This document shows positions 1 to 64,000 of a stretch of 64,000 bases of DNA, one piece after another. Both the position numbers and the translations under genes were made by a program. The notes below the pieces were generated by a model. It searched no databases and was not told the DNA's origin. It saw only the letters and a program-made list of their open reading frames with translations. The stretch comes from Hyphomicrobiales bacterium (GTDB lineage: Bacteria > Pseudomonadota > Alphaproteobacteria > Rhizobiales > JACESI01), in contig JBDWKL010000012.1 in NCBI GenBank assembly GCA_039973685.1, positions 1 through 64,000 on the forward strand, given 5' to 3'. Every line of letters begins with the position of its first letter. Within the stretch, counting starts at the first letter, position 1.

Positions 1-544
1 GCAAGATAATTTCCACCATTAACAGATTGTCTGTTTATCGTTTTGCACACAAACAAATTACCGAAAAATTAATGATAAAATACCCTACGGAATTCAACCT
101 TTTAGGCCTATTTTGATTTAATATGAGCGACTTGAAAATGATGAAATGTTATGTCGTGATTTTGGTGTAACTAACGTGTTTTAGAAGATAAAAATACACT
201 ATTATATCGAATGTATTCCCGTTTTAATGAACTAAAAAAAAGCTAATAAATTTTTGTGATTAAATGTAGATAAACCGTTATTCGCAGGGAAATTCCTGTC
301 TTATCCCTCAAGAGACATTGTCACAAATCTCAACATGGTCGCTTTAATCCAAAAAGAAAACCTCCCTACAAAGCGCAATTGATGGCTGTTACCTGACCTT
401 CGGTGGCAATCCGTATCGCTGCTGTGGCAACATCAAAGCATACGTCAATGTGACGTAACATCGATTGTCGGATTGCTGTAACATCTGGGTTGACTTCGTC
501 TATTTGAGACACCGTAACCTTGGGTTTAAACCCTGAGGTGACAT
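1..544. other. AT-rich intergenic region, no supported gene
   Basis: No convincing gene is visible in these 544 bases. The first ~300 bases are clearly more AT-rich than the rest of the window. At about 450-515 the short string GTAAC recurs three times (GTGACGTAACATC, CTGTAACATC, CCGTAACC), just before the resolvase remnant, which could be debris of a recombination site. A minus-strand open frame (366-548) exists but has no recognisable family. Confidence 0.5.
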
Positions 545-670
545 ATGACTAAAATAGGCTATGCGCGGGTCAGCACTGTTGACCAAGTCTATGACGGCCA
601 AATAACCAAGTTTGAAGATGAAGGCTGTGAAATCATCCGCTCAAAAAAGGTATCCGGTGCAAGGCGATGA
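545..670 (+). pseudogene. Serine resolvase/invertase N-terminal remnant
   Basis: A 41-codon frame begins MTKIGYARVST, the signature opening of serine recombinases of the resolvase/invertase family. Ser10 sits in the RVST motif as the expected nucleophile. After KVSG, where family members continue for about 150 more residues with the rest of the catalytic domain and a helix-turn-helix, the frame ends at a TGA. No continuation is visible in any frame before the photolyase gene ends at 779. It is therefore a truncated, non-functional relic of a transposon or integron-like element. Confidence in the family is high because the first 14 residues are canonical; the parent element cannot be named. 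Confidence 0.7.
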
Positions 671-778
671 GTGCAATAGCACTCAAGATTGAGCGGTCGG
701 TAACTGTAGGGTTAAATCCGCAGTGAAGATCCGTTCTTCATCATTCCAAGAAGACTGGTGTGCGCTTTGAACAAAAGC

Positions 779-2305
779 TCAATTGAGTGTTTCAAGAAAC
801 TTGGCTGCGCTTGAACGGTAGGCGTTTCGCTTTTCTTCATCCATCTTGTACCAAGTGCGATAGATTTGCCCGAGGCGATGATTGCCTTTGAGCTTCTCTT
901 CATTGCGTACGAGAAAATCCCAATAGAGCGCGTTAAACGGGCACGCGCCTTCGCCGACTTTCTGCTTCACATCATAGCGGCATGATTTGCAATAATCCGA
1001 CATTTTGTTGATGTAGTTACCACTTGCTGCATATGGCTTTGATCCCAACAACCCCCCATCTGCAAACTGGCTCATACCAAGTGTGTTGGGTAGTTCGACC
1101 CATTCATAGGCGTCTGCATAAACAGCAAGGTACCATTCATGCACTTCATGGGGATCAATGCCTGCCATCAAAGCAAAGTTGCCAGTTATCATGAGCCGCT
1201 GGATATGATGGGCATAGGCTTCTTCTTTGGTCTGAGCGATTGCAGCTGCCATGCACGCCATATCCGTTTTACCCGTCCAATAAAAATCAGGCAACGACCG
1301 TTTGTTGTCGAAGAAGTTTAGAGCCACATAGTCGGGCATCTTCAACCAATAAATACCGCGAACATATTCACGCCAACCAATGATTTGCCGAATAAATCCT
1401 TCAACAGCATTCAAGGGGGCATCCCCCGCATAATAAGCAATTTCTACCCGCTTGCAGACCTGCAGTGGATCAAGCAATCCTGCGTTGATGTAAAACGATA
1501 AGAGTGAATGATAGAGGAACGGTTCGCCCGTTAACATCGCGTCTTGGTAATCCCCAAAGGAGGGCAGGCATTCAACGATAAAGTAATCAAGCGCCTCTTC
1601 GGCTTGGCTTGATGTTACCGCAAACCAAAAGGGTTCAAGGTCACCAAAGTGATGAGGGAATTGGTTTTCGACAAGCGCTAGAACCTCTCGAGTAATATCG
1701 TCTGGCTCTACCCGTTTTGGCCTTGGCATGAAGAGATCGGCTTTCGCAGGCTTGCGGTTTTCTGAATCAAAGTTCCATTTGCCACCCTCAGGCTGATCTC
1801 CTTCCATCAAAAGGCCTGTCTTGCGCCTCATGTCACGGTAGAAATACTCCATCCGCAATTGCTTGCGACCAGATGCCCAGCTGGCAAATTCTTCATGTGT
1901 CGCGATGAAGCGGTCATCAGCGAGAATATCAACGGTAACACCAAGCTCTTCCTGCCACGCGCGCATATCTTCCAAGACGCGCCATTCTCCAGGTTCTGTG
2001 ACAATAATCTGGCTGGGGGTGTGACGCGTAATAGCTCGCTTCAACTCACCCTTAAACGAGCCAGTATTGTCAGCACTATCCAAGGGAACATAATCAACAA
2101 CCCAACCATCCAGTCGCAACGCTTCAGCGAAGTGCCGCATGGCTGAAAAAATAAAGGCTATCTTCTTCTTGTGATGCTGGACGTAGCTTGCCTCTTCGGC
2201 AACTTCCACCATCAAAACGCGGTCACGTTTTCTGTCTGCCAATTGCAGCGAAGAAATTTGTTTTGATAGCTGGTCACCAAGAATGAGAATAAGTGTTTTT
2301 GTCAT
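779..2305 (-). CDS. phrB: Iron-sulfur (6-4) photolyase / bacterial cryptochrome, PhrB-type
   Basis: This 508-residue protein belongs to the DPRP/FeS-BCP branch of the photolyase-cryptochrome family, whose characterised member (PhrB of Agrobacterium, about 507 residues) repairs (6-4) photoproducts with FAD, a ribolumazine antenna and a [4Fe-4S] cluster. It starts MTKTLILILGDQLS, the typical opening. Cysteines at 439, 442 and 455, plus one near 351, have the spacing of the cluster ligands of the family. The methionine at 2305 was preferred over one six codons upstream because it gives the family's usual length and N-terminus. It is transcribed away from the other photoreactivation genes. The family assignment is strong; the exact substrate (6-4 repair or signalling) is inferred. 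Confidence 0.9.
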   Translation of the reverse strand: MTKTLILILGDQLSKQISSLQLADRKRDRVLMVEVAEEASYVQHHKKKIAFIFSAMRHFAEALRLDGWVVDYVPLDSADNTGSFKGELKRAITRHTPSQIIVTEPGEWRVLEDMRAWQEELGVTVDILADDRFIATHEEFASWASGRKQLRMEYFYRDMRRKTGLLMEGDQPEGGKWNFDSENRKPAKADLFMPRPKRVEPDDITREVLALVENQFPHHFGDLEPFWFAVTSSQAEEALDYFIVECLPSFGDYQDAMLTGEPFLYHSLLSFYINAGLLDPLQVCKRVEIAYYAGDAPLNAVEGFIRQIIGWREYVRGIYWLKMPDYVALNFFDNKRSLPDFYWTGKTDMACMAAAIAQTKEEAYAHHIQRLMITGNFALMAGIDPHEVHEWYLAVYADAYEWVELPNTLGMSQFADGGLLGSKPYAASGNYINKMSDYCKSCRYDVKQKVGEGACPFNALYWDFLVRNEEKLKGNHRLGQIYRTWYKMDEEKRNAYRSSAAKFLETLN

Positions 2306-2425
2306 ATACCCACGTTGAAGCATAACAGGATGAAAGCAAGGGAATCATGCATAGGTTTTAAGGTGAGATAATGCACCCAATTGAAGGAATTAGTCACTTG
2401 TTTTCGTGAACTGATATATTAGTTT

Positions 2426-2647
2426 ATGAATATGAGTAAACAACCCAAATACGCGCCTGAACACATAAGCGAAATTGTTCAAATGGCCCTTTCCGATCAT
2501 GTCAGCTTTGCTGACATTCAGTCACAATATGGCATCGCTGAAAAAGACGTTAAAGAACTTATGCGGCGCACCCTAAAGCGGGGCAGCTATCAAACATGGC
2601 GCAAACGTGTGCGCGACTTTAGTGACCGCCGTCAATTTTACAAATAA
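2426..2647 (+). CDS. DUF2805 / TIGR03643 family protein
   Basis: A 73-residue basic protein with a helix-turn-helix-like layout (residues ~12-50: ISEIVQMALSDHVSF, then IAEKDVKELMRRTLK) and the conserved end YQTWRKRVRDF. This matches the small DUF2805 family as I recall it. No biochemical function is established. Members are often found beside photolyase or cryptochrome genes, as here between phrB and the renalase-like gene, which suggests a role connected with light response or repair, possibly DNA binding. A second ATG two codons in (MSKQ) is an equally possible start. Confidence 0.75.
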   Translation: MNMSKQPKYAPEHISEIVQMALSDHVSFADIQSQYGIAEKDVKELMRRTLKRGSYQTWRKRVRDFSDRRQFYK

Positions 2648-2734
2648 ACGGTCGATAAAATATTGCCCGCTTAGTGGTTAGTTCCATGCGAACTTCAGAC
2701 AATGTTTAGCACGAGATAAAGTGGTTATTTAATA

Positions 2735-3727
2735 ATGAAAATTGCAATTATTGGTGCAGGCCTATCAGGGCTAACAGTTGCAAACCAATTGAAACAACAT
2801 GCAAATGTTACCGTCTTTGAAAAATCGCGTGGTACGAGTGGCCGTCTATCAACACGACGAGCCGAGCCCTTCATTTTTGATCATGGGGCGCAATTCTTTA
2901 CGGCAAAAACGGCTGCTTTCAAATCATATATTGCCCCTTTGATAGAGGCGGGTGTTGTTGCGCCTTGGAACGCTCGTTTTGTGCAGATCGCTGGTGATGA
3001 AATTTCCAAACAGCAAGAATGGAATGAGCCACCCTTCCATTACGTCGGCGTTCCGGGAATGAATGCTGTTGGAAAACATCTTAGCAATGGCTTGGATGTT
3101 CGGCTTTCCACACATGTAAGTTCAATGTGCAAAATCGACGACCAATGGGAAATTAGCGATCAAGACGATATTTGTTTGGGCCGCTATGATTGGGTAATTT
3201 CTGCAATCCCTGCACAACAAGCAACCGCCCTACTCCCGTCATCAGCTTCTTTTTATAGCGACATCAATAAGATCAAATTGCAGGGATGTTATTCATTGAT
3301 GCTAGGCTTTAAAAAAGCCTTCGATTTCAAATACGACGCAGCATTGGTTCGCGATGATGTTATTAGCTGGATATCGGTAAATAGCTCCAAACCAGGAAAA
3401 CCCGGCGGAACGAGCCTGCTGGTTCACTCCACTAATGATTGGGCAGATGCGCATAGCGAAGACAACCGTGAAGAGGTGATGCATTTTCTCTATGAAAAGA
3501 CCGCCTCTATTATCGGCCATGATATTAAATCGCCTGATCACATAGCGTTGCACCAATGGCGTTATGCGAATGCAAAGAAACAAAAAGATGGAAGCCACTT
3601 TATAGATAAAACGGAACGCATTGGCGTTTGTGGGGACTGGTGCATTCAAGGGCGCGTTGAAGCTGCCTTTATCAGTGGTCAGAATTTGGCCAACGATATT
3701 TTGTCTCATGCGGGTGAACGATCATAA
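2735..3727 (+). CDS. Renalase-like FAD/NAD(P)-dependent oxidoreductase
   Basis: A 330-residue flavoprotein. The dinucleotide-binding motif GAGLSG lies at residues 7-12, followed by an acidic strand end (FEKSRGTSGRLSTRR), as in amine-oxidase-type flavoproteins. DHGAQFFTA near residue 48 and the C-terminal CGDWCIQGRVEAAFISG segment (second FAD contact) match the bacterial renalase-like group. These enzymes oxidise NAD(P)H isomers or related substrates; the substrate here is unknown. It lies 61 bases before the second photolyase in the same direction, and this pairing recurs in proteobacteria, so a shared light- or oxidative-stress role is plausible. Confidence 0.8.
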   Translation: MKIAIIGAGLSGLTVANQLKQHANVTVFEKSRGTSGRLSTRRAEPFIFDHGAQFFTAKTAAFKSYIAPLIEAGVVAPWNARFVQIAGDEISKQQEWNEPPFHYVGVPGMNAVGKHLSNGLDVRLSTHVSSMCKIDDQWEISDQDDICLGRYDWVISAIPAQQATALLPSSASFYSDINKIKLQGCYSLMLGFKKAFDFKYDAALVRDDVISWISVNSSKPGKPGGTSLLVHSTNDWADAHSEDNREEVMHFLYEKTASIIGHDIKSPDHIALHQWRYANAKKQKDGSHFIDKTERIGVCGDWCIQGRVEAAFISGQNLANDILSHAGERS

Positions 3728-3788
3728 TTTCAATTCACAACCATTTTCCAAGAAAAACAAACAGATTGCCGAGCTTTAAATTGACCAG

Positions 3789-5378
3789 ATGAGACAGCAT
3801 CCCACCCCCTACAAGGTCGCTATAAATATCGCTTGGCTCAAACGCGACTTAAGGGTTGACGATAATCGCGCTTTGGTTGCGGCATCACAGTCAGGATTAA
3901 CACTTCCCCTTTACATCATAGAGGATGAACTATGGCAGCAGGCTGATATGTCAGCCCGCCATTGGGCTTTTGTGGCAGAATGTCTTCATGATCTTCGAGA
4001 TCAACTACATAAGGCCGGACAACCGCTCATTGTCAGGCGTGGAGAGGTAACGCAGGTTTTTGAGGCTATTAGCCAGCAATTCGACATTGAAGCTATTTGG
4101 TCTCATGAAGAAACTGGTAATCAATGGACTTTTGAAAGAGACAAAAAGGTTGCCGCTTGGTGCCGCTTACGGAGCCTACCTTGGAATGAAATTCAACAAC
4201 ATGGGACACAGCGTCGGTTAAAGTCACGCAATGGTTGGGCAAAGGCTTGGGATCATTACATGGCTGAGCCAGTCATGCCTGTTCCCACTCTCACCCCTCT
4301 ATCGGATCTCGAACTAGGAGAAATCCCGACAAGCCGCGACCTTGGTTTGCGGGATGATGCGTGCTTGCAGCGCCAGTCAGGTGGTCGTGAGAATGCCCTT
4401 GAACGGCTCCATACATTTTTGAATGAGCGTGGTGAATATTACCGCACGCAAATGTCAAATCCGCTTGGTGGTGAAACCGCTTGCTCCAGGCTCTCCCCTC
4501 ATCTGGCATGGGGCACTGTTTCCATGCGTGAAGTCGCTCAAATTACGTGGGGCCGCCAACGAGAGTTGAAAGCGGCGCAAGGCCTAACGACAAAGAACTG
4601 GAGAAATGCCCTCACGTCTTTTTCAGGTAGGTTGCATTGGCATTGCCACTTCATACAGAAGCTCGAAGATGAACCAAGACTAGAGTTTGAAAACCTACAT
4701 CCCACATATAACGGGATGCGCCCTTTAGAAACTGACGTTGCACGTCTTAACGCTTGGCAGAAGGGTGAGACAGGCTTGCCATTTGTTGATGCTTGTATGC
4801 GCTCGCTCAACGAAACCGGTTGGCTTAATTTTAGAATGCGGGCCATGGTAACGGCTATTGCAAGCTATCATCTGTGGCTTGATTGGCGCAAACCTGGTGA
4901 ACACCTTGCCCGTCAGTTCACTGATTATGAACCCGGCATTCACTGGCCACAGATTCAGATGCAATCGGGCACCACAGGGATCAATGCAATAAGGATTTAT
5001 AATCCAGTAAAACAGGGATACGACCAAGACCCCGATGGCGCTTTTGTTCGGCGCTGGGTGCCCGAACTTCGAGATATTGATAGCTGCTATTTGCAGGAGC
5101 CTTGGTCCGCCAGCAATGCAAGCAAAGTGCTTGGCAAAGATTATCCTTTTCCAATTATTGATTACCTAGAAGCAGCAAAGAGTGCGCGCCAAAAGATATG
5201 GGCCGTGCGAAAGGGTGCAAATTTCAATACAACAGCAAAAGCTATTCAAAACAAACATGGAAGCCGTAAAAGTGGGGTTGCCATGCGAGGGAAGAGAAAA
5301 AAGAAAGAAAATTCACCTGAGCAATTAGACCTACTTTTTGATACTGAGAACAACAATGAAAACGCCAAAAAAATCTGA
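3789..5378 (+). CDS. Photolyase/cryptochrome family protein (second paralogue)
   Basis: A 529-residue protein with an N-terminal alpha/beta photolyase domain (INIAWLKRDLRVDDNRALVAA near the start) and an FAD-binding helical domain. The latter contains WGTVSMREV, WHCHFIQKL, ACMRSLNETGWLNFRMR and a YNPVKQGYDQDPDGAFVRRW segment near residue 415, all typical photolyase/cryptochrome blocks. It is probably FAD-binding; whether it repairs cyclobutane dimers or acts as a light sensor is unclear. A lysine-rich C-terminal tail (GKRKKKENSPEQ) is unusual and may bind DNA. Its 3' end overlaps the DUF2256 gene by 23 bases, indicating translational coupling. Confidence 0.85.
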   Translation: MRQHPTPYKVAINIAWLKRDLRVDDNRALVAASQSGLTLPLYIIEDELWQQADMSARHWAFVAECLHDLRDQLHKAGQPLIVRRGEVTQVFEAISQQFDIEAIWSHEETGNQWTFERDKKVAAWCRLRSLPWNEIQQHGTQRRLKSRNGWAKAWDHYMAEPVMPVPTLTPLSDLELGEIPTSRDLGLRDDACLQRQSGGRENALERLHTFLNERGEYYRTQMSNPLGGETACSRLSPHLAWGTVSMREVAQITWGRQRELKAAQGLTTKNWRNALTSFSGRLHWHCHFIQKLEDEPRLEFENLHPTYNGMRPLETDVARLNAWQKGETGLPFVDACMRSLNETGWLNFRMRAMVTAIASYHLWLDWRKPGEHLARQFTDYEPGIHWPQIQMQSGTTGINAIRIYNPVKQGYDQDPDGAFVRRWVPELRDIDSCYLQEPWSASNASKVLGKDYPFPIIDYLEAAKSARQKIWAVRKGANFNTTAKAIQNKHGSRKSGVAMRGKRKKKENSPEQLDLLFDTENNNENAKKI

Positions 5379-5511
5379 CCTTCCATCTAAGCTATGTTTG
5401 ACCTGTGAACGCCCGTTCACTTGGCGAAAGAAATGGGCGAAGGTTTGGGACGAGGTAAACTATTGTTCTGCGCGTTGTCGTCGAAATAAGAAAAAGAGGG
5501 CTGATAAATGA
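5356..5511 (+). CDS. DUF2256 zinc-ribbon-like small protein
   Basis: A 51-residue protein that is easily missed. It contains the DUF2256 pattern: LPSKLCLTC, then PFTWRKKWAKVWDEV, then YCSARCRRNKK. Cysteines 14, 17, 37 and 41 probably bind one zinc. Function is unknown; the family sits beside photolyase/cryptochrome genes in many bacteria. Here its start overlaps the end of the upstream photolyase by 23 bases, and its stop overlaps the following ATG (ATGA). That places it firmly in a light-repair operon. Confidence 0.8.
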   Translation: MKTPKKSDLPSKLCLTCERPFTWRKKWAKVWDEVNYCSARCRRNKKKRADK

Positions 5512-5618
5512 GCCAACTTACCCTCTTTGGAGAAACCGAGAATGAAACGATGGAATGGCAACCCTCCCGTGAGGCTGGCCTTGAAAGGCTGCGCAGTTTT
5601 ATTCCATCTGTTTGTTGA
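5508..5618 (+). pseudogene. N-terminal fragment of a short FAD-binding photolyase-like protein
   Basis: The ATG overlaps the DUF2256 stop (ATGA). Only 36 codons follow: MSQLTLFGETE, then WQPSREAGLERLRSFIPSVC. The W-x-P-x-R-x-x-GL-x-RL-x-x-F-x-P pattern is how the short photolyase-like proteins that consist only of the FAD-binding domain begin. They continue for ~250 more residues (GxxYAxxRN and so on). Here the frame stops at once and the next gene is an unrelated xylulokinase in the opposite direction. I read it as the 5' stub left by a deletion. It could still be translated because of its coupled start. Confidence 0.6.
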
Positions 5619-5681
5619 TGTTACCCTTGCTCTTTGTTGTTAGATTGACCGTTCGCAGTGAAACTTTTGTTTGCAGCACTC

Positions 5682-7136
5682 TTATCTCTGCAGTTTCTTA
5701 AGCAGAGGATAGGCGGCTTTGTAGTGTTGGTAGGCTGCATCATAGGCTGCTACCAGCGCATTATCTGGTTCAATAACTGTTTCAACTTCAGGCTTAATTA
5801 GCACTGTTGCTGGATCAGCATTGGTTGCAGCTAATTGCCCCAAACGCGCTGCGCCAAGGGCTGCGCCAAATTCGCCACCAGCTGGCAGTTTCAATGGTAT
5901 ATTGAGAACTGTTGCAATCAATTTGAGCCAATAGTTGGATGCACTGCCACCACCAATGGCAAACAGAGACTCTGGATGGGCCCCTGTTGCACGCAGAGCC
6001 TCTAGGCTATCACGCAAACCAAATGCAACACCTTCGAGCACTGCACATGTCATTTCTTGATGCGATGTCGTCAAGTTTAGACCCACAAAGGAAGCTCTAA
6101 TTTCAGAATCGTTATGCGGCGTTCGCTCACCCGATAGGTATGGCCAAAACTGCACCGAGCTTGGCGGCTTTAGGCTAGCGCCAAGATCGGCTGTAAGTTC
6201 AGAAGGTTTGCGCCCGACGCTTTTTGAAAACCAGTTCAAGCAATCGGTGGCCGATAGCATGACACCCATTTGATACCAACGCTCTGGGACAGCATGGCAA
6301 AAGGTGTGAACGGCGGTTTCTGGCGCCGGTGAACACGCATCTCTTGCAACCAGAAGAACCCCAGACGTGCCGAGAGAGACAAAACCCTCGTTCTCCTTCA
6401 AAGCACCGATACCACATGCAGCAGCAGCATTATCGCCAGCACCACCAGCAACAATGACATCCTCAATCAGGCCCCATTTGGATTTAAGGTCTGATCGAAG
6501 AATGCCCGCAGTTTCACTGCCTTCAACAAGACGGGGCATTTGCTCATGTTGCATCCCACTTAATGAAAGAAGCTCCTTCGACCATTCGCGGTTACGAATA
6601 TCCAGCCATGACGTTCCAGCGCTATCAGACATATCTGCAACGCAATCACCTGTTAGATACAAGTTCAAAAATGCGGCAGGCAGCAGAACTTTGTATATTT
6701 TAGCGTAGACCTCAGGTTCATTCGTTTTCACCCACTCAAGCTTTGGCGCTGTGAAACCTGGGAAAACGATATTGCCACTCAATTCACGCATAGAAACAAT
6801 GCCATCTAACCGCGCGGCCTCTTTCATAGATCGTGTGTCATTCCATAAGATACAGGGGCGCAATGGCTCGTTGTTTTTATCAATAAGCGTTGCGCCATGC
6901 ATGTGGCCCGCAACCCCAATGCCTTTTACGGCTTGAAACTCTGAGTGATTTTCTCTCAACTCCGCGATGGTCGCCTCGAGAGCATCTATCCAATTTTGTG
7001 GATCCTGCTCTGACCAGCCATCATGCGGATGGCTAACATCGTAATGCATTTCGGCAGAGGCGATCGTTTGGCCCTCTTCGTCCTGAAGCAATGCACGCAG
7101 ACCAGATGTTCCAAGATCGATACCAAGGTAGCTCAT
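5682..7136 (-). CDS. xylB: Xylulokinase
   Basis: A 484-residue FGGY-family sugar kinase. It opens with MSYLGIDLGTSGLRALL (phosphate-1 motif). GVAGHMHGATLID and RPCILWNDTRS are the xylulokinase substrate-site segments, and GGAGDNAAAACGIG plus AIGGGSASNYWLKL are the adenosine-site motifs. The reaction is ATP-dependent phosphorylation of D-xylulose to xylulose 5-phosphate, feeding the pentose phosphate pathway. Length is normal. No xylose isomerase or transporter is adjacent, so the kinase may serve xylulose from arabitol or xylitol, or work with a distant locus. It is transcribed divergently from the acyl-AMP ligase across a 135-base gap. Confidence 0.92.
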   Translation of the reverse strand: MSYLGIDLGTSGLRALLQDEEGQTIASAEMHYDVSHPHDGWSEQDPQNWIDALEATIAELRENHSEFQAVKGIGVAGHMHGATLIDKNNEPLRPCILWNDTRSMKEAARLDGIVSMRELSGNIVFPGFTAPKLEWVKTNEPEVYAKIYKVLLPAAFLNLYLTGDCVADMSDSAGTSWLDIRNREWSKELLSLSGMQHEQMPRLVEGSETAGILRSDLKSKWGLIEDVIVAGGAGDNAAAACGIGALKENEGFVSLGTSGVLLVARDACSPAPETAVHTFCHAVPERWYQMGVMLSATDCLNWFSKSVGRKPSELTADLGASLKPPSSVQFWPYLSGERTPHNDSEIRASFVGLNLTTSHQEMTCAVLEGVAFGLRDSLEALRATGAHPESLFAIGGGSASNYWLKLIATVLNIPLKLPAGGEFGAALGAARLGQLAATNADPATVLIKPEVETVIEPDNALVAAYDAAYQHYKAAYPLLKKLQR

Positions 7137-7271
7137 TCAATTTCACCATCAATTTAAGTCGTATTTCAAGTCGTGTTGTTCAAGGATATATGAAATAAAG
7201 GGATGGACAAGCAGTGTGCAAATCTTTAACCACAACGACTAAGGTTAGAGCCTCTTTTAGAAGTTATTCAC

Positions 7272-8978
7272 GTGACAGAACCTACAAAAACAGAGCATCA
7301 AGCCGTTTATCCTAAAAATTTCAGAACCCTAACCGATGCCCTTGATTTCTCTGAGCAGGCAGAAACAGGGATGAATTTTTATGCTGGACGCGGCGAACTC
7401 GTTGAAACCATCCTTTATCGCGATCTTGCAAAAGAAGCATCCGAGGTCGGACGGAAACTCCTAGCTAAGGGGCTAAAACCCGGAGACCGGGTTGGGCTTG
7501 TTGCCGAGACCGAAGCAGATTTTGCACGTGCTTTTATGGGGTGCCTTTATGCCCATTTGGTTCCTTGCCCCCTGCCCCTTCCAATCGCGTTTAGTGCGTC
7601 AGGTGCTTATGCCGAGACCTTAAAGCGCGTCCTTGATGTTGCAGACGCCTCTGCCATTGTTGTTGCGCCACAATACCAAAAACTCCTTGCAGATCACCTC
7701 CAGGGCTATGATTTTAAATTCTTCCAGTCCGTTGGAGAATTAGGGGACGAGATGGCAGACCTGCCTTCTGAAAGCCCGAAAGATAACGATCTTGCCTATA
7801 TCCAATTCTCATCTGGAACAACAAGCACGCCAAAAGGGATAGCTGTTTCTCATCAGGCCATGATGGCCAATATCGATGGCATGGTCAGCGATGCTCTTAA
7901 GCTTGGCTCTATGGATCGGGGCGTGAATTGGCTTCCCTTCTACCATGATATGGGATTGGTCGGTTGCATGCTGCTGCCGATCGCCAGTCATATGTCGATC
8001 GATTATCTTCCAACACGCGACTTCATTCGGCGGCCTGCCCTTTGGGTTACCCTCATGAGCCGGAACAAAGCCACGCTCACTTATGCGCCGACCTTTGGTT
8101 ATGATCTGGCAGCCAAGCGCAAGCCCAAGATTGATGATCTTGATCTATCAAATTGGCGGATTGCTGGGCTTGGTGGCGATATGATTAAGTCTGATAGCAT
8201 AAAGGCTTTCATCGACAGTTATGAACCACATGGCTTTCGTAAGACCAATTTTCTTCCAAGCTATGGCATGGCGGAAATGGCACTGGGCGCAACCTTTGAA
8301 AAACTTGATCAAGGGATTCATGCTGAACGATTGGACCTCACAGCTCTTGAAGAAGGGTTGGCATCGAAAACAGATGAGAGCACCCCTAATTCTCGCGAAT
8401 TCGTCTCGTGCGGCACGATACTTCCAAATCATCAGCTCGAAGTGAGAACCTCGAGCGGAGCGATCGCCGAGGAGCGTGCCGTCGGCACAGTTTTCTTAAA
8501 AGGCCCAAGCGTTATGCAGGGCTATTACGGCAACGAAGAAGAAACGACACGCACACTTGATCAAGACGGCTGGCTCAATACCGGTGACCTTGGTTATCTT
8601 GATAGCGGCAATTTAACACTAACTGGCCGCGCCAAAGACCTCATTATTATCAATGGTCGCAATATCTGGCCTCAAGATATTGAATGGTCCATAGAGCGAT
8701 CTGTAAACGGCGCAAAAGAGGGCCGTGTGGTCGCCTTTAACGGCCTTCCAGACGCAAGTAATGAAGAAGAGATCATTTGCGTTGTCGTGGAATTCCGCTC
8801 CAAAGATGAGGCAGAGCGCGACAGTTTTAGGCGAGAAGTAGAAGCCTTTATCAAATCATCTTTTTCCGTCACACCAATTGTGGCTCTTTCAGCCTCTGGT
8901 CTTTTGCCTCGCACATCATCTGGAAAACTAAGCCGGAATAAGGCTCGAGCAATGTTCTTCGACAAAGCTTTCGATTGA
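7272..8978 (+). CDS. Fatty acyl-AMP ligase (acyl-ACP synthetase) of the sphingolipid island
   Basis: A 568-residue ANL-superfamily enzyme of the fatty acyl-AMP ligase type. The ATP-binding loop FSSGTTSTPKGIAVSH lies near residue 180, followed by the FAAL-typical WLPFYHDMGLVG. The hinge region is DLIIINGRNIWPQDIEW, and the C-terminal lysine is in SSGKLSRNKA. FAALs activate a fatty acid as acyl-AMP and load it on an acyl carrier protein rather than on CoA. The ACP gene lies 1.3 kb downstream and serine palmitoyltransferase follows it, so its likely job is to charge the island's ACP with the acyl chain. The start is GTG. In Caulobacter a similar ligase belongs to the ceramide gene set. Confidence 0.85.
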   Translation: MTEPTKTEHQAVYPKNFRTLTDALDFSEQAETGMNFYAGRGELVETILYRDLAKEASEVGRKLLAKGLKPGDRVGLVAETEADFARAFMGCLYAHLVPCPLPLPIAFSASGAYAETLKRVLDVADASAIVVAPQYQKLLADHLQGYDFKFFQSVGELGDEMADLPSESPKDNDLAYIQFSSGTTSTPKGIAVSHQAMMANIDGMVSDALKLGSMDRGVNWLPFYHDMGLVGCMLLPIASHMSIDYLPTRDFIRRPALWVTLMSRNKATLTYAPTFGYDLAAKRKPKIDDLDLSNWRIAGLGGDMIKSDSIKAFIDSYEPHGFRKTNFLPSYGMAEMALGATFEKLDQGIHAERLDLTALEEGLASKTDESTPNSREFVSCGTILPNHQLEVRTSSGAIAEERAVGTVFLKGPSVMQGYYGNEEETTRTLDQDGWLNTGDLGYLDSGNLTLTGRAKDLIIINGRNIWPQDIEWSIERSVNGAKEGRVVAFNGLPDASNEEEIICVVVEFRSKDEAERDSFRREVEAFIKSSFSVTPIVALSASGLLPRTSSGKLSRNKARAMFFDKAFD

Positions 8979-9020
8979 TAACGTAACCAGCGCTATTTGG
9001 AGCGAGGTTTAAGCGAAACG

Positions 9021-9057
9021 GCCTGTCATACAGGCGGCAAAAATCTTGATTTTTTTT
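9021..9057 (+). terminator. Possible intrinsic terminator after the acyl-AMP ligase gene
   Basis: A 6-bp stem GCCTGT/ACAGGC with a CAT loop is followed after 14 bases by an uninterrupted run of eight Ts. The AAAAATC-TT-GATTTTT segment between them could extend the structure. The distance from stem to T-run is longer than usual, so termination is only probable. Confidence 0.4.
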
Positions 9058-9090
9058 GTAGCACTTGCCGCAGAGCTGATGTTTTTCACC

Positions 9091-9107
9091 ATTTTATGAT
9101 ATAAAAT
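9091..9107. promoter_or_regulatory. Perfect inverted repeat ATTTTAT-GAT-ATAAAAT
   Basis: Seven-base arms with a 3-base spacer in the leader upstream of the sphingolipid operon. The size and AT-rich symmetry suit an operator for a dimeric regulator, but no cognate regulator lies nearby. Confidence 0.3.
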
Positions 9108-9340
9108 CGACGCTTTTCAGCCGCGCCTAACCGCTTGCTTCTCACACAAAAGAAGCATTCTGGAGTGAGAATTCGTTACCCTCGAAAAAGGCACTACCAT
9201 CTCACTTTACTGGCTCTCCAAAACCATTTTATCCATATAATTCAATAACAAACCAGCCAAAGGCTGAGATCAAAATCCATGAAATTTTCGCATGTTTGCC
9301 TAGTCTTCTCATGCCCGAAAATGTTTTTCGAATATGATCC

Positions 9341-9358
9341 AAGTTAAATTATTAACTT
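9341..9358. promoter_or_regulatory. Perfect inverted repeat AAGTTAA-ATTA-TTAACTT
   Basis: Seven-base arms separated by four bases, 135 bases before the nucleotidyltransferase start. The whole 18-base site is palindromic and stands out as a candidate operator for the operon 9493-11869. The regulator is unknown. Confidence 0.35.
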
Positions 9359-9492
9359 TGTGACCGTAAGGGAACATTCACGATTACGGCAATAGGGTAT
9401 CCTAATGCTTGATTTTTTGTCAGTCCTAGACTAGAAAGTCGCGCCACGTTAGCGTGGTTATGTTCAAGTAACTTTGGTGGAAAGATAGCGCT

Positions 9493-10299
9493 TTGCCTCA
9501 TGTAGTATTATTAAGCGCCGGCCAAGGTAAACGCTTGTCGCCTCTTACAGACAAAAAACCTAAATGCCTGGTTTCCGTTGCAGGAAAAACGCTGCTTGAA
9601 TGGCAACTTCAAGCGATAGAAGCTTGCCATCTGGAAACAGGGAATATCGACGGGGTTACGATTGTTGTCGGTTTCGAAGCAAAATCTGTCGAAGCGATTG
9701 TCAATGTTAAGCCAATCTCGCTGCCAGTGAATTGTATTTACAACCCTTTTTACACTGTAGCCGACAATATTAGCTCTTGCTGGTCTGCACAGCATTTATT
9801 GAAATCAGATTGTATTTTGATAAATGGCGACACATTGTTTGACCGTCGTATATTGGCAAAACTTTTAGGTGAGCGCGATCGTTCTATTACTGTGACGGTT
9901 GACCACAAAGAGCAATATGACAGCGATGACATGAAGGTTGTTTTGGATGGTCAACGGCTAAACCGGATCGGCAAAACGCTTACCGGTAAAATCGATGGTG
10001 AATCCATTGGCATGCTGCGCTTTCAAAAAGAGGGCGGCACGGCTTTCGTTGATGAGATGGACGGCCTGCTTCGAGACCCTGCATCATTGCGCCTATGGTA
10101 TCTTAGTGTTATTGATCGCTTAGCATCGAAAATTGACATCGGGGTCATGTCGATTGATAATCTGCCCTGGCAAGAGGTTGACTACCCTCATGATCTAACG
10201 GCGGCTGCTGATCGTTTGACCGAATTCGATTGGGACCGCAACAACAACGATCCGGAGATTAAAATTTCAACTACCACAACTGGTAGTCAGAAAAAATGA
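9493..10299 (+). CDS. Sugar/alcohol-phosphate nucleotidyltransferase (CTP-type, head-group activation)
   Basis: A 268-residue NTP-transferase-fold protein. The nucleotide-binding signature is LLSAGQGKRLSPLTDKKPKCLV at residues ~5-26, and NPFYTVADNISSCWSAQ followed by INGDTLFD supplies the metal-binding aspartate. This NPFY/N-x-x-SCW arrangement is typical of phosphocholine-cytidylyltransferase-like (LicC-like) enzymes, so CTP is the probable donor. It precedes the ACP and SPT genes, with its stop overlapping the ACP start (ATGA). In Caulobacter, as I recall, a phosphoglycerate cytidylyltransferase supplies the ceramide head group, and this protein is one of two candidates here for that role. 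The start codon is TTG, preceded by GGTGG/AAAG; the next usable starts lie inside the nucleotide-binding motif. Confidence 0.8.
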   Translation: MPHVVLLSAGQGKRLSPLTDKKPKCLVSVAGKTLLEWQLQAIEACHLETGNIDGVTIVVGFEAKSVEAIVNVKPISLPVNCIYNPFYTVADNISSCWSAQHLLKSDCILINGDTLFDRRILAKLLGERDRSITVTVDHKEQYDSDDMKVVLDGQRLNRIGKTLTGKIDGESIGMLRFQKEGGTAFVDEMDGLLRDPASLRLWYLSVIDRLASKIDIGVMSIDNLPWQEVDYPHDLTAAADRLTEFDWDRNNNDPEIKISTTTTGSQKK

Positions 10300-10529
10300 G
10301 TGAAAGCGCAACATCAAAACGCGTCCTAGAGCTTTTGAATGCTCATATGGAAGCTGGGTCCAGAGCAACTCTGGATACAAAGTTACTGGCAGACACCACC
10401 ATGGACTCTGTAAAAGTAATGAATTTGCTGCTTGAGCTTGAAGAAGAATTTGACATTACAATTCCCCTTAATAATTTAGCCGAAGCGGAGACTGTCGGTG
10501 ATCTTATTGAGGAAATTGAGAAACTTTAA
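10296..10529 (+). CDS. Acyl carrier protein (sphingolipid-dedicated)
   Basis: A 77-residue acidic helical protein. Ser38 in TTMDSVKVMNLLLELEEEF is the 4'-phosphopantetheine attachment site (DS-V/L motif). It overlaps the upstream nucleotidyltransferase stop by four bases (ATGA) and ends 68 bases before serine palmitoyltransferase. In Caulobacter a dedicated ACP next to spt is needed for ceramide synthesis. Here it probably carries the acyl chain delivered by the acyl-AMP ligase to SPT or to the N-acyltransferase. It is not the housekeeping fatty-acid ACP, whose conserved DSLDTVE motif is absent. Confidence 0.9.
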   Translation: MSESATSKRVLELLNAHMEAGSRATLDTKLLADTTMDSVKVMNLLLELEEEFDITIPLNNLAEAETVGDLIEEIEKL

Positions 10530-10597
10530 CGAACGAGAACGCATTCGCATTGAGTTGCAAAAACGATAGCATTGAAACTAGGCCGAAGTAGAGAAAT

Positions 10598-11869
10598 ATG
10601 GGAATTAAAGACCGATTAGCCACTGCCGAGAGTGTTTTTTTACAATTGAAGTCGCTGGGGAGAGATCCAAGTGCGCTTCAATTTGACAACATGAAGTCAC
10701 CGACGGAAGTCACTCTTGAGGGACGTCCTGTCACTCTATTCGGCACCAATAATTATCTTGGCCTCACTTTCGATGAAGGGTGCTTGAATGCCGCTGCTGA
10801 AGCCGTACGCGCGCAGGGAACTGGCACGACTGGGTCACGCATTGCAAACGGAAGCTACACCAGCCATTCGGCTCTAGAACGAGAAATCGCTTCGTTTTAT
10901 GACAAGCGTTATTCCATGCTGTTTTCCACTGGCTACACAGCTAACTTGGGAATGATATCGGTTCTGGGCGACAAAGATGATTATCTGGTCATCGATACTG
11001 ATAGCCACGCTTCAATCTATGATGGTTGTCAAATGAGTAGCGCGGAAGTTGTTCGTTTCCGTCACAACTCCCCCGAAAGCCTCGCCAAACGCCTTAACCG
11101 TCTTGAAGGCACAGCTGGCGATAAAATTGTTATCATCGAGGGCCTGTACTCCATGCTCGGTGACACCGCGCCTATTGATGAGTTTGTTGCCGTCAAAAAA
11201 GAAGCTGCGGATGATAATGTTTACTTGCTTGTTGATGAAGCTCACTCCCTAGGCGTTTATGGCGCGACAGGCCGTGGTAAAGCGCAAGCGGATAGTGTCG
11301 ATCAGGACGTTGATTTTATTGTTGGTACTTTTTCTAAAAGTGCTGGCACGACGGGTGGCTTCTGTGTCTCTAACCTTGAGAACTTTAACACCCTACGCTT
11401 TTTATCAAGGCCTTACATGTTCACAGCGTCGATGACGCCGAGCGCCATTGCAACGGCTCACATCGCCTTTGAAATCATGGCTTCGCGCCCGCACCTGAAA
11501 CAAAGATTATGGAAAAACAGCAATCATCTCTATCACGGTGCTGCAGCTCTTGGTTTCCGTGTCGGTCCAGAAGTAAGCCCAATTGTTGCGGTTATCTTGC
11601 CTGATCCAGCCACTGCAGTGATATTCTGGAATCGTCTGATTGACGAAGGAATTTATACCAATATTGCCGTCCCACCAGTCACACCTGGCAATCTCTCACT
11701 TTTACGAGTTTCGATTTCTTCAGCGCATACCGAAGAGCAAATTGTTCATGCTCTTAATGTCATGGAAAGTGTTGGCGTCGAGCTTGGTATAATAGAGAAG
11801 AAAACGAAAGTGGTGCCGCATCCAAACTCTCGAGAATTAAGAGTTGTTAACGGAGACGACGCTCAATAA
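10598..11869 (+). CDS. spt: Serine palmitoyltransferase (alpha-oxoamine synthase)
   Basis: A 423-residue PLP enzyme of the alpha-oxoamine synthase family. The PLP-binding lysine is Lys247 in GTFSKSAGTTGG. DTDSHASIYDG contains the histidine that stacks on the cofactor, and LLVDEAHSLG the aspartate that pairs with its ring nitrogen. It condenses an acyl thioester with L-serine to 3-keto-sphinganine, the first committed step of sphingolipid synthesis. The alternatives, KBL, ALA synthase and BioF, are less likely because an ACP, an acyl-AMP ligase, a lipid kinase and a ceramide-synthase-like gene surround it. Its 3' end overlaps the convergent gene at 11847 by 23 bases. Confidence 0.9.
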   Translation: MGIKDRLATAESVFLQLKSLGRDPSALQFDNMKSPTEVTLEGRPVTLFGTNNYLGLTFDEGCLNAAAEAVRAQGTGTTGSRIANGSYTSHSALEREIASFYDKRYSMLFSTGYTANLGMISVLGDKDDYLVIDTDSHASIYDGCQMSSAEVVRFRHNSPESLAKRLNRLEGTAGDKIVIIEGLYSMLGDTAPIDEFVAVKKEAADDNVYLLVDEAHSLGVYGATGRGKAQADSVDQDVDFIVGTFSKSAGTTGGFCVSNLENFNTLRFLSRPYMFTASMTPSAIATAHIAFEIMASRPHLKQRLWKNSNHLYHGAAALGFRVGPEVSPIVAVILPDPATAVIFWNRLIDEGIYTNIAVPPVTPGNLSLLRVSISSAHTEEQIVHALNVMESVGVELGIIEKKTKVVPHPNSRELRVVNGDDAQ

Positions 11870-12752
11870 GAAGCCGACAAAAAACCAGCGGAGCCGCGAT
11901 CCAAGGGAAACGCTGCTCCCAAGGCTTAAGCACAACCTCACGACCTGAATGTCGCTCTACTTTGGATAGAGCGTAAGCAATTCCGCCACGAAATGTGACT
12001 GCGGCTTTAATGAGCCGCAAAAGGTTTTGAATTTTCCCAATCTTGCGGCGACGCGCCCACTGTTTGTGCGCCTTAGCATAGTCGCTTGTTGGGATTGGGT
12101 GCTTCGACGTGTCGTCAACAAAAGCTGTAAAAAGCGATTGGTAAAGCGCTGGCGCTTTTGCAACGATCATCTCAGCTCGACTACCACTTTCAACGCGCAG
12201 TTCTGCGCCATATGTTCTGCTGAAAAGATCGGTCCACAATGCTGTTGCGCAATGCGTGTTTGATGACAACCGAAAAGCCCACCACATAGCCGTTTGATAC
12301 GCAGAAGAAATTGCATCAATCACGGTCTCACGACCTTCTTCATCGCGGCAATAGACAAGACGTGCTGGTTGAGAAAACCGCGCCCATAAGGTTGTGTCCC
12401 AACTTTTAGGCGACATTTTTCGACGAAACGCAGAAAGCGTCATCACAGCAACCTTGGCGCTTACCGCGCCCGTCTCATTCTCAACCTCTTCGAAATAAAC
12501 ATTCGGTGGTAGGATCTTGTTGAAGAATGCGGACAATCCTGCGCCATGATAAGAGCTATTGCTCTCTGTGAGCACATAGAAATCAAGAAGCCCATCAGCT
12601 TCAACTTCTCTCAATCGATTACCGTAAAACAAAACAGCAGCGACACCACGTCGTTTCGACAATTTCTCGACCATTGCATCAATTGTTTTATCAGTAGGCT
12701 GATCAAGCAATGCAACGATGGCTGCTTCATTTTGTTGGTGGTTTTCTATCAA
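11847..12752 (-). CDS. Nucleotidyltransferase-fold-like protein of the sphingolipid island
   Basis: A 301-residue protein I cannot assign to a named family. Near residue 42 it has VLFYGNRLRE, then LLDFYVLTES, which recalls the minimal nucleotidyltransferase pattern G-S/N-x-x-R ... D-x-D, but the second aspartate is replaced (D-F-Y). FRRKMSPKSWDTTLWARF and the basic C-terminal half may bind a lipid or nucleotide. It starts with TTG and overlaps the hydroxylase stop by four bases (TTGA), so it lies in one minus-strand operon with the hydroxylase and lipid kinase. A role in ceramide head-group assembly is inferred from position only. Confidence 0.6.
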   Translation of the reverse strand: MIENHQQNEAAIVALLDQPTDKTIDAMVEKLSKRRGVAAVLFYGNRLREVEADGLLDFYVLTESNSSYHGAGLSAFFNKILPPNVYFEEVENETGAVSAKVAVMTLSAFRRKMSPKSWDTTLWARFSQPARLVYCRDEEGRETVIDAISSAYQTAMWWAFRLSSNTHCATALWTDLFSRTYGAELRVESGSRAEMIVAKAPALYQSLFTAFVDDTSKHPIPTSDYAKAHKQWARRRKIGKIQNLLRLIKAAVTFRGGIAYALSKVERHSGREVVLKPWEQRFPWIAAPLVFCRLLIERRLR

Positions 12753-13576
12753 GAAGAATCACTCATTTGTTCAATAATTTCATCCGAGCGGCGCGTTGCA
12801 GATTCGAACCGATCTTCATATTTGAGCGTATTGCGTAATGGATCTTTATAAAAAGCCGAAAACCGAATTAAGCGGAGAAAAACCCAGTTCAACAATCGAC
12901 CGGACCAGCGCATAGGGCGGTCAAAGTCCAGAAGAAGGATCACCCGTTCTTCATCCGTATCGTTCCAAACTTCATGTTCATAGGTATCATCAAGAACAAT
13001 CAATTCGCCCGGTCTCCAACATCGAATTTCTTGATCAACCCGTATGCGGCATTTTTCTGCGTCTTTTGGGATTATCAATCCAAGATGAGAACGAATAAGT
13101 CCCTTCGTCACGCCCGTATGAGCGGGAATATGATAACCAGGTGCAAGGATGGATAACCAAGCAATTTGTATGTTTGGAATGCGGGCCAGCATTTCTGCGG
13201 TCTTAGGCATTTTTTTGCAGTTTTTCTCAAACTTTTTGCCAAACCCAAAAAGGATAAACGTCCGCCAATTTTTCGCGGTAGCAATGCGGTACTGATCGGG
13301 TGAGATTTCTTGAAACCCCGGGATCGCCTCACGATGCTTCAGCACTTCTTGAGTCTCTTCAGCAATGTCCTGCCAACGCTCTACTATTTCATCCATAAAA
13401 GGAAAGTGAGCTGGATCGAGAAACGGTTCATCTGGCACCAAACTTACTCTGGATTGGTGTCCTGCCATCCAACGCGTGATCTTCTTGCCAGCGCGTTTTA
13501 CTCGGCGACGAATTGGGTTATTGAGCGATGCCGGCTTAGCGGCTACAGCTTTTTCTGATGTGTTCAATTTTGTCAT
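12749..13576 (-). CDS. Aspartyl/asparaginyl beta-hydroxylase family dioxygenase (LpxO/AspH-like)
   Basis: A 275-residue Fe(II)/2-oxoglutarate dioxygenase of the Asp_Arg_Hydrox family. His153 in PGYHIPAHTG and His201 in DDTYEHEVWN correspond to the two iron-binding histidines of this group. LIRSHLGLIIP between them contains the 2-oxoglutarate-contacting arginine and histidine. Members hydroxylate either proteins (AspH) or lipid A acyl chains (LpxO). There is no cleavable signal peptide, but the basic N-terminus (RRRVKRAGKKITRW) could anchor it at the inner membrane face. Its place between the lipid kinase and the nucleotidyltransferase-like gene makes hydroxylation of a sphingolipid acyl chain or base an attractive inference. 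Confidence 0.8.
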   Translation of the reverse strand: MTKLNTSEKAVAAKPASLNNPIRRRVKRAGKKITRWMAGHQSRVSLVPDEPFLDPAHFPFMDEIVERWQDIAEETQEVLKHREAIPGFQEISPDQYRIATAKNWRTFILFGFGKKFEKNCKKMPKTAEMLARIPNIQIAWLSILAPGYHIPAHTGVTKGLIRSHLGLIIPKDAEKCRIRVDQEIRCWRPGELIVLDDTYEHEVWNDTDEERVILLLDFDRPMRWSGRLLNWVFLRLIRFSAFYKDPLRNTLKYEDRFESATRRSDEIIEQMSDSS

Positions 13577-13623
13577 AGGTCACTATGTAATAGCCTGCAC
13601 AACACTTGTCGATATGTTCATCA

Positions 13624-14553
13624 TCAAATGGAGATGAAATAGACGTTTTCCTGCGCACTGATTGTTATTTTCTGCTTTTGATCAATGGATATAAGCTCTC
13701 CATCAAGTACTAAAGGTGTATCGATGATGAGATCAAGTTTTTCTGCGCTTCCCGAATGATACCCCCTCTTCAACATCCAATTCATGCACCTGCCCGTGGC
13801 TGCAATAAGGGAGGCGGGGACAAGATAAGGGGCGGGCGCTAAGACATCTGTCCACCGGATCGACCCTTCCCCCTTCCCCCAGAAAGGATTAAGGCCAGCA
13901 ACCAACGGTCCCTTTAAGGTCGTAACAAGCCCAATGAAGCGATTGCCTTGTTCCATGGGTTCTCCGTCAAGGGTGAGGTCAAGCGGAATTCCCTGACGCA
14001 TTACTCCCTTACGTCCTTGTAAAAAAGCCGACTTCAACGTTTTGAAAAATACGTCCAACACTTGCAAAGGTCCAGTCGACGTATTTTCCTCGATGGCAAA
14101 TTGAGTAGCGCGCGCAAAAGCACCCCACCCCATCATGAACCCACGCAAAGAAGCGCGTTCTGATCCTTCAAAATCAAGTCGAAGCATTGGCACCTTTTGC
14201 ATGAATGACGCATCTTCATGTGCGGGTAAATCTTCGATTTTCAACAGTGATGCAGGGCTATGAAGCGCGCCTGTGTTTCGTGCAATCAAATTGGTGTTGC
14301 CGTTGGGCAGAATTCCGATAAACGGCAAATCAGAGCCATAAATATCTGGAAGATAGCTAAGAATTTCTCGCACAGTTCCATCACCACCATCAACGATAAT
14401 GCACTTAACACCATCCCTGTGTAAGCCTGTTAAAAGAGCCGGCAAAGCAGCAATACCCGTTAAATCGATAGGTTTTATATTGGATGGGTAAGGCTTGGTT
14501 TTCCCAGCACGATTTTTGGAACTTGACGGATTACGAAGGACAACAAACTGCAT
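13624..14553 (-). CDS. DAGK-type lipid kinase, candidate ceramide kinase
   Basis: About 310 residues. The diacylglycerol kinase catalytic motif GGDGT is at residues 56-60, followed by GILPNGNTNLIARN, and the N-terminus VVLRNPSSSK is the usual first strand. These kinases phosphorylate lipid alcohols such as diacylglycerol, sphingosine or ceramide with ATP. In Caulobacter a DAGK-family protein of the sphingolipid cluster (CpgB) acts as ceramide kinase. In this island the same role, ceramide to ceramide 1-phosphate, is the best inference. The ATG at 14553 was chosen over a GTG six codons upstream because it gives the standard family N-terminus. It is the first gene of the minus-strand trio. Confidence 0.8.
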   Translation of the reverse strand: MQFVVLRNPSSSKNRAGKTKPYPSNIKPIDLTGIAALPALLTGLHRDGVKCIIVDGGDGTVREILSYLPDIYGSDLPFIGILPNGNTNLIARNTGALHSPASLLKIEDLPAHEDASFMQKVPMLRLDFEGSERASLRGFMMGWGAFARATQFAIEENTSTGPLQVLDVFFKTLKSAFLQGRKGVMRQGIPLDLTLDGEPMEQGNRFIGLVTTLKGPLVAGLNPFWGKGEGSIRWTDVLAPAPYLVPASLIAATGRCMNWMLKRGYHSGSAEKLDLIIDTPLVLDGELISIDQKQKITISAQENVYFISI

Positions 14554-14684
14554 CAGCTTTTCACCAACCACGAATGCGATATTTTGCTGTTATGCATTGT
14601 TGTCATTTCTTGTTATATCACTTTTGTTATCTCATCGCTTCTACCTTCTTTGATGCGACAAGCCAACCAAGCTTAATAATCAAT

Positions 14685-15575
14685 ATGTCTCATCGCACCA
14701 GACTTGCCCACCTATCAGATATCCATTTGCCATCAAGCTTGCCGCAAGGTTCTCAGTGGCTATCAAAATGTGGGCTAAGCGCATTGAGTTGGCTTGCGGG
14801 CAAACGTAAAAAACATCTTTCATCAATTGCAGATATCTTGCAGCAGGATCTGATCGACAGCGCGCCTGATCTTATTGCGGTGGGTGGAGACGTTGTGAAC
14901 TTTGGCACGAGCCAAGAATTTCAGGCCTCCCAACCTTGGCTGCAAAAACTGGGTACTACTGACAAAGTTGTAACCGTTCCAGGTAATCACGAAGCGCTCA
15001 CAAGAGGCTGGAAAAAACGTATCTCTTTATGGGGCGATTATGCGTCCCTTCGTGAAGAGCAAATGCCAGTTTTGCGCAAAGAAGGGGTCATCGGCCTCAT
15101 CGCCGTTTCAACAGCGGTTGCAACCCCGCCCTTTATGGCAAGCGGCAAGGTCGGCGCGCAGCACATAAAGGCGATGGGCGATCTTATCACAGAGGCCCAT
15201 TCACAAAACCTTTGTCCTGTCGTCTTGATGCACCACCCACCAACGGACATCACATCAAGGCGTAAGGGACTATCTGATCATAAGGCCGTCTGTCAGGAAC
15301 TTAGCCAGCAAGGGGCAGCCTTAGTTCTCCATGGTCACACGCATCACGCAGAATTGTCGTGGATTAATACCCCGCTCAATGCAATACCCGTTCTCGGTAT
15401 TCCATCTTTCAGCCTATCGCGTCATGATGGCCGTTATTCGGGCGCATGGAGAATGATTGAAGTGCACAAAGAAAAAAGCGATTGGATTATCTCTGTAACC
15501 GAGCGTACACTTGATGAAGAAGATAACCCTCAATCGTTGACGCCACTCAGGTTTTCGCAACCTATAAAGAAATAA
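14685..15575 (+). CDS. Calcineurin-like metallophosphoesterase
   Basis: A 296-residue two-metal phosphoesterase with all family motifs: D-x-H in LAHLSDIHLP, GD in AVGGDVVNFG, GNHE in VPGNHEAL, a histidine in VLMHHPPT, and GHTH in VLHGHTHHAE. The ATG at 14685 puts the DIH motif at the normal distance from the N-terminus; an upstream extension of the frame would overlap the divergent lipid kinase and lacks conservation. The substrate is unknown. In this island, cleavage of a CDP- or pyrophosphate-linked intermediate, or of phosphorylated lipid (compare LpxH/LpxG), is possible. It is followed after 13 bases by the HIT gene. Confidence 0.85.
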   Translation: MSHRTRLAHLSDIHLPSSLPQGSQWLSKCGLSALSWLAGKRKKHLSSIADILQQDLIDSAPDLIAVGGDVVNFGTSQEFQASQPWLQKLGTTDKVVTVPGNHEALTRGWKKRISLWGDYASLREEQMPVLRKEGVIGLIAVSTAVATPPFMASGKVGAQHIKAMGDLITEAHSQNLCPVVLMHHPPTDITSRRKGLSDHKAVCQELSQQGAALVLHGHTHHAELSWINTPLNAIPVLGIPSFSLSRHDGRYSGAWRMIEVHKEKSDWIISVTERTLDEEDNPQSLTPLRFSQPIKK

Positions 15576-15588
15576 CGGGAACACGAAA

Positions 15589-16020
15589 CTGAACGAGACA
15601 TTTGAAAAATTTGGCTGGCCGCATACCAAAGTCATCGAACTTGATCATTGGTGCATCATGGTGCGACCGGCGCAACCGGTTCTTGGTGCCTTAGTCCTTG
15701 CATGCAAGCAACCCGTCACCGCATTTAGCGACATTGACGAAGATGGGTTTCGTGAACTTCAAATAGCCACAAAGACCATTGAAACAATGCTCAAAGCCGC
15801 AGTTGATTATGAGAAAATCAATTACCTGATGCTCATGATGGTTGATCCTCATGTGCATTTTCACGTTTTACCTCGATATTCGGGAACACGAGCATGGCAA
15901 GGGATCCAAATGGATGATGATGGGTGGCCCGGCCAGCCAGACCTTGGCAAGGCGGTAAAACTGACATCAGATCAACAAACAGATATGGTAGCTTTTCTCC
16001 GAAGTCACAGTTCAACCTAA
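15589..16020 (+). CDS. HIT family hydrolase, probable CTG start
   Basis: A histidine-triad protein of about 143 residues, with H88, H90 and H92 in MVDPHVHFHVLPRY. HIT proteins hydrolyse or transfer nucleotides from phosphoramidate and dinucleoside substrates. The first ATG (15658) would remove the conserved N-terminal strand (NETFEKFGWP, then DHWCIMVRPAQ). No ATG, GTG or TTG lies upstream in frame before the stop at 15565-15567. A CTG at 15589, preceded by ACGGGAAC, restores the full family N-terminus and usual length. If that is wrong, the CDS is 15658-16020 (120 residues). It may process nucleotide by-products of head-group activation. Confidence 0.65.
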   Translation: MNETFEKFGWPHTKVIELDHWCIMVRPAQPVLGALVLACKQPVTAFSDIDEDGFRELQIATKTIETMLKAAVDYEKINYLMLMMVDPHVHFHVLPRYSGTRAWQGIQMDDDGWPGQPDLGKAVKLTSDQQTDMVAFLRSHSST

Positions 16021-16054
16021 ACGGTTGCAAGTTGATCAAGGCGAATGAAGGAAC

Positions 16055-17266
16055 ATGATGGGATACATCGCAAAATTTAAGATCAGCCAGCTTGATGTCT
16101 ATTTGCTCCGTCAAATGCTTCCTCGTATGGGAGGCGCACTTCTCGTTGCCCTTGGTGCACTTCTGATCGAGCGCATTTTACGCCTTTTTGATCTGGTAAG
16201 CGGTTTGGGAGCAGACGTTGGTCTTGTTCTGTCACTCGCGCTCAATCTTGTGCCGCACTATATCGGCCTTGCTCTGCCTGCGGCTCTTTGCTTTTCAATT
16301 CTAGCCAGCTTAGGCGCGCTTTCTAAGTCGAATGAGATTGATGTTTTGGAAGGTTCCGGCTGGTCCTTAAGGCGGATCGGCATTCCTTTCATTGCTTGCT
16401 CCATCGTGATGGTCTTCATTAGCCTTGTCCTGTTTGGGACAATACAGCCCTACAGTCGTTACGCTTTTCATGAAGTCCGCTATCAAATCAAGACGGCTGG
16501 ATGGCAAGGTAAGGTCGAGCAGACCTCCTTCTTTGATATTGGCAAAGGAATGACCCTTTCAGTGGGAGAAGCTGACCCCAATAATCGGCTTTTTTATCAT
16601 GTGTTTCTTTTGCGCAATGATGAACAAGGCGAAACCGTAACAACGGCACGCCGCGGAACATTGGCTCAAACGAAAAATGACGAAGGCTTTTATTTAGTGC
16701 TTGAAGATGGCCAAGTATTTCTATCAGACGGCCAAACAATCAAATTTGAAACGCTCCCCATATCACGCCGCTTCAACCTTGAAGACATTCCGTTTCGAGA
16801 ACGAGGCGATAGCCATCGCGAACTTACTTTCTTTGAATTATGGGATCGAATGCATTCAGCCGAAGGCGGCGAAGCTGAGCCGCGTTTTGCAACAGAATTT
16901 CACAATCGTTTAATCCGCGCAATTTCCTTAATCGCGGTTGCCTTCATGGCTGTACCCTTGGGCATAAACCGGAAAAGAGTGCCGACATGGCGGCGCGCCG
17001 TTATCGCAATCGCGATACTTGCCGCCTACGATAACATTATAAAATTCGTTGCAGGGCTCGCAGCACTTGGACGTATAGACCCTGCTTTCAGTCTTTGGGG
17101 ATTATGTAGTTTTTTCATTGCGGGTGGCTTTTGGCTATATTTCACGACACCCAGCCAAGGCTCGAATTCGCCCTTCAGTCAATTTATCGCCACTATCAAT
17201 GACTGGATGTTCTATATAGGGCGGAAGTTACCTTACAAATCATCTAAAGCGCGACAATTACCGTGA
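16055..17266 (+). CDS. LptF/LptG-family permease (island copy 1, LptF-like)
   Basis: A 403-residue membrane protein of the YjgP/YjgQ family. Membrane segments lie near residues 25-45, 58-85 and 104-125, then a periplasmic beta-jellyroll-like region (~130-275), then three C-terminal membrane segments (about 290-385). The opening ISQLDVYLLRQMLPRMGG and the coupling-helix-like LSKSNEIDVLEGSGWS are typical. In the Lpt system, LptF and LptG form the channel that lifts LPS to the LptC/A bridge. This copy sits in the sphingolipid island and is coupled to a second permease at 17263, so export of the sphingolipid to the outer membrane is the likely task. Housekeeping LPS export cannot be excluded. Confidence 0.82.
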   Translation: MMGYIAKFKISQLDVYLLRQMLPRMGGALLVALGALLIERILRLFDLVSGLGADVGLVLSLALNLVPHYIGLALPAALCFSILASLGALSKSNEIDVLEGSGWSLRRIGIPFIACSIVMVFISLVLFGTIQPYSRYAFHEVRYQIKTAGWQGKVEQTSFFDIGKGMTLSVGEADPNNRLFYHVFLLRNDEQGETVTTARRGTLAQTKNDEGFYLVLEDGQVFLSDGQTIKFETLPISRRFNLEDIPFRERGDSHRELTFFELWDRMHSAEGGEAEPRFATEFHNRLIRAISLIAVAFMAVPLGINRKRVPTWRRAVIAIAILAAYDNIIKFVAGLAALGRIDPAFSLWGLCSFFIAGGFWLYFTTPSQGSNSPFSQFIATINDWMFYIGRKLPYKSSKARQLP

Positions 17267-18306
17267 CACTCAGTTTTTATCTATCACGCTTTATTGGCAT
17301 CCGTATCTTGATGGCTTGGTTTGCTCTCGCCATTCTTGGCATTAGCCTTGACCTGTTCCAAGCTGCAAACGACATTATTCCGCTTGGCGGTGCGCCCCGA
17401 CTTTTGGAATACGTCATCTTTAGAACGCCTCAAATCTTAATAACGCTGTTTCCAGTCGCAACGTTGATCGGAGCGACGGTTGCTTTTTTAAGCCTTGGAA
17501 ACAATCTGGAAGTGATCATATTACGCGCGGCTGGATGCGGCATATTCGTTATTCTGCTTCGGCTCATTCCGCTCGGTATCTTGCTTGGCCTTTTATATAG
17601 TCAGGCTGGTGATCGTGTGAACAGTTGGACGGCGGAGAAACTTGCTCTCTCTTTTCCCGAAATTAGAAATCAAGCGCCCGTTGGCTCATGGATGTGGGCA
17701 CGCGATGGCAGCAACATCATTCGCGCACGTGTTGGAAACGAGGACGGCACGCTCCTTCATGAGCTGACTGTTTATGAAACCAATTCAAAAGGACATATCA
17801 GTGCACGCTTGACCGCTGAGCAGGCAACTTATGACGATGATCAATGGACCCTTTCTAAGGGGAAAAAAATTCAACCAGATGCAAAAGAGGCGGAAGAACC
17901 CCAAATATGGTCAACGCTTCTTTCACCTGACAGCGTTCGAGAGATTGCCAGTAAATCGGTCGATGTGAGCGCAGCTGATGCTCGTGAGGCTTTGTTGGGC
18001 AATGCCGTGACCACCCGCTCAACCGCCTATTATGCAACCCGCATTGCGCGCAGTTATTCTGCGATTGCTTTACCCTTTGCCATCCTTATGTTTGCCGCGT
18101 TAGCAGGTTTAGGCGGCACACGTAATGACAGTGGATTACGGCTTGCATCCTATTCCCTTATTCTTGGTTTCTGTTACATCGTCGTTGATGGCATGTTTGG
18201 CTCGTTAGGCGAAACCGGAATAATGCCCCCCTCTATTGCCGCTGTTACCCCAACGCTTATCTTCATCATTGTCGGAGTATGGGGTTTGGTTGTCCTTGAT
18301 GAGTGA
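17263..18306 (+). CDS. LptF/LptG-family permease (island copy 2, LptG-like)
   Basis: A 347-residue partner of the preceding permease, with the same 3+3 membrane-helix layout. The N-terminal segment is SFYLSRFIGIRILMAWFALA. VATLIGATVAFLSLGNNLEVIILRAAGCG is the LptG-like coupling helix region, and three hydrophobic helices follow residue ~255. The start is a GTG overlapping the upstream stop (GTGA), so the two are translated together as expected for a heterodimer. No ATPase (LptB) is encoded here, so the pair would have to use the chromosomal LptB. It ends four bases after the potential GTG of the N-acyltransferase gene. Confidence 0.82.
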   Translation: MTLSFYLSRFIGIRILMAWFALAILGISLDLFQAANDIIPLGGAPRLLEYVIFRTPQILITLFPVATLIGATVAFLSLGNNLEVIILRAAGCGIFVILLRLIPLGILLGLLYSQAGDRVNSWTAEKLALSFPEIRNQAPVGSWMWARDGSNIIRARVGNEDGTLLHELTVYETNSKGHISARLTAEQATYDDDQWTLSKGKKIQPDAKEAEEPQIWSTLLSPDSVREIASKSVDVSAADAREALLGNAVTTRSTAYYATRIARSYSAIALPFAILMFAALAGLGGTRNDSGLRLASYSLILGFCYIVVDGMFGSLGETGIMPPSIAAVTPTLIFIIVGVWGLVVLDE

Positions 18307-18323
18307 CGGAAAGGTTCCCCACA

Positions 18324-19457
18324 ATGCTTGAAATTGTGAGTGTTTCGACAAAGCGCGACCTTGATGTTTTTATCAAGATACCGGGCATGCTTGCGGCCAA
18401 TGATCCTAATTGGATCGAACCCCTATGGTTCGAGCGAAAACAGTTTCTTTCCCCCAAGCACAATCCGTTTTTTCAACATGCTGATACAGCATTCTGGATT
18501 GCCTATAACAATGGCAAACCAGCAGGGCGTATCAGTGCTCAAATTGATCATTTATCCGCAACCGATGAAGATCGACGCATCGGATTTTTTGGCCTGATTG
18601 ATGCCCGCGATGATGCTGTTTTGGACGGCCTTTTGAAGGAAGCAGAAAAATGGCTTTCCCAAAGAGGCGTTGAAAGTGTGCGTGGGCCGTTCAGCCTATC
18701 CATCAACGAGACCGCTGGTCTGCTTGTCGATGGCTTTGATAGCCCGCCCTATGTGATGATGGACCATCATGACCCTTGGCTTGGGCCTGCCGTTGAAAAG
18801 CATGGATATAGCAAGGTAAAAGATCTCGTCACCTATCGACTTGAGACAACAAATGGCTTGGAAGATCGTTTTCGCTCCATTGCCCAGCGTCCTTACGACG
18901 GACTTACAATCCGCTCGATCAACATGAAGCACTACGCAGAAGAAATTGTGACCGTCACTTCAATTTTTAACGACGCATGGGCTGGCAATTGGGGCTTCAT
19001 TCCGCTCACTGAAGCCGAAATTGATGCGATGGCAAGTGAACTAAAACCGATCCTCGATCCTGAGCTGGTAAAAATTGCGGAACTTGATGGGAAGCCTGTC
19101 GCCTTCATCGTCCTTCTGCCCAATATCAACGAGGCGATCACTGATCTTGGCGGAAAACTCTTGCCCTTTGGCTGGCTCAAGCTTTTGTGGAAACTCAAAG
19201 TCTCCGGTGTGCGCACTGCCCGTGTGCCACTGATGGGTGTACGGCAGGAAATTTCCGACACGCTGATTGGAAAAGCACTACCGCTGCAACTGATTTATGC
19301 TCTTGAAGAAAGAGCCAAAGCGCGAAACATTCAAGAACTGGAATTAAGCTGGCTTTTGGAAGACAACAAGTCTGTGCGCAGTGTGGTAGAAGCAATTGGT
19401 GGCCAATTGTCTAAAACCTACCGCGTTTACGAAAAAGATCTAGGGTCGTCATCATAA
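18324..19457 (+). CDS. GNAT-fold N-acyltransferase, bacterial ceramide synthase (bCerS)-like
   Basis: About 377 residues, in the family long annotated as hypothetical or dATP pyrophosphohydrolase-like GNAT. The Caulobacter member was shown to be the bacterial ceramide synthase. The recognisable core is FQHADTAFWIAYNNGKPAGRISAQID, RRIGFFGLIDARDD, VRGPFSLSINETAGLLVDGF and FNDAWAGNWGF. A C-terminal ELSWLLEDNKSVRSVVEA acetyl-CoA-site helix follows. The expected reaction is N-acylation of 3-keto-sphinganine. A GTG at 18303 overlaps the upstream stop, but GGAAAGG (18308-18314) lies well placed before the ATG at 18324, which I chose. Family recognition is good; the reaction is inferred from family and island. 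Confidence 0.8.
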   Translation: MLEIVSVSTKRDLDVFIKIPGMLAANDPNWIEPLWFERKQFLSPKHNPFFQHADTAFWIAYNNGKPAGRISAQIDHLSATDEDRRIGFFGLIDARDDAVLDGLLKEAEKWLSQRGVESVRGPFSLSINETAGLLVDGFDSPPYVMMDHHDPWLGPAVEKHGYSKVKDLVTYRLETTNGLEDRFRSIAQRPYDGLTIRSINMKHYAEEIVTVTSIFNDAWAGNWGFIPLTEAEIDAMASELKPILDPELVKIAELDGKPVAFIVLLPNINEAITDLGGKLLPFGWLKLLWKLKVSGVRTARVPLMGVRQEISDTLIGKALPLQLIYALEERAKARNIQELELSWLLEDNKSVRSVVEAIGGQLSKTYRVYEKDLGSSS

Positions 19458-20224
19458 TGGAGTGGCAAGCTCTCGTTCTGGCCGGATCGCGCGGTTCTTC
19501 CGACCCAGTGGCAGCACATGCGGGCATAGCGCACAAAGCTTTTGTTCCCATCGCTGGAAAACCAATGATCGAGCATGTGGTGCAGACCTTAGAAGGTGCG
19601 GCAAACATTCGCGATATTGCCGTGTCGATTGAAACGGATGCTCTCGCGCTACCTCCAAGCACGACAAGATTAGATGCGGCCAGTTCACCAGCGTCAAGCG
19701 TCCTTAGCGCTCTTGACCATCTTGATACGCCGCTTCTCATCACGACCGCAGACAATCCGCTTTTGCGCGGCGACACTCTTGCTCATTTTCTAGAAGAATC
19801 CGCAAACTCTGATGCCGATATTCTAGCCGCTGTCAGCCCACGGGACGTGGTTGAAAAAGCCGACAAACCGGGAAAGCGCACCTATATTAAATTTTCCGAT
19901 CACCATGTAAGCGGGTGCAATCTTTTTGCGGTCAAAACACAAAGAGGACGAAATGCGATCGCATTTTGGAGGCGGTTAGAACAAAACCGTAAAAAGCCTT
20001 GGAAGATGGCTTCTGAAATCAGCTATTTAGCGCTCTTTAAATATCTCATTGGCAGCCTTGATAGCAAACAGGCCATTAGAGGATTGGAAGAAAAAATGGA
20101 TTGCAAAGCATCATTGATATTTCTTGATGATCCCTATGCGGCCCATGATGTCGACAAGCCAGAAGATTTGGCTTTTGCAGAACGCTGCCTTCAACGCGAT
20201 CAAACTAAGCGCATCGCTCAATAG
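19457..20224 (+). CDS. MobA-like NTP transferase (second island nucleotidyltransferase)
   Basis: A 255-residue nucleotidyltransferase. The loop VLAGSRGSSDPVAA is a variant of the LAAGxGxR motif; HKAFVPIAGKPMIEHVVQTL contains the conserved lysine; TTADNPLL provides the metal-binding aspartate. This MobA-like group transfers a nucleotide to a phosphorylated small molecule. The ATG overlaps the preceding stop (TAATG), so it is coupled to the ceramide-synthase-like gene. That makes it the stronger candidate for head-group activation, for example a CDP-glycerate-forming CpgD-like enzyme as described in Caulobacter. Substrate and nucleotide are not determined by the sequence I can see. Confidence 0.75.
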   Translation: MEWQALVLAGSRGSSDPVAAHAGIAHKAFVPIAGKPMIEHVVQTLEGAANIRDIAVSIETDALALPPSTTRLDAASSPASSVLSALDHLDTPLLITTADNPLLRGDTLAHFLEESANSDADILAAVSPRDVVEKADKPGKRTYIKFSDHHVSGCNLFAVKTQRGRNAIAFWRRLEQNRKKPWKMASEISYLALFKYLIGSLDSKQAIRGLEEKMDCKASLIFLDDPYAAHDVDKPEDLAFAERCLQRDQTKRIAQ

Positions 20225-20237
20225 GTAGCCCTATTGC

Positions 20238-20999
20238 TCAAATTCTTCCAAGCCATCGCGGTTTTTTGCGATTGGCCCAATAACGAATTTTCGAGCTTAG
20301 CCCGCTGGTTAAATGCTTGTTTTCAACCACAGCTAGATCGTCATCAAGTTTGTAATATTGAGGGATGGCTGTTGAGATTCGATAAGCGCCACATTGAGCA
20401 TCATCTAATCCCTCAATGCATCGCGCTAACCCTCGAATTGAACTTGTATGAGCGACAATCAACACACGTTTGTTTGCCTTAAGCGCTGAGCCTATCTCAT
20501 TATTCCATAAAGGCTCAACACGCTTTGCGGCTTGCGCCATGCTTTCACTCTGCGGTTGAAGGTCCACTGGAATGTCGGGAAGCCGGTCAAGTTGCTCTAT
20601 CCATCGCGGGTCGCTTTTTTCCAATTTTGGTGGGACCGCGTGATAGTCTCGTCGCCATTCAACTACCTTTGCATTACCGTGTTGCTCAATCATTTCCCCG
20701 CGCAATTCACCTTGCAAAGCACCGTAATGACGTTCATTTAATCGCCAGTCATAGGTAATTGCATCTTCTGACAACCCCAACTCGTTTGCCATGATCAACG
20801 TCGTCTGTTTTGCGCGCATCAATTGCGATGTGTAGCAAACATCAAAGACGTGCCCCGCCCTCTTTAAACTTTGTGCGGCAAGCAAGGCTTCATGTTGCCC
20901 ACTCTTGGTCAAAGGCGTATCTGCCCAACCTGCAAAACGATTTTCTTTTGCTGATTGGGTCGCGCCATGTCGAACAAGAAACAGGATAGGCATCTTCAA
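20238..20999 (-). CDS. Histidine phosphatase superfamily, phosphoglycerate mutase-like
   Basis: A 253-residue protein with the catalytic LVRHGAT motif near residue 10, the substrate arginine in LMRAKQT, the general-acid glutamate in NERHYGALQG, and the second catalytic histidine in VAHTSSIRGL. The NERHYGALQG box and the length match cofactor-dependent phosphoglycerate mutase (GpmA) rather than short phosphatases. The usual GHGNSLR is changed to AHTSSIR. It converges on the MobA-like gene inside the sphingolipid island. If the head group is phosphoglycerate, an isomer-specific mutase would make sense; otherwise it may be the glycolytic enzyme or a phosphatase. Confidence 0.78.
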   Translation of the reverse strand: MKMPILFLVRHGATQSAKENRFAGWADTPLTKSGQHEALLAAQSLKRAGHVFDVCYTSQLMRAKQTTLIMANELGLSEDAITYDWRLNERHYGALQGELRGEMIEQHGNAKVVEWRRDYHAVPPKLEKSDPRWIEQLDRLPDIPVDLQPQSESMAQAAKRVEPLWNNEIGSALKANKRVLIVAHTSSIRGLARCIEGLDDAQCGAYRISTAIPQYYKLDDDLAVVENKHLTSGLSSKIRYWANRKKPRWLGRI

Positions 21000-21196
21000 A
21001 TTCCGATAGTGAAAAAAACTTTCTATCAGTTAGATGTTTTGTTGCAAAGTGACGTGGTGCTGCTTATGGGGTCTGCTTGTGGTGTTTTATATCGGATTAT
21101 GACATCTATGTGCCGAAAGACGAAAAACTGGAATCGGTTAAAAATGACGTATCCAACCAATTTCACGATGCATGAGAGAAAGTTCAAAGGCTTTTG

Positions 21197-22579
21197 ATGT
21201 CAGACGAAGTTGGCAAACGAGTTCGCAAGAACACAGGCCTGATGCTGGGGGCCAAAATTATCGGAGCCGTGTTTGCTCTGTTTGGGCTCGTGTTTGCCGC
21301 TCGAGGGCTGACAACTGAGCAATTCGGCATTCTTATTTTCCTTCACGCCTACATTTTGTTTTTTACCGGCGTTGCCACCTTTGACAGCTGGTTAATCGTT
21401 GTACGACGTGCCGCAGGTGGATTGACTGGCGAAGACGCCTTGCGAGGTGATCCTAATCACTTCGGGCGAATTTTCAGGTTTTGCGTTTCCCTTGACCTTT
21501 TATCTGCGAGCGCTGGCTTTATTGTTGCCATTGCCATTGTATTTTTGTTTGGCCGTTCGCTCGAAATTCTCGAAGGCGCATCGCCTTATATTTTCTTTTA
21601 TACGTTTCTGATTTTTCTCAATCAAAAATCGGCAAGTGTCGGCGTCCTGCGGCTCTTTGATCGCTACGATTTGATCGCCCTGAATTCGATAACGATCCCC
21701 TTCGTCAGAATGGTAGGTTGCGGCATTGCTTGGCTCAGCGATGCACCGTTTTTGGTCTACGTAATGGTGTGGTTTGCAGGATCTGCGATCAGCTATCTCA
21801 CCCTGCCGGTTCTGGCTGTAATTGAGATGCGCAAACACAACCTTTGGTCAAAAGCGCTTGATGGTCGCATCAGCCTAAAAGCACCTGAGACGAAACTTTG
21901 GCGTTTTGTTTTATATACGAACATAGACACAGGACTTGCCGCTGGCGCGACACTCCTTCCGGTGATCCTTGCCGGTGTTGTGGGCGGACCAGTTTTTGCA
22001 GCAACCTTCCGTGTGGCCCAAGAAGTTGCAACCGTACTTGCAAAAGGCACGAAGATGGTGGAGCGGATCGTCTATCCAGAGTTCACCAGCCTGATCGCAA
22101 AGGGTGAAGGCAATCGCGTCCCCATTCTTGTTCTACAAACGGGGGGAGTGATGCTGATACTGGGTTCAGTGATTGGGTTAATAGTCTGGCTTGCTGGTCC
22201 TTATCTGTTATCGCTAGCATTTGGGGCTGCCTACGCCGATGCAACGGGCCTTGCCGTTCTCCTCATCATGGGTGCAGCGGTCACAGCGGCAGCAGGGCCA
22301 CTCTTTCCAGCCTTTTATGCAGCGGGAAAACCTAAAAAAGTCATTTTTGCACGTGCTTTAGGGCTTGCAGTCATGGTCAGCAGCTTCTTTCTGCTCTACC
22401 ACCTGATTGGAGAAATAGGCACCGGGTTTGCCGTTCTTTTAGGCGCGCTTATTTCATTGATAGTCGTCGCATATATCGCAAAACAACATGACTGGTCTCA
22501 GACCAAAGAACAGACCACAATGGAGGGACATCAGATGCAACAAGTCCTTCATTCCTCTGAGGAGAAAAGAAAACCATGA
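21197..22579 (+). CDS. MOP-superfamily flippase (oligosaccharide/lipid flippase)
   Basis: A 460-residue protein with 12-14 hydrophobic helices and few charged segments, opening KNTGLMLGAKIIGAVFALFG, the Wzx/MviN-like N-terminus. MOP flippases move lipid-linked precursors across the inner membrane. The ATG at 21197, preceded by CAAAGGC, was chosen over the TTG one codon before. It overlaps the CDP-alcohol phosphotransferase gene by four bases (ATGA), so the two are coupled. A role in flipping a sphingolipid or its head-group-modified form is inferred. A second MOP flippase lies in the exopolysaccharide locus. Confidence 0.78.
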   Translation: MSDEVGKRVRKNTGLMLGAKIIGAVFALFGLVFAARGLTTEQFGILIFLHAYILFFTGVATFDSWLIVVRRAAGGLTGEDALRGDPNHFGRIFRFCVSLDLLSASAGFIVAIAIVFLFGRSLEILEGASPYIFFYTFLIFLNQKSASVGVLRLFDRYDLIALNSITIPFVRMVGCGIAWLSDAPFLVYVMVWFAGSAISYLTLPVLAVIEMRKHNLWSKALDGRISLKAPETKLWRFVLYTNIDTGLAAGATLLPVILAGVVGGPVFAATFRVAQEVATVLAKGTKMVERIVYPEFTSLIAKGEGNRVPILVLQTGGVMLILGSVIGLIVWLAGPYLLSLAFGAAYADATGLAVLLIMGAAVTAAAGPLFPAFYAAGKPKKVIFARALGLAVMVSSFFLLYHLIGEIGTGFAVLLGALISLIVVAYIAKQHDWSQTKEQTTMEGHQMQQVLHSSEEKRKP

Positions 22580-23703
22580 ATACGAAAGAGGAAGCTCGTC
22601 TTTGCCTTGTCGGTGATCAGCCTTTTGAAATCTATGGCTTATCAATTAATGAATGGCAAAGCCGGAACTGGGCGAAAGCTGGGATCGAAAAAGCAGCTGG
22701 CACCATTTATGTAGCAACGCCTTGGGTGCTATCTTCAGGTCTTGCTGCTGCACTCGTAAGCACTCCAGGTGCAGCGCTCGTGAGCAATGGGTCCGGCCCA
22801 AAACGTTTGATTGCCGCTCATGTTAGTGGTGACGTCGACACGTCAGCACTCAAAGCGCTGATCGCCGCGCCACAAGTGAGCGATGAGGCAATCTCCGCAC
22901 TTAATTTAAAACCGCAAACGGCAGAAGAATTAGCAGGCTTCTACAACAAAGAGCTACGCAAACGTGAAGCGCCCTTTGCGATTGATATCGAAACTCAGGG
23001 CCTGCGGGCGGCCGAGCAGGCGCTTTTCGACAGTTCTTATAAAGGCGTCACTGATTTCGTCACCAAATTTGCGTGGCCAATTCCTGCCTTTTGGGTAACC
23101 CGCTTTTGTGCAAAATGGCATATTTCTCCAAACACGGTCACAACCCTTAGTCTTGTTTTCGTACTCCTTGCCCTGTGGTTCTTCTGGAACGGTCAATGGG
23201 CACTTGGGTTTATTACTGGCTGGTTTATGACCTTTCTCGATACCGTTGATGGCAAACTGGCCCGCACAACTTTAACGTCATCAAAGTGGGGAAATATTTA
23301 CGATCACGGCATTGATTTAATCCATCCTCCGTTTTGGTATTTCGCGTGGGTTGAAGGGATCAAGGCAAATGGTCTAGTTCTGCCTGATTGGATTGAAGCA
23401 GCTCTTTGGATCACGCTTGGCGGCTATGTATTTGGCCGTATTGTCGAGGGAGTATTCATCCACTACCACGGTTTTCACATCCATGTGTGGTGTCGTATCG
23501 ATAGCTTCATGCGATTTATTACTGCCCGCCGAAATCCAAACACATTTATCTTTATGATATTTTGCATCATAGGTGCGCCAATTGCAGGTTTTGCAGCGGT
23601 TACCATTTGGACAGTGCTTTCAAACGCTTTCCATCTAGTCCGTTTGATACAAGCAGGATTAAGGCCTGCAAAACCACCCCTCATCTCTTGGATGACGGTT
23701 TAA
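22576..23703 (+). CDS. CDP-alcohol phosphotransferase with an N-terminal extra domain
   Basis: A 375-residue protein. The CDP-alcohol phosphotransferase motif is complete: D222, D225, G226, A229, R230, then G239, D243 and D247 (DTVDGKLAR, then WGNIYDHGID). This is the signature of enzymes that exchange CMP of a CDP-alcohol or CDP-acyl donor for an alcohol. Membrane helices follow residue ~180. The first ~160 residues resemble a degenerate nucleotidyltransferase or another accessory domain (CLVGDQPFEIYGLS, IYVATPWVLSSGLAAALV) without catalytic motifs. In archaeal IPC synthases a cytidylyltransferase is fused at the same place. It is the candidate for final head-group transfer to ceramide. Confidence 0.82.
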   Translation: MNTKEEARLCLVGDQPFEIYGLSINEWQSRNWAKAGIEKAAGTIYVATPWVLSSGLAAALVSTPGAALVSNGSGPKRLIAAHVSGDVDTSALKALIAAPQVSDEAISALNLKPQTAEELAGFYNKELRKREAPFAIDIETQGLRAAEQALFDSSYKGVTDFVTKFAWPIPAFWVTRFCAKWHISPNTVTTLSLVFVLLALWFFWNGQWALGFITGWFMTFLDTVDGKLARTTLTSSKWGNIYDHGIDLIHPPFWYFAWVEGIKANGLVLPDWIEAALWITLGGYVFGRIVEGVFIHYHGFHIHVWCRIDSFMRFITARRNPNTFIFMIFCIIGAPIAGFAAVTIWTVLSNAFHLVRLIQAGLRPAKPPLISWMTV

Positions 23704-23737
23704 GCCAATAAAGCGTACCACTGACACTTGCCACCAT

Positions 23738-23770
23738 TTGTTGTCTGCCCTTAAAATGGCCAGACAACAA
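23738..23770. terminator. Long stem-loop after the sphingolipid island
   Basis: TTGTTGTCTG (23738-23747) pairs perfectly with CAGACAACAA (23761-23770), and inner CC/GG bases extend the stem past one mismatch. It starts 34 bases after the CDP-alcohol phosphotransferase stop. There is no T-run, so it could be a Rho-independent end of weak type, an mRNA 3' stabiliser, or a leader element of the DUF2147 gene. Confidence 0.4.
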
Positions 23771-23779
23771 TCAAACACA

Positions 23780-24226
23780 ATGATGAATATGAAAATTATG
23801 AGACCACAGTTTTTTATCAATTTCGCTTTAATCACCTCATTACTCACGCCTGTGTCAGCCGTGGCAAATGAGGGTATTTTCGGCGAATGGATGGCTGACA
23901 ACGGCAAAACAAGAATCATTACCTATGCTTGCGCTGATAATGCTGCGGAAGTGTGCAGCGCCATCACTTGGCTCAAAAGACCACGTAAAGACATCAACAA
24001 TAAAAACCCTGCTCTGCGTAACAGGGATGTTGTTGGTCTTGAAGTTGGTAAAAACATGAAACCAAAAGGTGAAAACCGATGGGTGGGCGAGGTCTACAGT
24101 GATAAAAGAGGCGAAACCTTCCCAAGTACTGCGCGCCTTGAGGGTGATGTTTTGAAGATTAAGGGCTGCCTTACCAAGCGAAAGTTTATCTGCAAAACAC
24201 GAACTTTCGATCGTATTGCTAACTGA
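23780..24226 (+). CDS. DUF2147 family secreted protein
   Basis: About 148 residues with a signal peptide (basic start KIMR, hydrophobic FFINFALITSLLT, cleavage after SAVA). The mature part begins GIFGEWMADNGKTRI, followed by CADNAAEVCSAITWLKRPRKD and ends in KGCLTKRKFICKTRTFDR. This is the DUF2147 pattern of small periplasmic or secreted lipocalin-like proteins of unknown function. Four cysteines may form two disulfides. Starts further upstream fall inside the stem-loop 23738-23770, so 23780 was preferred; nearby ATGs at 23783 and 23789 are alternatives. Confidence 0.72.
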   Translation: MMNMKIMRPQFFINFALITSLLTPVSAVANEGIFGEWMADNGKTRIITYACADNAAEVCSAITWLKRPRKDINNKNPALRNRDVVGLEVGKNMKPKGENRWVGEVYSDKRGETFPSTARLEGDVLKIKGCLTKRKFICKTRTFDRIAN

Positions 24227-24316
24227 CCTGTATATTCATTGTAACGCTACTCGTCGCAACCATCCCAATCCTCATTAAAATAGTCTGGGCGTATACGGTT
24301 ATTTTGATCCGTATTG

Positions 24317-24333
24317 TTTAGAGCAATTCTAAA
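24317..24333. promoter_or_regulatory. Irr-box-like site (iron control element)
   Basis: TTTAGAGCAATTCTAAA is a near-perfect palindrome that matches the iron control element bound by the haem-sensing regulator Irr in Hyphomicrobiales, with one base off symmetry. It lies upstream of genes typical of iron uptake, which supports the assignment. Confidence 0.6.
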
Positions 24334-24352
24334 CTTGACTATTTTAGTCAAG
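24334..24352. promoter_or_regulatory. RirA-box-like site (TGA-N9-TCA)
   Basis: CTTGACTATTTTAGTCAAG is a perfect inverted repeat with 8-base arms. It contains TGA and TCA separated by exactly nine bases, the pattern given for RirA iron-responsive operators. It directly abuts the Irr-like site, so iron-replete repression of the downstream operon is the likely effect. A TTGACT -35-like hexamer lies inside it. Confidence 0.55.
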
Positions 24353-24549
24353 AAACAATTGACTCTCTTTTTAAACAGCGTTAGGTCTAAGCCTCATCAC
24401 TTGGATGACACCTCCCCCAAATCAAAATTTTAGTTTTGATTTGGAAAAATCAGCACACCTCCTTATGTCGCAGCAAGCCAGCCAATAGCAAGCCAGCACG
24501 AGCGATTGAACCCCTAATGCCTTCGGCATTTAGGCGCGAAAACATTTGA

Positions 24550-25731
24550 ATGGATTCACTCATGTTGGGTAACACCTCTAGACGGCTTAGCCGTCATTTT
24601 ACCGCTACTCTTTTAGCTGGCTCTTGTGCGTTAGCGCTACTTGGTAATGCAGCCTATGCAGCCGATCTTGATGCTGTTGAACAGACACCAGAACCATCCC
24701 CAAGCTATCCTTTGATCGAAGGCAGCTTTGTTTTCGAACTCGAAAGCGATGGCATTTTCAGTGATGATGGCGACGATGAGTTCGTCGATACATTTAACAC
24801 AACAGAAGTCGCGCTTGATGTTCGTTTCAATAGCATCTTCTCTCTCCACACGGATATAACGCTTGAACCAGTCGAGGCTCCAAACGCTGGCCCGCGCGCT
24901 TTGGGTGATGACATCTTCTTTGAAGATCATGGTTTCTTTTTTGAAACATTGCATCTGCAAGCCGACTTCGAGCACTTTTCCTTATATGGCGGTAAAATCA
25001 ACCCATCCTTCGGTTCTGCTTGGGATGTAACACCTGGCCTTTACGGTGTAGACTTTGCTGAAGATTATGAAATCACTGAGCGCATCGGTGTTGGTGGATC
25101 TTACACCTTCAAAACAGAAAGTGCCGGTGAGCATACCATCAATGCAGCTACGTTTTTTGCCGACACATCAGGCCTATCGCGTTCTTTCGGCACAAACCGT
25201 GGCCGTACAGCTGAGATCGACGGTGGTGCGAGCAACACTGAGAGTTTTGAAAGCTTTTCTGTCTCAATCGATGGCGGCGAAATTGAAGCCCTACCTGGCT
25301 TCACATACAATGCAGGCTTCCGTTTTCAGACAGCTGGTATTGGCGATTTTGACGATGAGGTAGGTTTTGTTGTTGGTGCTGTTCAAGAACTTGAACTCAG
25401 CAACGATGTTACACTAACCCTTAACGGTGAGATTGGTTACTTCGATAACTTTGATGGCGGCGATGCTGATAATCTATACGCAACCATTGGCGCAGGTATC
25501 ACCTATGAAAAATGGTTTGGCGATGCAGCCTTCTCCGTGCGCGATGTATCCAGCAATGTTGGTGCAGATGACTTTACTGACCTCCAATTCCAAGCAGGTA
25601 TTGGCCGTGAAGTATTCAAAAACGCAACGCTTGAAGTTGGCTACCGCTACCTTCGTGAAGAAGACAATGACAGCCACACAATTGGTGCGATCTTTGTTTA
25701 TGAAACAGACTTCAAAATCCTAAGACCTTAA
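24550..25731 (+). CDS. Iron-regulated outer-membrane beta-barrel protein
   Basis: A 393-residue protein with a signal peptide (hydrophobic LLAGSCALALLG, cleavage after AYA). The mature chain is rich in Asp, Glu and Gly and alternates hydrophobic and polar residues, as in an antiparallel barrel: repeated FSLHTDITLE, FSLYGGKINP, VTLTLNGEIG, ATLEVGYRYL strands. An acidic stretch (IFSDDGDDEFVD) near residue 65 could bind cations. I do not recognise a named family. The Irr/RirA-like sites upstream and a terminator after the gene suggest an iron-regulated porin. The start may be 24550 or the ATG at 24562. Confidence 0.65.
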   Translation: MDSLMLGNTSRRLSRHFTATLLAGSCALALLGNAAYAADLDAVEQTPEPSPSYPLIEGSFVFELESDGIFSDDGDDEFVDTFNTTEVALDVRFNSIFSLHTDITLEPVEAPNAGPRALGDDIFFEDHGFFFETLHLQADFEHFSLYGGKINPSFGSAWDVTPGLYGVDFAEDYEITERIGVGGSYTFKTESAGEHTINAATFFADTSGLSRSFGTNRGRTAEIDGGASNTESFESFSVSIDGGEIEALPGFTYNAGFRFQTAGIGDFDDEVGFVVGAVQELELSNDVTLTLNGEIGYFDNFDGGDADNLYATIGAGITYEKWFGDAAFSVRDVSSNVGADDFTDLQFQAGIGREVFKNATLEVGYRYLREEDNDSHTIGAIFVYETDFKILRP

Positions 25732-25744
25732 CGCCCCCCCCCTC

Positions 25745-25779
25745 GCGTCGGTAGGCCAGTCCTATCGGCGCATTTTTTT
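25745..25779 (+). terminator. Intrinsic terminator after the beta-barrel gene
   Basis: GCGTCGGTAGG pairs with CCTATCGGCGC (two G-T wobbles, five-base loop) and is followed one base later by seven Ts. It lies just after the porin stop and may allow partial readthrough into the imelysin operon. Confidence 0.75.
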
Positions 25780-25823
25780 GACTTTAAACTTGAGTTTTTT
25801 TATCAAAATAAAGGACATTCATC

Positions 25824-27104
25824 ATGACCCATAAACTCACCCTTGCAGCTTTAGCAGGCTTGGGCGCAGCACTTGTTGCGACGACGAGCCACTTTGCTCT
25901 TGCAAAAGCACCATCACCAGAAGCAGTACTTACTCACTATTCAGACATCGCGCTTGCAACATACCAAGACAGCCTCACAACGGCTGAAGCACTGGATGCA
26001 GCAATTGACGCTCTCTTGAAAAATCCATCTGCAGAAACATTGGCAGCGGCACGCACAACATGGGTTGCTGCTCGTGTTCCTTATCAGCAATCAGAAGTCT
26101 ACCGCTTCGGCAACGCCATTGTTGATGACTGGGAAGGCCGCGTGAATGCATGGCCATTGGATGAAGGTTTGATCGATTATGTTGATGCAAGCTACGGCAC
26201 TGAAAGCGATGAAAACGCGCTTTACACAGCCAACATGATCGCCAACGCTTCTTTCACTGTGAATGGCGAAAAGGTTGATGCGACAAACATCACACCAGAC
26301 TTGATCCAAGGCTTGAATGAAGCTGGCGAAATCGAAGCGAATGTCACCAGCGGCTACCACGCAATTGAATTTTTGCTTTGGGGTCAAGACTTGAACGGCA
26401 CATCAAAAGGTGCTGGCAACCGTGCTGCCACTGATTTCAGCTTGAGCGATTGTTCAAACAGCAATTGCGATCGCCGCCGCGCCTACTTGAAAGCAGCGTC
26501 CAAGCTTCTCATCGCTGACCTTAAAGAGATGGTTGGCAACTGGACAACTTCCGGTGCTGCACGTGGTGAGTTGATGAAAGACACGAATGCTGGTCTTTCA
26601 ACAATTCTAACCGGCATGGGTTCGCTTTCTTACGGTGAAGTTGCAGGCGAGCGCATGAAGCTTGGTCTGTTGTTGAACGACCCAGAAGAAGAGCATGATT
26701 GTTTCGCTGACAACACGCACAACAGCCACTTGAACGATGCTGTTGGCATCCAAAACGTCTACCTTGGTTCTTATACGCGCGTTGATGGATCAGTGCTTAA
26801 AGGCCCGTCAATCTCTGAGCTGGTTAGCCACAAAGATAGCGGCGTTAATGCAGAGCTTACTGGCAAATTGGCGTCAACAATTACAGCAATGAACACCATG
26901 GCGAAACGTGCCGAAACTGTTGAAGCTTATGACCAGATGATTGGTGAAGGCAACGCAGAAGGTAATGCTGTTGTTCAAGCTGCGATTGATGCGCTTGTTG
27001 ACCAGACAAAATCTATTGAGCGCGCCGTATCTGCTCTCGAACTTAATACAATTGAGTTTGAAGGATCAGACAGCTTGGACAATCCAAACTCAGTCTTCCA
27101 ATAG
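25824..27104 (+). CDS. Imelysin family iron-regulated protein (IrpA/ICMP-like)
   Basis: A 426-residue secreted protein with a signal peptide (LALAALAGLGAALVATTSHFALA). The signature GxHxxE is intact: G177, H179, E182 in SGYHAIEFLLWGQD. The fold is two four-helix bundles. Imelysins were first described as peptidases but are now seen as periplasmic or surface iron-uptake proteins. RSDCSNSNCDRRRAYL-like cysteines around residue 210 may form a disulfide. A good ribosome site (AAAGGAC) precedes the ATG. It is followed 54 bases later by the di-haem protein, the usual partner. Confidence 0.9.
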   Translation: MTHKLTLAALAGLGAALVATTSHFALAKAPSPEAVLTHYSDIALATYQDSLTTAEALDAAIDALLKNPSAETLAAARTTWVAARVPYQQSEVYRFGNAIVDDWEGRVNAWPLDEGLIDYVDASYGTESDENALYTANMIANASFTVNGEKVDATNITPDLIQGLNEAGEIEANVTSGYHAIEFLLWGQDLNGTSKGAGNRAATDFSLSDCSNSNCDRRRAYLKAASKLLIADLKEMVGNWTTSGAARGELMKDTNAGLSTILTGMGSLSYGEVAGERMKLGLLLNDPEEEHDCFADNTHNSHLNDAVGIQNVYLGSYTRVDGSVLKGPSISELVSHKDSGVNAELTGKLASTITAMNTMAKRAETVEAYDQMIGEGNAEGNAVVQAAIDALVDQTKSIERAVSALELNTIEFEGSDSLDNPNSVFQ

Positions 27105-27116
27105 GGCTTTAATTTT

Positions 27117-27141
27117 GGGGTGGAGGTTTATTCCCCACCCC
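27117..27141 (+). other. GC-rich hairpin between imelysin and the di-haem gene
   Basis: GGGGTGG (27117-27123) pairs with CCACCCC (27135-27141). No T-run follows, so it is more likely an mRNA processing or attenuation element that sets relative expression of the two genes than a full terminator. Confidence 0.4.
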
Positions 27142-27158
27142 ACTTTGAAAGAAAAACA

Positions 27159-28682
27159 ATGTTCCGCGTTGCATCCTTTGCACTACTCTTCATCTCAACG
27201 TCAACGGCGCTCGCCGATGGTAACGCTGTGCTGTCGATTGCTCAAAGCCGCGATGACCTTGCGCCCAAAGACATCAAACGTGTTGAGCAAATCACACGTC
27301 AAACGGTCGACTTTTCAAAGGCAGAAAAGTTTGAAGCCTCTCAAGGAGGGGCTGGCACATCACGCAAGACTGCCAATCGTAATGCCTTCTCCCATACCAG
27401 CGCGAACCTCACCTTTGAAGACGAACTAACCTTCAAATTAGGCAACGCGCTCTTTCGAAAATTCTGGGTATCCTCGCCATCTTCCAATCATGCATCAGAT
27501 GGCTTGGGTCCGCTTTATAATGCGCGGGCATGCCAAAGTTGCCACCTGAAAGATGGTCGCGGTCATCCGCCTGCAAGTGGTGAGACAGATTTCACTTCCA
27601 TGCTCTTCCGGCTCGCACGCCCCGCTGAGACAGATAAAGAATTAGAAGCTCTACGCACCTATGCAGCCCTTAATATTCCTGATCCCGTCTATGGTGGACA
27701 AATACAAGATTTCGCCATTGTCGGCCTAAAGGCTGAAGCAAAGCCATCCGTCACCTATGAAGAAAATCAGATCACGCTTGAAGGCGGTGAAGTGGTTTCA
27801 CTTCGCAAGCCAACATATCAGATGACGAAGCTCGCTTATGGTGACCTTCACCCGAAGACAACTCTTTCACCCCGTATCGCACAGCCGATGATTGGTCTGG
27901 GTTTGATTGAAGCAATTCATCCGTTTGACCTTGCGAAAAAGGCTGACCCTAAAGATCAAAACGCAGACGGCATTTCAGGCAAGCTCGGGCTAGCGCTTGA
28001 TTTAGATGGCAAGCCGATGCTTGGTCGTTTTGGCTGGAAGGCCAGCCAAGCTACTTTAGGCCAACAAAATGCGGCAGCCTTTAATGGCGATATTGGTATC
28101 TCTTCAGAATTAAACCCATCACCGCACGGCGATTGCACCACGGCACAAGTTGATTGCGTCAAACGGGCAACAGGCGTTCAACCGCGCCTTGGGGATAGCG
28201 AAGCACCGGACCCTGTTATGGGCCTCGTTGATTTTTACACGGCGAACCTTGCCGTTCCTGCCAGACGCGATGTGACCAATGCTCAAGTGCTGCGTGGTAA
28301 AGAGATGTTTTATGGTGCGGGCTGCGTTGCCTGCCACACGCCAAAATATGTGACGAGCCGCAAAGCCGAGCGCAAAGAACACCGCTTTCAACTGATCTGG
28401 CCTTACTCTGATTTTTTGTTGCACGACATGGGCGAAGGACTTGCTGACAACCAACAAGTTGGCGTTGCAACAGGCCGAGAATGGCGCACAGCACCCTTGT
28501 GGGGGCTTGGCCTTACAAAGACCGTCAATGGCCACACCTTCTTCCTGCATGATGGCCGTGCGCGCAATTACAAAGAAGCCATTTTATGGCATGGCGGCGA
28601 AGCGAAAACCGCCCGCAATAAATTCGTCAAAATGCAAAAGACCGATCGCGACGCGTTGATCAAATTCTTGGAGAGCCTATGA
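27159..28682 (+). CDS. Di-haem oxidoreductase family protein (DUF1111)
   Basis: A 507-residue periplasmic c-type cytochrome. A signal peptide (VASFALLFISTSTALA) is followed by two haem-binding motifs, CQSCH at 125-129 and CVACH at 389-393. HDMGEGLADNQQVG and FFLHDGRARN near the end are typical of the DUF1111 group. It is probably an electron-transfer enzyme acting on iron or an iron complex, since the family is found with imelysins. The ATG at 27159 gives a proper signal peptide; an in-frame GTG 13 codons upstream falls in the GC-rich hairpin. Its stop overlaps the next ATG (ATGA). Confidence 0.9.
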   Translation: MFRVASFALLFISTSTALADGNAVLSIAQSRDDLAPKDIKRVEQITRQTVDFSKAEKFEASQGGAGTSRKTANRNAFSHTSANLTFEDELTFKLGNALFRKFWVSSPSSNHASDGLGPLYNARACQSCHLKDGRGHPPASGETDFTSMLFRLARPAETDKELEALRTYAALNIPDPVYGGQIQDFAIVGLKAEAKPSVTYEENQITLEGGEVVSLRKPTYQMTKLAYGDLHPKTTLSPRIAQPMIGLGLIEAIHPFDLAKKADPKDQNADGISGKLGLALDLDGKPMLGRFGWKASQATLGQQNAAAFNGDIGISSELNPSPHGDCTTAQVDCVKRATGVQPRLGDSEAPDPVMGLVDFYTANLAVPARRDVTNAQVLRGKEMFYGAGCVACHTPKYVTSRKAERKEHRFQLIWPYSDFLLHDMGEGLADNQQVGVATGREWRTAPLWGLGLTKTVNGHTFFLHDGRARNYKEAILWHGGEAKTARNKFVKMQKTDRDALIKFLESL

Positions 28683-29758
28683 CCCGATTACTCCTCTCCC
28701 TCTCACTCGCCGCATTCTGCATAAGCCCAGTTTCTGCCCAATCAACCGACTTGAATGCGCATTTTGTAAATAGCGCCGAGCGGGTTTTGGTGGGCTATAT
28801 TCGCCCTTCTTTCAAAGCTCTCAAAACGCACGGCCAAGAACTGCGCGATGAGCTTGAGGCCTTTTGCAAGGCACCAAACGAAGAGCAGTTTAATGATACA
28901 AAAGATGCTTTCAAAAATTTCGCCTTAACTTTCGCCCGCGTTGAGATTATGCGTTTTGGCCCCCTCGTTGAAAAGAACCGCTTAGAGCGCCTCTATTTCT
29001 GGCCAGATCGCCGCGGCCTTGGTCTAAAGCGCATTCAACGTGCGTTAGCTGAGCAAGACGAGAGCGTTATAAAAACTGAAAACTTAAAATCTAAGAGTAT
29101 CGCGCTTCAAGGTTTAGGTGGGTTGGAATTTCTCCTTTATGGGACCGGATCAACGACAGTTTCTCAGGATCCCTTCCGCTGTCAATTTGCTGTCGCAATC
29201 GCTGGAAGCCTTGCAGATACGTCTAAAGAAGTGGCGGATGCGTGGTTTGATGAGAACGGCTTTAGTCAGCAGTTTTTAAACCCAAGCGAAACAAACCCAG
29301 CTTATCGTTCTGCACGCGAAGTTGGGGCGGAAGTGCTCAATGTTTTAAAGAATAGCAATGAGGCTATTGCTCACTTAAAGCTTGGCGCTGTACTCCGCAA
29401 AACAGTCGAAAAGGCAAAACCAAAACGAGCGCCGTTATGGCGGAGTGGTTTATCCATCGCGATGCTGAACGCTAATATCGCCTCTGTTTTCGCCTTCCAA
29501 ACAGCAAGCGGGCTGCTAAACCGCCTACCCAAAGAAAAAACTTGGGTCATCGGTTCCACGAAATTTGAATATGAAACCGTGGGTAAAAGACTTCAAGAAA
29601 TCAACCTGCCAATCCTCGAAGCCGTGGCTTCTGGTAACGCGCGAGGAAAACTAATTTACACCCTCAATGTCTTGAGCGGCCTGACGGCTCTCTACAGCGA
29701 AGACGTTGCACCAAGCCTCGGCTTGCAAACTGGCTTTAATGCATTGGATGGCGACTAA
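28679..29758 (+). CDS. Second imelysin family protein, motif histidine replaced
   Basis: A 359-residue protein with a signal peptide (LLLSLSLAAFCISPVSA). It is shorter than the first imelysin. The position of the GxHxxE motif reads GLGGLE (residues 145-150), so the histidine is glycine. The surrounding ALQGLGGLEFLLYGTG is otherwise conserved. In known clusters an imelysin pair brackets the DUF1111 protein, and the second copy is divergent. It may act as a structural or binding partner rather than a metal-coordinating one. It is coupled to its neighbours by ATGA and TAATG overlaps. Confidence 0.85.
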   Translation: MTRLLLSLSLAAFCISPVSAQSTDLNAHFVNSAERVLVGYIRPSFKALKTHGQELRDELEAFCKAPNEEQFNDTKDAFKNFALTFARVEIMRFGPLVEKNRLERLYFWPDRRGLGLKRIQRALAEQDESVIKTENLKSKSIALQGLGGLEFLLYGTGSTTVSQDPFRCQFAVAIAGSLADTSKEVADAWFDENGFSQQFLNPSETNPAYRSAREVGAEVLNVLKNSNEAIAHLKLGAVLRKTVEKAKPKRAPLWRSGLSIAMLNANIASVFAFQTASGLLNRLPKEKTWVIGSTKFEYETVGKRLQEINLPILEAVASGNARGKLIYTLNVLSGLTALYSEDVAPSLGLQTGFNALDGD

Positions 29759-30879
29759 TGGCACCTATCTCTTTTGATCGCAGACGATTTATTGCAGGCA
29801 GTGGCGCTTTGTTTATGGCGTCACTCACGCCGCGCGCAGCCGACGCATTTTACAGCACAGACATGCTCTTTGCTGCGACCTGCAAAACACCGAGTGGTAA
29901 CTTCGCAGCGGTTCTCCTCGACGAGCATATGAACGTCATTCGCCAAATCGATCTGCCAGAGCGTGGGCATGATGTGACCTTTAATCCGACTACGGGGGCA
30001 AGCGTCGTCTTTGCCCGCCGCCCCGGAAATTTTGCCGTCGCATTTGAGCGTGCTGGATGGGTAGAGCCAACAACGATCCTCGCCCCCGAAGGCCGTCATT
30101 TTTATGGCCATGGGGTCTTTTCACCTGATGGAAAATTGCTCTTTGCCACAGAAAATGCCTTTGAAAACGTTGATGGTAAAATAGGCATTTATGACGCGAC
30201 TGACGGCTTCAAACGGCTTGGCGAATTTTCGAGTTTTGGCATCGGCCCCCATGACCTATTATTATCACCAGACGGCAAGAGTTTGATTGTTGCCAATGGA
30301 GGGATTGAGACACATCCAGACTATGGCCACGCCAAGTTGAACCTTGCAACTATGGAACCCAACCTTGCCTATATTGACCTTGCAACGGGCGACTTGCTTG
30401 AAAAGCACACTTTACCAAGTTCACTGCATCAACTGTCCATTCGCCACATCGCGGTAAGCCCTCAGGGGCGGGTTGTGTTTGGTGGCCAGTATGAGGGCGC
30501 AAAATCGGACGCGCCGCCACTTATTGGTTGGTCTGAACGTGGCGAGGGTATTGGGTGCTGGGAAAGCCTTCAACAAAGCGCCTGCCAAGCAGAAAACTAC
30601 ATTGGTTCGGTAGCCATCAGTTCAGACGGCGTTGCAGCCGCCATATCGGCACCGCGCAGCAATGCCTTTGCGATTGTCTCCCTTAAAGACGGAGCCATAT
30701 TGAGGGACGATCAACTGACCGGCGTTTGCGGCCTTACAGCCGCTCATCAAGGCTTCGTTGCAAGTACTGACCAAGGTTATATCGGCAGCTTACACCTTGG
30801 CAAACACCAAGCAGAACACCGCTTAATTTTTGACAATCACATGGCATCGTTTGATGCTTCGGCAATGAGGGCAAGTTAG
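29758..30879 (+). CDS. DUF1513 family beta-propeller-like protein, Tat-exported
   Basis: A 373-residue protein with a twin-arginine leader (FDRRRFIAGSGALFMASL). The mature part holds repeated propeller-like segments: GHDVTFNPTTG, HGVFSPDGKLLFATEN, GPHDLLLSPDGKSLIVANGG and HIAVSPQGRVVFGGQ. This is the DUF1513 family that accompanies imelysin/DUF1111 operons. Tat export suggests that it folds or takes a cofactor in the cytoplasm. Function is unknown; a role in periplasmic iron handling follows from context only. The ATG overlaps the previous stop by one base, and hemP starts one base after its stop. Confidence 0.85.
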   Translation: MAPISFDRRRFIAGSGALFMASLTPRAADAFYSTDMLFAATCKTPSGNFAAVLLDEHMNVIRQIDLPERGHDVTFNPTTGASVVFARRPGNFAVAFERAGWVEPTTILAPEGRHFYGHGVFSPDGKLLFATENAFENVDGKIGIYDATDGFKRLGEFSSFGIGPHDLLLSPDGKSLIVANGGIETHPDYGHAKLNLATMEPNLAYIDLATGDLLEKHTLPSSLHQLSIRHIAVSPQGRVVFGGQYEGAKSDAPPLIGWSERGEGIGCWESLQQSACQAENYIGSVAISSDGVAAAISAPRSNAFAIVSLKDGAILRDDQLTGVCGLTAAHQGFVASTDQGYIGSLHLGKHQAEHRLIFDNHMASFDASAMRAS

Positions 30880-30880
30880 A

Positions 30881-31042
30881 ATGTCTGTAGAAAATGAAAA
30901 AATGGCCGCAACAAAACACTCAAACCGAAAGTTAAACACAAACGACCTGTTTGGCGGTGAAACAGAAATTACCATTGAACACAAAAGTGAAGAATACCGC
31001 TTGCGGATCACATCTAATGGCAAGTTGATTTTGACGAAATAA
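30881..31042 (+). CDS. hemP: Haemin uptake protein HemP
   Basis: A 53-residue protein. The C-terminal half matches HemP: TNDLFGGETEITIEHKSEEY, then RLRITSNGKLILTK. HemP is a small Fur/Irr-regulated protein of haem uptake loci; in some bacteria it activates haem-receptor genes. Here it closes the iron operon, one base after the DUF1513 gene. No haem receptor or Hmu transporter is in view. Confidence 0.85.
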   Translation: MSVENEKMAATKHSNRKLNTNDLFGGETEITIEHKSEEYRLRITSNGKLILTK

Positions 31043-31172
31043 CGAGCGGCATCACAAAGCATGAAGCCTCCTGTTAGTATTGAATCGAGGATTTTATAGA
31101 CCAACGCTTGGAAGTGTATATTCTTGTCGCAATTGAGCGGCATTAATAAACATTGGAAAATCGAAACCTCCC

Positions 31173-31853
31173 GTGGCCTTGATCCAGACGATATTGACGT
31201 TTCATTCAATCGGTCCGCTTGAGCGGCAAACCGAAGACGATGAAATGCGCTATAATGTAAGCGCTGATCTGTTTGCAGAATGGATGGCTGTGGTTTCTCG
31301 CTATCTACCTCAATGCATTATTGCATTCGATGATGGCAATAAATCAGACATCGAAATCGCTTTACCGATTTTAAAAAAGCATAATATCGCAGCTAAATTC
31401 TTTCCCATCATTAATCAGATAGGCAAGCAAGACTACATGTCATGGGATGACATTCGCTCCCTCATGAATGCAGGTATGCAAATTGGCAGTCATGGTCTTG
31501 ATCATGTTGCTTGGACAGAATGTGAGCCCGACCAATTGTTGAATGAATTGCAGCAGTCGCGCGAAACATTGCAGCAGCAACTAAAAACGCCAATCAACTG
31601 TGCCGCAGCCCCTTTTGGCGCGATAAGCCCGCATGTTTACCGTGCGGCTCGAAGAGCTGGCTACACAAAACTCTATACCAGCTCACCCCGCTCTAGCTTC
31701 ACAACAACAAATCTCGTGCCACGCTATTCCGTGCAATCTAATATGACGCCAAAAGACTTCATCGCCTCCCATATGACAGGCAACAACAGAGTGAATACAT
31801 CGCTAGCGAATTTTGCCCAGAACATAAAATATAACGTCAGTCGTGCATCATGA
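31173..31853 (+). CDS. Polysaccharide deacetylase family protein
   Basis: A 226-residue NodB-like carbohydrate esterase. The catalytic/metal DD pair is in CIIAFDDGNKSD and the two metal histidines in IGSHGLDHVAW (SHxxxH). AAPFGAISPHVYRAARRAGY is the later conserved block. Without a signal peptide it would act in the cytoplasm, probably on a lipid-linked sugar precursor of the exopolysaccharide. The start is GTG with a weak ribosome site. Its stop overlaps the flippase start (ATGA). It opens the exopolysaccharide locus. Confidence 0.85.
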   Translation: MALIQTILTFHSIGPLERQTEDDEMRYNVSADLFAEWMAVVSRYLPQCIIAFDDGNKSDIEIALPILKKHNIAAKFFPIINQIGKQDYMSWDDIRSLMNAGMQIGSHGLDHVAWTECEPDQLLNELQQSRETLQQQLKTPINCAAAPFGAISPHVYRAARRAGYTKLYTSSPRSSFTTTNLVPRYSVQSNMTPKDFIASHMTGNNRVNTSLANFAQNIKYNVSRAS

Positions 31854-33130
31854 AGAAAATGGGCGCATTCGACCTCAAAAGACTTTCGTCACTCGCTGAA
31901 TCAATGGGCGGGATGCTGGTTGCTGTTTTCTTTCAGGTCGTCAGCTTCATCTTACTTACAAGAACATTGGGCGTAACGTCCTTTGGTGTTTTTGTCTCCT
32001 CTGTTGCAATTGGGTTAGCCCTGTCTGAACTTGTTGGCATTGGCTGTGGTGAAAACTTTATTCGCCTCGTTGCTCGCGACAAAAACCGGATGCGGCCGCT
32101 GTTTGGCAATGGGCTGCGGATGATTGCTGGCACAGGTCTATTACTTGCCCTGCCCCTTGCACCGCTTGCAGCCTATTTCATTGCGCCATCTGACGCTTTC
32201 TGGTTCATAGCCGCCTTAATCGCGAACGAAGCTGTTATCATTAGATGCACGCTCTATTTTGAACATGTGTCGCTTGCATTAAACGATTTCCGTCTCGCGG
32301 CCTTCGCGCGTGCGATTGTGCCCCTTTTCCGCTGCATGGCCTTTCTCTTTGTTATTTTTGCTCTTGGACACGACCAAATCCCTGCCATGGTCGTCGCTCA
32401 AATTTCCGCGACCCTTTGTGCTGCAGTGGTAATGTATGTGGTGTTGAGACGCATCATCTATCGCCAAGTCGAAGCACCTGATACTGAGCTTGGCACTTTG
32501 GATTGGTTCCGGTTCGGCGCGCCAACAGCATTGTCCAACCTGCAACGTGGCATTCAAAACCATGCAGACAAATACATCGTCACCCTGTTTGCAGGGCCAG
32601 AGGTTGGTGGCGTTTATGCGGCTGGATTTCGCTTCGTTCAAATGGCGTTGATCCCCGTACAAGCTTACGCCCGCACAACCTATAGCGGATTTTACGACGC
32701 TGGTAAAAATGGGCTTTCAGCAAGCGTTCGCTATGGCAAACAAGTTGGCGGCATCATGATGGCAATTGCTGTTTTCTGCGCCGCATGCACTTATTTTGGC
32801 GCCGATTTCATTCCCGTGATCCTTGGTGAGGAATACCGTCAAGCCTCTGATGTTGTGCGCATACTTTCCCCATTATTGATATTCTGGGGCCTCCAATTTT
32901 TGTTGATTGATGCACTGCGCGGCGCGGATTTAGCTTGGACCGTCAACTGGATATCTTTAGGCATTAACCTGCTGAGCATCGTGCTGCTGGTTACACTTAC
33001 AATGCATTTCGGCCTCATAGGTGTTCTTGCAGCCAGCCTAATCAGCCTTGGCGCTGCCCTCATATTAATGGCAATCGCTATTTGGGTATTGTTGCGTAGA
33101 AAACATGCTGGCGGAGAGCAAGCGGTTTAA
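31850..33130 (+). CDS. Wzx-like polysaccharide flippase
   Basis: A 426-residue membrane protein of the MOP superfamily with about 12 hydrophobic helices. It opens SLAESMGGMLVAVFFQVVSFILLTRTLG, a typical Wzx N-terminus. Within the locus it would flip the undecaprenyl-linked repeat unit to the periplasm. It is coupled to the deacetylase gene (ATGA) and converges with the GT2 gene, the two ends overlapping by four bases. Confidence 0.85.
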   Translation: MKKMGAFDLKRLSSLAESMGGMLVAVFFQVVSFILLTRTLGVTSFGVFVSSVAIGLALSELVGIGCGENFIRLVARDKNRMRPLFGNGLRMIAGTGLLLALPLAPLAAYFIAPSDAFWFIAALIANEAVIIRCTLYFEHVSLALNDFRLAAFARAIVPLFRCMAFLFVIFALGHDQIPAMVVAQISATLCAAVVMYVVLRRIIYRQVEAPDTELGTLDWFRFGAPTALSNLQRGIQNHADKYIVTLFAGPEVGGVYAAGFRFVQMALIPVQAYARTTYSGFYDAGKNGLSASVRYGKQVGGIMMAIAVFCAACTYFGADFIPVILGEEYRQASDVVRILSPLLIFWGLQFLLIDALRGADLAWTVNWISLGINLLSIVLLVTLTMHFGLIGVLAASLISLGAALILMAIAIWVLLRRKHAGGEQAV

Positions 33131-34059
33131 TAAAGCTCTGGCAATCCCATACCAAAGGCCGAACGCAACTTCCCAAGATTTGCGGCGGCGCGTAGCTTGA
33201 ACAAGAATGACTGCCCACGGCTGAATGGGCGCAGAAGAATTGCTGCTCCATATCCAACAAACATTTTGATAAAGGCGTCGACATAAAACAACCCGCGGCC
33301 AAACACGCCCTCTTTATTGCTCACCATAAGAGAACCATAAACCTGCCCGCTTCTCATGGAGCGTTTGAGCAAAAAGCTTGGGACCATCCGCGATGCAGGT
33401 ACGAATTCATGGGCGCGCGCATTGGCGTTAAACCACAGTCTATTTCCAAGCGCTTTAAAGGCTGTAAAAAAAGCGGTGTCTTCGCCGCCTGTTCGTCCTA
33501 GGTCAGGATCAAACGATAAATTAGCGATCCGTAATTTGTCAGCGCGCAACAAGGCATTCCCAGTACGTCCCACAGACGTCTCGCCATCTTTTTCCCGACG
33601 AGACCGCGTCAATGGATCAAGCTGCTGCAACCACATGGGAACATCGTCATCAAAACGGGAAAGAACCAAACCAAATGCCGCGTCTGCTTGATTGGCTTCA
33701 AGTGTGCGGAGCAACGTAGAAAGCCAGTTTGGTTCCGCAACCTCATCGTCATCAATATACCCAACATGGGTGCATTCATCATGCGCCAAAGCTGCATTAA
33801 GCGTAGCATTGCGGCAGTGGGAGATATTTTGACGGTTCACATCAATCGTCTCGACTGTAATCCGTTTTAGCGCATAATTTTCCAATAATCTGGGCACAGC
33901 TCCATCACGGCTATCATCCCCGATGATGACGTGCAGCTTACGTGCTTTATCCAAATCTTGAACATCAAGAGAGGCTAATGTTTTTAACAGATCAGGACGA
34001 CCAATGCTTGAGATTGCGATGATAATCAAACTACTACTCTGCCGCCTCCCATTTTTCAC
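33127..34059 (-). CDS. Glycosyltransferase family 2 (ExoM-like)
   Basis: A 310-residue GT-A enzyme. HVIIGDDSRDG gives the first nucleotide-contacting aspartates, HVGYIDDDEVAEPNWL the DxD metal motif, and GRTGGEDTAFF the catalytic-base region. FKLRAAANLGKLRSAFG lies near the C-terminus. It resembles ExoM-type enzymes that add a sugar to a growing repeat unit at the membrane. The start is a GTG that overlaps the polymerase gene by 26 bases; a TTG ten codons later, before LIIIAISS, is an alternative with a better ribosome site. Confidence 0.85.
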   Translation of the reverse strand: MKNGRRQSSSLIIIAISSIGRPDLLKTLASLDVQDLDKARKLHVIIGDDSRDGAVPRLLENYALKRITVETIDVNRQNISHCRNATLNAALAHDECTHVGYIDDDEVAEPNWLSTLLRTLEANQADAAFGLVLSRFDDDVPMWLQQLDPLTRSRREKDGETSVGRTGNALLRADKLRIANLSFDPDLGRTGGEDTAFFTAFKALGNRLWFNANARAHEFVPASRMVPSFLLKRSMRSGQVYGSLMVSNKEGVFGRGLFYVDAFIKMFVGYGAAILLRPFSRGQSFLFKLRAAANLGKLRSAFGMGLPELY

Positions 34060-35335
34060 GCGCGGCCAGCGACAAGGCGACCAGTAACAAAGTCATTGAA
34101 CTGCCAAAACCATAAAAATAGCTGGTTTCCATAAGGTTTGATGACATCACATAAATCACCAAGGTTAGAAACAGCCAAGACAGTTTGAAACGTCGACGCA
34201 CGGCAGCACCTGCCGTATTCAACAGACAGAATAAGAACACGAGAAACAACACAAAACCAACCAAGCCTACCTGAATGATCATGTCGTAGTATCCGTTGTG
34301 AGAATGATTGAGACGGGCAACGAACCCAGGGGCAAGGCGTGCCACAGGACCCGTATCTCCTGTTGACCAGAACGATCCAAAACCAAAGCCCAACAATGGC
34401 CGTTGATTGATCATATCACTGGAAAATGCCCAAATTTCTGTGCGGCTGGTAAGCGTCGGGTCGCCAAATATCGCTTGCGCAAGCGAACTAAAAGTCCAGA
34501 TAAAAGCGGCTTCACCAAAAAAGAACGCAAACAATAAAAATCCAATCGTTACAAAAACGATCAGACCCGACCAGAGCCGCATTTGATGGGCAAAAATAGC
34601 AACACCCAAAGCCGCCGCAGGGGCTAAAAATGCAAGGCCAAGTGATGTTTTGGATTGACTTGCAACGAGCAAGACCAACGTAGCCAACCAAACAAAGCCC
34701 CCGGCAAAACGCCACAAACCACGCCCAAAGGTGATCTTATAAAGCGCCAACAAGGAGGATGTAACCGCAACAAGACCGAGATAGTTTTTTTGCGGATAAA
34801 TACCTTCATGCCCAAGCGGGCCAGCTGGTTTAATCACGACGGCGGCGAGATTGAGCACAACCAAAAACCCTGCAAATAAAAACAAAATATCGAATATTCG
34901 CATCGGTTTCGGCGCACCAAAACAAGCCAACATTATTGACCCGACAATAAAGCATTGAACAACCAAACGGCGCAAACCCACGCCTGCGTAGTCAGACCAT
35001 AAAAGCGAAATTGCAAATACAATGAGGACCGCTAATAGGCCCAATATTGCGGGATCTCGAAAAGGAATAGATATGCGCTTTCCTTGCAGAAAAGTGAGGC
35101 CAAGACTTAAAATAAAAACGAGAGGCAAATAGACACGGTTCAAAAGCGCATTGCTGGATGCATCGGGAGAGGAGGCTATAATGTTCTCAATTAAATTGCC
35201 TTCAACACTGCGCCCATACAAAAGTGGCCAGATCAAAAACGTATAGGCAAGCACCAAAAAGGGAATAGCCGCGAGCAAATGCCCCGCAAGCGATTGGATA
35301 TCAATTTGCCTTTCGTCGTGTTCAGCAACGGCCAT
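34034..35335 (-). CDS. O-antigen ligase / ExoQ-like polymerase
   Basis: About 433 residues, an integral membrane protein with ~11-12 helices and a large periplasmic loop. The family's Wzy_C region shows as FGFGSFWSTGD and LNHSHNGYYDMIIQVGLVGF (His and Asn of the HSHNxY motif). This fold polymerises or ligates undecaprenyl-linked sugars. As the neighbours are exopolysaccharide genes and no LPS core genes are seen, polymerisation (ExoQ-like) is more likely. The ATG at 35335 was chosen; ATG 35362 and TTG 35377 extend the cytoplasmic N-terminus. Confidence 0.82.
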   Translation of the reverse strand: MAVAEHDERQIDIQSLAGHLLAAIPFLVLAYTFLIWPLLYGRSVEGNLIENIIASSPDASSNALLNRVYLPLVFILSLGLTFLQGKRISIPFRDPAILGLLAVLIVFAISLLWSDYAGVGLRRLVVQCFIVGSIMLACFGAPKPMRIFDILFLFAGFLVVLNLAAVVIKPAGPLGHEGIYPQKNYLGLVAVTSSLLALYKITFGRGLWRFAGGFVWLATLVLLVASQSKTSLGLAFLAPAAALGVAIFAHQMRLWSGLIVFVTIGFLLFAFFFGEAAFIWTFSSLAQAIFGDPTLTSRTEIWAFSSDMINQRPLLGFGFGSFWSTGDTGPVARLAPGFVARLNHSHNGYYDMIIQVGLVGFVLFLVFLFCLLNTAGAAVRRRFKLSWLFLTLVIYVMSSNLMETSYFYGFGSSMTLLLVALSLAAREKWEAAE

Positions 35336-35544
35336 ATCAGTTACTATCCAAAACCTCTTCATCTTGTAGGGGTTCAACTAAAATGAATAATCAAAGGAAC
35401 ATAAGATAAGGAATCACGAACAACTCACCTTCATCTTATCAATAGTGCACCCTTCTTAAGAATACATTATGTTTTCTGCGTTATGCTTGAGCCTACTAAA
35501 AACAATAACAAAATTCGCGCGCATACAAGGTTTGAACCCTTCAA

Positions 35545-36342
35545 ATGAACGGGCATGTAAATACGGTTTTGCAATCAGCAATCCAATCAGAAAGCCAGAT
35601 TATTTTTGGTATGCGTTTTGACGCAATCGATAAATATGAAACTTTGGCATTTTTAAACGCGCGGTCTTCCAGCACCCAATTCGGTTACATAGTCACGCCC
35701 AACGTACAGCATGTAGTTGATATGCACCGTGAGGTGACACCTATCGCCATTTACGAGGATGCTCTTTTGTGTCTTTGCGATAGCCAGCCTGTGCGTGCTC
35801 TGGCCTATTTATTAAATGATGTGCCACCACTCGTAACCGGTGCTGATCTAACCGTTTCTCTTTTTGATAATGTCATTCAAGACGGCGATATAATCAGTAC
35901 AATCTGTGCCTCCGAAGAACTCGCAACCTTATTGCGCAAAAAATACCCAAACCTTCATTGGCATATTCATATACCGCCCGCCAATACTGAAGTTGGCACA
36001 CCAGCGTTTGACGCGTGCGTGAAATTTCTGATTGAAACACCCGCCCGCTTTTCCTTCGTTTGTATTGGCGCACCGAAATCTGAAGAAATTTGCCATGCAG
36101 CATATCAGATCAAAGGCACAACCGGCACGGCGATCTGCTCAGGTGCAGCACTTGAATTCTTGGTTGGACTAAAAAGGCGTGCACCACGCATATTCCAAAC
36201 CTTTGGCATTGAATGGACCTATCGTCTTATGAGCGAACCGGGTCGATTGTGGCATCGTTACGCATCCGCCGGCCCAACCTTATTGAAGCTTTTCGCCAAC
36301 GATTTGATGGTGAAATGGCTTCCTTCGAAAAACAGTCGTTAA
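35545..36342 (+). CDS. WecG/TagA/CpsF family glycosyltransferase (GT26)
   Basis: A 265-residue GT26 enzyme. YIVTPNVQHVV near residue 48 and CDSQPVRALAYL near residue 80 are the front motifs; FVCIGAPKSEEI, CSGAALEFLVGLKRRAP and GIEWTYRLMSEPGRLWHRY are the family's C-terminal hallmark. Members transfer ManNAc, ManNAcA or glucose to a lipid-linked acceptor. It probably acts early in the repeat-unit assembly of this locus. It starts 210 bases from the divergent polymerase gene. Confidence 0.88.
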   Translation: MNGHVNTVLQSAIQSESQIIFGMRFDAIDKYETLAFLNARSSSTQFGYIVTPNVQHVVDMHREVTPIAIYEDALLCLCDSQPVRALAYLLNDVPPLVTGADLTVSLFDNVIQDGDIISTICASEELATLLRKKYPNLHWHIHIPPANTEVGTPAFDACVKFLIETPARFSFVCIGAPKSEEICHAAYQIKGTTGTAICSGAALEFLVGLKRRAPRIFQTFGIEWTYRLMSEPGRLWHRYASAGPTLLKLFANDLMVKWLPSKNSR

Positions 36343-36360
36343 CCCGCAAATAGTTTGATC

Positions 36361-37536
36361 ATGGCTGCACCACTTAAAATTCTTCATTTATCGGGTGACT
36401 ACCCCGACCCCATGCGGAAACCAACAACCCAGGCGATAAAGCAAACGATCGCGCATTTAAAGCAATTCGACCATACGGTTATTTCCATGGACCGAAGATC
36501 CAACCCTTTGAAATGCTATTGGGTTGATTGCGGTAAAATTGAAAATGCACGTGTTTTTGCCTACGGCCAATGGGGGCTGAAATTTGGCTTAGGCCTGTTT
36601 TTATCTTTCTTCCTCACGGCTACTTACATTTATCGAAAAATGAATGAGCAAGGGTACAAACCCGATTTGATCCATGCCCATCGCATGACCTTCGATGGCA
36701 TTGCCGCTTATTTTCTCTCAAAGTGGTGGGGTGTTCCCTATGTACTTTCTGTGCGCGCAGAAGTTGAGAGCAAAGTTTTCCGTTTCAAACCACATTACCG
36801 TTGGTTGATGCGAAGGATTGCGCAGAATTCAGGCGCCATTTATTATGTCTCAGCTTTCTATCGCTCAGCCATTGAACGTTTTACTGATGTTGATAAGGCA
36901 AAAGGGCGCCCTTTTCCAAACATCGTAACGAATGCCAAACCTGAAATTGAACCCCAAAGAGCAACACGCGGTTTCGTTTCCATCTTCAATTTTTCGATCT
37001 ACCGGAAGAAGGGCCTTTTAAGACTTCTTCCCGCCTTTGCAAAAGCAGCAAATCGTTATCCAGAAATGACGCTTGATCTTATTGGACAAGGCAGCCCTCA
37101 AGACGTAAAAAAGATAGAAAAACTAGTTGAAGAACACGGCCTTTCAGACAAAGTAACCATAGTCGGCAAGCTAAACCACACCGAACTAATTGAACGTATA
37201 CCAACTTACCGCGCCATGGTTTTACCAAGTCACAATGAGACATTTGGCATGGTCTATACGGAAGCTATGTTTGCCGGAGTGCCCATCCTTTACAGTAAAA
37301 ACAGCGGCATTGATGGTTATCTCGATGGACTGAATTCTGGCGTGGGCGTTGATCCAAATAATCGCTTAGAAATTTCAAAAGCGTTGCACACATTGTGGCA
37401 TAATCACGCAAGTTTTCGACACGCTATGAAAACCCAAAGTGCAGAAATATACCAACGGTTTGACCCGCAATTTCATATTGCGTTTTATGAAGCGGATGCC
37501 CGCGCTTTGGTCGAATTACAAAGAACAAAAAAATGA
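36361..37536 (+). CDS. Glycosyltransferase family 4
   Basis: About 391 residues, a GT-B enzyme. The N-terminal domain contains ILHLSGDYPDP and DLIHAHRMTFDGIAAYFLSK. The C-terminal donor domain has LLPAFAKAANRYPEMTLDLIGQG and the nucleotide-sugar motif ALPSHNETFGMVYTEAMFAG with the E-x7-E pair (read here as VLPSHNETFGMVYTEA). It would add a sugar to the repeat unit from the cytoplasmic side. The ATG at 36361 was preferred over a TTG two codons upstream. Its stop overlaps the next ATG (ATGA). Confidence 0.88.
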   Translation: MAAPLKILHLSGDYPDPMRKPTTQAIKQTIAHLKQFDHTVISMDRRSNPLKCYWVDCGKIENARVFAYGQWGLKFGLGLFLSFFLTATYIYRKMNEQGYKPDLIHAHRMTFDGIAAYFLSKWWGVPYVLSVRAEVESKVFRFKPHYRWLMRRIAQNSGAIYYVSAFYRSAIERFTDVDKAKGRPFPNIVTNAKPEIEPQRATRGFVSIFNFSIYRKKGLLRLLPAFAKAANRYPEMTLDLIGQGSPQDVKKIEKLVEEHGLSDKVTIVGKLNHTELIERIPTYRAMVLPSHNETFGMVYTEAMFAGVPILYSKNSGIDGYLDGLNSGVGVDPNNRLEISKALHTLWHNHASFRHAMKTQSAEIYQRFDPQFHIAFYEADARALVELQRTKK

Positions 37537-38666
37537 CGCGCTTTGAGTATGGCCCATGGACGATAACCACAACCCAAGATGCTCATTCCCTTGAAACCGA
37601 ATGGCGTGCCCTTGAAGAAGAAGCGGGTGGGTTTATCTCTGGCTTTCAACGCTTTGATTGGGTCGCTCCGCTTTATAAAAATCTTTATCAAGACGAAGAA
37701 GCAAAACCGCTCATTGTTTGTTTTACAAACACACAAAGTGGCGCCTTAGAAATGCTTTGGCCGCTTGCTTTAGAAAAGCGTTCGGTCTTCGGTTTTCTTT
37801 CGACGTTAAGCCTTCGCTTTGCCGATCGCCGTTTGAGCGATTACTGTGTTCCTATTGTTGCCAGCAATATCGCAAAAAACATCCCAGCTTCGTTGATATT
37901 GGACGCGCTTCGCCAAGCCGCACCGCAAGCTGATTTAATTCACTTCGACAAATGGATTGGTGGAGAAGCAGAAGCATTCACTCAACTAAACGCCAGCCCG
38001 TTTTGCTTTCCCTATCATGTTCACGCCTATAGAATGCCACTTAGCCTTGAACCAACGGAGATTGCCAGCACGCACTTTTTTAGCAATCACCGTCGTAAAT
38101 TAAAAAAACTCAACAAGATGGCGCCTGTTAGTGTTCTTAGGCAAGAGGCTGGAGAAATCTCGCCAGAAAATTTGCATTTGTTCTTCGATTGGCGGCGTGC
38201 ACGGTTTGCAAAACTTGGTCGGGATGATGCATTTGCCAATGAAAAGATTTTGCAATTTTATGAAGACGTCGCTTTAGGCAAAACCGCGCAGGCTGTCGCG
38301 AGACTTACCATTTTCAAAGTTGGTGACGATATCGCAAGCATTGCTTTTGGCATCTTGGCAGAAAACAGTTTTTACGGCCTTGCCAGCGCTATTAACGCCG
38401 ATCAATTTTATAAATTTTCACCAGCCATTTTACTGTCGCTCGAAGATATCAAACATTGTCGCGAAGCAGGCTTTGAATACTTCGACTTCACTCTGGGTGA
38501 TGAAAGCTACAAATTTCACTTCCAAGTGGAGAAGCGCATGTTAAGCGAAATCCACTACCCAATTACTTGGCGCGGACAGGCCAGCTATCAATTACGGAAG
38601 CTGAAACAGCTTGTACGCAAATACCCGCGTCTCTTGGCCTTCACAAAGAGAATTCGCGGTAAGTAA
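37533..38666 (+). CDS. FemAB/BioF2-like GNAT acyltransferase (CelD-like)
   Basis: A 377-residue protein of the BioF2-like acetyltransferase group found in exopolysaccharide loci. The core is visible as STHFFSNHRRKLKKLNKM, LFFDWRRARFAKLGRDD, IASIAFGILAENSFYGLASAINADQFYKFSPAILLSLEDI and YFDFTLGDESYKFHFQ. It may transfer an acyl group, for example acetyl or an aminoacyl residue, to a sugar of the repeat unit. It is coupled to the GT4 gene (ATGA). Confidence 0.82.
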   Translation: MTRFEYGPWTITTTQDAHSLETEWRALEEEAGGFISGFQRFDWVAPLYKNLYQDEEAKPLIVCFTNTQSGALEMLWPLALEKRSVFGFLSTLSLRFADRRLSDYCVPIVASNIAKNIPASLILDALRQAAPQADLIHFDKWIGGEAEAFTQLNASPFCFPYHVHAYRMPLSLEPTEIASTHFFSNHRRKLKKLNKMAPVSVLRQEAGEISPENLHLFFDWRRARFAKLGRDDAFANEKILQFYEDVALGKTAQAVARLTIFKVGDDIASIAFGILAENSFYGLASAINADQFYKFSPAILLSLEDIKHCREAGFEYFDFTLGDESYKFHFQVEKRMLSEIHYPITWRGQASYQLRKLKQLVRKYPRLLAFTKRIRGK

Positions 38667-38720
38667 ATGTTGATAATTTTATATTAACTATAAAGATCAA
38701 TTAGGATAGTGAGCTAAACC

Positions 38721-40298
38721 GTGTTTCGCAGAAAAGAAAAAGAACCGATTGAAGAGTGGAGGCGATTGCTAAGATCAGCCGACTCCTATGCTCGTCGGAA
38801 TAACTCTGCGCCACGAGAAAAGCGCCTTGAACCAAAACCTGAACACACCCCTCATCAAGCGCCTGCCTACGATTTGCCAGCAAATGCCTTAGCAAGTGAT
38901 ATTGCAGGTACAAGCTCGGCGATCTGGCAAAACAAGTCTTATGTCATCATAACCACCCTATGCTTTACCGTGCTTGCTACATTGGTTGCATTTTTGTTGC
39001 CCCAATCATTTGAAGCAACAAACCAAATCTTCATTGATCCACGCAGCAAAGCGCTCATCGAAGAAGAAATTGTGCCGACAGGCCTCGGGCGCTCGAGTAT
39101 TGGCGGTGACTTGCTGTTGTTGGATTCACAAATTGCGATCATTCAATCTGATCGGGTTTTACGCGAAACATTGCAAAAAGAAATTGATGCCGGTCGCTTG
39201 GATGCAGGCGCTGATGGCAAACCAGATTTTCTCATGGTCGACAGTTTGCGCAAATCCTTGAAAGTTGGGCGATCTGGTAATTCTTATGTTGTTGGCATCA
39301 CTGTGCGTGACCCAAGTCCTACTGGTGCCGCGCGAATCGCAAACAGTATTGTTTCAACTTACATTGCTCAACAATCCGATAACCGTACAGATGTAACGCG
39401 GGAAACCACCTCCGCATTAGAAGCCCGCGTTGAGAACCTTCGCAACGGTGTACGACAAGCAGAAGCGCGTGTTGAAGCCTATCGCGCTGAAAACAACCTT
39501 ATCGAAATCGCGGGTACGGGCACGAGCACTGGAACAGACATCGCAGGTGCATCTGACCGTCTGCTCAATGATGAACAATTGCGCAACCTCAACACGCGGC
39601 TGGTTGATGCTAAAGCCGATATGCTGGAGGCAGAAGCAAACTACGAAGCACTGCGACGTGCATCCGCAACAAATAGTCTGGCTGGCGCAACTGCGGAAGC
39701 GCTCGCCTCACCAGTTCTTGGCAATTTGCGCAGCCAACTTGCTATTGCAAGTAGTGCTCTTGCAAATGCAGAAGGAAGCCTCGGGTCGCGCCATCCTCGC
39801 CTTGGCGCTTTGCGGACAGAAGTTGCAAGCATTCAACGCTCTATCAAAAATGAAATCGGCCGCTTTTTTAATGCCGCAAAATCACGCCGCGATGTTGCGC
39901 GCAAAAACCTCCAGTCCCTCGAAGGCTTGCTCGCGCAACTTACACGGTCATCATTGAGCGATAGCAAAGCATTGGTGCAATTGCGTGAACTGGAGCGTGA
40001 AGCAGCTTCACAGCGCGAAGTATTCCAAGCTTTACAATTAAGAGCAAAGCAATCAGGCGAACAAGAAACCCTCTCAAACGATAGCACTCGTGTTATTTCA
40101 CAAGCGATACCACCAATTTTCGCAGCCTTCCCTAACAAGAAACTATTCGTAGCAGGCGGGCTATTTTTGGGTCTCACTTTCGGTATTTTACTGGCTTGGT
40201 TGATTGCAATATTCTCAGCATCAAAAGCACATAAATTTACACCTCGGCCCCATAATCACCGAAATAAAAACCAGCCTCAGCAAAGCCAGTGGTCCTAA
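38721..40298 (+). CDS. GumC/Wzz-like polysaccharide co-polymerase, no kinase domain
   Basis: A 525-residue chain-length or export protein. After a basic 80-residue cytoplasmic region come a membrane segment (YVIITTLCFTVLATLVAFLLP) and the Wzz domain (FEATNQIFIDPRSKALIEEE). A long periplasmic coiled coil follows (residues ~230-430, e.g. ALEARVENLRNGVRQAEARVEAY), then a second membrane helix near 480. The BY-kinase domain of ExoP-type proteins is absent, so a separate kinase, or none, would regulate it. The start is GTG. It is the last gene of the locus in view. Confidence 0.85.
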   Translation: MFRRKEKEPIEEWRRLLRSADSYARRNNSAPREKRLEPKPEHTPHQAPAYDLPANALASDIAGTSSAIWQNKSYVIITTLCFTVLATLVAFLLPQSFEATNQIFIDPRSKALIEEEIVPTGLGRSSIGGDLLLLDSQIAIIQSDRVLRETLQKEIDAGRLDAGADGKPDFLMVDSLRKSLKVGRSGNSYVVGITVRDPSPTGAARIANSIVSTYIAQQSDNRTDVTRETTSALEARVENLRNGVRQAEARVEAYRAENNLIEIAGTGTSTGTDIAGASDRLLNDEQLRNLNTRLVDAKADMLEAEANYEALRRASATNSLAGATAEALASPVLGNLRSQLAIASSALANAEGSLGSRHPRLGALRTEVASIQRSIKNEIGRFFNAAKSRRDVARKNLQSLEGLLAQLTRSSLSDSKALVQLRELEREAASQREVFQALQLRAKQSGEQETLSNDSTRVISQAIPPIFAAFPNKKLFVAGGLFLGLTFGILLAWLIAIFSASKAHKFTPRPHNHRNKNQPQQSQWS

Positions 40299-40353
40299 GG
40301 GCAAATCCTACAAAAACAGATCAAAGCAAATGGACCAAAGCGAGGGATGTTGC

Positions 40354-41103
40354 TCATGCAACCGCTTGATCATTCCAAGTAAGGCGCTTTGATAAGCCCG
40401 ATGCCAATTGAATAAGTTCGCGACCAATCATCTCGCGAAATTCTGGCTTAAATACGCGCACCGACCCCGTTGCACCGATTGACATATTGGCACCAGATCC
40501 CGTTTTACTGAGAGGGGCTGCAACGGAGCACATGCCCCGTTCTATTTCCTCAACGCATTGTGCATAGCCACGATTTCTAATTGTTTCAAATTCCAAATCT
40601 AAGGCTTCTGGTTCGGTGAGCGTATATTCCGTGTAAGCTTTCAACCGTCCATCAAGTTTCATTTCTGAAAGCAGTGTCGGCGAAAAGGCCGCAACCGCTT
40701 TTGAGCAAGAGCACGCATGCAATGGACGTTTGCCTAAGCCGGGGTGCAAATAGGAAGCACCTGTCTCAGGCGTCTCCACATGAATGATTTCCACGGACTG
40801 TCCCCGTAGGCGTGACAAGAAAAACGCCGCGCCATGGTCATTGGCAGCTTGTTTTAAAACAGGCGCAATGACATCGAGGAGAAGTTGGTCCGACTGGCCA
40901 GCATCCGTGATCAATTTCAAACGAGTTCCAAGCGCAAAGCGTCCTTTGCCAACAGGGTCTAACAATCCAGTGCCGACAAGGTCTTGCACCAATCGGTAGG
41001 CCGACGGTTTGGGCAAATCAGAATTGGCGCAGATATCAGCGACGGTCACATCACCCTTCTGGCCAACAAATTCGAGAATAAAGATTAAGCGTTCTAAGTG
41101 CAT
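40354..41103 (-). CDS. IclR family transcriptional regulator
   Basis: A 249-residue regulator. The N-terminal winged helix contains VTVADICANSDLPKPSAYRLVQDLVG, and the C-terminal effector domain GKRPLHACSCSKAVAAF and EEIERGMCSVAAPLSKTG, the usual IclR signature. It is divergent from the methanethiol oxidase operon, with 73 bases between them, and the palindrome TCTCA-TATTG-TGAGA sits just before its start. Local control of that operon by a sulfur- or acid-type metabolite is likely; the ligand is unknown. Confidence 0.9.
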   Translation of the reverse strand: MHLERLIFILEFVGQKGDVTVADICANSDLPKPSAYRLVQDLVGTGLLDPVGKGRFALGTRLKLITDAGQSDQLLLDVIAPVLKQAANDHGAAFFLSRLRGQSVEIIHVETPETGASYLHPGLGKRPLHACSCSKAVAAFSPTLLSEMKLDGRLKAYTEYTLTEPEALDLEFETIRNRGYAQCVEEIERGMCSVAAPLSKTGSGANMSIGATGSVRVFKPEFREMIGRELIQLASGLSKRLTWNDQAVA

Positions 41104-41107
41104 GATT

Positions 41108-41122
41108 TCTCATATTGTGAGA
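41108..41122. promoter_or_regulatory. Candidate IclR operator
   Basis: TCTCA-TATTG-TGAGA is a perfect inverted repeat in the gap between the iclR-type gene and the methanethiol oxidase gene, five bases from the regulator's start. A TATAAT hexamer lies at 41133-41138. The position fits autoregulation and control of the divergent operon. Confidence 0.5.
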
Positions 41123-41176
41123 TTTTAGTTTTTATAATATAAGAATACTGCAGATATTCAAGGGAGGAACTTTGAA

Positions 41177-42532
41177 ATGGCCGAAGCATGTTGTGGACCA
41201 GGTTATGCCAATCCAGCAGAAGCGATGGCGGCACCTCGTGAGAAGCTCCTTTATACAATTGCCATATACACAGGCACGGGCATTCAAAAACCTGATTATC
41301 TTGCAACCGTAGACGCTGATCCTGATAGTCCAACCTATTCAAAAGTCATCCATCGGCTAGAAATGCCAGGCATTGGCGATGAACTGCATCATATGGGCTG
41401 GAATGCTTGTTCTTCGTGTCATGATGATAGTTCGATGGCACGCAAATATTTGCTCGTCCCCGGTGTTCGCTCCAACAATATCCATGTGGTGGATACGGCA
41501 ACCGATCCTTACGCGCCGAGATTGCATAAGGTGATTGATGGTGCTGAGATCAAAGCGAAGGCTAATCTATCTGGGCCGCACACGGTGCATTGTCTGGGGT
41601 CAGAAATCATCATCTCCTTCCTTGGCGATGCCATGGGCGAAGCGCCCGGTGGTTATCTGCATCTCAACAAAGATTTTGAGATTGTTGGCCGCTGGGAAGA
41701 AACCATGGGCGACATCCCGTTCAGCTACGATTTTTGGTATCAACCGCGCCACAATGTGATGGTGAGTTCTGAATGGGCAGCCCCCAATACGTTCATGCCA
41801 GGCTTTGATCTTGAAGAAGTGGGGCACCTTAAATATGGCCGCCGTCTCCACATTTGGGACTTTGAAGCACGCAAACCTGTTGAGACCCTGTATCTTGGCG
41901 AAGACGGCCTTATTCCGCTGGAAGTGAAATTTCTCCATGACCCAGACAGCACCCACGGTTTTTGTGGCGCTGCATTGAGCGCAAATGTGATCCATTTTTG
42001 GAAATCAGACGCGGGCAAGTGGGAATGGGAAAAAATCATCGACGTTGAAAACGAACCGCATCCTGAATGGCCAATTCCAGTGCCCGGTGTGATGTCTGCC
42101 ATTTTGGTGTCGATGGATGATAAATACCTCTATCTCAACAACTGGCTGCACGGCGACATGCGCCAGTATGATATTAGTGACCCGCATAATCCTGTTTTAA
42201 CAGGCCAAGTCTGGATGGGCGGTTTGCTTGGTAAGGCGCCTGAGGTGAACGGGGCAAAGGTCGCAGGCGGCCCGCAAATGTATCAGCTCTCCCTTGATGG
42301 AAAGCGGCTTTATGTGACGACCTCTTTGTTCTCCACATGGGACAATCAATTCTATCCCGAAATTCGCACTCAAGGCGGGGTTATGTTGATGATTGATTGC
42401 GATGTTGAAAATGGCGGCATGAAGATCAACGAAGATTTCATTGTGGACTTTGGCAAAGAACCAAACGGCCCAAGCCGCTGCCATGAAACCCGTTACCCAG
42501 GTGGTGATTGCACGAGTGATATCTGGTTATGA
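41177..42532 (+). CDS. mtoX: Methanethiol oxidase, SBP56 (selenium-binding protein) family
   Basis: A 451-residue protein of the SBP56 family. Recognisable blocks are LHHMGWNACSSCHDD (CxxC), KYLLVPGVRSNNIHVVD, GPHTVHCLGSE, SYDFWYQPRHNVMVSSEW and HDPDSTHGFCGAALS, with PSRCHETRYPGGDC at the end. The family's bacterial members oxidise methanethiol to formaldehyde, H2S and H2O2 with copper; the histidines in these blocks are the likely metal ligands. There is no obvious signal peptide. GGGAGGAAC gives a strong ribosome site. The stop overlaps the ferredoxin start (ATGA), and the MBL protein downstream could dispose of the sulfide product. Confidence 0.85.
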   Translation: MAEACCGPGYANPAEAMAAPREKLLYTIAIYTGTGIQKPDYLATVDADPDSPTYSKVIHRLEMPGIGDELHHMGWNACSSCHDDSSMARKYLLVPGVRSNNIHVVDTATDPYAPRLHKVIDGAEIKAKANLSGPHTVHCLGSEIIISFLGDAMGEAPGGYLHLNKDFEIVGRWEETMGDIPFSYDFWYQPRHNVMVSSEWAAPNTFMPGFDLEEVGHLKYGRRLHIWDFEARKPVETLYLGEDGLIPLEVKFLHDPDSTHGFCGAALSANVIHFWKSDAGKWEWEKIIDVENEPHPEWPIPVPGVMSAILVSMDDKYLYLNNWLHGDMRQYDISDPHNPVLTGQVWMGGLLGKAPEVNGAKVAGGPQMYQLSLDGKRLYVTTSLFSTWDNQFYPEIRTQGGVMLMIDCDVENGGMKINEDFIVDFGKEPNGPSRCHETRYPGGDCTSDIWL

Positions 42533-42897
42533 GCGAGACCTACACCATCACAATCGCCAACCGCGAAAATGCGACCCACAGGGTCGATGCCCGCCGTCCC
42601 TTGCTTGATAGTCTGCGAGACGAAGGCGTCGATCTCCCCTACGGCTGCAAATATGGCGGCTGCATTACCTGTGCTGCCAAATTGACCGTTGGTGAGGTCG
42701 ATCAACGCCGACAAGTAGCCCTTAACAACCGACAGATAAACAACGGCTACGTGGTGTTGTGCGTCGCGCGTCCCGTGTCTGATTGCACGCTTGAAATTGG
42801 CGTTGAAAGTCATGACAAACTTTACCGCAACCCCTTTCTTGATCCCCTTGAAGCGCATGAGCTGAAAGCGGATATTGCAACGCCCAAGGAGGCTTAA
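42529..42897 (+). CDS. [2Fe-2S] plant-type ferredoxin
   Basis: A 122-residue ferredoxin. PYGCKYGGCITCAAKL followed by YVVLCVARP supplies the four cysteines in the C-x4-C-x2-C-xn-C arrangement. It overlaps the methanethiol oxidase gene by four bases, and the CoA-binding protein starts directly after its stop. It probably serves as electron carrier for an oxygenase or desulfurising enzyme of the same pathway. Confidence 0.88.
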   Translation: MSETYTITIANRENATHRVDARRPLLDSLRDEGVDLPYGCKYGGCITCAAKLTVGEVDQRRQVALNNRQINNGYVVLCVARPVSDCTLEIGVESHDKLYRNPFLDPLEAHELKADIATPKEA

Positions 42898-43362
42898 ATG
42901 CCACAAGCCGATATTGATCATCGTTATGATTATTCGTCAGAGTATTTGGCGGAAATTTTGCGTTCGGTTAAAACTATTGCCATGGTGGGTGCCAGCGGTG
43001 ACAAGACCAAATTCAGCTATGGCGTCCTGCGCGTTTTACATGAAACGGGTTATGAAATTTTGCCCGTCAATCCAAATCCGAAATTGACTGAGATACGCGG
43101 CCTAAAGGTCTACCACTCCCTTCAAGAAATTGATCGTCCTGTAGATATGGTCGACGTTTTCAGACCTAAAGAAGAGTTTCATACGATTGCGGAGCAAGCA
43201 ATCGAGATTGGCGCCAAGGTGCTTTGGGGCCAAATTGGGGTCTATGATGACAAGGCTGCAAAGCTTGCTGAAGCGGCTGGTTTAAAAGTTGTCATGGACC
43301 GATGTCCGAAAATTGAATTGTTTCGCCCGTTCTGGAAACCTAGATTAGATTTAGCAATCTAA
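42898..43362 (+). CDS. CoA-binding domain protein (YccU-like)
   Basis: A 154-residue Rossmann-fold protein. AMVGASGDKTKFSYGVLRVLHETGYEILPVNPN is the CoA-binding signature of the succinyl-CoA synthetase alpha-like fold, followed by VDMVDVFRPKEEF and VLWGQIGVYDD. No catalytic histidine of the synthetases is seen. Function is unknown; small members bind CoA or act in sulfur-linked acyl-CoA metabolism. It begins immediately after the ferredoxin stop. Confidence 0.85.
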   Translation: MPQADIDHRYDYSSEYLAEILRSVKTIAMVGASGDKTKFSYGVLRVLHETGYEILPVNPNPKLTEIRGLKVYHSLQEIDRPVDMVDVFRPKEEFHTIAEQAIEIGAKVLWGQIGVYDDKAAKLAEAAGLKVVMDRCPKIELFRPFWKPRLDLAI

Positions 43363-43415
43363 CTTGATTGCACCAATAGGGGGCAACAAACTCAAGAACT
43401 ATTGAGGAAGATAGC

Positions 43416-44300
43416 ATGGAATTTCCAACGTTGAATGTCTCTGTTGAACCTGAAATTGAAGGTTTTTTCGATCCCGCGAGCAACACGATTTCCTATATCC
43501 TCATAGACCCTGCGACACAGGCCTGCGCGATTATTGATAGCGTGTTGGATATGGATTATGCAGCGGGTCGGATCGCTTATGATAGCGCTGATCGTTTAAT
43601 CGCAGCCATTGAGGAACGCGGCTTTACCCTTGAATGGATTATCGAGACTCATGTCCACGCAGATCATTTGTCTGCTGCACCCTATATTCAAGAAAAACTA
43701 GGTGGCAAAATTGGCGTTGGGGCGGGCATTAAGGAAGTACAAGATACCTTTGGCAAAATTTTCAACGAAGGAACAGAGTTTCAACGTGATGGGTCTCAGT
43801 TTGATGCGCTGTTTGAAGAAGGTGATACTTACACTGTGGGCGAGATAACGGGGTTTGTTATTGCAACACCGGGCCACACCCCTGCTTGCACGGTTCACGT
43901 TTTGGGCAATGCCGCTTTTGCGGGCGATACGCTATTTATGCCGGATGGCGGTTCTGCGCGGGCAGACTTTCCAGGTGGTGATGCGGGGCAACTCTACGAT
44001 TCAATTCAAAAGGTGTTATCACTTCCCGAAGAAGTCCGCCTATTTATCTGCCATGATTATGGCCCCAACGGGAGGGCAATTGCGTGGGAGACAACCATTC
44101 GCGAACAACGGGCAAAAAACATTCATGTGGGTGGTGATAAATCCCGCGATGAGTTCATTAAATTTCGCACGGAACGCGATGCTCAACTGGCGATGCCAAA
44201 ATTGATTATACCGTCACTTCAGGTAAATATGCGCGCTGGTGAAATCCCTAGCGACGAAAATGGTGTACCTATGCTAAAAGTGCCGATCAACGGCTTGTGA
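43416..44300 (+). CDS. MBL-fold hydrolase, persulfide-dioxygenase (ETHE1/Blh)-like
   Basis: A 294-residue metallo-beta-lactamase-fold protein. WIIETHVHADHLSAAPY contains the HxHxDH metal motif, and TPGHTPACTVHVLG and FICHDYGPNGR supply the remaining metal histidines. The length and the YILIDPATQACAIIDSV opening match the persulfide dioxygenase/Blh group, which oxidises glutathione persulfide to sulfite. Beside methanethiol oxidase it would deal with the sulfide released. An AGGAAG ribosome site precedes the ATG. Confidence 0.85.
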   Translation: MEFPTLNVSVEPEIEGFFDPASNTISYILIDPATQACAIIDSVLDMDYAAGRIAYDSADRLIAAIEERGFTLEWIIETHVHADHLSAAPYIQEKLGGKIGVGAGIKEVQDTFGKIFNEGTEFQRDGSQFDALFEEGDTYTVGEITGFVIATPGHTPACTVHVLGNAAFAGDTLFMPDGGSARADFPGGDAGQLYDSIQKVLSLPEEVRLFICHDYGPNGRAIAWETTIREQRAKNIHVGGDKSRDEFIKFRTERDAQLAMPKLIIPSLQVNMRAGEIPSDENGVPMLKVPINGL

Positions 44301-44307
44301 GGGGCAG

Positions 44308-45108
44308 ATGCAAAACGAAGATCTTTTAATCCGCGATGATCAAGATGGGGTTGCGATTTTATCGTTGAATGCTCCCAAGTCGATCAACGCTTTGTCTGAA
44401 GCCATGCTTCATGCCTTGTCCGATAGCTTCGATAAAATTGCAGAAGATCGATCGGTTAAAGCGGTCATCTTGCGTACCACTGGCAATCATTTCTGCGCCG
44501 GTCACAATCTCAAAGAAATGTCGGCGCGCCGCGAAGATGAAGATGGTGGGTTTCAATATTTCCAAGACCTCTTTGCCACTTGTTCGGCCATGATGTTGCG
44601 GATTGTTCGCTTGCCTCAACCCGTTATTGCGGAGGTTAAGGGCATTGCTACCGCGGCAGGTTGTCAGCTGGTTGGGTCCTGCGATTTGGCGGTTGCATCA
44701 CAGGAGGCAAAATTTGCAACATCGGGGGTCAACATCGGCCTTTTTTGTTCGACACCAATGGTTGCCCTCAGCCGAAATGTTCCGCGAAAACTGGCCATGG
44801 AAATGTTACTAATGGGTGATTTCTTGCCCGCCGCCCGCGTGGCTGAAATGGGATTGATCAATCGTGTCGTCCCACTTGATGAACTGGAGGCCACCTCTAT
44901 GGAAATTGCCCGCATCATTGCGGATAAATCTCCCGCAGCCATTAAGATCGGGAAACGCGCCTTTTATGAGCAGGCAGAAATGTCGCTTGAGGAGGCTTAT
45001 AATTTTGCAGGCCGTGTGATGGCCGAAAACATGATGGCGCGTGATACAGTGGCCGGAATTGGTGCCTTCACCCGCAAAGAACCAATGCCAGAATGGACCG
45101 GCGAATAA
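44308..45108 (+). CDS. Enoyl-CoA hydratase/isomerase family protein (ECHDC3-like)
   Basis: A 266-residue crotonase-fold protein. FCAGHNLKEMSAR provides the CoA-binding/oxyanion loop and GIATAAGCQLVGSCDLAVA the second oxyanion segment. SGVNIGLFCSTPMVALSR is the ECHDC3-like stretch, in which the usual catalytic glutamate of hydratases is not evident. In DMSP demethylation the DmdD/AcuH step also uses a crotonase-fold enzyme, so action on methylthioacryloyl-CoA is possible but unproven. It starts seven bases after the MBL gene. Confidence 0.82.
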   Translation: MQNEDLLIRDDQDGVAILSLNAPKSINALSEAMLHALSDSFDKIAEDRSVKAVILRTTGNHFCAGHNLKEMSARREDEDGGFQYFQDLFATCSAMMLRIVRLPQPVIAEVKGIATAAGCQLVGSCDLAVASQEAKFATSGVNIGLFCSTPMVALSRNVPRKLAMEMLLMGDFLPAARVAEMGLINRVVPLDELEATSMEIARIIADKSPAAIKIGKRAFYEQAEMSLEEAYNFAGRVMAENMMARDTVAGIGAFTRKEPMPEWTGE

Positions 45109-46742
45109 TGGACGAATTAGAAATGCCAAGCATGTACGAAGGCTCAGAGCTTGAAAAGAATACAGCCAATCACGCGGCCTTATCGCCAGTCTCTATTCTC
45201 AAACGTGTAGAACGGGTTCACCCAGAACTGCCCGCACAAATACATGGTACCATTCGCCGCAACTGGGGCGAGGTTGCTGAGCGCTGTAAAAGGCTCGCAT
45301 CGGCTCTCGTCAAGCGTGGTGTGGGCAAGGGCGACACAGTGGCCTTAGTCGCGCCTAATATCCCAGAAGCGCTTGAATGTGCGTTGGCGCTGCCAATGAT
45401 TGGGGCCGTGCTAAACGCCAACAATGTCCGCCTTGATGCAAGCACCATTGCTTATATTTTGGATCACGGTGAAGCAAAGGTTGTATTGGTTGATACGGAG
45501 TTTTCAGCCATGGCCAAGGAAGCGGTTGAGCAATCTGGCCGCGATCTTCTAATCGTCGATATTGAAGACAGCGAAGGGCCAGGTGGCTCGCGCATTGGGT
45601 CGCTCACTTATGATGAGCTGCTTAGTGAAGGCGACCCTAACTGGGGCTATAAACTGCCAGATGATGAGTGGGACGCGTTGGCGCTTAACTATACATCAGG
45701 CACGACAGGTCGCCCGAAAGGTGTTGTTTATTCCCATCGCGGCGCATGGACCAATGCCGTCAACAATGTGGTGACATGGGAGTTGGCGCATCATCCAGTC
45801 TACTTATGGACGCTGCCTTTGTTTCATTGCAATGGCTGGTGCTTTCCATGGACGATAACTCTGCTTGCAGGAACGCATGTGTTTCTTCGTGCGCCCCGTG
45901 CTGATGCAATTTATAATGCCTTTGCAGATCACGGCGTTACGCATCTATGTGGGGCACCGATCATCATGTCGATGATTTCGGGCGCGCCTACTGAAGAGAA
46001 GCGAGCCTTTACGCAGAAGATCAAAATGATGACGGCAGCGGCCCCACCGCCTGCTTCTGTCATTAAAGACATGGAAGCAATGGGTATCTCGGTCACCCAT
46101 GTTTATGGCCTAACAGAAGTTTATGGTCCCGCTGTTGTATGCGCTGAAAAGCCAGCTTGGGCAGACCTTTCGCTTGAAGAGCAGGCTCAATTAAAAGCTC
46201 GCCAAGGCGTTGCTTATGAACTTGAAGAAGATGTGCTTGTGCTAGACCGCGAAACGGGAAAGCCTGTTCCTTGGGACGGTGAAACCCTGGGTGAAATCGT
46301 CTTTCGTGGAAACATCGTCATGAAGGGCTATTTGAAGCAACCGGAAGAAACCGAAAAGGCGTTTAAAGACGGCTGGTTTTGGTCTGGGGACATTGCTGTG
46401 CAGCACCCAGATGGCTACGTTGAAATTCGTGACCGCGCCAAAGACATCATCATTTCGGGCGGCGAAAATATATCCTCCATCGAAGTTGAAAAAGCGCTCT
46501 ATTCACACCCCGCCGTCAGCCTTGTTGCTGTGGTTGCCATGCCCGATGAAAAATGGGGCGAGGTGCCGTGCGCCTTTGTGGAACTGGCAAGTGGGGCTGA
46601 GGCAAGTGAAGAAGAGTTGCTCGCCCATGCACGCAACGGTTTGGCGAGTTTTCAGCGTCCTAAGAAAATTGTCTTCGGTGAGTTGCCAAAAACAACAACG
46701 GGTAAAGTGCGCAAGAATGAACTGCGCGATAGCGTGCGATGA
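45108..46742 (+). CDS. Acyl-CoA ligase (AMP-dependent synthetase), DmdB-like candidate
   Basis: A 544-residue ANL enzyme. The ATP loop is YTSGTTGRPKGVVYSH, followed by WTLPLFHCNGWCFPWT, a motif of medium/short-chain and methylmercaptopropionate ligases. YGLTEVYGP, the hinge IRDRAKDIIISGGENISS and the catalytic lysine in TTTGKVRKNEL complete the fold. The ATG overlaps the enoyl-CoA hydratase stop (TAATG). With methanethiol oxidase upstream, 3-methylmercaptopropionate is a reasonable substrate guess, but other short acids are possible. Confidence 0.85.
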   Translation: MDELEMPSMYEGSELEKNTANHAALSPVSILKRVERVHPELPAQIHGTIRRNWGEVAERCKRLASALVKRGVGKGDTVALVAPNIPEALECALALPMIGAVLNANNVRLDASTIAYILDHGEAKVVLVDTEFSAMAKEAVEQSGRDLLIVDIEDSEGPGGSRIGSLTYDELLSEGDPNWGYKLPDDEWDALALNYTSGTTGRPKGVVYSHRGAWTNAVNNVVTWELAHHPVYLWTLPLFHCNGWCFPWTITLLAGTHVFLRAPRADAIYNAFADHGVTHLCGAPIIMSMISGAPTEEKRAFTQKIKMMTAAAPPPASVIKDMEAMGISVTHVYGLTEVYGPAVVCAEKPAWADLSLEEQAQLKARQGVAYELEEDVLVLDRETGKPVPWDGETLGEIVFRGNIVMKGYLKQPEETEKAFKDGWFWSGDIAVQHPDGYVEIRDRAKDIIISGGENISSIEVEKALYSHPAVSLVAVVAMPDEKWGEVPCAFVELASGAEASEEELLAHARNGLASFQRPKKIVFGELPKTTTGKVRKNELRDSVR

Positions 46743-46781
46743 ATTAACGAATTTCATTCATATTAAAAACAACGATTATGC

Positions 46782-46846
46782 TGAAAATGGCTGCGCAAGG
46801 CATTTTCATTAACGCAACAATGATGACTAAAGCGCGTTAGCTTTAG
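46782..46846. terminator. Two inverted repeats between convergent genes
   Basis: TGAAAATG/CATTTTCA (46782-46808, 11-base loop) and CTAAAGC/GCTTTAG (46827-46846) lie between the acyl-CoA ligase and the convergent CoxG-like gene. Neither is followed by a good T-run, so bidirectional termination is only suggested by position. Confidence 0.35.
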
Positions 46847-47352
46847 CGACCAACGAGTGACGTCCAAAAGCCCTTCTTTTCTTCCGATACTTCACCGTCG
46901 CCTTCCTCGTCTTCACCGACCAAAACCACGTTAAATTCTTCGAAGAAATTTTTAGCAAGCTTTTTGGATGTGCTGACAATCAAACGGCTACCCAATTGCG
47001 CAAGCTTGCCGCCGACATCGGCCTTGGCTGTATATTTGAGCAAGGTACCGCCGTCTTGTTCGATCAGCTCCACATCCGCGCCGCCTTTTGCAAAGCCTGC
47101 CACGCCGCCATTACCTTCGCCGCTAAGGGAAAAATGAGCCGGTGCATTGCTTGGGTCGAGAGTAACATCACCAGCAAAATTGGCTTTCACCGGACCAACC
47201 TTCAACGTCACTTTTGCCGCAAGCTCGGTATCACTCTGCTTGGTGAGCTCCTGACAACCAGGGATGCATTGCTTCAAAATATCAGGATCATTGAGTGCGG
47301 CATAAACAACATCGCGGGGTGCGTTGATAAAGATTTCTTCTTGAAGTTCCAT
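46843..47352 (-). CDS. CoxG-like SRPBCC family protein
   Basis: A 169-residue protein with the SRPBCC lipid-binding fold: EEIFINAPRDVVYAALNDPDILKQCIPGC at the N-terminus is the signature of the carbon-monoxide-dehydrogenase subunit G group. An acidic tail (VGEDEEGDGEVSEEKKG) follows. CoxG helps membrane attachment or maturation of molybdenum hydroxylases, but no cox genes are nearby. The ATG at 47352 has an AGGAGA ribosome site; a longer frame upstream lacks family similarity. Confidence 0.85.
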   Translation of the reverse strand: MELQEEIFINAPRDVVYAALNDPDILKQCIPGCQELTKQSDTELAAKVTLKVGPVKANFAGDVTLDPSNAPAHFSLSGEGNGGVAGFAKGGADVELIEQDGGTLLKYTAKADVGGKLAQLGSRLIVSTSKKLAKNFFEEFNVVLVGEDEEGDGEVSEEKKGFWTSLVGR

Positions 47353-47392
47353 GATATTCTCCTGCCAGCCATGTGGGCTGATTTGCAAAGCT

Positions 47393-48100
47393 CTATACGC
47401 CGCGTTTGTTACCCCATAAAAGCACATGTAATTGCGGTAGCATACGGGGACGATACCATTTATCCGCAGTTGCTTTTTCAACAAGCCACAATAAACGCTC
47501 TGTCACATCTTCCAATGCGACTGGAATCTCTGGATCAACCTGTGAATTACCCGGTTGCAGATAGAGCGGCAGATCTGGAAACTTGTCCGCGGCCTCTTTT
47601 GCCCATGCATAATCAACATCATCAAAAATTACGATTTTCATGACGATATTCGGACCGTTTGCTGCGGCCGATATGCAATCTTCAAACAAAGCCCAATCAA
47701 CAGTTTCGCCGCTAGAAGGTGGTTTTGGACTAAGCACCAAAGTATCCAAATCGCCAAACCATTCGCGTGCAACCGATCCTTGCGTTTCGCAGGCGAAACG
47801 ATAACCTTCAGCTTTTCCAAGGGCAATCAGGCCGGAAAAATCTTGAATGGCCGGATTGCCACCAGAAAGTGAAATAACCAGCGGTGTGTCACCAGAAAGA
47901 TGTTTCACCTCTGCCCATACGTCTTCGCTTGTCATGGGTGTCCACTCAGCACGGAACGCACTATCCACGGCATGCAAGCTATCGCACCAGCTACACCGAT
48001 AATCGCACCCGCCTGCCCGCACAAAAACGGTTGGCTCACCAATTAGCGAGCCTTCGCCTTGTATGGTCGGTCCAAATATTTCGGCAATGCGCAAAGCCAT
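47393..48100 (-). CDS. queE: 7-carboxy-7-deazaguanine synthase
   Basis: A 235-residue radical-SAM enzyme. [22 protein letters not shown] precedes the cluster motif C32-x3-C36-x2-C39 (CDYRCSWC). SLSGGNPAI binds SAM and CETQGSV follows. It converts 6-carboxytetrahydropterin to 7-carboxy-7-deazaguanine on the way to preQ0 and queuosine. Last gene of the queC-queD-queE operon; it starts two bases after the queD stop. Confidence 0.93.
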
Positions 48101-48102
48101 AA

Positions 48103-48462
48103 TCAGTCCACCGGCTTGTATTCAGCCCACGTCTTGGGCGTTTCTGATACGGCAACTGAGGATGTCTCAGGCCACCTAGCCTTGCACCAATCATAAAGGT
48201 GCTTGGCGATGTTTTCAGCTGTTGTGTAAACATCAAGCACATCATTCAAATGTCGGTGGTCGAATTCCTCGTCGAGATAATTTTTAAGCGGCTTAAGTTC
48301 TTGATAGTCCCGCACGAAGCCATCATCATCAAGGTTAGCCGCTGAAAGCTCCACGACGACAATATAGTTATGACCATGAATACGCGCGCACTGGTGATCA
48401 GCTGCCAAGTGAGAAAGCTGATGGGAAGCGGAGAAATGGAATTCTTTCTTGATGCGAAACAT
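48103..48462 (-). CDS. queD: 6-carboxytetrahydropterin synthase
   Basis: A 119-residue tunnelling-fold enzyme. [10 protein letters not shown] and [10 protein letters not shown] supply the three zinc histidines; HQCAR holds the catalytic cysteine and [10 protein letters not shown] the other catalytic residues. It makes 6-carboxytetrahydropterin from dihydroneopterin triphosphate. Three start codons stand in a row (TTG ATG ATG); the last is seven bases after AGGAGG and is preferred. It abuts queC. Confidence 0.92.
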
Positions 48463-48464
48463 CA

Positions 48465-49163
48465 TCAAGCCTCCTTGCGGTCGGTGGCTTCACGCCAAAA
48501 ATCAGGATCTTCATAGCGCGTTGGGTCTTCGACATTGGCAAGGTGAAAGGCTTCACGCCGTTCAACGCAAGTGCCACAACGTCCACAATGAAGCGCGCCG
48601 CCTTTGTAGCAAGACCACGTCTCTTCAAATGGCGTGTTCACTTTCGCCCCTTCAACAACAATGTCTGCCTTAGAGCGGTGCACGAAAGGCGTGTGAAGCG
48701 CGACGTTGGCATAGCCGTCTAGGGCAAGGCGTTGCATGGCATCGAAAGCTTCTGTGAAGGCTGGGCGACAGTCTGGGTAGATGAAGTGGTCACCACCATG
48801 GACGGCTGCTGCAACGGCGTCATCTTGATTTGCTGCTGAAATGCCATACGCGATTGTGAGCATAATGGCGTTGCGGTTTGGAACCACTGTCACCTTCATA
48901 CTGTCTTCTGCATAGTGCCCATCAGGCACATCAACATCGTCTGTTAAAGCGGACCCAGAAAGGGATGCGCCGACTGGGCCAATATCAATAACGTGATGAG
49001 GAACACCCAAGCGCTTTGCGCAAGCTTGAGCATAGTCCAATTCTTTTTGATGCCTTTGCCCATAATTAAATGAGGTCAAGCGTGACAGGTTTCCCTGTGC
49101 AGCAATCATGTGGGCAAGCGAGACGGAATCCAGCCCGCCGGAACATACGACGTTCGTTTTCAT
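48465..49163 (-). CDS. queC: 7-cyano-7-deazaguanine synthase
   Basis: A 232-residue PP-loop ATPase. CSGGLDSVSLAH is the PP-loop; SFNYGQRHQKEL follows. Four C-terminal cysteines (SCYKGGALHCGRCGTC) bind zinc. It converts carboxy-deazaguanine to preQ0 with ATP and ammonia. It leads the queC-queD-queE operon. queF and tgt are not in the window. Confidence 0.93.
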   Translation of the reverse strand: MKTNVVCSGGLDSVSLAHMIAAQGNLSRLTSFNYGQRHQKELDYAQACAKRLGVPHHVIDIGPVGASLSGSALTDDVDVPDGHYAEDSMKVTVVPNRNAIMLTIAYGISAANQDDAVAAAVHGGDHFIYPDCRPAFTEAFDAMQRLALDGYANVALHTPFVHRSKADIVVEGAKVNTPFEETWSCYKGGALHCGRCGTCVERREAFHLANVEDPTRYEDPDFWREATDRKEA

Positions 49164-49373
49164 TATCCAGTGTCCTTGTTTTGTAAACCGGGTAGGCTGC
49201 GACCGGTGTCGGCGATATACTCGAATGTAGGCGCGAGATCAACCATATGGATAGCAAGCAAACGATGTAAGCGTTAATGGCAAGGCCTTGTTGCGCTCTT
49301 TGTTTTGGGTGTTTATGAGAAATAGTGAAACAGTCTCATGCATCGGCGATCTGCCCGCACTTGGAGTAATATC

Positions 49374-50216
49374 ATGGCACTTAAAAAACTAGTTCTTACC
49401 GGTGCTGCAGGGCGCTTAGGTTCTTATCTTCGTGAACCATTGAGCAAAATGGCAGATGAACTGATCTCGACCGATATGGTTGATGACATTGGTAAGCTTT
49501 ATGATGGTGAAACCTATATTCAAGGGGACCTCTCATCACTTGATGATATGATGAAAGTGCTTGAGGGCGCTGATATGGTGGTGCATTTTGGCGCCATTGC
49601 GGATGAGGCGCCGTTTGAAGAATTGCTAGGGCCAAATTTCATTGGTGCTTACAATATTTGGGAAGCAGCCTTCCGGCATGGTCTAAGGCGTGTTGTTTAT
49701 GCAAGCTCCATCCACGCTGTTGGCATGCACCCTAAAAACCAGCGCATTGATACAGAAGTTGCGCACCGTCCTGATACGTTTTACGGGCTAGCGAAATGCT
49801 TTGCTGAAGATCTCGGCAGCATGTACTGGGATAAACGGGGCCTAGAAAGCGTTCACATGCGTATTTTGTCTTGTGCGCAAGTCAATAATGCCCGCGCGCT
49901 TGGCTCGTGGCTTTCTTATGACGATTTGATCCAACTGGTTCAGCGCTCAATTGATACGCCGGTCACAGGCTTTTCCGTGGTCTATGGTGTGTCGAATAAT
50001 GACCGCGCGCCAGTGGACAATCACAAGGCACATTTCCTTGGGTACCAACCAAAAGACAATGCAGAGAAATTTGCAGAAAAAGTTCTGGCAGAAGAACCAC
50101 AAATGGACCCACAAGACGTCGGTCACATGTGCCACGGCGGGCCGTTTGCTTCCGTTGAACTTGGCAATAGTGGCCAAGCTTCAATGAATATTATTGATGA
50201 CACAAAGAAGACATGA
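49374..50216 (+). CDS. udh: Uronate dehydrogenase-like NAD-dependent epimerase/dehydratase
   Basis: A 280-residue short-chain dehydrogenase. LVLTGAAGRLGSYLREPL is the NAD-binding motif, VVHFGAIADEAPFEELL and YASSIHAVGMHP the active-site strands, and YGLAKCFAEDLG the catalytic YxxxK. The layout is close to uronate dehydrogenase of Agrobacterium, which oxidises D-galacturonate or D-glucuronate to the aldarolactone. The ATG at 49374 has GGAG upstream; a longer frame from 49338 adds a non-conserved leader. It overlaps trpF by four bases, an odd pairing. Confidence 0.8.
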   Translation: MALKKLVLTGAAGRLGSYLREPLSKMADELISTDMVDDIGKLYDGETYIQGDLSSLDDMMKVLEGADMVVHFGAIADEAPFEELLGPNFIGAYNIWEAAFRHGLRRVVYASSIHAVGMHPKNQRIDTEVAHRPDTFYGLAKCFAEDLGSMYWDKRGLESVHMRILSCAQVNNARALGSWLSYDDLIQLVQRSIDTPVTGFSVVYGVSNNDRAPVDNHKAHFLGYQPKDNAEKFAEKVLAEEPQMDPQDVGHMCHGGPFASVELGNSGQASMNIIDDTKKT

Positions 50217-50857
50217 GCGAAACCATCATCAAAATTTGCGGTCTCTCAACGGTTGAGACCCTAAACGCTGCCATGGATGCAGGTGCCGATTGGGTTGGTC
50301 TTGTCACTTTCCCGCCAAGCCCCCGCCATGTGGGGCCGATGGATGCTAAGCCATTGGCTGACTTAGCCCGAGGCAAAACGAAAATCGTCTCCTTGTCAGT
50401 CAATGCGGATGATCAATTGCTTGATGATATTATGGCGCAGGTAAACCCTGATATTTGGCAGTTCCACGGGAAGGAACCCGCTGAGCGTGTTGCAGAGGTG
50501 AAAACCCGTTACGGGCGGCCAGTTATGAAGGCTATCGGCGTTTCAACAATTGAAGACCTTAAAAAGATCACGCCTTATCACGGTGTGGCTGACTATTTGC
50601 TGCTTGATGCGAAGCCACCGAAGGGTGCGGTTTTGCCCGGTGGCAATGGAGCAGCTTTTGATTGGACGATCTTGGACCATCTGCCTGCCGATTTGGAGTT
50701 TATGCTATCTGGTGGATTAAGCGTTGAGACGGTTGCAGACGCTGTGCGTTCCACCCGTGCTTTTGGCATGGATGTCTCATCAGGTGTCGAAAGTGCCGCA
50801 GGCATTAAAGATGTGGCGTTGATTAAACGCTTTATTGAGAATGCACGGGCTGCCTAA
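50213..50857 (+). CDS. trpF: Phosphoribosylanthranilate isomerase
   Basis: A 214-residue TIM-barrel enzyme. IKICGLSTVETLNAAMDAGADWVGLV holds the catalytic cysteine near residue 9, VSLSVNADD and WQFHGKEPAE follow, and LLDAKPP with GVESAAGIKD closes the phosphate site and the catalytic aspartate. It performs the Amadori step of tryptophan synthesis. First of trpF-trpB-trpA; it overlaps udh (ATGA). A 107-base gap separates it from trpB. Confidence 0.95.
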   Translation: MSETIIKICGLSTVETLNAAMDAGADWVGLVTFPPSPRHVGPMDAKPLADLARGKTKIVSLSVNADDQLLDDIMAQVNPDIWQFHGKEPAERVAEVKTRYGRPVMKAIGVSTIEDLKKITPYHGVADYLLLDAKPPKGAVLPGGNGAAFDWTILDHLPADLEFMLSGGLSVETVADAVRSTRAFGMDVSSGVESAAGIKDVALIKRFIENARAA

Positions 50858-50964
50858 ACGTCGATTTTTATCTATCTGCGACATCACACCGCGTGACAAA
50901 ACTGGACCCCGCTCCAGATTCAATGTAGGTGAAAAGAAACACTACTATTTAAGAGTACACGCCC

Positions 50965-52182
50965 ATGAATGTGCAAAAACCAAATTCATACCGTACCGGC
51001 CCCGATGAGCGCGGCCATTTTGGTATTTATGGCGGGCGGTTTGTCGCCGAAACGCTGATGCCGCTGATCCTTGATCTTGAAAAAGCTTATGATGAAGCCA
51101 AAGAAGATCCAGCCTTTATTGCTGAGCTTAAAAATCTCAATACGCATTATACAGGCCGTCCAAGCCCACTTTATTTTGCGGAGCGTATGACGGAGCATTT
51201 GGGTGGCGCTAAAATCTACTTTAAGCGCGATGAGCTGAACCATACGGGCAGCCACAAGATCAACAATTGTTTGGGCCAAATCCTGCTTGCAAAACGCATG
51301 GGTAAAAGCCGCATTATTGCAGAAACAGGCGCGGGTCAGCATGGTGTTGCCTCTGCCACAGTTTGCGCGCGCTTCGGCTATCCTTGCCACGTTTATATGG
51401 GTGCGACTGACGTTGAGCGTCAGGCTCCCAATGTATTCCGCATGAAGCTTTTGGGCGCTGAAGTTAATCCGGTAACCGCTGGTGCTGGCACCTTGAAAGA
51501 TGCCATGAATGAAGCGCTTCGTGATTGGGTGACCAACGTCGAAGACACCTTCTACATTATCGGCACGGCCGCTGGTCCACACCCTTACCCGACCCTTGTG
51601 CGGGATTTCCAATCGGTTATTGGCAATGAGCTTCGCGAACAGATGATGGAAGCGGAAGGCCGTCTGCCAGATACTTTGATTGCATGTATTGGTGGCGGGT
51701 CAAACGCCATTGGTTTGTTCCATCCATTCCTCGATGATGAAAACATCGAAATTATTGGTGTTGAAGCGGGTGGCCACGGTCTTGATACCGAAGAACACTG
51801 CGCCTCTCTTACAGGTGGCAAACCGGGTGTGCTTCACGGCAACCGCACTTATTTGCTGCAAGATGATGATGGTCAGATTAAAGAAGGCCATTCGATTTCT
51901 GCGGGCCTCGATTACCCAGGTATTGGTCCTGAACACTCTTTCTTGCGTGATACGGGCCGCGTGAACTATGTGCCAATTACAGATACAGAAGCCTTGGAAG
52001 CATTCCAGCTTTGCACGCGCTTAGAAGGCATTATCCCAGCACTCGAACCAAGCCACGCTTTGGCTGAGGTCATCAAACGCGCCCCGAAAATGGACAAAGA
52101 CCAAATCTTGGTCATGAACCTTTGTGGCCGTGGTGACAAAGATGTCTTTACCGTTGGCAAAGCACTCGGCGTGGAGCTTTAA
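50965..52182 (+). CDS. trpB: Tryptophan synthase beta chain
   Basis: A 405-residue PLP enzyme of normal length. [17 protein letters not shown] contains the PLP lysine, [14 protein letters not shown] the catalytic region, and [15 protein letters not shown] the phosphate-binding loop. It condenses indole with serine. The usual trpBA adjacency is interrupted by two small genes. Confidence 0.96.
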
Positions 52183-52184
52183 TT

Positions 52185-52430
52185 GTGAGCGACGACAAGC
52201 TTGATGCCATCTTAGAGCGCCTCGACGTGTTGCAATATGACATTGGCCAGTTGGAAGCGCGCATGGATTCTGTTGAGAATGAATTGCGCCTTATGACTCA
52301 TGAACACGCACCGCAAATTAGAGAAATGCGCTTAGAGCTGACACAGATGAAGAAATTCATGGATAGCGTCAGCGAAGTATCAGATGGTGGCACCCCAATT
52401 GAGGCAATGCAGCCACCACCACGACGCTAA
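52185..52430 (+). CDS. Small coiled-coil protein inserted between trpB and trpA
   Basis: An 81-residue acidic protein, mostly heptad-repeat helix: LDAILERLDVLQYDIGQLEARMDSVENEL, then IREMRLELTQMKKFMDSVSEV, with a proline-rich end. I do not recognise a family. It starts with GTG two bases after the trpB stop, so it is co-translated with trpB. A dimerising or scaffolding role is the only thing the sequence suggests. Confidence 0.6.
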   Translation: MSDDKLDAILERLDVLQYDIGQLEARMDSVENELRLMTHEHAPQIREMRLELTQMKKFMDSVSEVSDGGTPIEAMQPPPRR

Positions 52431-52452
52431 ATGTTCGTTTGGAGTTTTATTG

Positions 52453-52818
52453 ATGACCATCAAAATCTATCACAACCCAAAATGTGGCACATCTCGCAAC
52501 ACGCTTGAGATTATTCGCCAAACGGGTGAAGAGCCAGAAGTGATTGAATATCTGAAAACACCGCCATCGCGCGGAGAGCTTGTTGAAATCATCAAAGCGA
52601 CGGGTTTGCCTGTGCGTGATGTTTTACGCAAAAACGGCACGCCTTTTGAAGAACTCGATCTTGGCAATGATAAATGGAGCGATGATGAGTTGATTGACTT
52701 CATGATTGAACATCCAATTCTCATGAACCGACCTATCGTGATCACACCAATTGGCGCGGATTTATGCCGCCCAAAAGAGAAAGTGCTGGACATTTTGCCG
52801 AATAAAGATATCGGTTGA
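52453..52818 (+). CDS. arsC: Arsenate reductase-like (ArsC/Spx-type) protein
   Basis: A 121-residue thioredoxin-fold protein. IKIYHNPKCGTSRNTLEII contains the active cysteine near residue 10 and the CGTSRNTL arrangement of glutaredoxin-dependent arsenate reductases. DLGNDKWSDDELIDFMIEHPILMNRPIV contains the conserved arginine that binds arsenate. No arsB or arsR is nearby, so the true substrate may differ. The ATG at 52453 has GGAG upstream. It lies between the coiled-coil gene and trpA. Confidence 0.85.
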   Translation: MTIKIYHNPKCGTSRNTLEIIRQTGEEPEVIEYLKTPPSRGELVEIIKATGLPVRDVLRKNGTPFEELDLGNDKWSDDELIDFMIEHPILMNRPIVITPIGADLCRPKEKVLDILPNKDIG

Positions 52819-52860
52819 TCCCAGAAAAAAGACGGCTAAGCCGAACCCTATAGGTTGAAT

Positions 52861-53715
52861 ATGAGTAACAAGCGCCCAGTCACCCGAATTGATGCACGAT
52901 TTGCAAAATGTGCGGCGGAAAATCGTCCTGCACTCGTGACTTTTATTACCGGCGGCGATCCCGACAAAGCAACCGGACAAGCCATTCTTGATGCCCTGCC
53001 AGCGGCTGGTGCTGATGTGATCGAGCTTGGCATGCCGTTTTCTGACCCGATGGCAGAAGGCATTCCAATTCAGCTTGCGACACAGCGCGCCCTTAAATCT
53101 GGCATGACCATGAATGACGTGCTGGACATGGTGCGCTCCTTCCGTAAAGGCGACAACGAAACGCCAATCGTTTTGATGGGCTATTATAACCCGATCTATT
53201 TCCGTGGCTCTGCAGCTTTTGCCAAGGAAGCGAAAGAAGCAGGTGTTGATGGGTTGATCATCGTTGATTTGCCACCAGAAGCTGATGACGAACTTTGTCT
53301 TCCCGCTATGGAAGCAGGCGTTAGTTTCATCCGCCTTGCAACGCCCACAACAGATGATAAGCGCTTGCCGACCGTTTTAAATAACACGTCTGGTTTCGTG
53401 TATTACGTCTCCATGACAGGTATCACAGGCGCAGAACTACAAAACACAGGTCGTGTTGCAGACGCCGTGAACCGGATCAAAAGCCATACAGATTTGCCAG
53501 TTGCCGTTGGCTTTGGCGTTAAGACGGCAGAGCAAGCCTCAACCATAGGACAAGATGCCGATGGCGTAGTTGTTGGATCTGCGCTAGTAAATGCTGTAAA
53601 AGAAAGCCTTGACGAAAACGGCAAGGGCACCGACATGACAGTAAAGGCTGTTACAGATTTGGTGAGTGATCTTGCGAAAGGCTGTCACTCAGCCCGCGCT
53701 GAGGCAGCAGAGTAA
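52861..53715 (+). CDS. trpA: Tryptophan synthase alpha chain
   Basis: A 284-residue TIM-barrel protein. [21 protein letters not shown] contains the catalytic glutamate, [15 protein letters not shown] the catalytic aspartate, and [11 protein letters not shown] and [11 protein letters not shown] the phosphate site. It cleaves indole-glycerol phosphate and channels indole to TrpB. The ATG at 52861 was preferred over a TTG two codons upstream. accD follows after 16 bases. Confidence 0.95.
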
Positions 53716-53731
53716 CTAAAAGGATAAACCG

Positions 53732-54676
53732 TTGAACTGGATCACAAACGTCGTCCGCCCAGGCATGGGCTTTTTCAACAAGCGTGAAACGCCTGAAAAT
53801 CTTTGGATCAAAGACCCTGAGAGCGGGGAATTGGTTTTCCATCGCGATTTAGAGCAGAACCAGTTTGTCGTGCCAAGCTCTGGCTATCACATGAAAATTG
53901 AAGGCCGCAAGCGGCTCGATTTCTTCTTTGATAACGGCGAATGGGAACAAATTGATACGCCGGATGTAGCCGTTGATCCTCTCAAGTTCCGTGATAGCAA
54001 GCGCTATACAGACCGTTTGAAAGAAGCAAAATCTAAGACAGGTCTCAAAGACGCGATTTTGATCGGCCACGGCCTTGTTAAAGGCGTGCCGATGGTTGCA
54101 GCCGTTCAAGATTCAGGTTTCATGCTTGGCTCGCTTGGCATGGCCGCTGGTGAAGCGATTATCATTGCGATGATGGAAGCGGTAAAACGCAAAGTCTCTT
54201 TTGTGATTTTCACAGCATCTGGTGGCGCTCGTATGCAAGAGGGCATTTTATCCTTGATGCAAATGCCTCGCACAACCGTTGCAGTCCAAGCGCTTCGTGA
54301 TGCTGGTTGTCCTTATATTGTGGTGCTAACCAACCCAACAACGGGCGGTGTAACCGCGTCTTATGCTATGCTTGGTGATGTGCATATTGCAGAGCCAAAC
54401 GCATTAATTTGTTTTGCAGGTCCGCGCGTGATTGAACAAACAATCCGCGAGAAGCTGCCTGAAGGTTTCCAGCGCTCAGAATATCTAAAAGAGCACGGCA
54501 TGGTGGACATGGTGGTTCATCGCCACGATTTGCCAGAAACAATTGCAAAGCTTTGCGCAACACTTACACACCTTCCTTGGCCAATTCTTGAAGAAGTCGC
54601 TGTTGAGGAAGTAGAAGAAAGCGCTGACGAAAGCGAAGAGCCAGAAATTGCAAGTGAGGAAGAGGCCGCAACCTAG
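53732..54676 (+). CDS. accD: Acetyl-CoA carboxylase carboxyltransferase subunit beta, zinc-finger cysteines lost
   Basis: A 314-residue carboxyltransferase subunit. The crotonase-like core is intact: [37 protein letters not shown] and [14 protein letters not shown]. The N-terminal zinc ribbon of most AccD proteins has Cys-Cys-Cys-Cys; here the corresponding positions are D28, S31, V47 and S50, so zinc cannot bind in the usual way. Partial loss of these cysteines is known in Hyphomicrobiales. A Glu-rich tail ([15 protein letters not shown]) follows. TTG start with AAAAGGAT upstream, giving the conserved MNWITN opening. Confidence 0.93.
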
Positions 54677-54711
54677 CGGTTAGCCTCACCGCGCTTTTTG
54701 GAAGTGTGCCG

Positions 54712-56043
54712 ATGCCTTATGAAGCTCCTGAAGACATAATTGCGCGGCTCTCCATGTCGTTCCCACCGGGCTATGATTTAGCCTTGGATCGGGTGCGCAA
54801 GCTGCTTGATAGGCTTGGCAATCCGCAACTTGATATTCCACCCGTCATCCACGTAGCAGGCACCAATGGCAAAGGCTCGACCATTGCCTTCATGCGGGCC
54901 ATGCTAGAGGCCGCGGGCAAACGCGTTCATACGCACACATCACCCCATCTCATCCGCTTTAACGAGCGCTTCCGTTTGGCAACAGCGCCGGGTGAAAGCG
55001 CCACTGTGGATGATGACCGTTTCGCGCAGGCCCTTTTGCGGGTTGAGCGGATTAATGATGGCGAACATATTACTGTCTTTGAACTTTTAACCGCCGTTAC
55101 TTTCGTGCTGTTTGCGAGCAACCCAGCTGATGTGACCTTGCTGGAAGTTGGGCTTGGCGGGGAACTCGACGCAACCAATGTTATTGATCCACCCCTTGCG
55201 AGTGTGATCACGCCGATTGCGCTTGATCATCAAGGTTTTTTAGGCGGAACAATCGAAAAGATCGCTGCGGCGAAAGCAGGCATTATCAAAAAAGGATCGC
55301 CCGCCGTTGTTGGCCCGCAGTCTGATGACCTTGTTACGGATGTTTTAGAATTCCATGCAGCTCGCGCCCACACAACCATGAAGCAGGCTGGCCAAGACTG
55401 GATGGTATGGGAAGAAAACGGTCGACTTGTTCTACAAGATGACGAAGGCCTGATGGACCTCGCGCTGCCGCGCCTTATGGGACAGCACCAAATCATCAAT
55501 GCGGGCACGGCAATCACAGCGCTTAAAGCGGCAGGGTTTGCGCTTGCGGATAAAGAAATTGAAGCAGGCCTTGCGAATGTTAAATGGGCAGGTCGCCTTC
55601 AAAAATTGAGCGATGGCGCTGTTGTGGATCGCGCGTTAGAGGGCAGTGAAATCTGGCTTGACGGCGGGCATAACCCTGCGGCTGGATCAGTGGTGGCATC
55701 TGCGCTTGCTGACTTAGAAGAGCGGGTTGAACGTCCTTTATTCATGATCACCGGTATGCTCAACACCAAGGAACCAGTTGGTTATTTCAAACCGTTTGCT
55801 GACCTTGTTCGCCATTGCTTTACTGTACCACTTGCCAACACCGAGAACGCCATTGATCCAGAAGCCCTCGCCGCTTTTGCCATTGAGGCTGGTGTATCAG
55901 CCCAATCAAGTGATAGTGTTGAAGCAGCCTTAGAGCAATTGTCTGAAAACTGGCAATATGAACGCCCGCCTCGCATTTTAATCGGCGGCTCGCTTTATCT
56001 TGTCGGCGAAGTGTTGGAGCGAAACGGCACACCTGCGGATTGA
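54712..56043 (+). CDS. folC: Bifunctional folylpolyglutamate/dihydrofolate synthase
   Basis: A 443-residue Mur-ligase-like enzyme. [17 protein letters not shown] is the P-loop; [27 protein letters not shown] and [13 protein letters not shown] are the FolC signatures, and [11 protein letters not shown] the C-terminal one. It adds glutamate to dihydropteroate and tetrahydrofolates. The ATG at 54712 follows GGAAG by seven bases; a GTG two codons earlier is possible. The accD-folC order is typical of the lineage. Confidence 0.94.
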
Positions 56044-56050
56044 TCATCTG

Positions 56051-56956
56051 ATGTTGCCCATTATCCATCATCCCGCGTATCACGCGACAATTCCAACAAA
56101 GCACCGCTTCCCCATGAATAAGTTTCAGCGGTTGCAGGAGGTCTTGCAAGAAGATGGGATTGCGACCGAGAAAAACACTTTCAAGCCTGAACCAGCTCCC
56201 CGCGAATGGCTAACACTTGCCCACAGTAGCGACTATGTTGATGCAGTACTGAGTGAAACGGTCTCAGATAAAGTTGCGCGCGAAATTGGGTTTCCGATGA
56301 ACGCATCCGTCGCTTTGCGCGGGCAATGTGCAACCGGGGGATCGGTGCTCACGGCACGTTTGGCGCTTGAATATGGGCTGGCGGCCAACACAGCAGGCGG
56401 CAGTCATCACGCAAGGTTTGAGCAAGGCGCAGGATTTTGCGTGTTCAATGATGTAGCCGTCGCAGTCAAGGTTATGCAGCAAGAGGGACTGGCCTCGCGC
56501 ATATTGATCGTTGATCTTGATGTGCACCAAGGTGACGGCACGGCACAAATATTTGCAGGTGATCCGTCTGTCTTCACCCTGTCCTTTCATGGTCGTAAAA
56601 ACTACCCGCATGAAAAGGCGATTTCAGACCTTGATATCGCTTTATCAGATGCAATGGGCGATGAAGCATATCTGCAAAAACTAGATGAGGTCTTGCCGCG
56701 TTTGCTTGATCGCGGGAAGCCAGACCTTGTGTTTTATAACGCAGGGGTTGATCCGCATGAAGGAGACAAGCTTGGTCGTTTAGCGATGTCAGAAGAAGGT
56801 CTGTGGCAACGGGATCATTTCGTCCTGTCACACTGCCGAAAGCGTAACATTCCTGTTGCCTGCGTATTAGGTGGCGGTTATCTCAATGATATTGATCGGC
56901 TTGCAAAACGCCACAGCATTATTCACCGCGTCGGCACCGAAATTGCGACGGGTTAG
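56051..56956 (+). CDS. Histone deacetylase-like amidohydrolase
   Basis: A 301-residue arginase-fold deacetylase. [23 protein letters not shown] contains the tandem catalytic histidines, [14 protein letters not shown] the zinc aspartate and histidine, and [16 protein letters not shown] the second zinc aspartate. Bacterial members deacetylate small amines such as acetylpolyamines, or acetoin-pathway proteins. The ATG at 56051 gives the [12 protein letters not shown] opening. It starts seven bases after folC and is probably part of the same operon. Confidence 0.9.
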
Positions 56957-57228
56957 TTTTGGGATTTGCCGAACACTTTAAGCACGCGCAGAACCAGCCA
57001 GATCGGCACGACTACCGCTGCACCCAGCAGCAAATAGCGGATTGCCCATTCGATGCTCTCAAAGCCAAGCTCATAAATACGAACGAAAAGGTTTCGAATG
57101 CCGGATACAATATCCAAGGGGTCAATATTGAGAGCGCTCAAAATGATGCCGACGACAAACGACAAAATCACCAGCTTAATAATGACCTCAAGCGGCGATC
57201 CACCAATGAGACGTGTAATTGTCGGCAT
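56953..57228 (-). CDS. DUF6460-like small membrane protein
   Basis: A 91-residue protein with two hydrophobic helices ([17 protein letters not shown] and [19 protein letters not shown]). The opening [15 protein letters not shown] resembles the small DUF6460 family of Hyphomicrobiales as I remember it. Function is unknown. It converges with the deacetylase gene, overlapping by four bases. Confidence 0.65.
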
Positions 57229-57306
57229 GTTTCAGGCTCCCTAAACCGTATCTAGCCTCTAGATAAGGGTTTCACATCCAAATTTACAGCAGAAAGTTGA
57301 ATTCTG

Positions 57307-58050
57307 TTAGCCGTCCAGGCGCACTTCGGATCGATCCATTGCAATTCTGCTGACAGAATAATGGAAAGGGCTGCCGCCTTGCTCAAGATTTTGTACCTTA
57401 GTGACAAGCACGATTGTACCGGGGCCAAGATCAAGCTCACTCATGTCATCATTGTTTGCAAGACGTGCATGAACCGATGTTTCGCCACGCTGGAAGGCTT
57501 TTACGCCGCAGTCTTTCAGCGCCTCAATGCGGCATTTATGTTTACGGATCAATTTTCCCAAATCCGCAAAGCGGAGAGCATCAAACCAGCAGGTTGAGCG
57601 CGATAATAATCTCTTATCTTGATAGCTTACTGTATCAAGGCGAACCACACGGCCACCTTCTGCAACAAAAAGCTTTTCTGCAATCTCTGCAGAGGCTGCT
57701 TCACGTGCTGTGGCGACTAATTCAATGGTGCTTCCCTTTACAAGATCAAGCGGGTTGCCCATGAGCATCGATTTTGCGTTTTGGTTTTGCGTTTGATTGA
57801 ACTCATTAATAACAAAGGTGCCTTGCCCTTGTCGTGAACGCAAAAGACCTTCTTGGGAAAGGGCGGCGATAGCTGCGCGGACCGTGTGTCTGTTAACGCC
57901 GAAATGATGGGCCAAGTCTTTTTCAGAAGGCAACTTGCCGTTGTCTCCAACGATATCACTGCTGAGGCTTGCACGAAGACGATCTGCAATTTGCCTCCAT
58001 AGAGCCACGCCGGTGCGACGGTCCATATCTATGGAATGGGTCTCAAACAT
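57307..58050 (-). CDS. GntR/HutC-type regulator, PhnF-like
   Basis: A 247-residue regulator with an N-terminal winged helix (ALWRQIADRLRASLSS, then LPSEKDLAHHFGVNRHTVRAAIAALSQEGL) and a C-terminal UTRA ligand domain (RVVRLDTVSYQDKRLLSRSTCWFDA). The FGVNRHTVRAA helix and end SPFHYSVSRIAMDRSEVRLD are typical of PhnF, which controls phosphonate C-P lyase operons. No phn gene is in the window, so the gene stands alone or its targets lie elsewhere. Confidence 0.82.
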   Translation of the reverse strand: MFETHSIDMDRRTGVALWRQIADRLRASLSSDIVGDNGKLPSEKDLAHHFGVNRHTVRAAIAALSQEGLLRSRQGQGTFVINEFNQTQNQNAKSMLMGNPLDLVKGSTIELVATAREAASAEIAEKLFVAEGGRVVRLDTVSYQDKRLLSRSTCWFDALRFADLGKLIRKHKCRIEALKDCGVKAFQRGETSVHARLANNDDMSELDLGPGTIVLVTKVQNLEQGGSPFHYSVSRIAMDRSEVRLDG

Positions 58051-58148
58051 AGTGAAATACTCAATATTACCGTAGTCTCAGAAACCAACGTTAGGCTATA
58101 CTCCGCTTTTAAACAATAATTCTGCCCAAATAGTCGCTCTATGTTTGA

Positions 58149-59270
58149 TTAATCATTAATGCCAATTTGATTGACAACAAGAGCGGTAAATTCTCTCGTT
58201 GACGCTTTGCCACCCAAGTCGCCGGTTAATCCATCTCCACCTTGGCGCAGAATATTAGCGACCGCATTTTCAATTATAATGCTGCCTTTGATGAGCCGAT
58301 CATCGTCAAACTTTGCCCCGAGCCATTCTAACATCATGGCCGCTGATAAAAACATGGCTGCTGGATTTGCAATCCCTTTACCCATGATGTCAGGTGCTGT
58401 GCCATGACAGGGCTGGAACACAGCATGGTTGTCACCAATGTCAGCTGAAGGGGCAAGGCCAAGCGTGCCCATGATGCCTGCCCCAAGATCAGATAGAATA
58501 TCGCCAAACATATTTTCTGTCACAGCCACATCAAACTCCCATGGGCGCTGCACCATCCACATGGCGAAGGCATCGACATAAGCGCTGTCTATTTTGACAT
58601 CTGGGAAATCTTTAGCCCGCTCTTCGAAAATTTGGCGGAAGAACCAGAACGACCGGAATACATTGGCCTTGTCCACGCAAGTCACCCGAGCCGGACGTTC
58701 GATGCCACGTAATTTGCGGGCTTTGGCGCGTTGCTCGGCAAGTTTAAACGAAAAATCAAACAGCTTTTCGCTAACCTTACGCGTGATTTTGAGCTTCTCA
58801 GTCGCATATTCGTCGCCCACAATCTCACCGTCATTCATATAGGCAAACAGCCCTTCGGTGGATTCGCGAATAAGCACGAAATCTATGTCTTCAGCACGGG
58901 CATCGCCTAGCGGTGATAAATCGCCTGCAAGCACTTTAACGGGGCGAACACCTGCATAAAGATCAAGCAAAAAGCGAAGTTCGATTTGCGGGGTAATCTC
59001 GGTGCCATCGTCTTTTCTAATATGAGGCAGGCCCATTGCAGACAATAAAATAGCGTCTGCAGATTTTGCCGCATCAACGGAAGATTGAGGCAGCGCTTCG
59101 CCAGTATCTGCATAGTTCTGCGCACCAGCGGGCAAAAATTGATAGGTGAACTTTGGACCGTTCAGTTTTCCTAAAACCAGATCAATCAGCTCAAGCGTTG
59201 GCCGTGTTATTTCTGGCCCAATGCCATCACCATCAAAAACCGCGATGTCATAATGTTCTTTTACTGACAT
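58149..59270 (-). CDS. Isocitrate/isopropylmalate dehydrogenase family protein
   Basis: A 373-residue beta-decarboxylating dehydrogenase. FDGDGIGPEITRPTLELID, VLIRESTEGLFAYM, CVDKANVFRSFWFFRQIF, AVTENMFGDILSDLGAGIMG and PCHGTAPDIMGKGIANPAAMFLSAAMML are the family blocks. It is neither a clear LeuB (no LeuB-specific substrate loop) nor typical ICD. Tartrate/malate or homoisocitrate-type dehydrogenase are alternatives. It stands alone, with a PhnF-like regulator 98 bases away on the same strand. Confidence 0.8.
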   Translation of the reverse strand: MSVKEHYDIAVFDGDGIGPEITRPTLELIDLVLGKLNGPKFTYQFLPAGAQNYADTGEALPQSSVDAAKSADAILLSAMGLPHIRKDDGTEITPQIELRFLLDLYAGVRPVKVLAGDLSPLGDARAEDIDFVLIRESTEGLFAYMNDGEIVGDEYATEKLKITRKVSEKLFDFSFKLAEQRAKARKLRGIERPARVTCVDKANVFRSFWFFRQIFEERAKDFPDVKIDSAYVDAFAMWMVQRPWEFDVAVTENMFGDILSDLGAGIMGTLGLAPSADIGDNHAVFQPCHGTAPDIMGKGIANPAAMFLSAAMMLEWLGAKFDDDRLIKGSIIIENAVANILRQGGDGLTGDLGGKASTREFTALVVNQIGIND

Positions 59271-59322
59271 TTAAAATTGCCTACCCGCCTACTCAAATCA
59301 TCAAGCGCAGGGTGAAGGCTGA

Positions 59323-60147
59323 TTATTCCAATGTCCAGTTCAATTCTTCGATCTCTTTTTCAGTAAAGAGATAAAGCTGGTCTTTGGATGTCGCCATCGC
59401 TTTGATCCAAGCACGAGGGTTTACGCCCATATCAACAAGAAGCTCTTGCGCATCGGCGCTGATCGCTTGTGCATTGGCGATGCCTTGTTGCAGCGTGCCC
59501 GTTGCCGTGTCGCTGGTGAAAACTTGGTGCACACCCAGCACAGCGGGCTTGCCAATATTGCGTTTCACGCCTCCTGAAAACACCAATGGGCAGGAAGAAG
59601 CGCAATAGCCGTGCTTGGTTATATGCGTGGTAATTTCGCGGTCGCGAATAAAGCGCGACATATCAATGGCATCACGAACGGAACCACCCGGCGAATGCAG
59701 ATAGATCTCCGTCACGGGATCCACATCATCAAGGCTTTTTATGAAGTCTTCAAAACGAAACGTCGTCCCAGGATCGATAAGGCCGATCGCGCTGATCACG
59801 CCATTACCCGCATTGTGAAAGGTCATGCTGCCGCTTAACAGCGTATCCGCATTGCCCGCAACACCGGGTAATTTAGCTTTTCCACCGGGGCCAAAATCAA
59901 CCTTTGTCTGCGGTGAATAGCGCCGAATTTGATCTTGATCTTTCGCGGGCGTAATCGGCGATGTTGTGGGCGCGGTCTTCAAGAACGGCAGGTTGAAGGG
60001 AACACTATTGCCGTTGAGCGTTCTAAAATCAAAATATAAAACGGCTAAAACACCAGCAAGTAAAACCCCAAACAAAAAGAGCAAAACCATCTCTTCGCCG
60101 GCATTGCCTGCTTTTATTTCTTCATATTGTTCTGTGTCGTTTGCCAT
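59323..60147 (-). CDS. Membrane-anchored ClpP/crotonase-fold protein
   Basis: A 274-residue protein. One N-terminal membrane helix (EMVLLFLFGVLLAGVLAVLYF) anchors a periplasmic domain. In it VTEIYLHSPGGSVRDAIDMSRFI is a ClpP-like oxyanion loop, HGYCASSCPLVFSGG holds the candidate serine nucleophile, and VLGVHQV the candidate histidine. The pattern resembles the COG3904-type periplasmic ClpP-fold proteins. It is encoded two bases after the unknown membrane protein at 60150 and probably works with it. Substrate unknown. Confidence 0.7.
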   Translation of the reverse strand: MANDTEQYEEIKAGNAGEEMVLLFLFGVLLAGVLAVLYFDFRTLNGNSVPFNLPFLKTAPTTSPITPAKDQDQIRRYSPQTKVDFGPGGKAKLPGVAGNADTLLSGSMTFHNAGNGVISAIGLIDPGTTFRFEDFIKSLDDVDPVTEIYLHSPGGSVRDAIDMSRFIRDREITTHITKHGYCASSCPLVFSGGVKRNIGKPAVLGVHQVFTSDTATGTLQQGIANAQAISADAQELLVDMGVNPRAWIKAMATSKDQLYLFTEKEIEELNWTLE

Positions 60148-60149
60148 GT

Positions 60150-61448
60150 CTAGTTGTCTGCACCATCGCGCGTATTTGTTTCAACCACACGTGGTTTCAT
60201 TGGGGCCACAGGTTTTGTGGGGACTGGCTCAGTTTTTTGTGTGTGTGCGGCAACTTCAGCAATTTTTGCTGAAACGGCAGGTGGCAAAGTCTCATAGAGT
60301 TTTAATGCGCGGCTTAGTTCGGCGATGGTGACGTGGTTTTCGTCTAGATCATGCCCTTCTTCCCGCCTAATTGACGCTTGCACTGCGCTCAAGATTAAGA
60401 TCAAGACGCCGGGTAGGAGATCAATTGAAATGGCGCCTGCCCAACTTGGCAAAAAGTCTTCAGCATAACGAAGCACCGCTTCAGCTGTTGATAGCGGTTT
60501 GAAGCGCAAAGGCTCCACAGTGCCTCGGTTTAAAATTTCATCAGCTGCTTTTGAAAGAGCTAAAGACTGCGCTTTGATTGCTTTTTCAACACGGCCAACC
60601 ACGGCATCTTGGCGGCTGGCTAGGTCTTCATTGTCGCCGTCTGCAACGGGCGCAACAAAGGAGCTGCTTAAGTCTTCTGCCGCACGCTTTACGGAAGGGG
60701 CAATGGAGGTTTGTTGAAGCGCTGTGATGACACCAGCAAGGGCCACGGCTTCTTCTGAAAACGCTATGCTACGATCTTCAATCGGTCCAAAACTGGAGAC
60801 AATTTTTCGCATCTGGCCTAAGCGTCGTCCACCCTGTTCATAAAGCGCATCAGTGGCTGTGCGGGCGGTGCGAACTTCTTCGCCTAGGCCTTTCAGTTGT
60901 GATGACATTTGTTGCAATAACTGGACAACAGTGCCGCTGCCAGCGGTACCTGTTAGCGAACCATCTGCTTGTTCTTGGCTGGCCAGCCTTTTGAAGCGAT
61001 CAGAGGCAAGCTCAATATCTGGCAATAGGCCTTGTGCGGCGAGCGCGTTGTTATGGGCTTTATTGAGGCGTGCTTGGTAATCTTCTGTGGTGTTTGCCAA
61101 ATGCTGTTCTAGGGCTGCACCACCAGCAAGCGCTGCAGCATTCAACCATGAAGACATGGCAATGATCATCCCGCTACCAACCAGCATCCCAAACATTAAA
61201 AGCCGTCTGGTGCCGCCATCACGAACATGTGGGGCGAACTGAATGAGGTAGGTCCAAAAAGCGTAGATGCCGACAGATACAGCCGTTGAATAAACCACCG
61301 CGCCAAAAAACACAGAAGCGCCAGATCCTTGCAAAAGACCACGAACACCAAGATAGGTGTAAACACCACTGGCGAGCGCCAAAATACCGAGTGTGATTTT
61401 TGTTGTAAGCTCGAGACGAATAACGCCGCGACGTAACACTTGAGACAT
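60150..61448 (-). CDS. Unknown membrane protein with periplasmic coiled-coil region
   Basis: A 432-residue protein I cannot assign. Helices lie near residues 17-40, 45-67, 83-108 and 340-360. Between them is a long, mostly helical region (residues ~110-330, e.g. EDYQARLNKAHNNALAAQG), then a Pro-rich C-terminus (TEPVPTKPVAPMKP). Size and topology recall methyl-accepting or stomatin-like scaffold proteins, but no HAMP or signalling domain is visible. The ClpP-fold protein begins two bases after its stop. Confidence 0.55.
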   Translation of the reverse strand: MSQVLRRGVIRLELTTKITLGILALASGVYTYLGVRGLLQGSGASVFFGAVVYSTAVSVGIYAFWTYLIQFAPHVRDGGTRRLLMFGMLVGSGMIIAMSSWLNAAALAGGAALEQHLANTTEDYQARLNKAHNNALAAQGLLPDIELASDRFKRLASQEQADGSLTGTAGSGTVVQLLQQMSSQLKGLGEEVRTARTATDALYEQGGRRLGQMRKIVSSFGPIEDRSIAFSEEAVALAGVITALQQTSIAPSVKRAAEDLSSSFVAPVADGDNEDLASRQDAVVGRVEKAIKAQSLALSKAADEILNRGTVEPLRFKPLSTAEAVLRYAEDFLPSWAGAISIDLLPGVLILILSAVQASIRREEGHDLDENHVTIAELSRALKLYETLPPAVSAKIAEVAAHTQKTEPVPTKPVAPMKPRVVETNTRDGADN

Positions 61449-61669
61449 AGAGTTTTATCCTAAACACAACCTTATTAGACCGTTGCGTCTAACTTAGGCG
61501 AAATGATGGGCGAGCGGGTTAATATCTTAACTCTTGGTTAAGGATAATGGCTTGCTGAAAAAGCACCTTCACTAAGCTGTGTTCAATCGCGTCTCTATCC
61601 GCATTGTGCAACGCGGTAAGTATGTGTAAAATGGCGAGAATTCAAAATCATTCCCCCCAAGGTAGGCCT

Positions 61670-62734
61670 ATGCCCTCAAAACGTCAGCAACGCCACACAA
61701 AAACGATCAATCTTGCACTACAAGGCGGCGGCGCTCATGGTGCTTTCACTTGGGGTATTTTAGACCGCATGTTTGAGGATGATCGGCTTTGGATCACCGG
61801 GATCAGCGGAACAAGTGCTGGCGCGGTAAATGCCGTTGTCGCAGCGCAAGGCATGTATGAAGGCCAAGCACCAGCGGCACGCGAGGCATTAGCGGCTTTT
61901 TGGAAAGCTGTAAGCGATGCGGGCAAAACAAGCCCCTTGCAAACAAGCCCTTATGATGCGGCGCAGGGCAAGTGGGGCCTTGATAGATCACCATTTTTCT
62001 TGTTTTTCGACATGCTACAACGGGTTGCTTCTCCCTATGACCTAAACCCGTTGAACATCAATCCGTTCAAGACGCTACTCGAAGAGCATATTGATTTTGA
62101 GAAGGTGCGCGGGTGCGCTGATTTGGATATTTTCGTGTCAGCAACCAATGTAGAGACAGGGCTTGGACGAGTGTTTGACCGCAGTGAGATCACAATCGAT
62201 GTGATCCTTGCCTCCGCCTGCCTCCCGTTCATCTATCAAGCTGTTGAAATAGACGGCGAACATTACTGGGACGGCGGATATATGGGCAACCCTCCCCTTG
62301 TGCCGTTCTTTCACAACAAAGAATGCGACGACATTCTCGTGGTTCAAATCAATCCGATGAAACGGCAGGGCATTCCAAAATCAGCACGCGAAATTCTAAA
62401 TCGCGTCAATGAAATCACCTTCAATTCTTCCCTCATTCATGAGCTTCGCGGTATTGATTACATCAATCAATTGCTGGAAAACGGGCAAATTTCTCCAAAA
62501 GAACATCGCAAAATGAATATTCACATTATGGGTGGTGGAGAGAACATGGAAGCGCTCGATGCATCTTCAAAACTAAACACTGACTGGAATTTCCTGCAGT
62601 TTTTGTTCGAAAAAGGCAGAACAGTTGCGGAAGCTTGGTTGGTGGAAAATTTCGACCAAATTGGCGAAAACTCAACAGTTGACGTCTGTAAAATGTTCGA
62701 AACTGTTGGCACTTTGCCCAGCAGAAAAACATAA
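61670..62734 (+). CDS. Patatin-like phospholipase
   Basis: A 354-residue protein with the patatin oxyanion motif LALQGGGAHGAF, the serine in GISGTSAGAVNAVVAAQG (GxSxG) and the aspartate in YWDGGYMGNPPLVPF (DGG). These form the Ser-Asp dyad of the family. It hydrolyses acyl esters of phospholipids or similar lipids. No signal peptide is seen. The ATG at 61670 follows AAGG by seven or eight bases; a longer upstream frame lacks conservation. Substrate and role are open. Confidence 0.88.
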   Translation: MPSKRQQRHTKTINLALQGGGAHGAFTWGILDRMFEDDRLWITGISGTSAGAVNAVVAAQGMYEGQAPAAREALAAFWKAVSDAGKTSPLQTSPYDAAQGKWGLDRSPFFLFFDMLQRVASPYDLNPLNINPFKTLLEEHIDFEKVRGCADLDIFVSATNVETGLGRVFDRSEITIDVILASACLPFIYQAVEIDGEHYWDGGYMGNPPLVPFFHNKECDDILVVQINPMKRQGIPKSAREILNRVNEITFNSSLIHELRGIDYINQLLENGQISPKEHRKMNIHIMGGGENMEALDASSKLNTDWNFLQFLFEKGRTVAEAWLVENFDQIGENSTVDVCKMFETVGTLPSRKT

Positions 62735-62741
62735 GAAAACT

Positions 62742-62758
62742 GAGGTGAAATAAACCTC
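62742..62758 (+). terminator. Short hairpin after the patatin gene
   Basis: GAGGT pairs with ACCTC around a seven-base loop, followed by a T/A-rich but interrupted stretch. A weak terminator is possible. Confidence 0.35.
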
Positions 62759-62884
62759 TAATCTTATTTATGAATATTAATGATGAACGAAGAATTACCA
62801 AGAAGGTGAGCTTTTCGTGCCATTTATCAACCTAATTTTTATAAAGATACGTTATAGTACCCATCGAATGAGTATGGGTGTAAA

Positions 62885-63424
62885 ATGTTTACTTCAAACA
62901 GTTTCAGGAAGTTTCTGCGGAATGAACGGGGATCAAATGCAGTAGAGTTCGCTCTATTAGCTTTGCCATTTTTTGGTTTGATTTTGGGTATAATTCAGCT
63001 TGGTCTTGTTTTCCTAGCTAACCAATCCTTAGATTCAGCAGTCGATACGGTAGCGCGTGAAATTAGAACGGGGCAGATCCGTTCTAACGCTATTGGGATA
63101 GACACATTCCGAGCTTCAATATGCGATAATGCTCCAATCATAATCGGCTGCGAAGGTGTTCTCGAAATTTCGGTTCAATCTTTCCCATCGATTGAAGACA
63201 CGACAACAACAACATTGTTCGTCGACAATTCACCTATCATTACGGGTGACTATGAAACCGGTAACGGTGGTGACGTGGTTGTGATCAGTGCTGCCGTATC
63301 TATTCCGATCATAGCGGGCAGTTTGTTCGGCGCTGGCGACGGCAGCGGGCGATCACGATTGACAGCAAGTCTTGTATTCACAAATGAAAACTTTGCTGAC
63401 CTTGCATCAGCAAATGGCGGGTAA
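62885..63424 (+). CDS. TadE-like pseudopilin
   Basis: A 179-residue protein. The N-terminal FLRNERGSNAVEFALLALPFFGLILGIIQLGLVFLA is the TadE/TadG signature: RxxRG, then a hydrophobic helix with Glu at the fifth position after the cleavage site (GSNAVE). Mature protein is a periplasmic Ser/Thr/Ile-rich domain. TadE-like pseudopilins are needed for Flp/Tad pilus assembly. The next gene is of the same type. Confidence 0.85.
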   Translation: MFTSNSFRKFLRNERGSNAVEFALLALPFFGLILGIIQLGLVFLANQSLDSAVDTVAREIRTGQIRSNAIGIDTFRASICDNAPIIIGCEGVLEISVQSFPSIEDTTTTTLFVDNSPIITGDYETGNGGDVVVISAAVSIPIIAGSLFGAGDGSGRSRLTASLVFTNENFADLASANGG

Positions 63425-63426
63425 AA

Positions 63427-64000
63427 ATGGAAAAGACAGGCGTTTTTAAACCTTTGAATAAACTGAGTGCTATTGGTCAATCACGAACGGGCGTGGCTGC
63501 AGTGGAATTTGCACTGGTCATTCCGTTTATCATCGTTCTATTTTTGGCAAGTGTCGATGCCGTATTCGCACTAACAGCGAAACGCAAAGTGGCTGTTGCG
63601 ACCCATTCTATTGCAGACCTATCAGCCCGCGCACAAAACCTCGCTGATGATCAGATTTCTGCCATCGCAGATTTGGGTCGCCTGATTCTAACGCCATTCG
63701 ACGCGTCGCAAGCTCGCATTTTAATTACCGGTGCTGAAGTGTTACCTACTGGTAATCAAGCTATCGTGCGCTGGAGTCGTCTCTCTATAGACCCAAATGC
63801 TACTAACAGCTCACAGAGTATTGGGGGAACCATTGTTCCGACTGGGGCAAGCAACTCCTTGAGCGCATTAAATGATGATGAGATCATCAATCTGGATGCA
63901 AACCTTAGCCCGGGAACGTTTTTGGTCCAAACAGCGATTGAATTGCCTTACAGCACGTTCTTCCAGTTTTTGGAGCGTCAGTTTAACGATGGAATGCTCT
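63427..64000 (+). CDS. TadE/TadG-like protein, running off the window
   Basis: At least 191 residues; the frame is open at the window edge. SRTGVAAVEFALVIPFIIVLFLAS gives the pseudopilin helix with its conserved glutamate (AAVEF), then VDAVFALTAKRKVAVATHSIADL. The second half is a periplasmic domain (RILITGAEVLPTGN). It starts two bases after the preceding gene, so the pair is co-transcribed. A third Tad gene probably follows outside the window. Confidence 0.82.
   Translation, partial: MEKTGVFKPLNKLSAIGQSRTGVAAVEFALVIPFIIVLFLASVDAVFALTAKRKVAVATHSIADLSARAQNLADDQISAIADLGRLILTPFDASQARILITGAEVLPTGNQAIVRWSRLSIDPNATNSSQSIGGTIVPTGASNSLSALNDDEIINLDANLSPGTFLVQTAIELPYSTFFQFLERQFNDGML

Follow-up and report, generated by a model that had tools for sequence, protein, structure and literature searches.

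A Caulobacter-type phosphosphingolipid gene cluster with a putative added lipid hydroxylase in a Hyphomicrobiales bacterium

Does the dense sphingolipid gene cluster at 7272-23703 of the window (the whole 64,000-nucleotide stretch of a Hyphomicrobiales contig that was analyzed) represent a new biosynthetic island or one of a known kind, and which lipid would it produce? An earlier note on this DNA had proposed a self-contained island for the synthesis and export of an anionic, possibly hydroxylated ceramide, perhaps used as an LPS substitute. All the genes and families it named were recovered where it had placed them, and the short overlaps it had pointed out measure 4 bp at five junctions (CpgD-like nucleotidyltransferase/ACP, CpgC/hydroxylase, LptF2/LptG2, LptG2/bCerS and MOP flippase/CDP-alcohol phosphotransferase) and 1 bp between bCerS and NTP2. 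Comparison of the gene order with the Caulobacter ceramide cluster, a check suggested in that note, showed a gene-for-gene correspondence with CC_1166-CC_1152, part of the CC_1168-CC_1152 cluster in which five genes lead to dihydroceramide and six more to ceramide-(di)phosphoglycerate, CPG and CPG2 (PMC11324152, PMC12275187). Judged by gene content and synteny, the cluster is therefore of this known kind and not a new island. Its proposed ceramide synthesis, anionic head group, duplicated LptF/LptG pair for export and possible hydroxylation fit the Caulobacter CPG2 cluster (PMC11324152, PMC12275187). The earlier note had the genes right but did not recognize the published cluster, left CpgC unnamed and drew no special attention to the hydroxylase. 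The layout AasR-CerR-AcpR-SPT / CpgC-CpgB-CpgA / MPE-HIT-LptF2-LptG2-bCerS-NTP2 / CpgD was recovered in many other Alphaproteobacteria, across which this type of cluster is widespread, and SPT was present in 48 of 384 sampled alphaproteobacterial genomes. The recurrence of this gene grouping in dozens of further genomes places it far beyond chance. Promoter scans gave matches at chance level.

Four ceramide genes lie inside the cluster. The acyl-AMP ligase AasR (7272-8978, + strand; acyl-AcpR synthetase of the CC_1165 type) scored 665 bits against the fatty acyl-AMP ligase model NF006624, over its cut-off, and is 39% identical to AasR of Escherichia coli BL21. The specialized acyl carrier protein AcpR (10296-10529, +) shows a PP-binding domain with the DS motif at 37-38 and is 40% identical to its BL21 counterpart. 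The serine palmitoyltransferase (10598-11869, +) has the PLP lysine motif GTFSKSAG and is 48% identical to the BL21 enzyme; the function of AasR, AcpR and SPT has been studied in that strain (PMC9386255). The earlier note had named a KBL/BioF identity as the reading that would overturn its proposal, and this candidate was ruled out by the curated SPT model NF047599 (590 bits, cut-off 500) and by the best PDB match, the serine palmitoyltransferase 2x8u (405 bits vs 179 bits for KBL). The ceramide synthase-type N-acyltransferase bCerS (18303-19457, +) is 46% identical over 375 amino acids to YghO of BL21 and forms a conserved pair with NTP2 in relatives. The fifth ceramide gene, cerR, is encoded in trans on contig C43 (33% identity to the BL21 protein), so that all five are present in the genome.

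The genes expected for head-group formation were identified by homology and synteny, comprising the CPG genes cpgB and cpgC as well as the CPG2 genes cpgA, cpgD and those of the CC_1153 and CC_1158 types. The ceramide kinase CpgB (13624-14571, −) matches PF00781 (DAGK_cat) with a GGDGT motif and occupies the syntenic position. The CpgD-like nucleotidyltransferase (9493-10299, +; TTG start), a predicted CTP:phosphoglycerate cytidylyltransferase of the NTP_transf_3 family, is 52% identical to a cluster-encoded Limibaculum homolog, and its R14, K24 and D113 correspond to the R/K/D active-site residues described for CpgD, whose preferred substrate in vitro is 2-phosphoglycerate (PMC12275187). A 2,3-BPG-dependent phosphoglycerate mutase-family protein (20238-20999, −; TIGR01258, 215 bits, cut-off 81.7) may supply this substrate to CpgD; the paralog is not conserved in other clusters, with one weak homolog found among the other loci. 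The MobA/CofC-like nucleotidyltransferase NTP2 (19457-20224, +; PF12804, CC_1153 type) adjoins bCerS in relatives, and the HIT-domain protein (15658-16020, +; PF01230 with an HVHFH motif, CC_1157 position) adjoins lptF2 and is conserved there as well. The metallophosphoesterase of the CC_1158 type (14685-15575, +; PF00149) is also kept in relatives; its open reading frame begins at 14484, with a start near 14685 being more probable. CpgA (22576-23703, +) is a CDP-alcohol phosphotransferase (PF01066) with an N-terminal domain and a DxxDGxxAR..GxxxD motif at 222, and shares 52% identity with the cluster CpgA of Roseovarius.

The gene at 11847-12752 (−) is, by synteny, CpgC (CC_1161 type) and a member of the pathway, as in relatives it is flanked by a convergent SPT gene on one side and followed by the kinase. 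Tam41 is a mitochondrial CDP-DAG synthase that uses CTP, and it was through a fold search alone that CpgC could be related to it, as Pfam, NCBIfam and PDB sequence searches returned nothing above cut-off. An AlphaFold model built from 15 cluster homologs (pLDDT 88.7) gave the Tam41 structures 6ig4, 6ig2 and 7ecd as top PDB matches with E-values of 4e-6 to 1e-5, the match being moderate (TM 0.46-0.58). The homologs share invariant YG..L/D residues and a YGS..D nucleotidyltransferase core. A CDP-DAG-synthase-like activation step had been suspected by the Caulobacter authors from an InterPro domain (PMC11324152). The predicted Tam41 fold supports the formation of CDP-ceramide from ceramide-1-phosphate, and on this model we lean towards CpgC being a CDP-ceramide synthase.

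For export, the cluster carries both a second LptF/LptG pair and a flippase. LptF2 (16055-17266, +) and LptG2 (17263-18306, +) match PF03739 with 205 and 153 bits, respectively, and fall below the cut-offs of the canonical models (175 vs 230 bits for LptF and 176 vs 240 bits for LptG). The canonical LptF/LptG pair is located on a separate contig, C37, making the cluster pair a second set. The MOP-type flippase (21194-22579, +; CC_1166 type) is 36-37% identical to the cluster flippases of Robiginitomaculum-type genomes and 26% to the BL21 cluster transporter. An export role has been proposed in Caulobacter for the second LptF/LptG pair, LptC2 and the flippase (PMC11324152, PMC12275187). A genome-wide search for a second LptC (CC_1168) showed one LptC match in all, on contig C18. 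As the second LptC is also reported missing from the Nitrosomonas, Azotobacter and Pseudomonas luteola clusters (PMC11324152), it is an optional and not a defining member.

From these identities we infer the catalytic steps in the host, with CDP-ceramide as an intermediate. AasR would load a fatty acid onto AcpR, SPT would condense serine with the AcpR-bound fatty acid, and CerR, acting in trans, together with bCerS would complete dihydroceramide. CpgB would then phosphorylate the ceramide, and CpgC is predicted to convert it to CDP-ceramide. The phosphoglycerate head groups would be attached by CpgD, CpgA, the phosphoesterase and the CofC-like transferase, and transport of the product towards the outer membrane would fall to the MOP flippase together with LptF2/LptG2. 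The N-acyl chain is predicted to be hydroxylated, probably at C-2, by the OlsC/LpxO-family enzyme described below. The synthesis of a ceramide with an acidic head group is very likely, and the gene complement makes it likely that the product is specifically of the CPG/CPG2 type. Overall, we consider it fairly probable that the locus belongs to the Caulobacter type of CPG/CPG2 phosphosphingolipid clusters and carries a lipid hydroxylase in addition.

The only new part of the cluster is the hydroxylase gene at 12749-13576 (−), which is placed between cpgB and cpgC and encodes an Asp/Asn β-hydroxylase-family (OlsC/LpxO-like) 2-oxoglutarate dioxygenase, a predicted phosphosphingolipid acyl hydroxylase. 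The genome has no other gene of this family, and Caulobacter vibrioides has none at all. The protein meets the Pfam cut-off of PF05118 with 173 bits, and the metal residues H153 and H201 and the 2-oxoglutarate residue R211 align with human AspH (5apa) and are conserved across its clade, which is distinct from but near OlsC and LpxO. Within the sample of 384 alphaproteobacterial genomes, all eight other genomes carrying the nearest clade have SPT, compared to the base rate of 48/384 (Fisher p = 3.5e-8; 2e-5 when counted by family, 5/5 families), and of 30 more distant family members, 7 are in genomes with SPT. By comparison across genomes, the clade is thus linked to SPT.

A scan of GTDB genomes identified 80 named relatives of the hydroxylase. 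Of these, 39 loci were well flanked, having 9 kb or more on either side; in 32 of them the hydroxylase adjoins two or more sphingolipid genes, and in the other seven no pair of sphingolipid genes is linked to it within 10 kb. At least five arrangements occur: Limibaculum and Neomegalonema place the gene between cpgB and cpgC, Roseovarius ahead of aasR, Hellea and Litorimonas behind cpgD, Aestuariivirgaceae and Anderseniella ahead of bCerS, and genome G261 beside SPT. By literal term matching in the open-access literature, we found no report of an Asp/Asn-hydroxylase–type enzyme in bacterial sphingolipid clusters. Earlier cluster comparisons used Caulobacter proteins as queries (PMC11324152), which the hydroxylase would have escaped.

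The main alternative for this enzyme is that it is an OlsC or LpxO acting on ornithine lipid or lipid A and sits in the sphingolipid cluster only for outer-membrane co-regulation. OlsC and LpxO are indeed its best curated models, and the genome harbors LpxC and an OlsB-like gene, the latter making ornithine lipid a possible substrate. However, the scores of 218 bits for OlsC (NF052565) and 121 bits for LpxO (NF033391) fall far under the equivalog cut-offs of 450 and 500, and clade members reach 224-253 bits on the OlsC model, whereas OlsC-type proteins reach 433-500. Moreover, the clade tracks SPT, and genome G154 carries a genuine OlsC (500 bits) and a hydroxylase of the cluster type as separate genes. 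We therefore regard this alternative as improbable. There is a reasonable probability, by analogy, that the hydroxylase acts on a sphingolipid, and the analogy with OlsC and LpxO suggests the ceramide acyl chain as substrate, probably at position C-2. With somewhat less assurance, we propose that this distinct OlsC/LpxO-family clade serves the ceramide-phosphoglycerate lipids of Alphaproteobacteria as their dedicated acyl hydroxylase, as an alternative to DesA-type CC_0202, and that it has repeatedly joined sphingolipid clusters in several arrangements. CC_0202 is implicated in phosphosphingolipid hydroxylation of Caulobacter (PMC11324152, citing an earlier study). One PF00487 desaturase-family gene of the host lies on contig C13.

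Other readings concern the lipid itself. CpgA resembles inositol-phosphate transferases, matching DIPP-synthase and archaetidylinositol-phosphate synthase models, so the head group could be another CDP-alcohol product such as inositol-phosphate instead of (di)phosphoglycerate. These matches of 42-45 bits are far under the cut-offs of 170-580, all CPG2 genes including that of the CpgD-like enzyme are present, and a phosphoglycerate mutase paralog lies within the cluster, making such a head group unlikely. The cluster might also be degenerate, with no dihydroceramide made, since cerR (~310 amino acids) has gone from its usual place between aasR and acpR in relatives, and the 514 bp at 8979-9492 are non-coding, with stops in all six frames and no CerR gene in any of them. 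Against this, all other genes are intact and the contig C43 homolog scores 265 bits as CerR, vs 100 bits for the next match in the genome. Its distribution follows SPT: in the sample of the host's order, SPT accompanies CerR in nine of the ten other genomes that match CerR, and the three SPT-less congeners are also without CerR. A degenerate pathway is hence highly improbable; nevertheless, with CerR encoded elsewhere and no second LptC found, the cluster cannot be called self-contained, as the earlier note had it. The suggestion of an LPS substitute is similarly weakened. CPG2 partly lets Caulobacter survive the loss of LPS (PMC12275187), which would favor a host that lacks or dispenses with LPS, but LpxC, the canonical LptF/LptG pair and one LptC are all present. 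A substitute role is accordingly unlikely, full replacement has a very small probability, and the sphingolipid most likely supplements LPS.

The cluster appears to have been transferred from Limibaculum/Neomegalonema-like Rhodobacterales, with a mosaic end, as the simplest reading of the following observations. In the SPT tree, the window sequence groups with Thermohalobaculum and Limibaculum (sister group, support 99) apart from the SPTs of the host's own order, and in the hydroxylase tree it groups with Neomegalonema and Limibaculum. Most cluster genes have their best matches in Thermohalobaculum/Limibaculum clusters, those of MOP and CpgA being in Robiginitomaculum- and Roseovarius-type clusters, and SPT is absent from three congeners. 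By GC content (47.5% vs 48.2%) the cluster does not stand out as foreign, and as its composition has ameliorated, the transfer would not be recent. Such a mosaic, transferred cluster suggests that the entire acidic sphingolipid trait moves between orders.

Hydroxylation of the amide-linked chain is reported (PMC11324152, citing an earlier study) to decide whether Caulobacter phosphosphingolipids are polymyxin targets, and the hydroxylating enzyme there, CC_0202, belongs to a different family from the window hydroxylase. The clade described here, found beside sphingolipid clusters in many other Alphaproteobacteria, is predicted to add a lipid hydroxyl group. If it does hydroxylate ceramides, hydroxylation would be readable from the genomes of Roseovarius, Hellea, Limibaculum, Aestuariivirga and others and testable in culturable marine strains. 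The predicted Tam41 fold of CpgC offers CDP-ceramide as a specific candidate product, open to assay, for the step that follows ceramide-1-phosphate in CPG synthesis.

Compared to known systems, the cluster hydroxylase has the family and the metal and 2-oxoglutarate residues of OlsC (ornithine lipid acyl 2-hydroxylase) and LpxO (lipid A hydroxylase), so lipid acyl hydroxylation is expected, but it differs in lying below both equivalog cut-offs and in forming a clade of its own, linked to genomes and clusters with SPT. The CpgC model shares its fold and YGS..D core with Tam41, whereas identity is ~11-16% and the predicted substrate is ceramide-1-phosphate instead of the phosphatidic acid of Tam41. 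The BL21 cluster (yghO-aasR-epi-acpR-spt-lptG-lptF) has the ceramide core, Lpt-like pair and exporter in common with the window, but in the stretch examined it has no cpgB/cpgC/cpgA head-group genes and no annotated hydroxylase. Closest in order are Thermohalobaculum xanthum and Limibaculum sediminis (loci L168 and L170), which share AasR-[CerR]-CpgD-AcpR-SPT-CpgC-hydroxylase-CpgB-...-MPE-HIT-LptF2-LptG2-bCerS-NTP2; unlike the window, both retain cerR and cpgA at the usual positions, and their clusters do not end with a mutase or a MOP/cpgA pair. With Caulobacter crescentus CC_1168-CC_1152 (PMC11324152), the window has aasR, acpR, spt, cpgC, cpgB, cpgA, the phosphoesterase, HIT, lptF2, lptG2, bCerS, the CofC-like and CpgD-like transferases and the flippase in common. 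It differs from that cluster in being without cerR and lptC2, in having cpgA relocated beside the flippase and cpgD between aasR and acpR, and in the gain of a phosphoglycerate mutase paralog and the OlsC/LpxO-like hydroxylase.

Immediately past the sphingolipid cluster, the window encodes a secreted-looking DUF2147 protein (23738-24226), and a DUF2147 protein also lies beyond the end carrying NTP2, the MobA/CofC-like nucleotidyltransferase gene next to bCerS, in the two closest clusters, from Thermohalobaculum xanthum (L168:1462-2067) and Limibaculum sediminis (L170:530-2083). This protein is a possible periplasmic partner of the cluster. As read from translations alone, the neighboring genes include a series resembling an iron-uptake cluster (25824-30879), with products similar to imelysin, di-haem peroxidase and DUF1513 proteins, and, just upstream of the sphingolipid genes, an oxidoreductase between two photolyase/cryptochrome-like genes (779-5378).

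A different secreted protein, of the Pfam family DUF2141, recurs in 32 sphingolipid clusters (L126, L154, L172, L193 and 28 other loci where the OlsC/LpxO-like hydroxylase gene adjoins sphingolipid genes), mostly close to bCerS or to lptF2 of the second LPS-type permease pair; none was seen in the window cluster. Two proteins that point to possible additional lipid modification recur in clusters of the Hellea/Robiginitomaculum type: a HAD-type phosphatase, at L202:6632-7447 and 26 more loci, and a protein resembling cyclopropane-fatty-acid synthase, at L211:8615-9940 and 20 more. One Hyphomicrobiales contig (L235) carries two hydroxylase genes close to bCerS and NTP2. In Roseovarius lutimaris, LptA-like and LptB-like reading frames, judged by eye from the translation, lie between the cytidylyltransferase gene cpgD and the hydroxylase gene (L172:8423-9843), which suggests a more complete second Lpt machine.

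Within the window cluster, the phosphoglycerate mutase-family protein (20238-20999) may supply 2-phosphoglycerate. It retains the catalytic RHG motif at residues 10-12 and has VAHTSS at 182, where standard phosphoglycerate mutases have AAHGNS.
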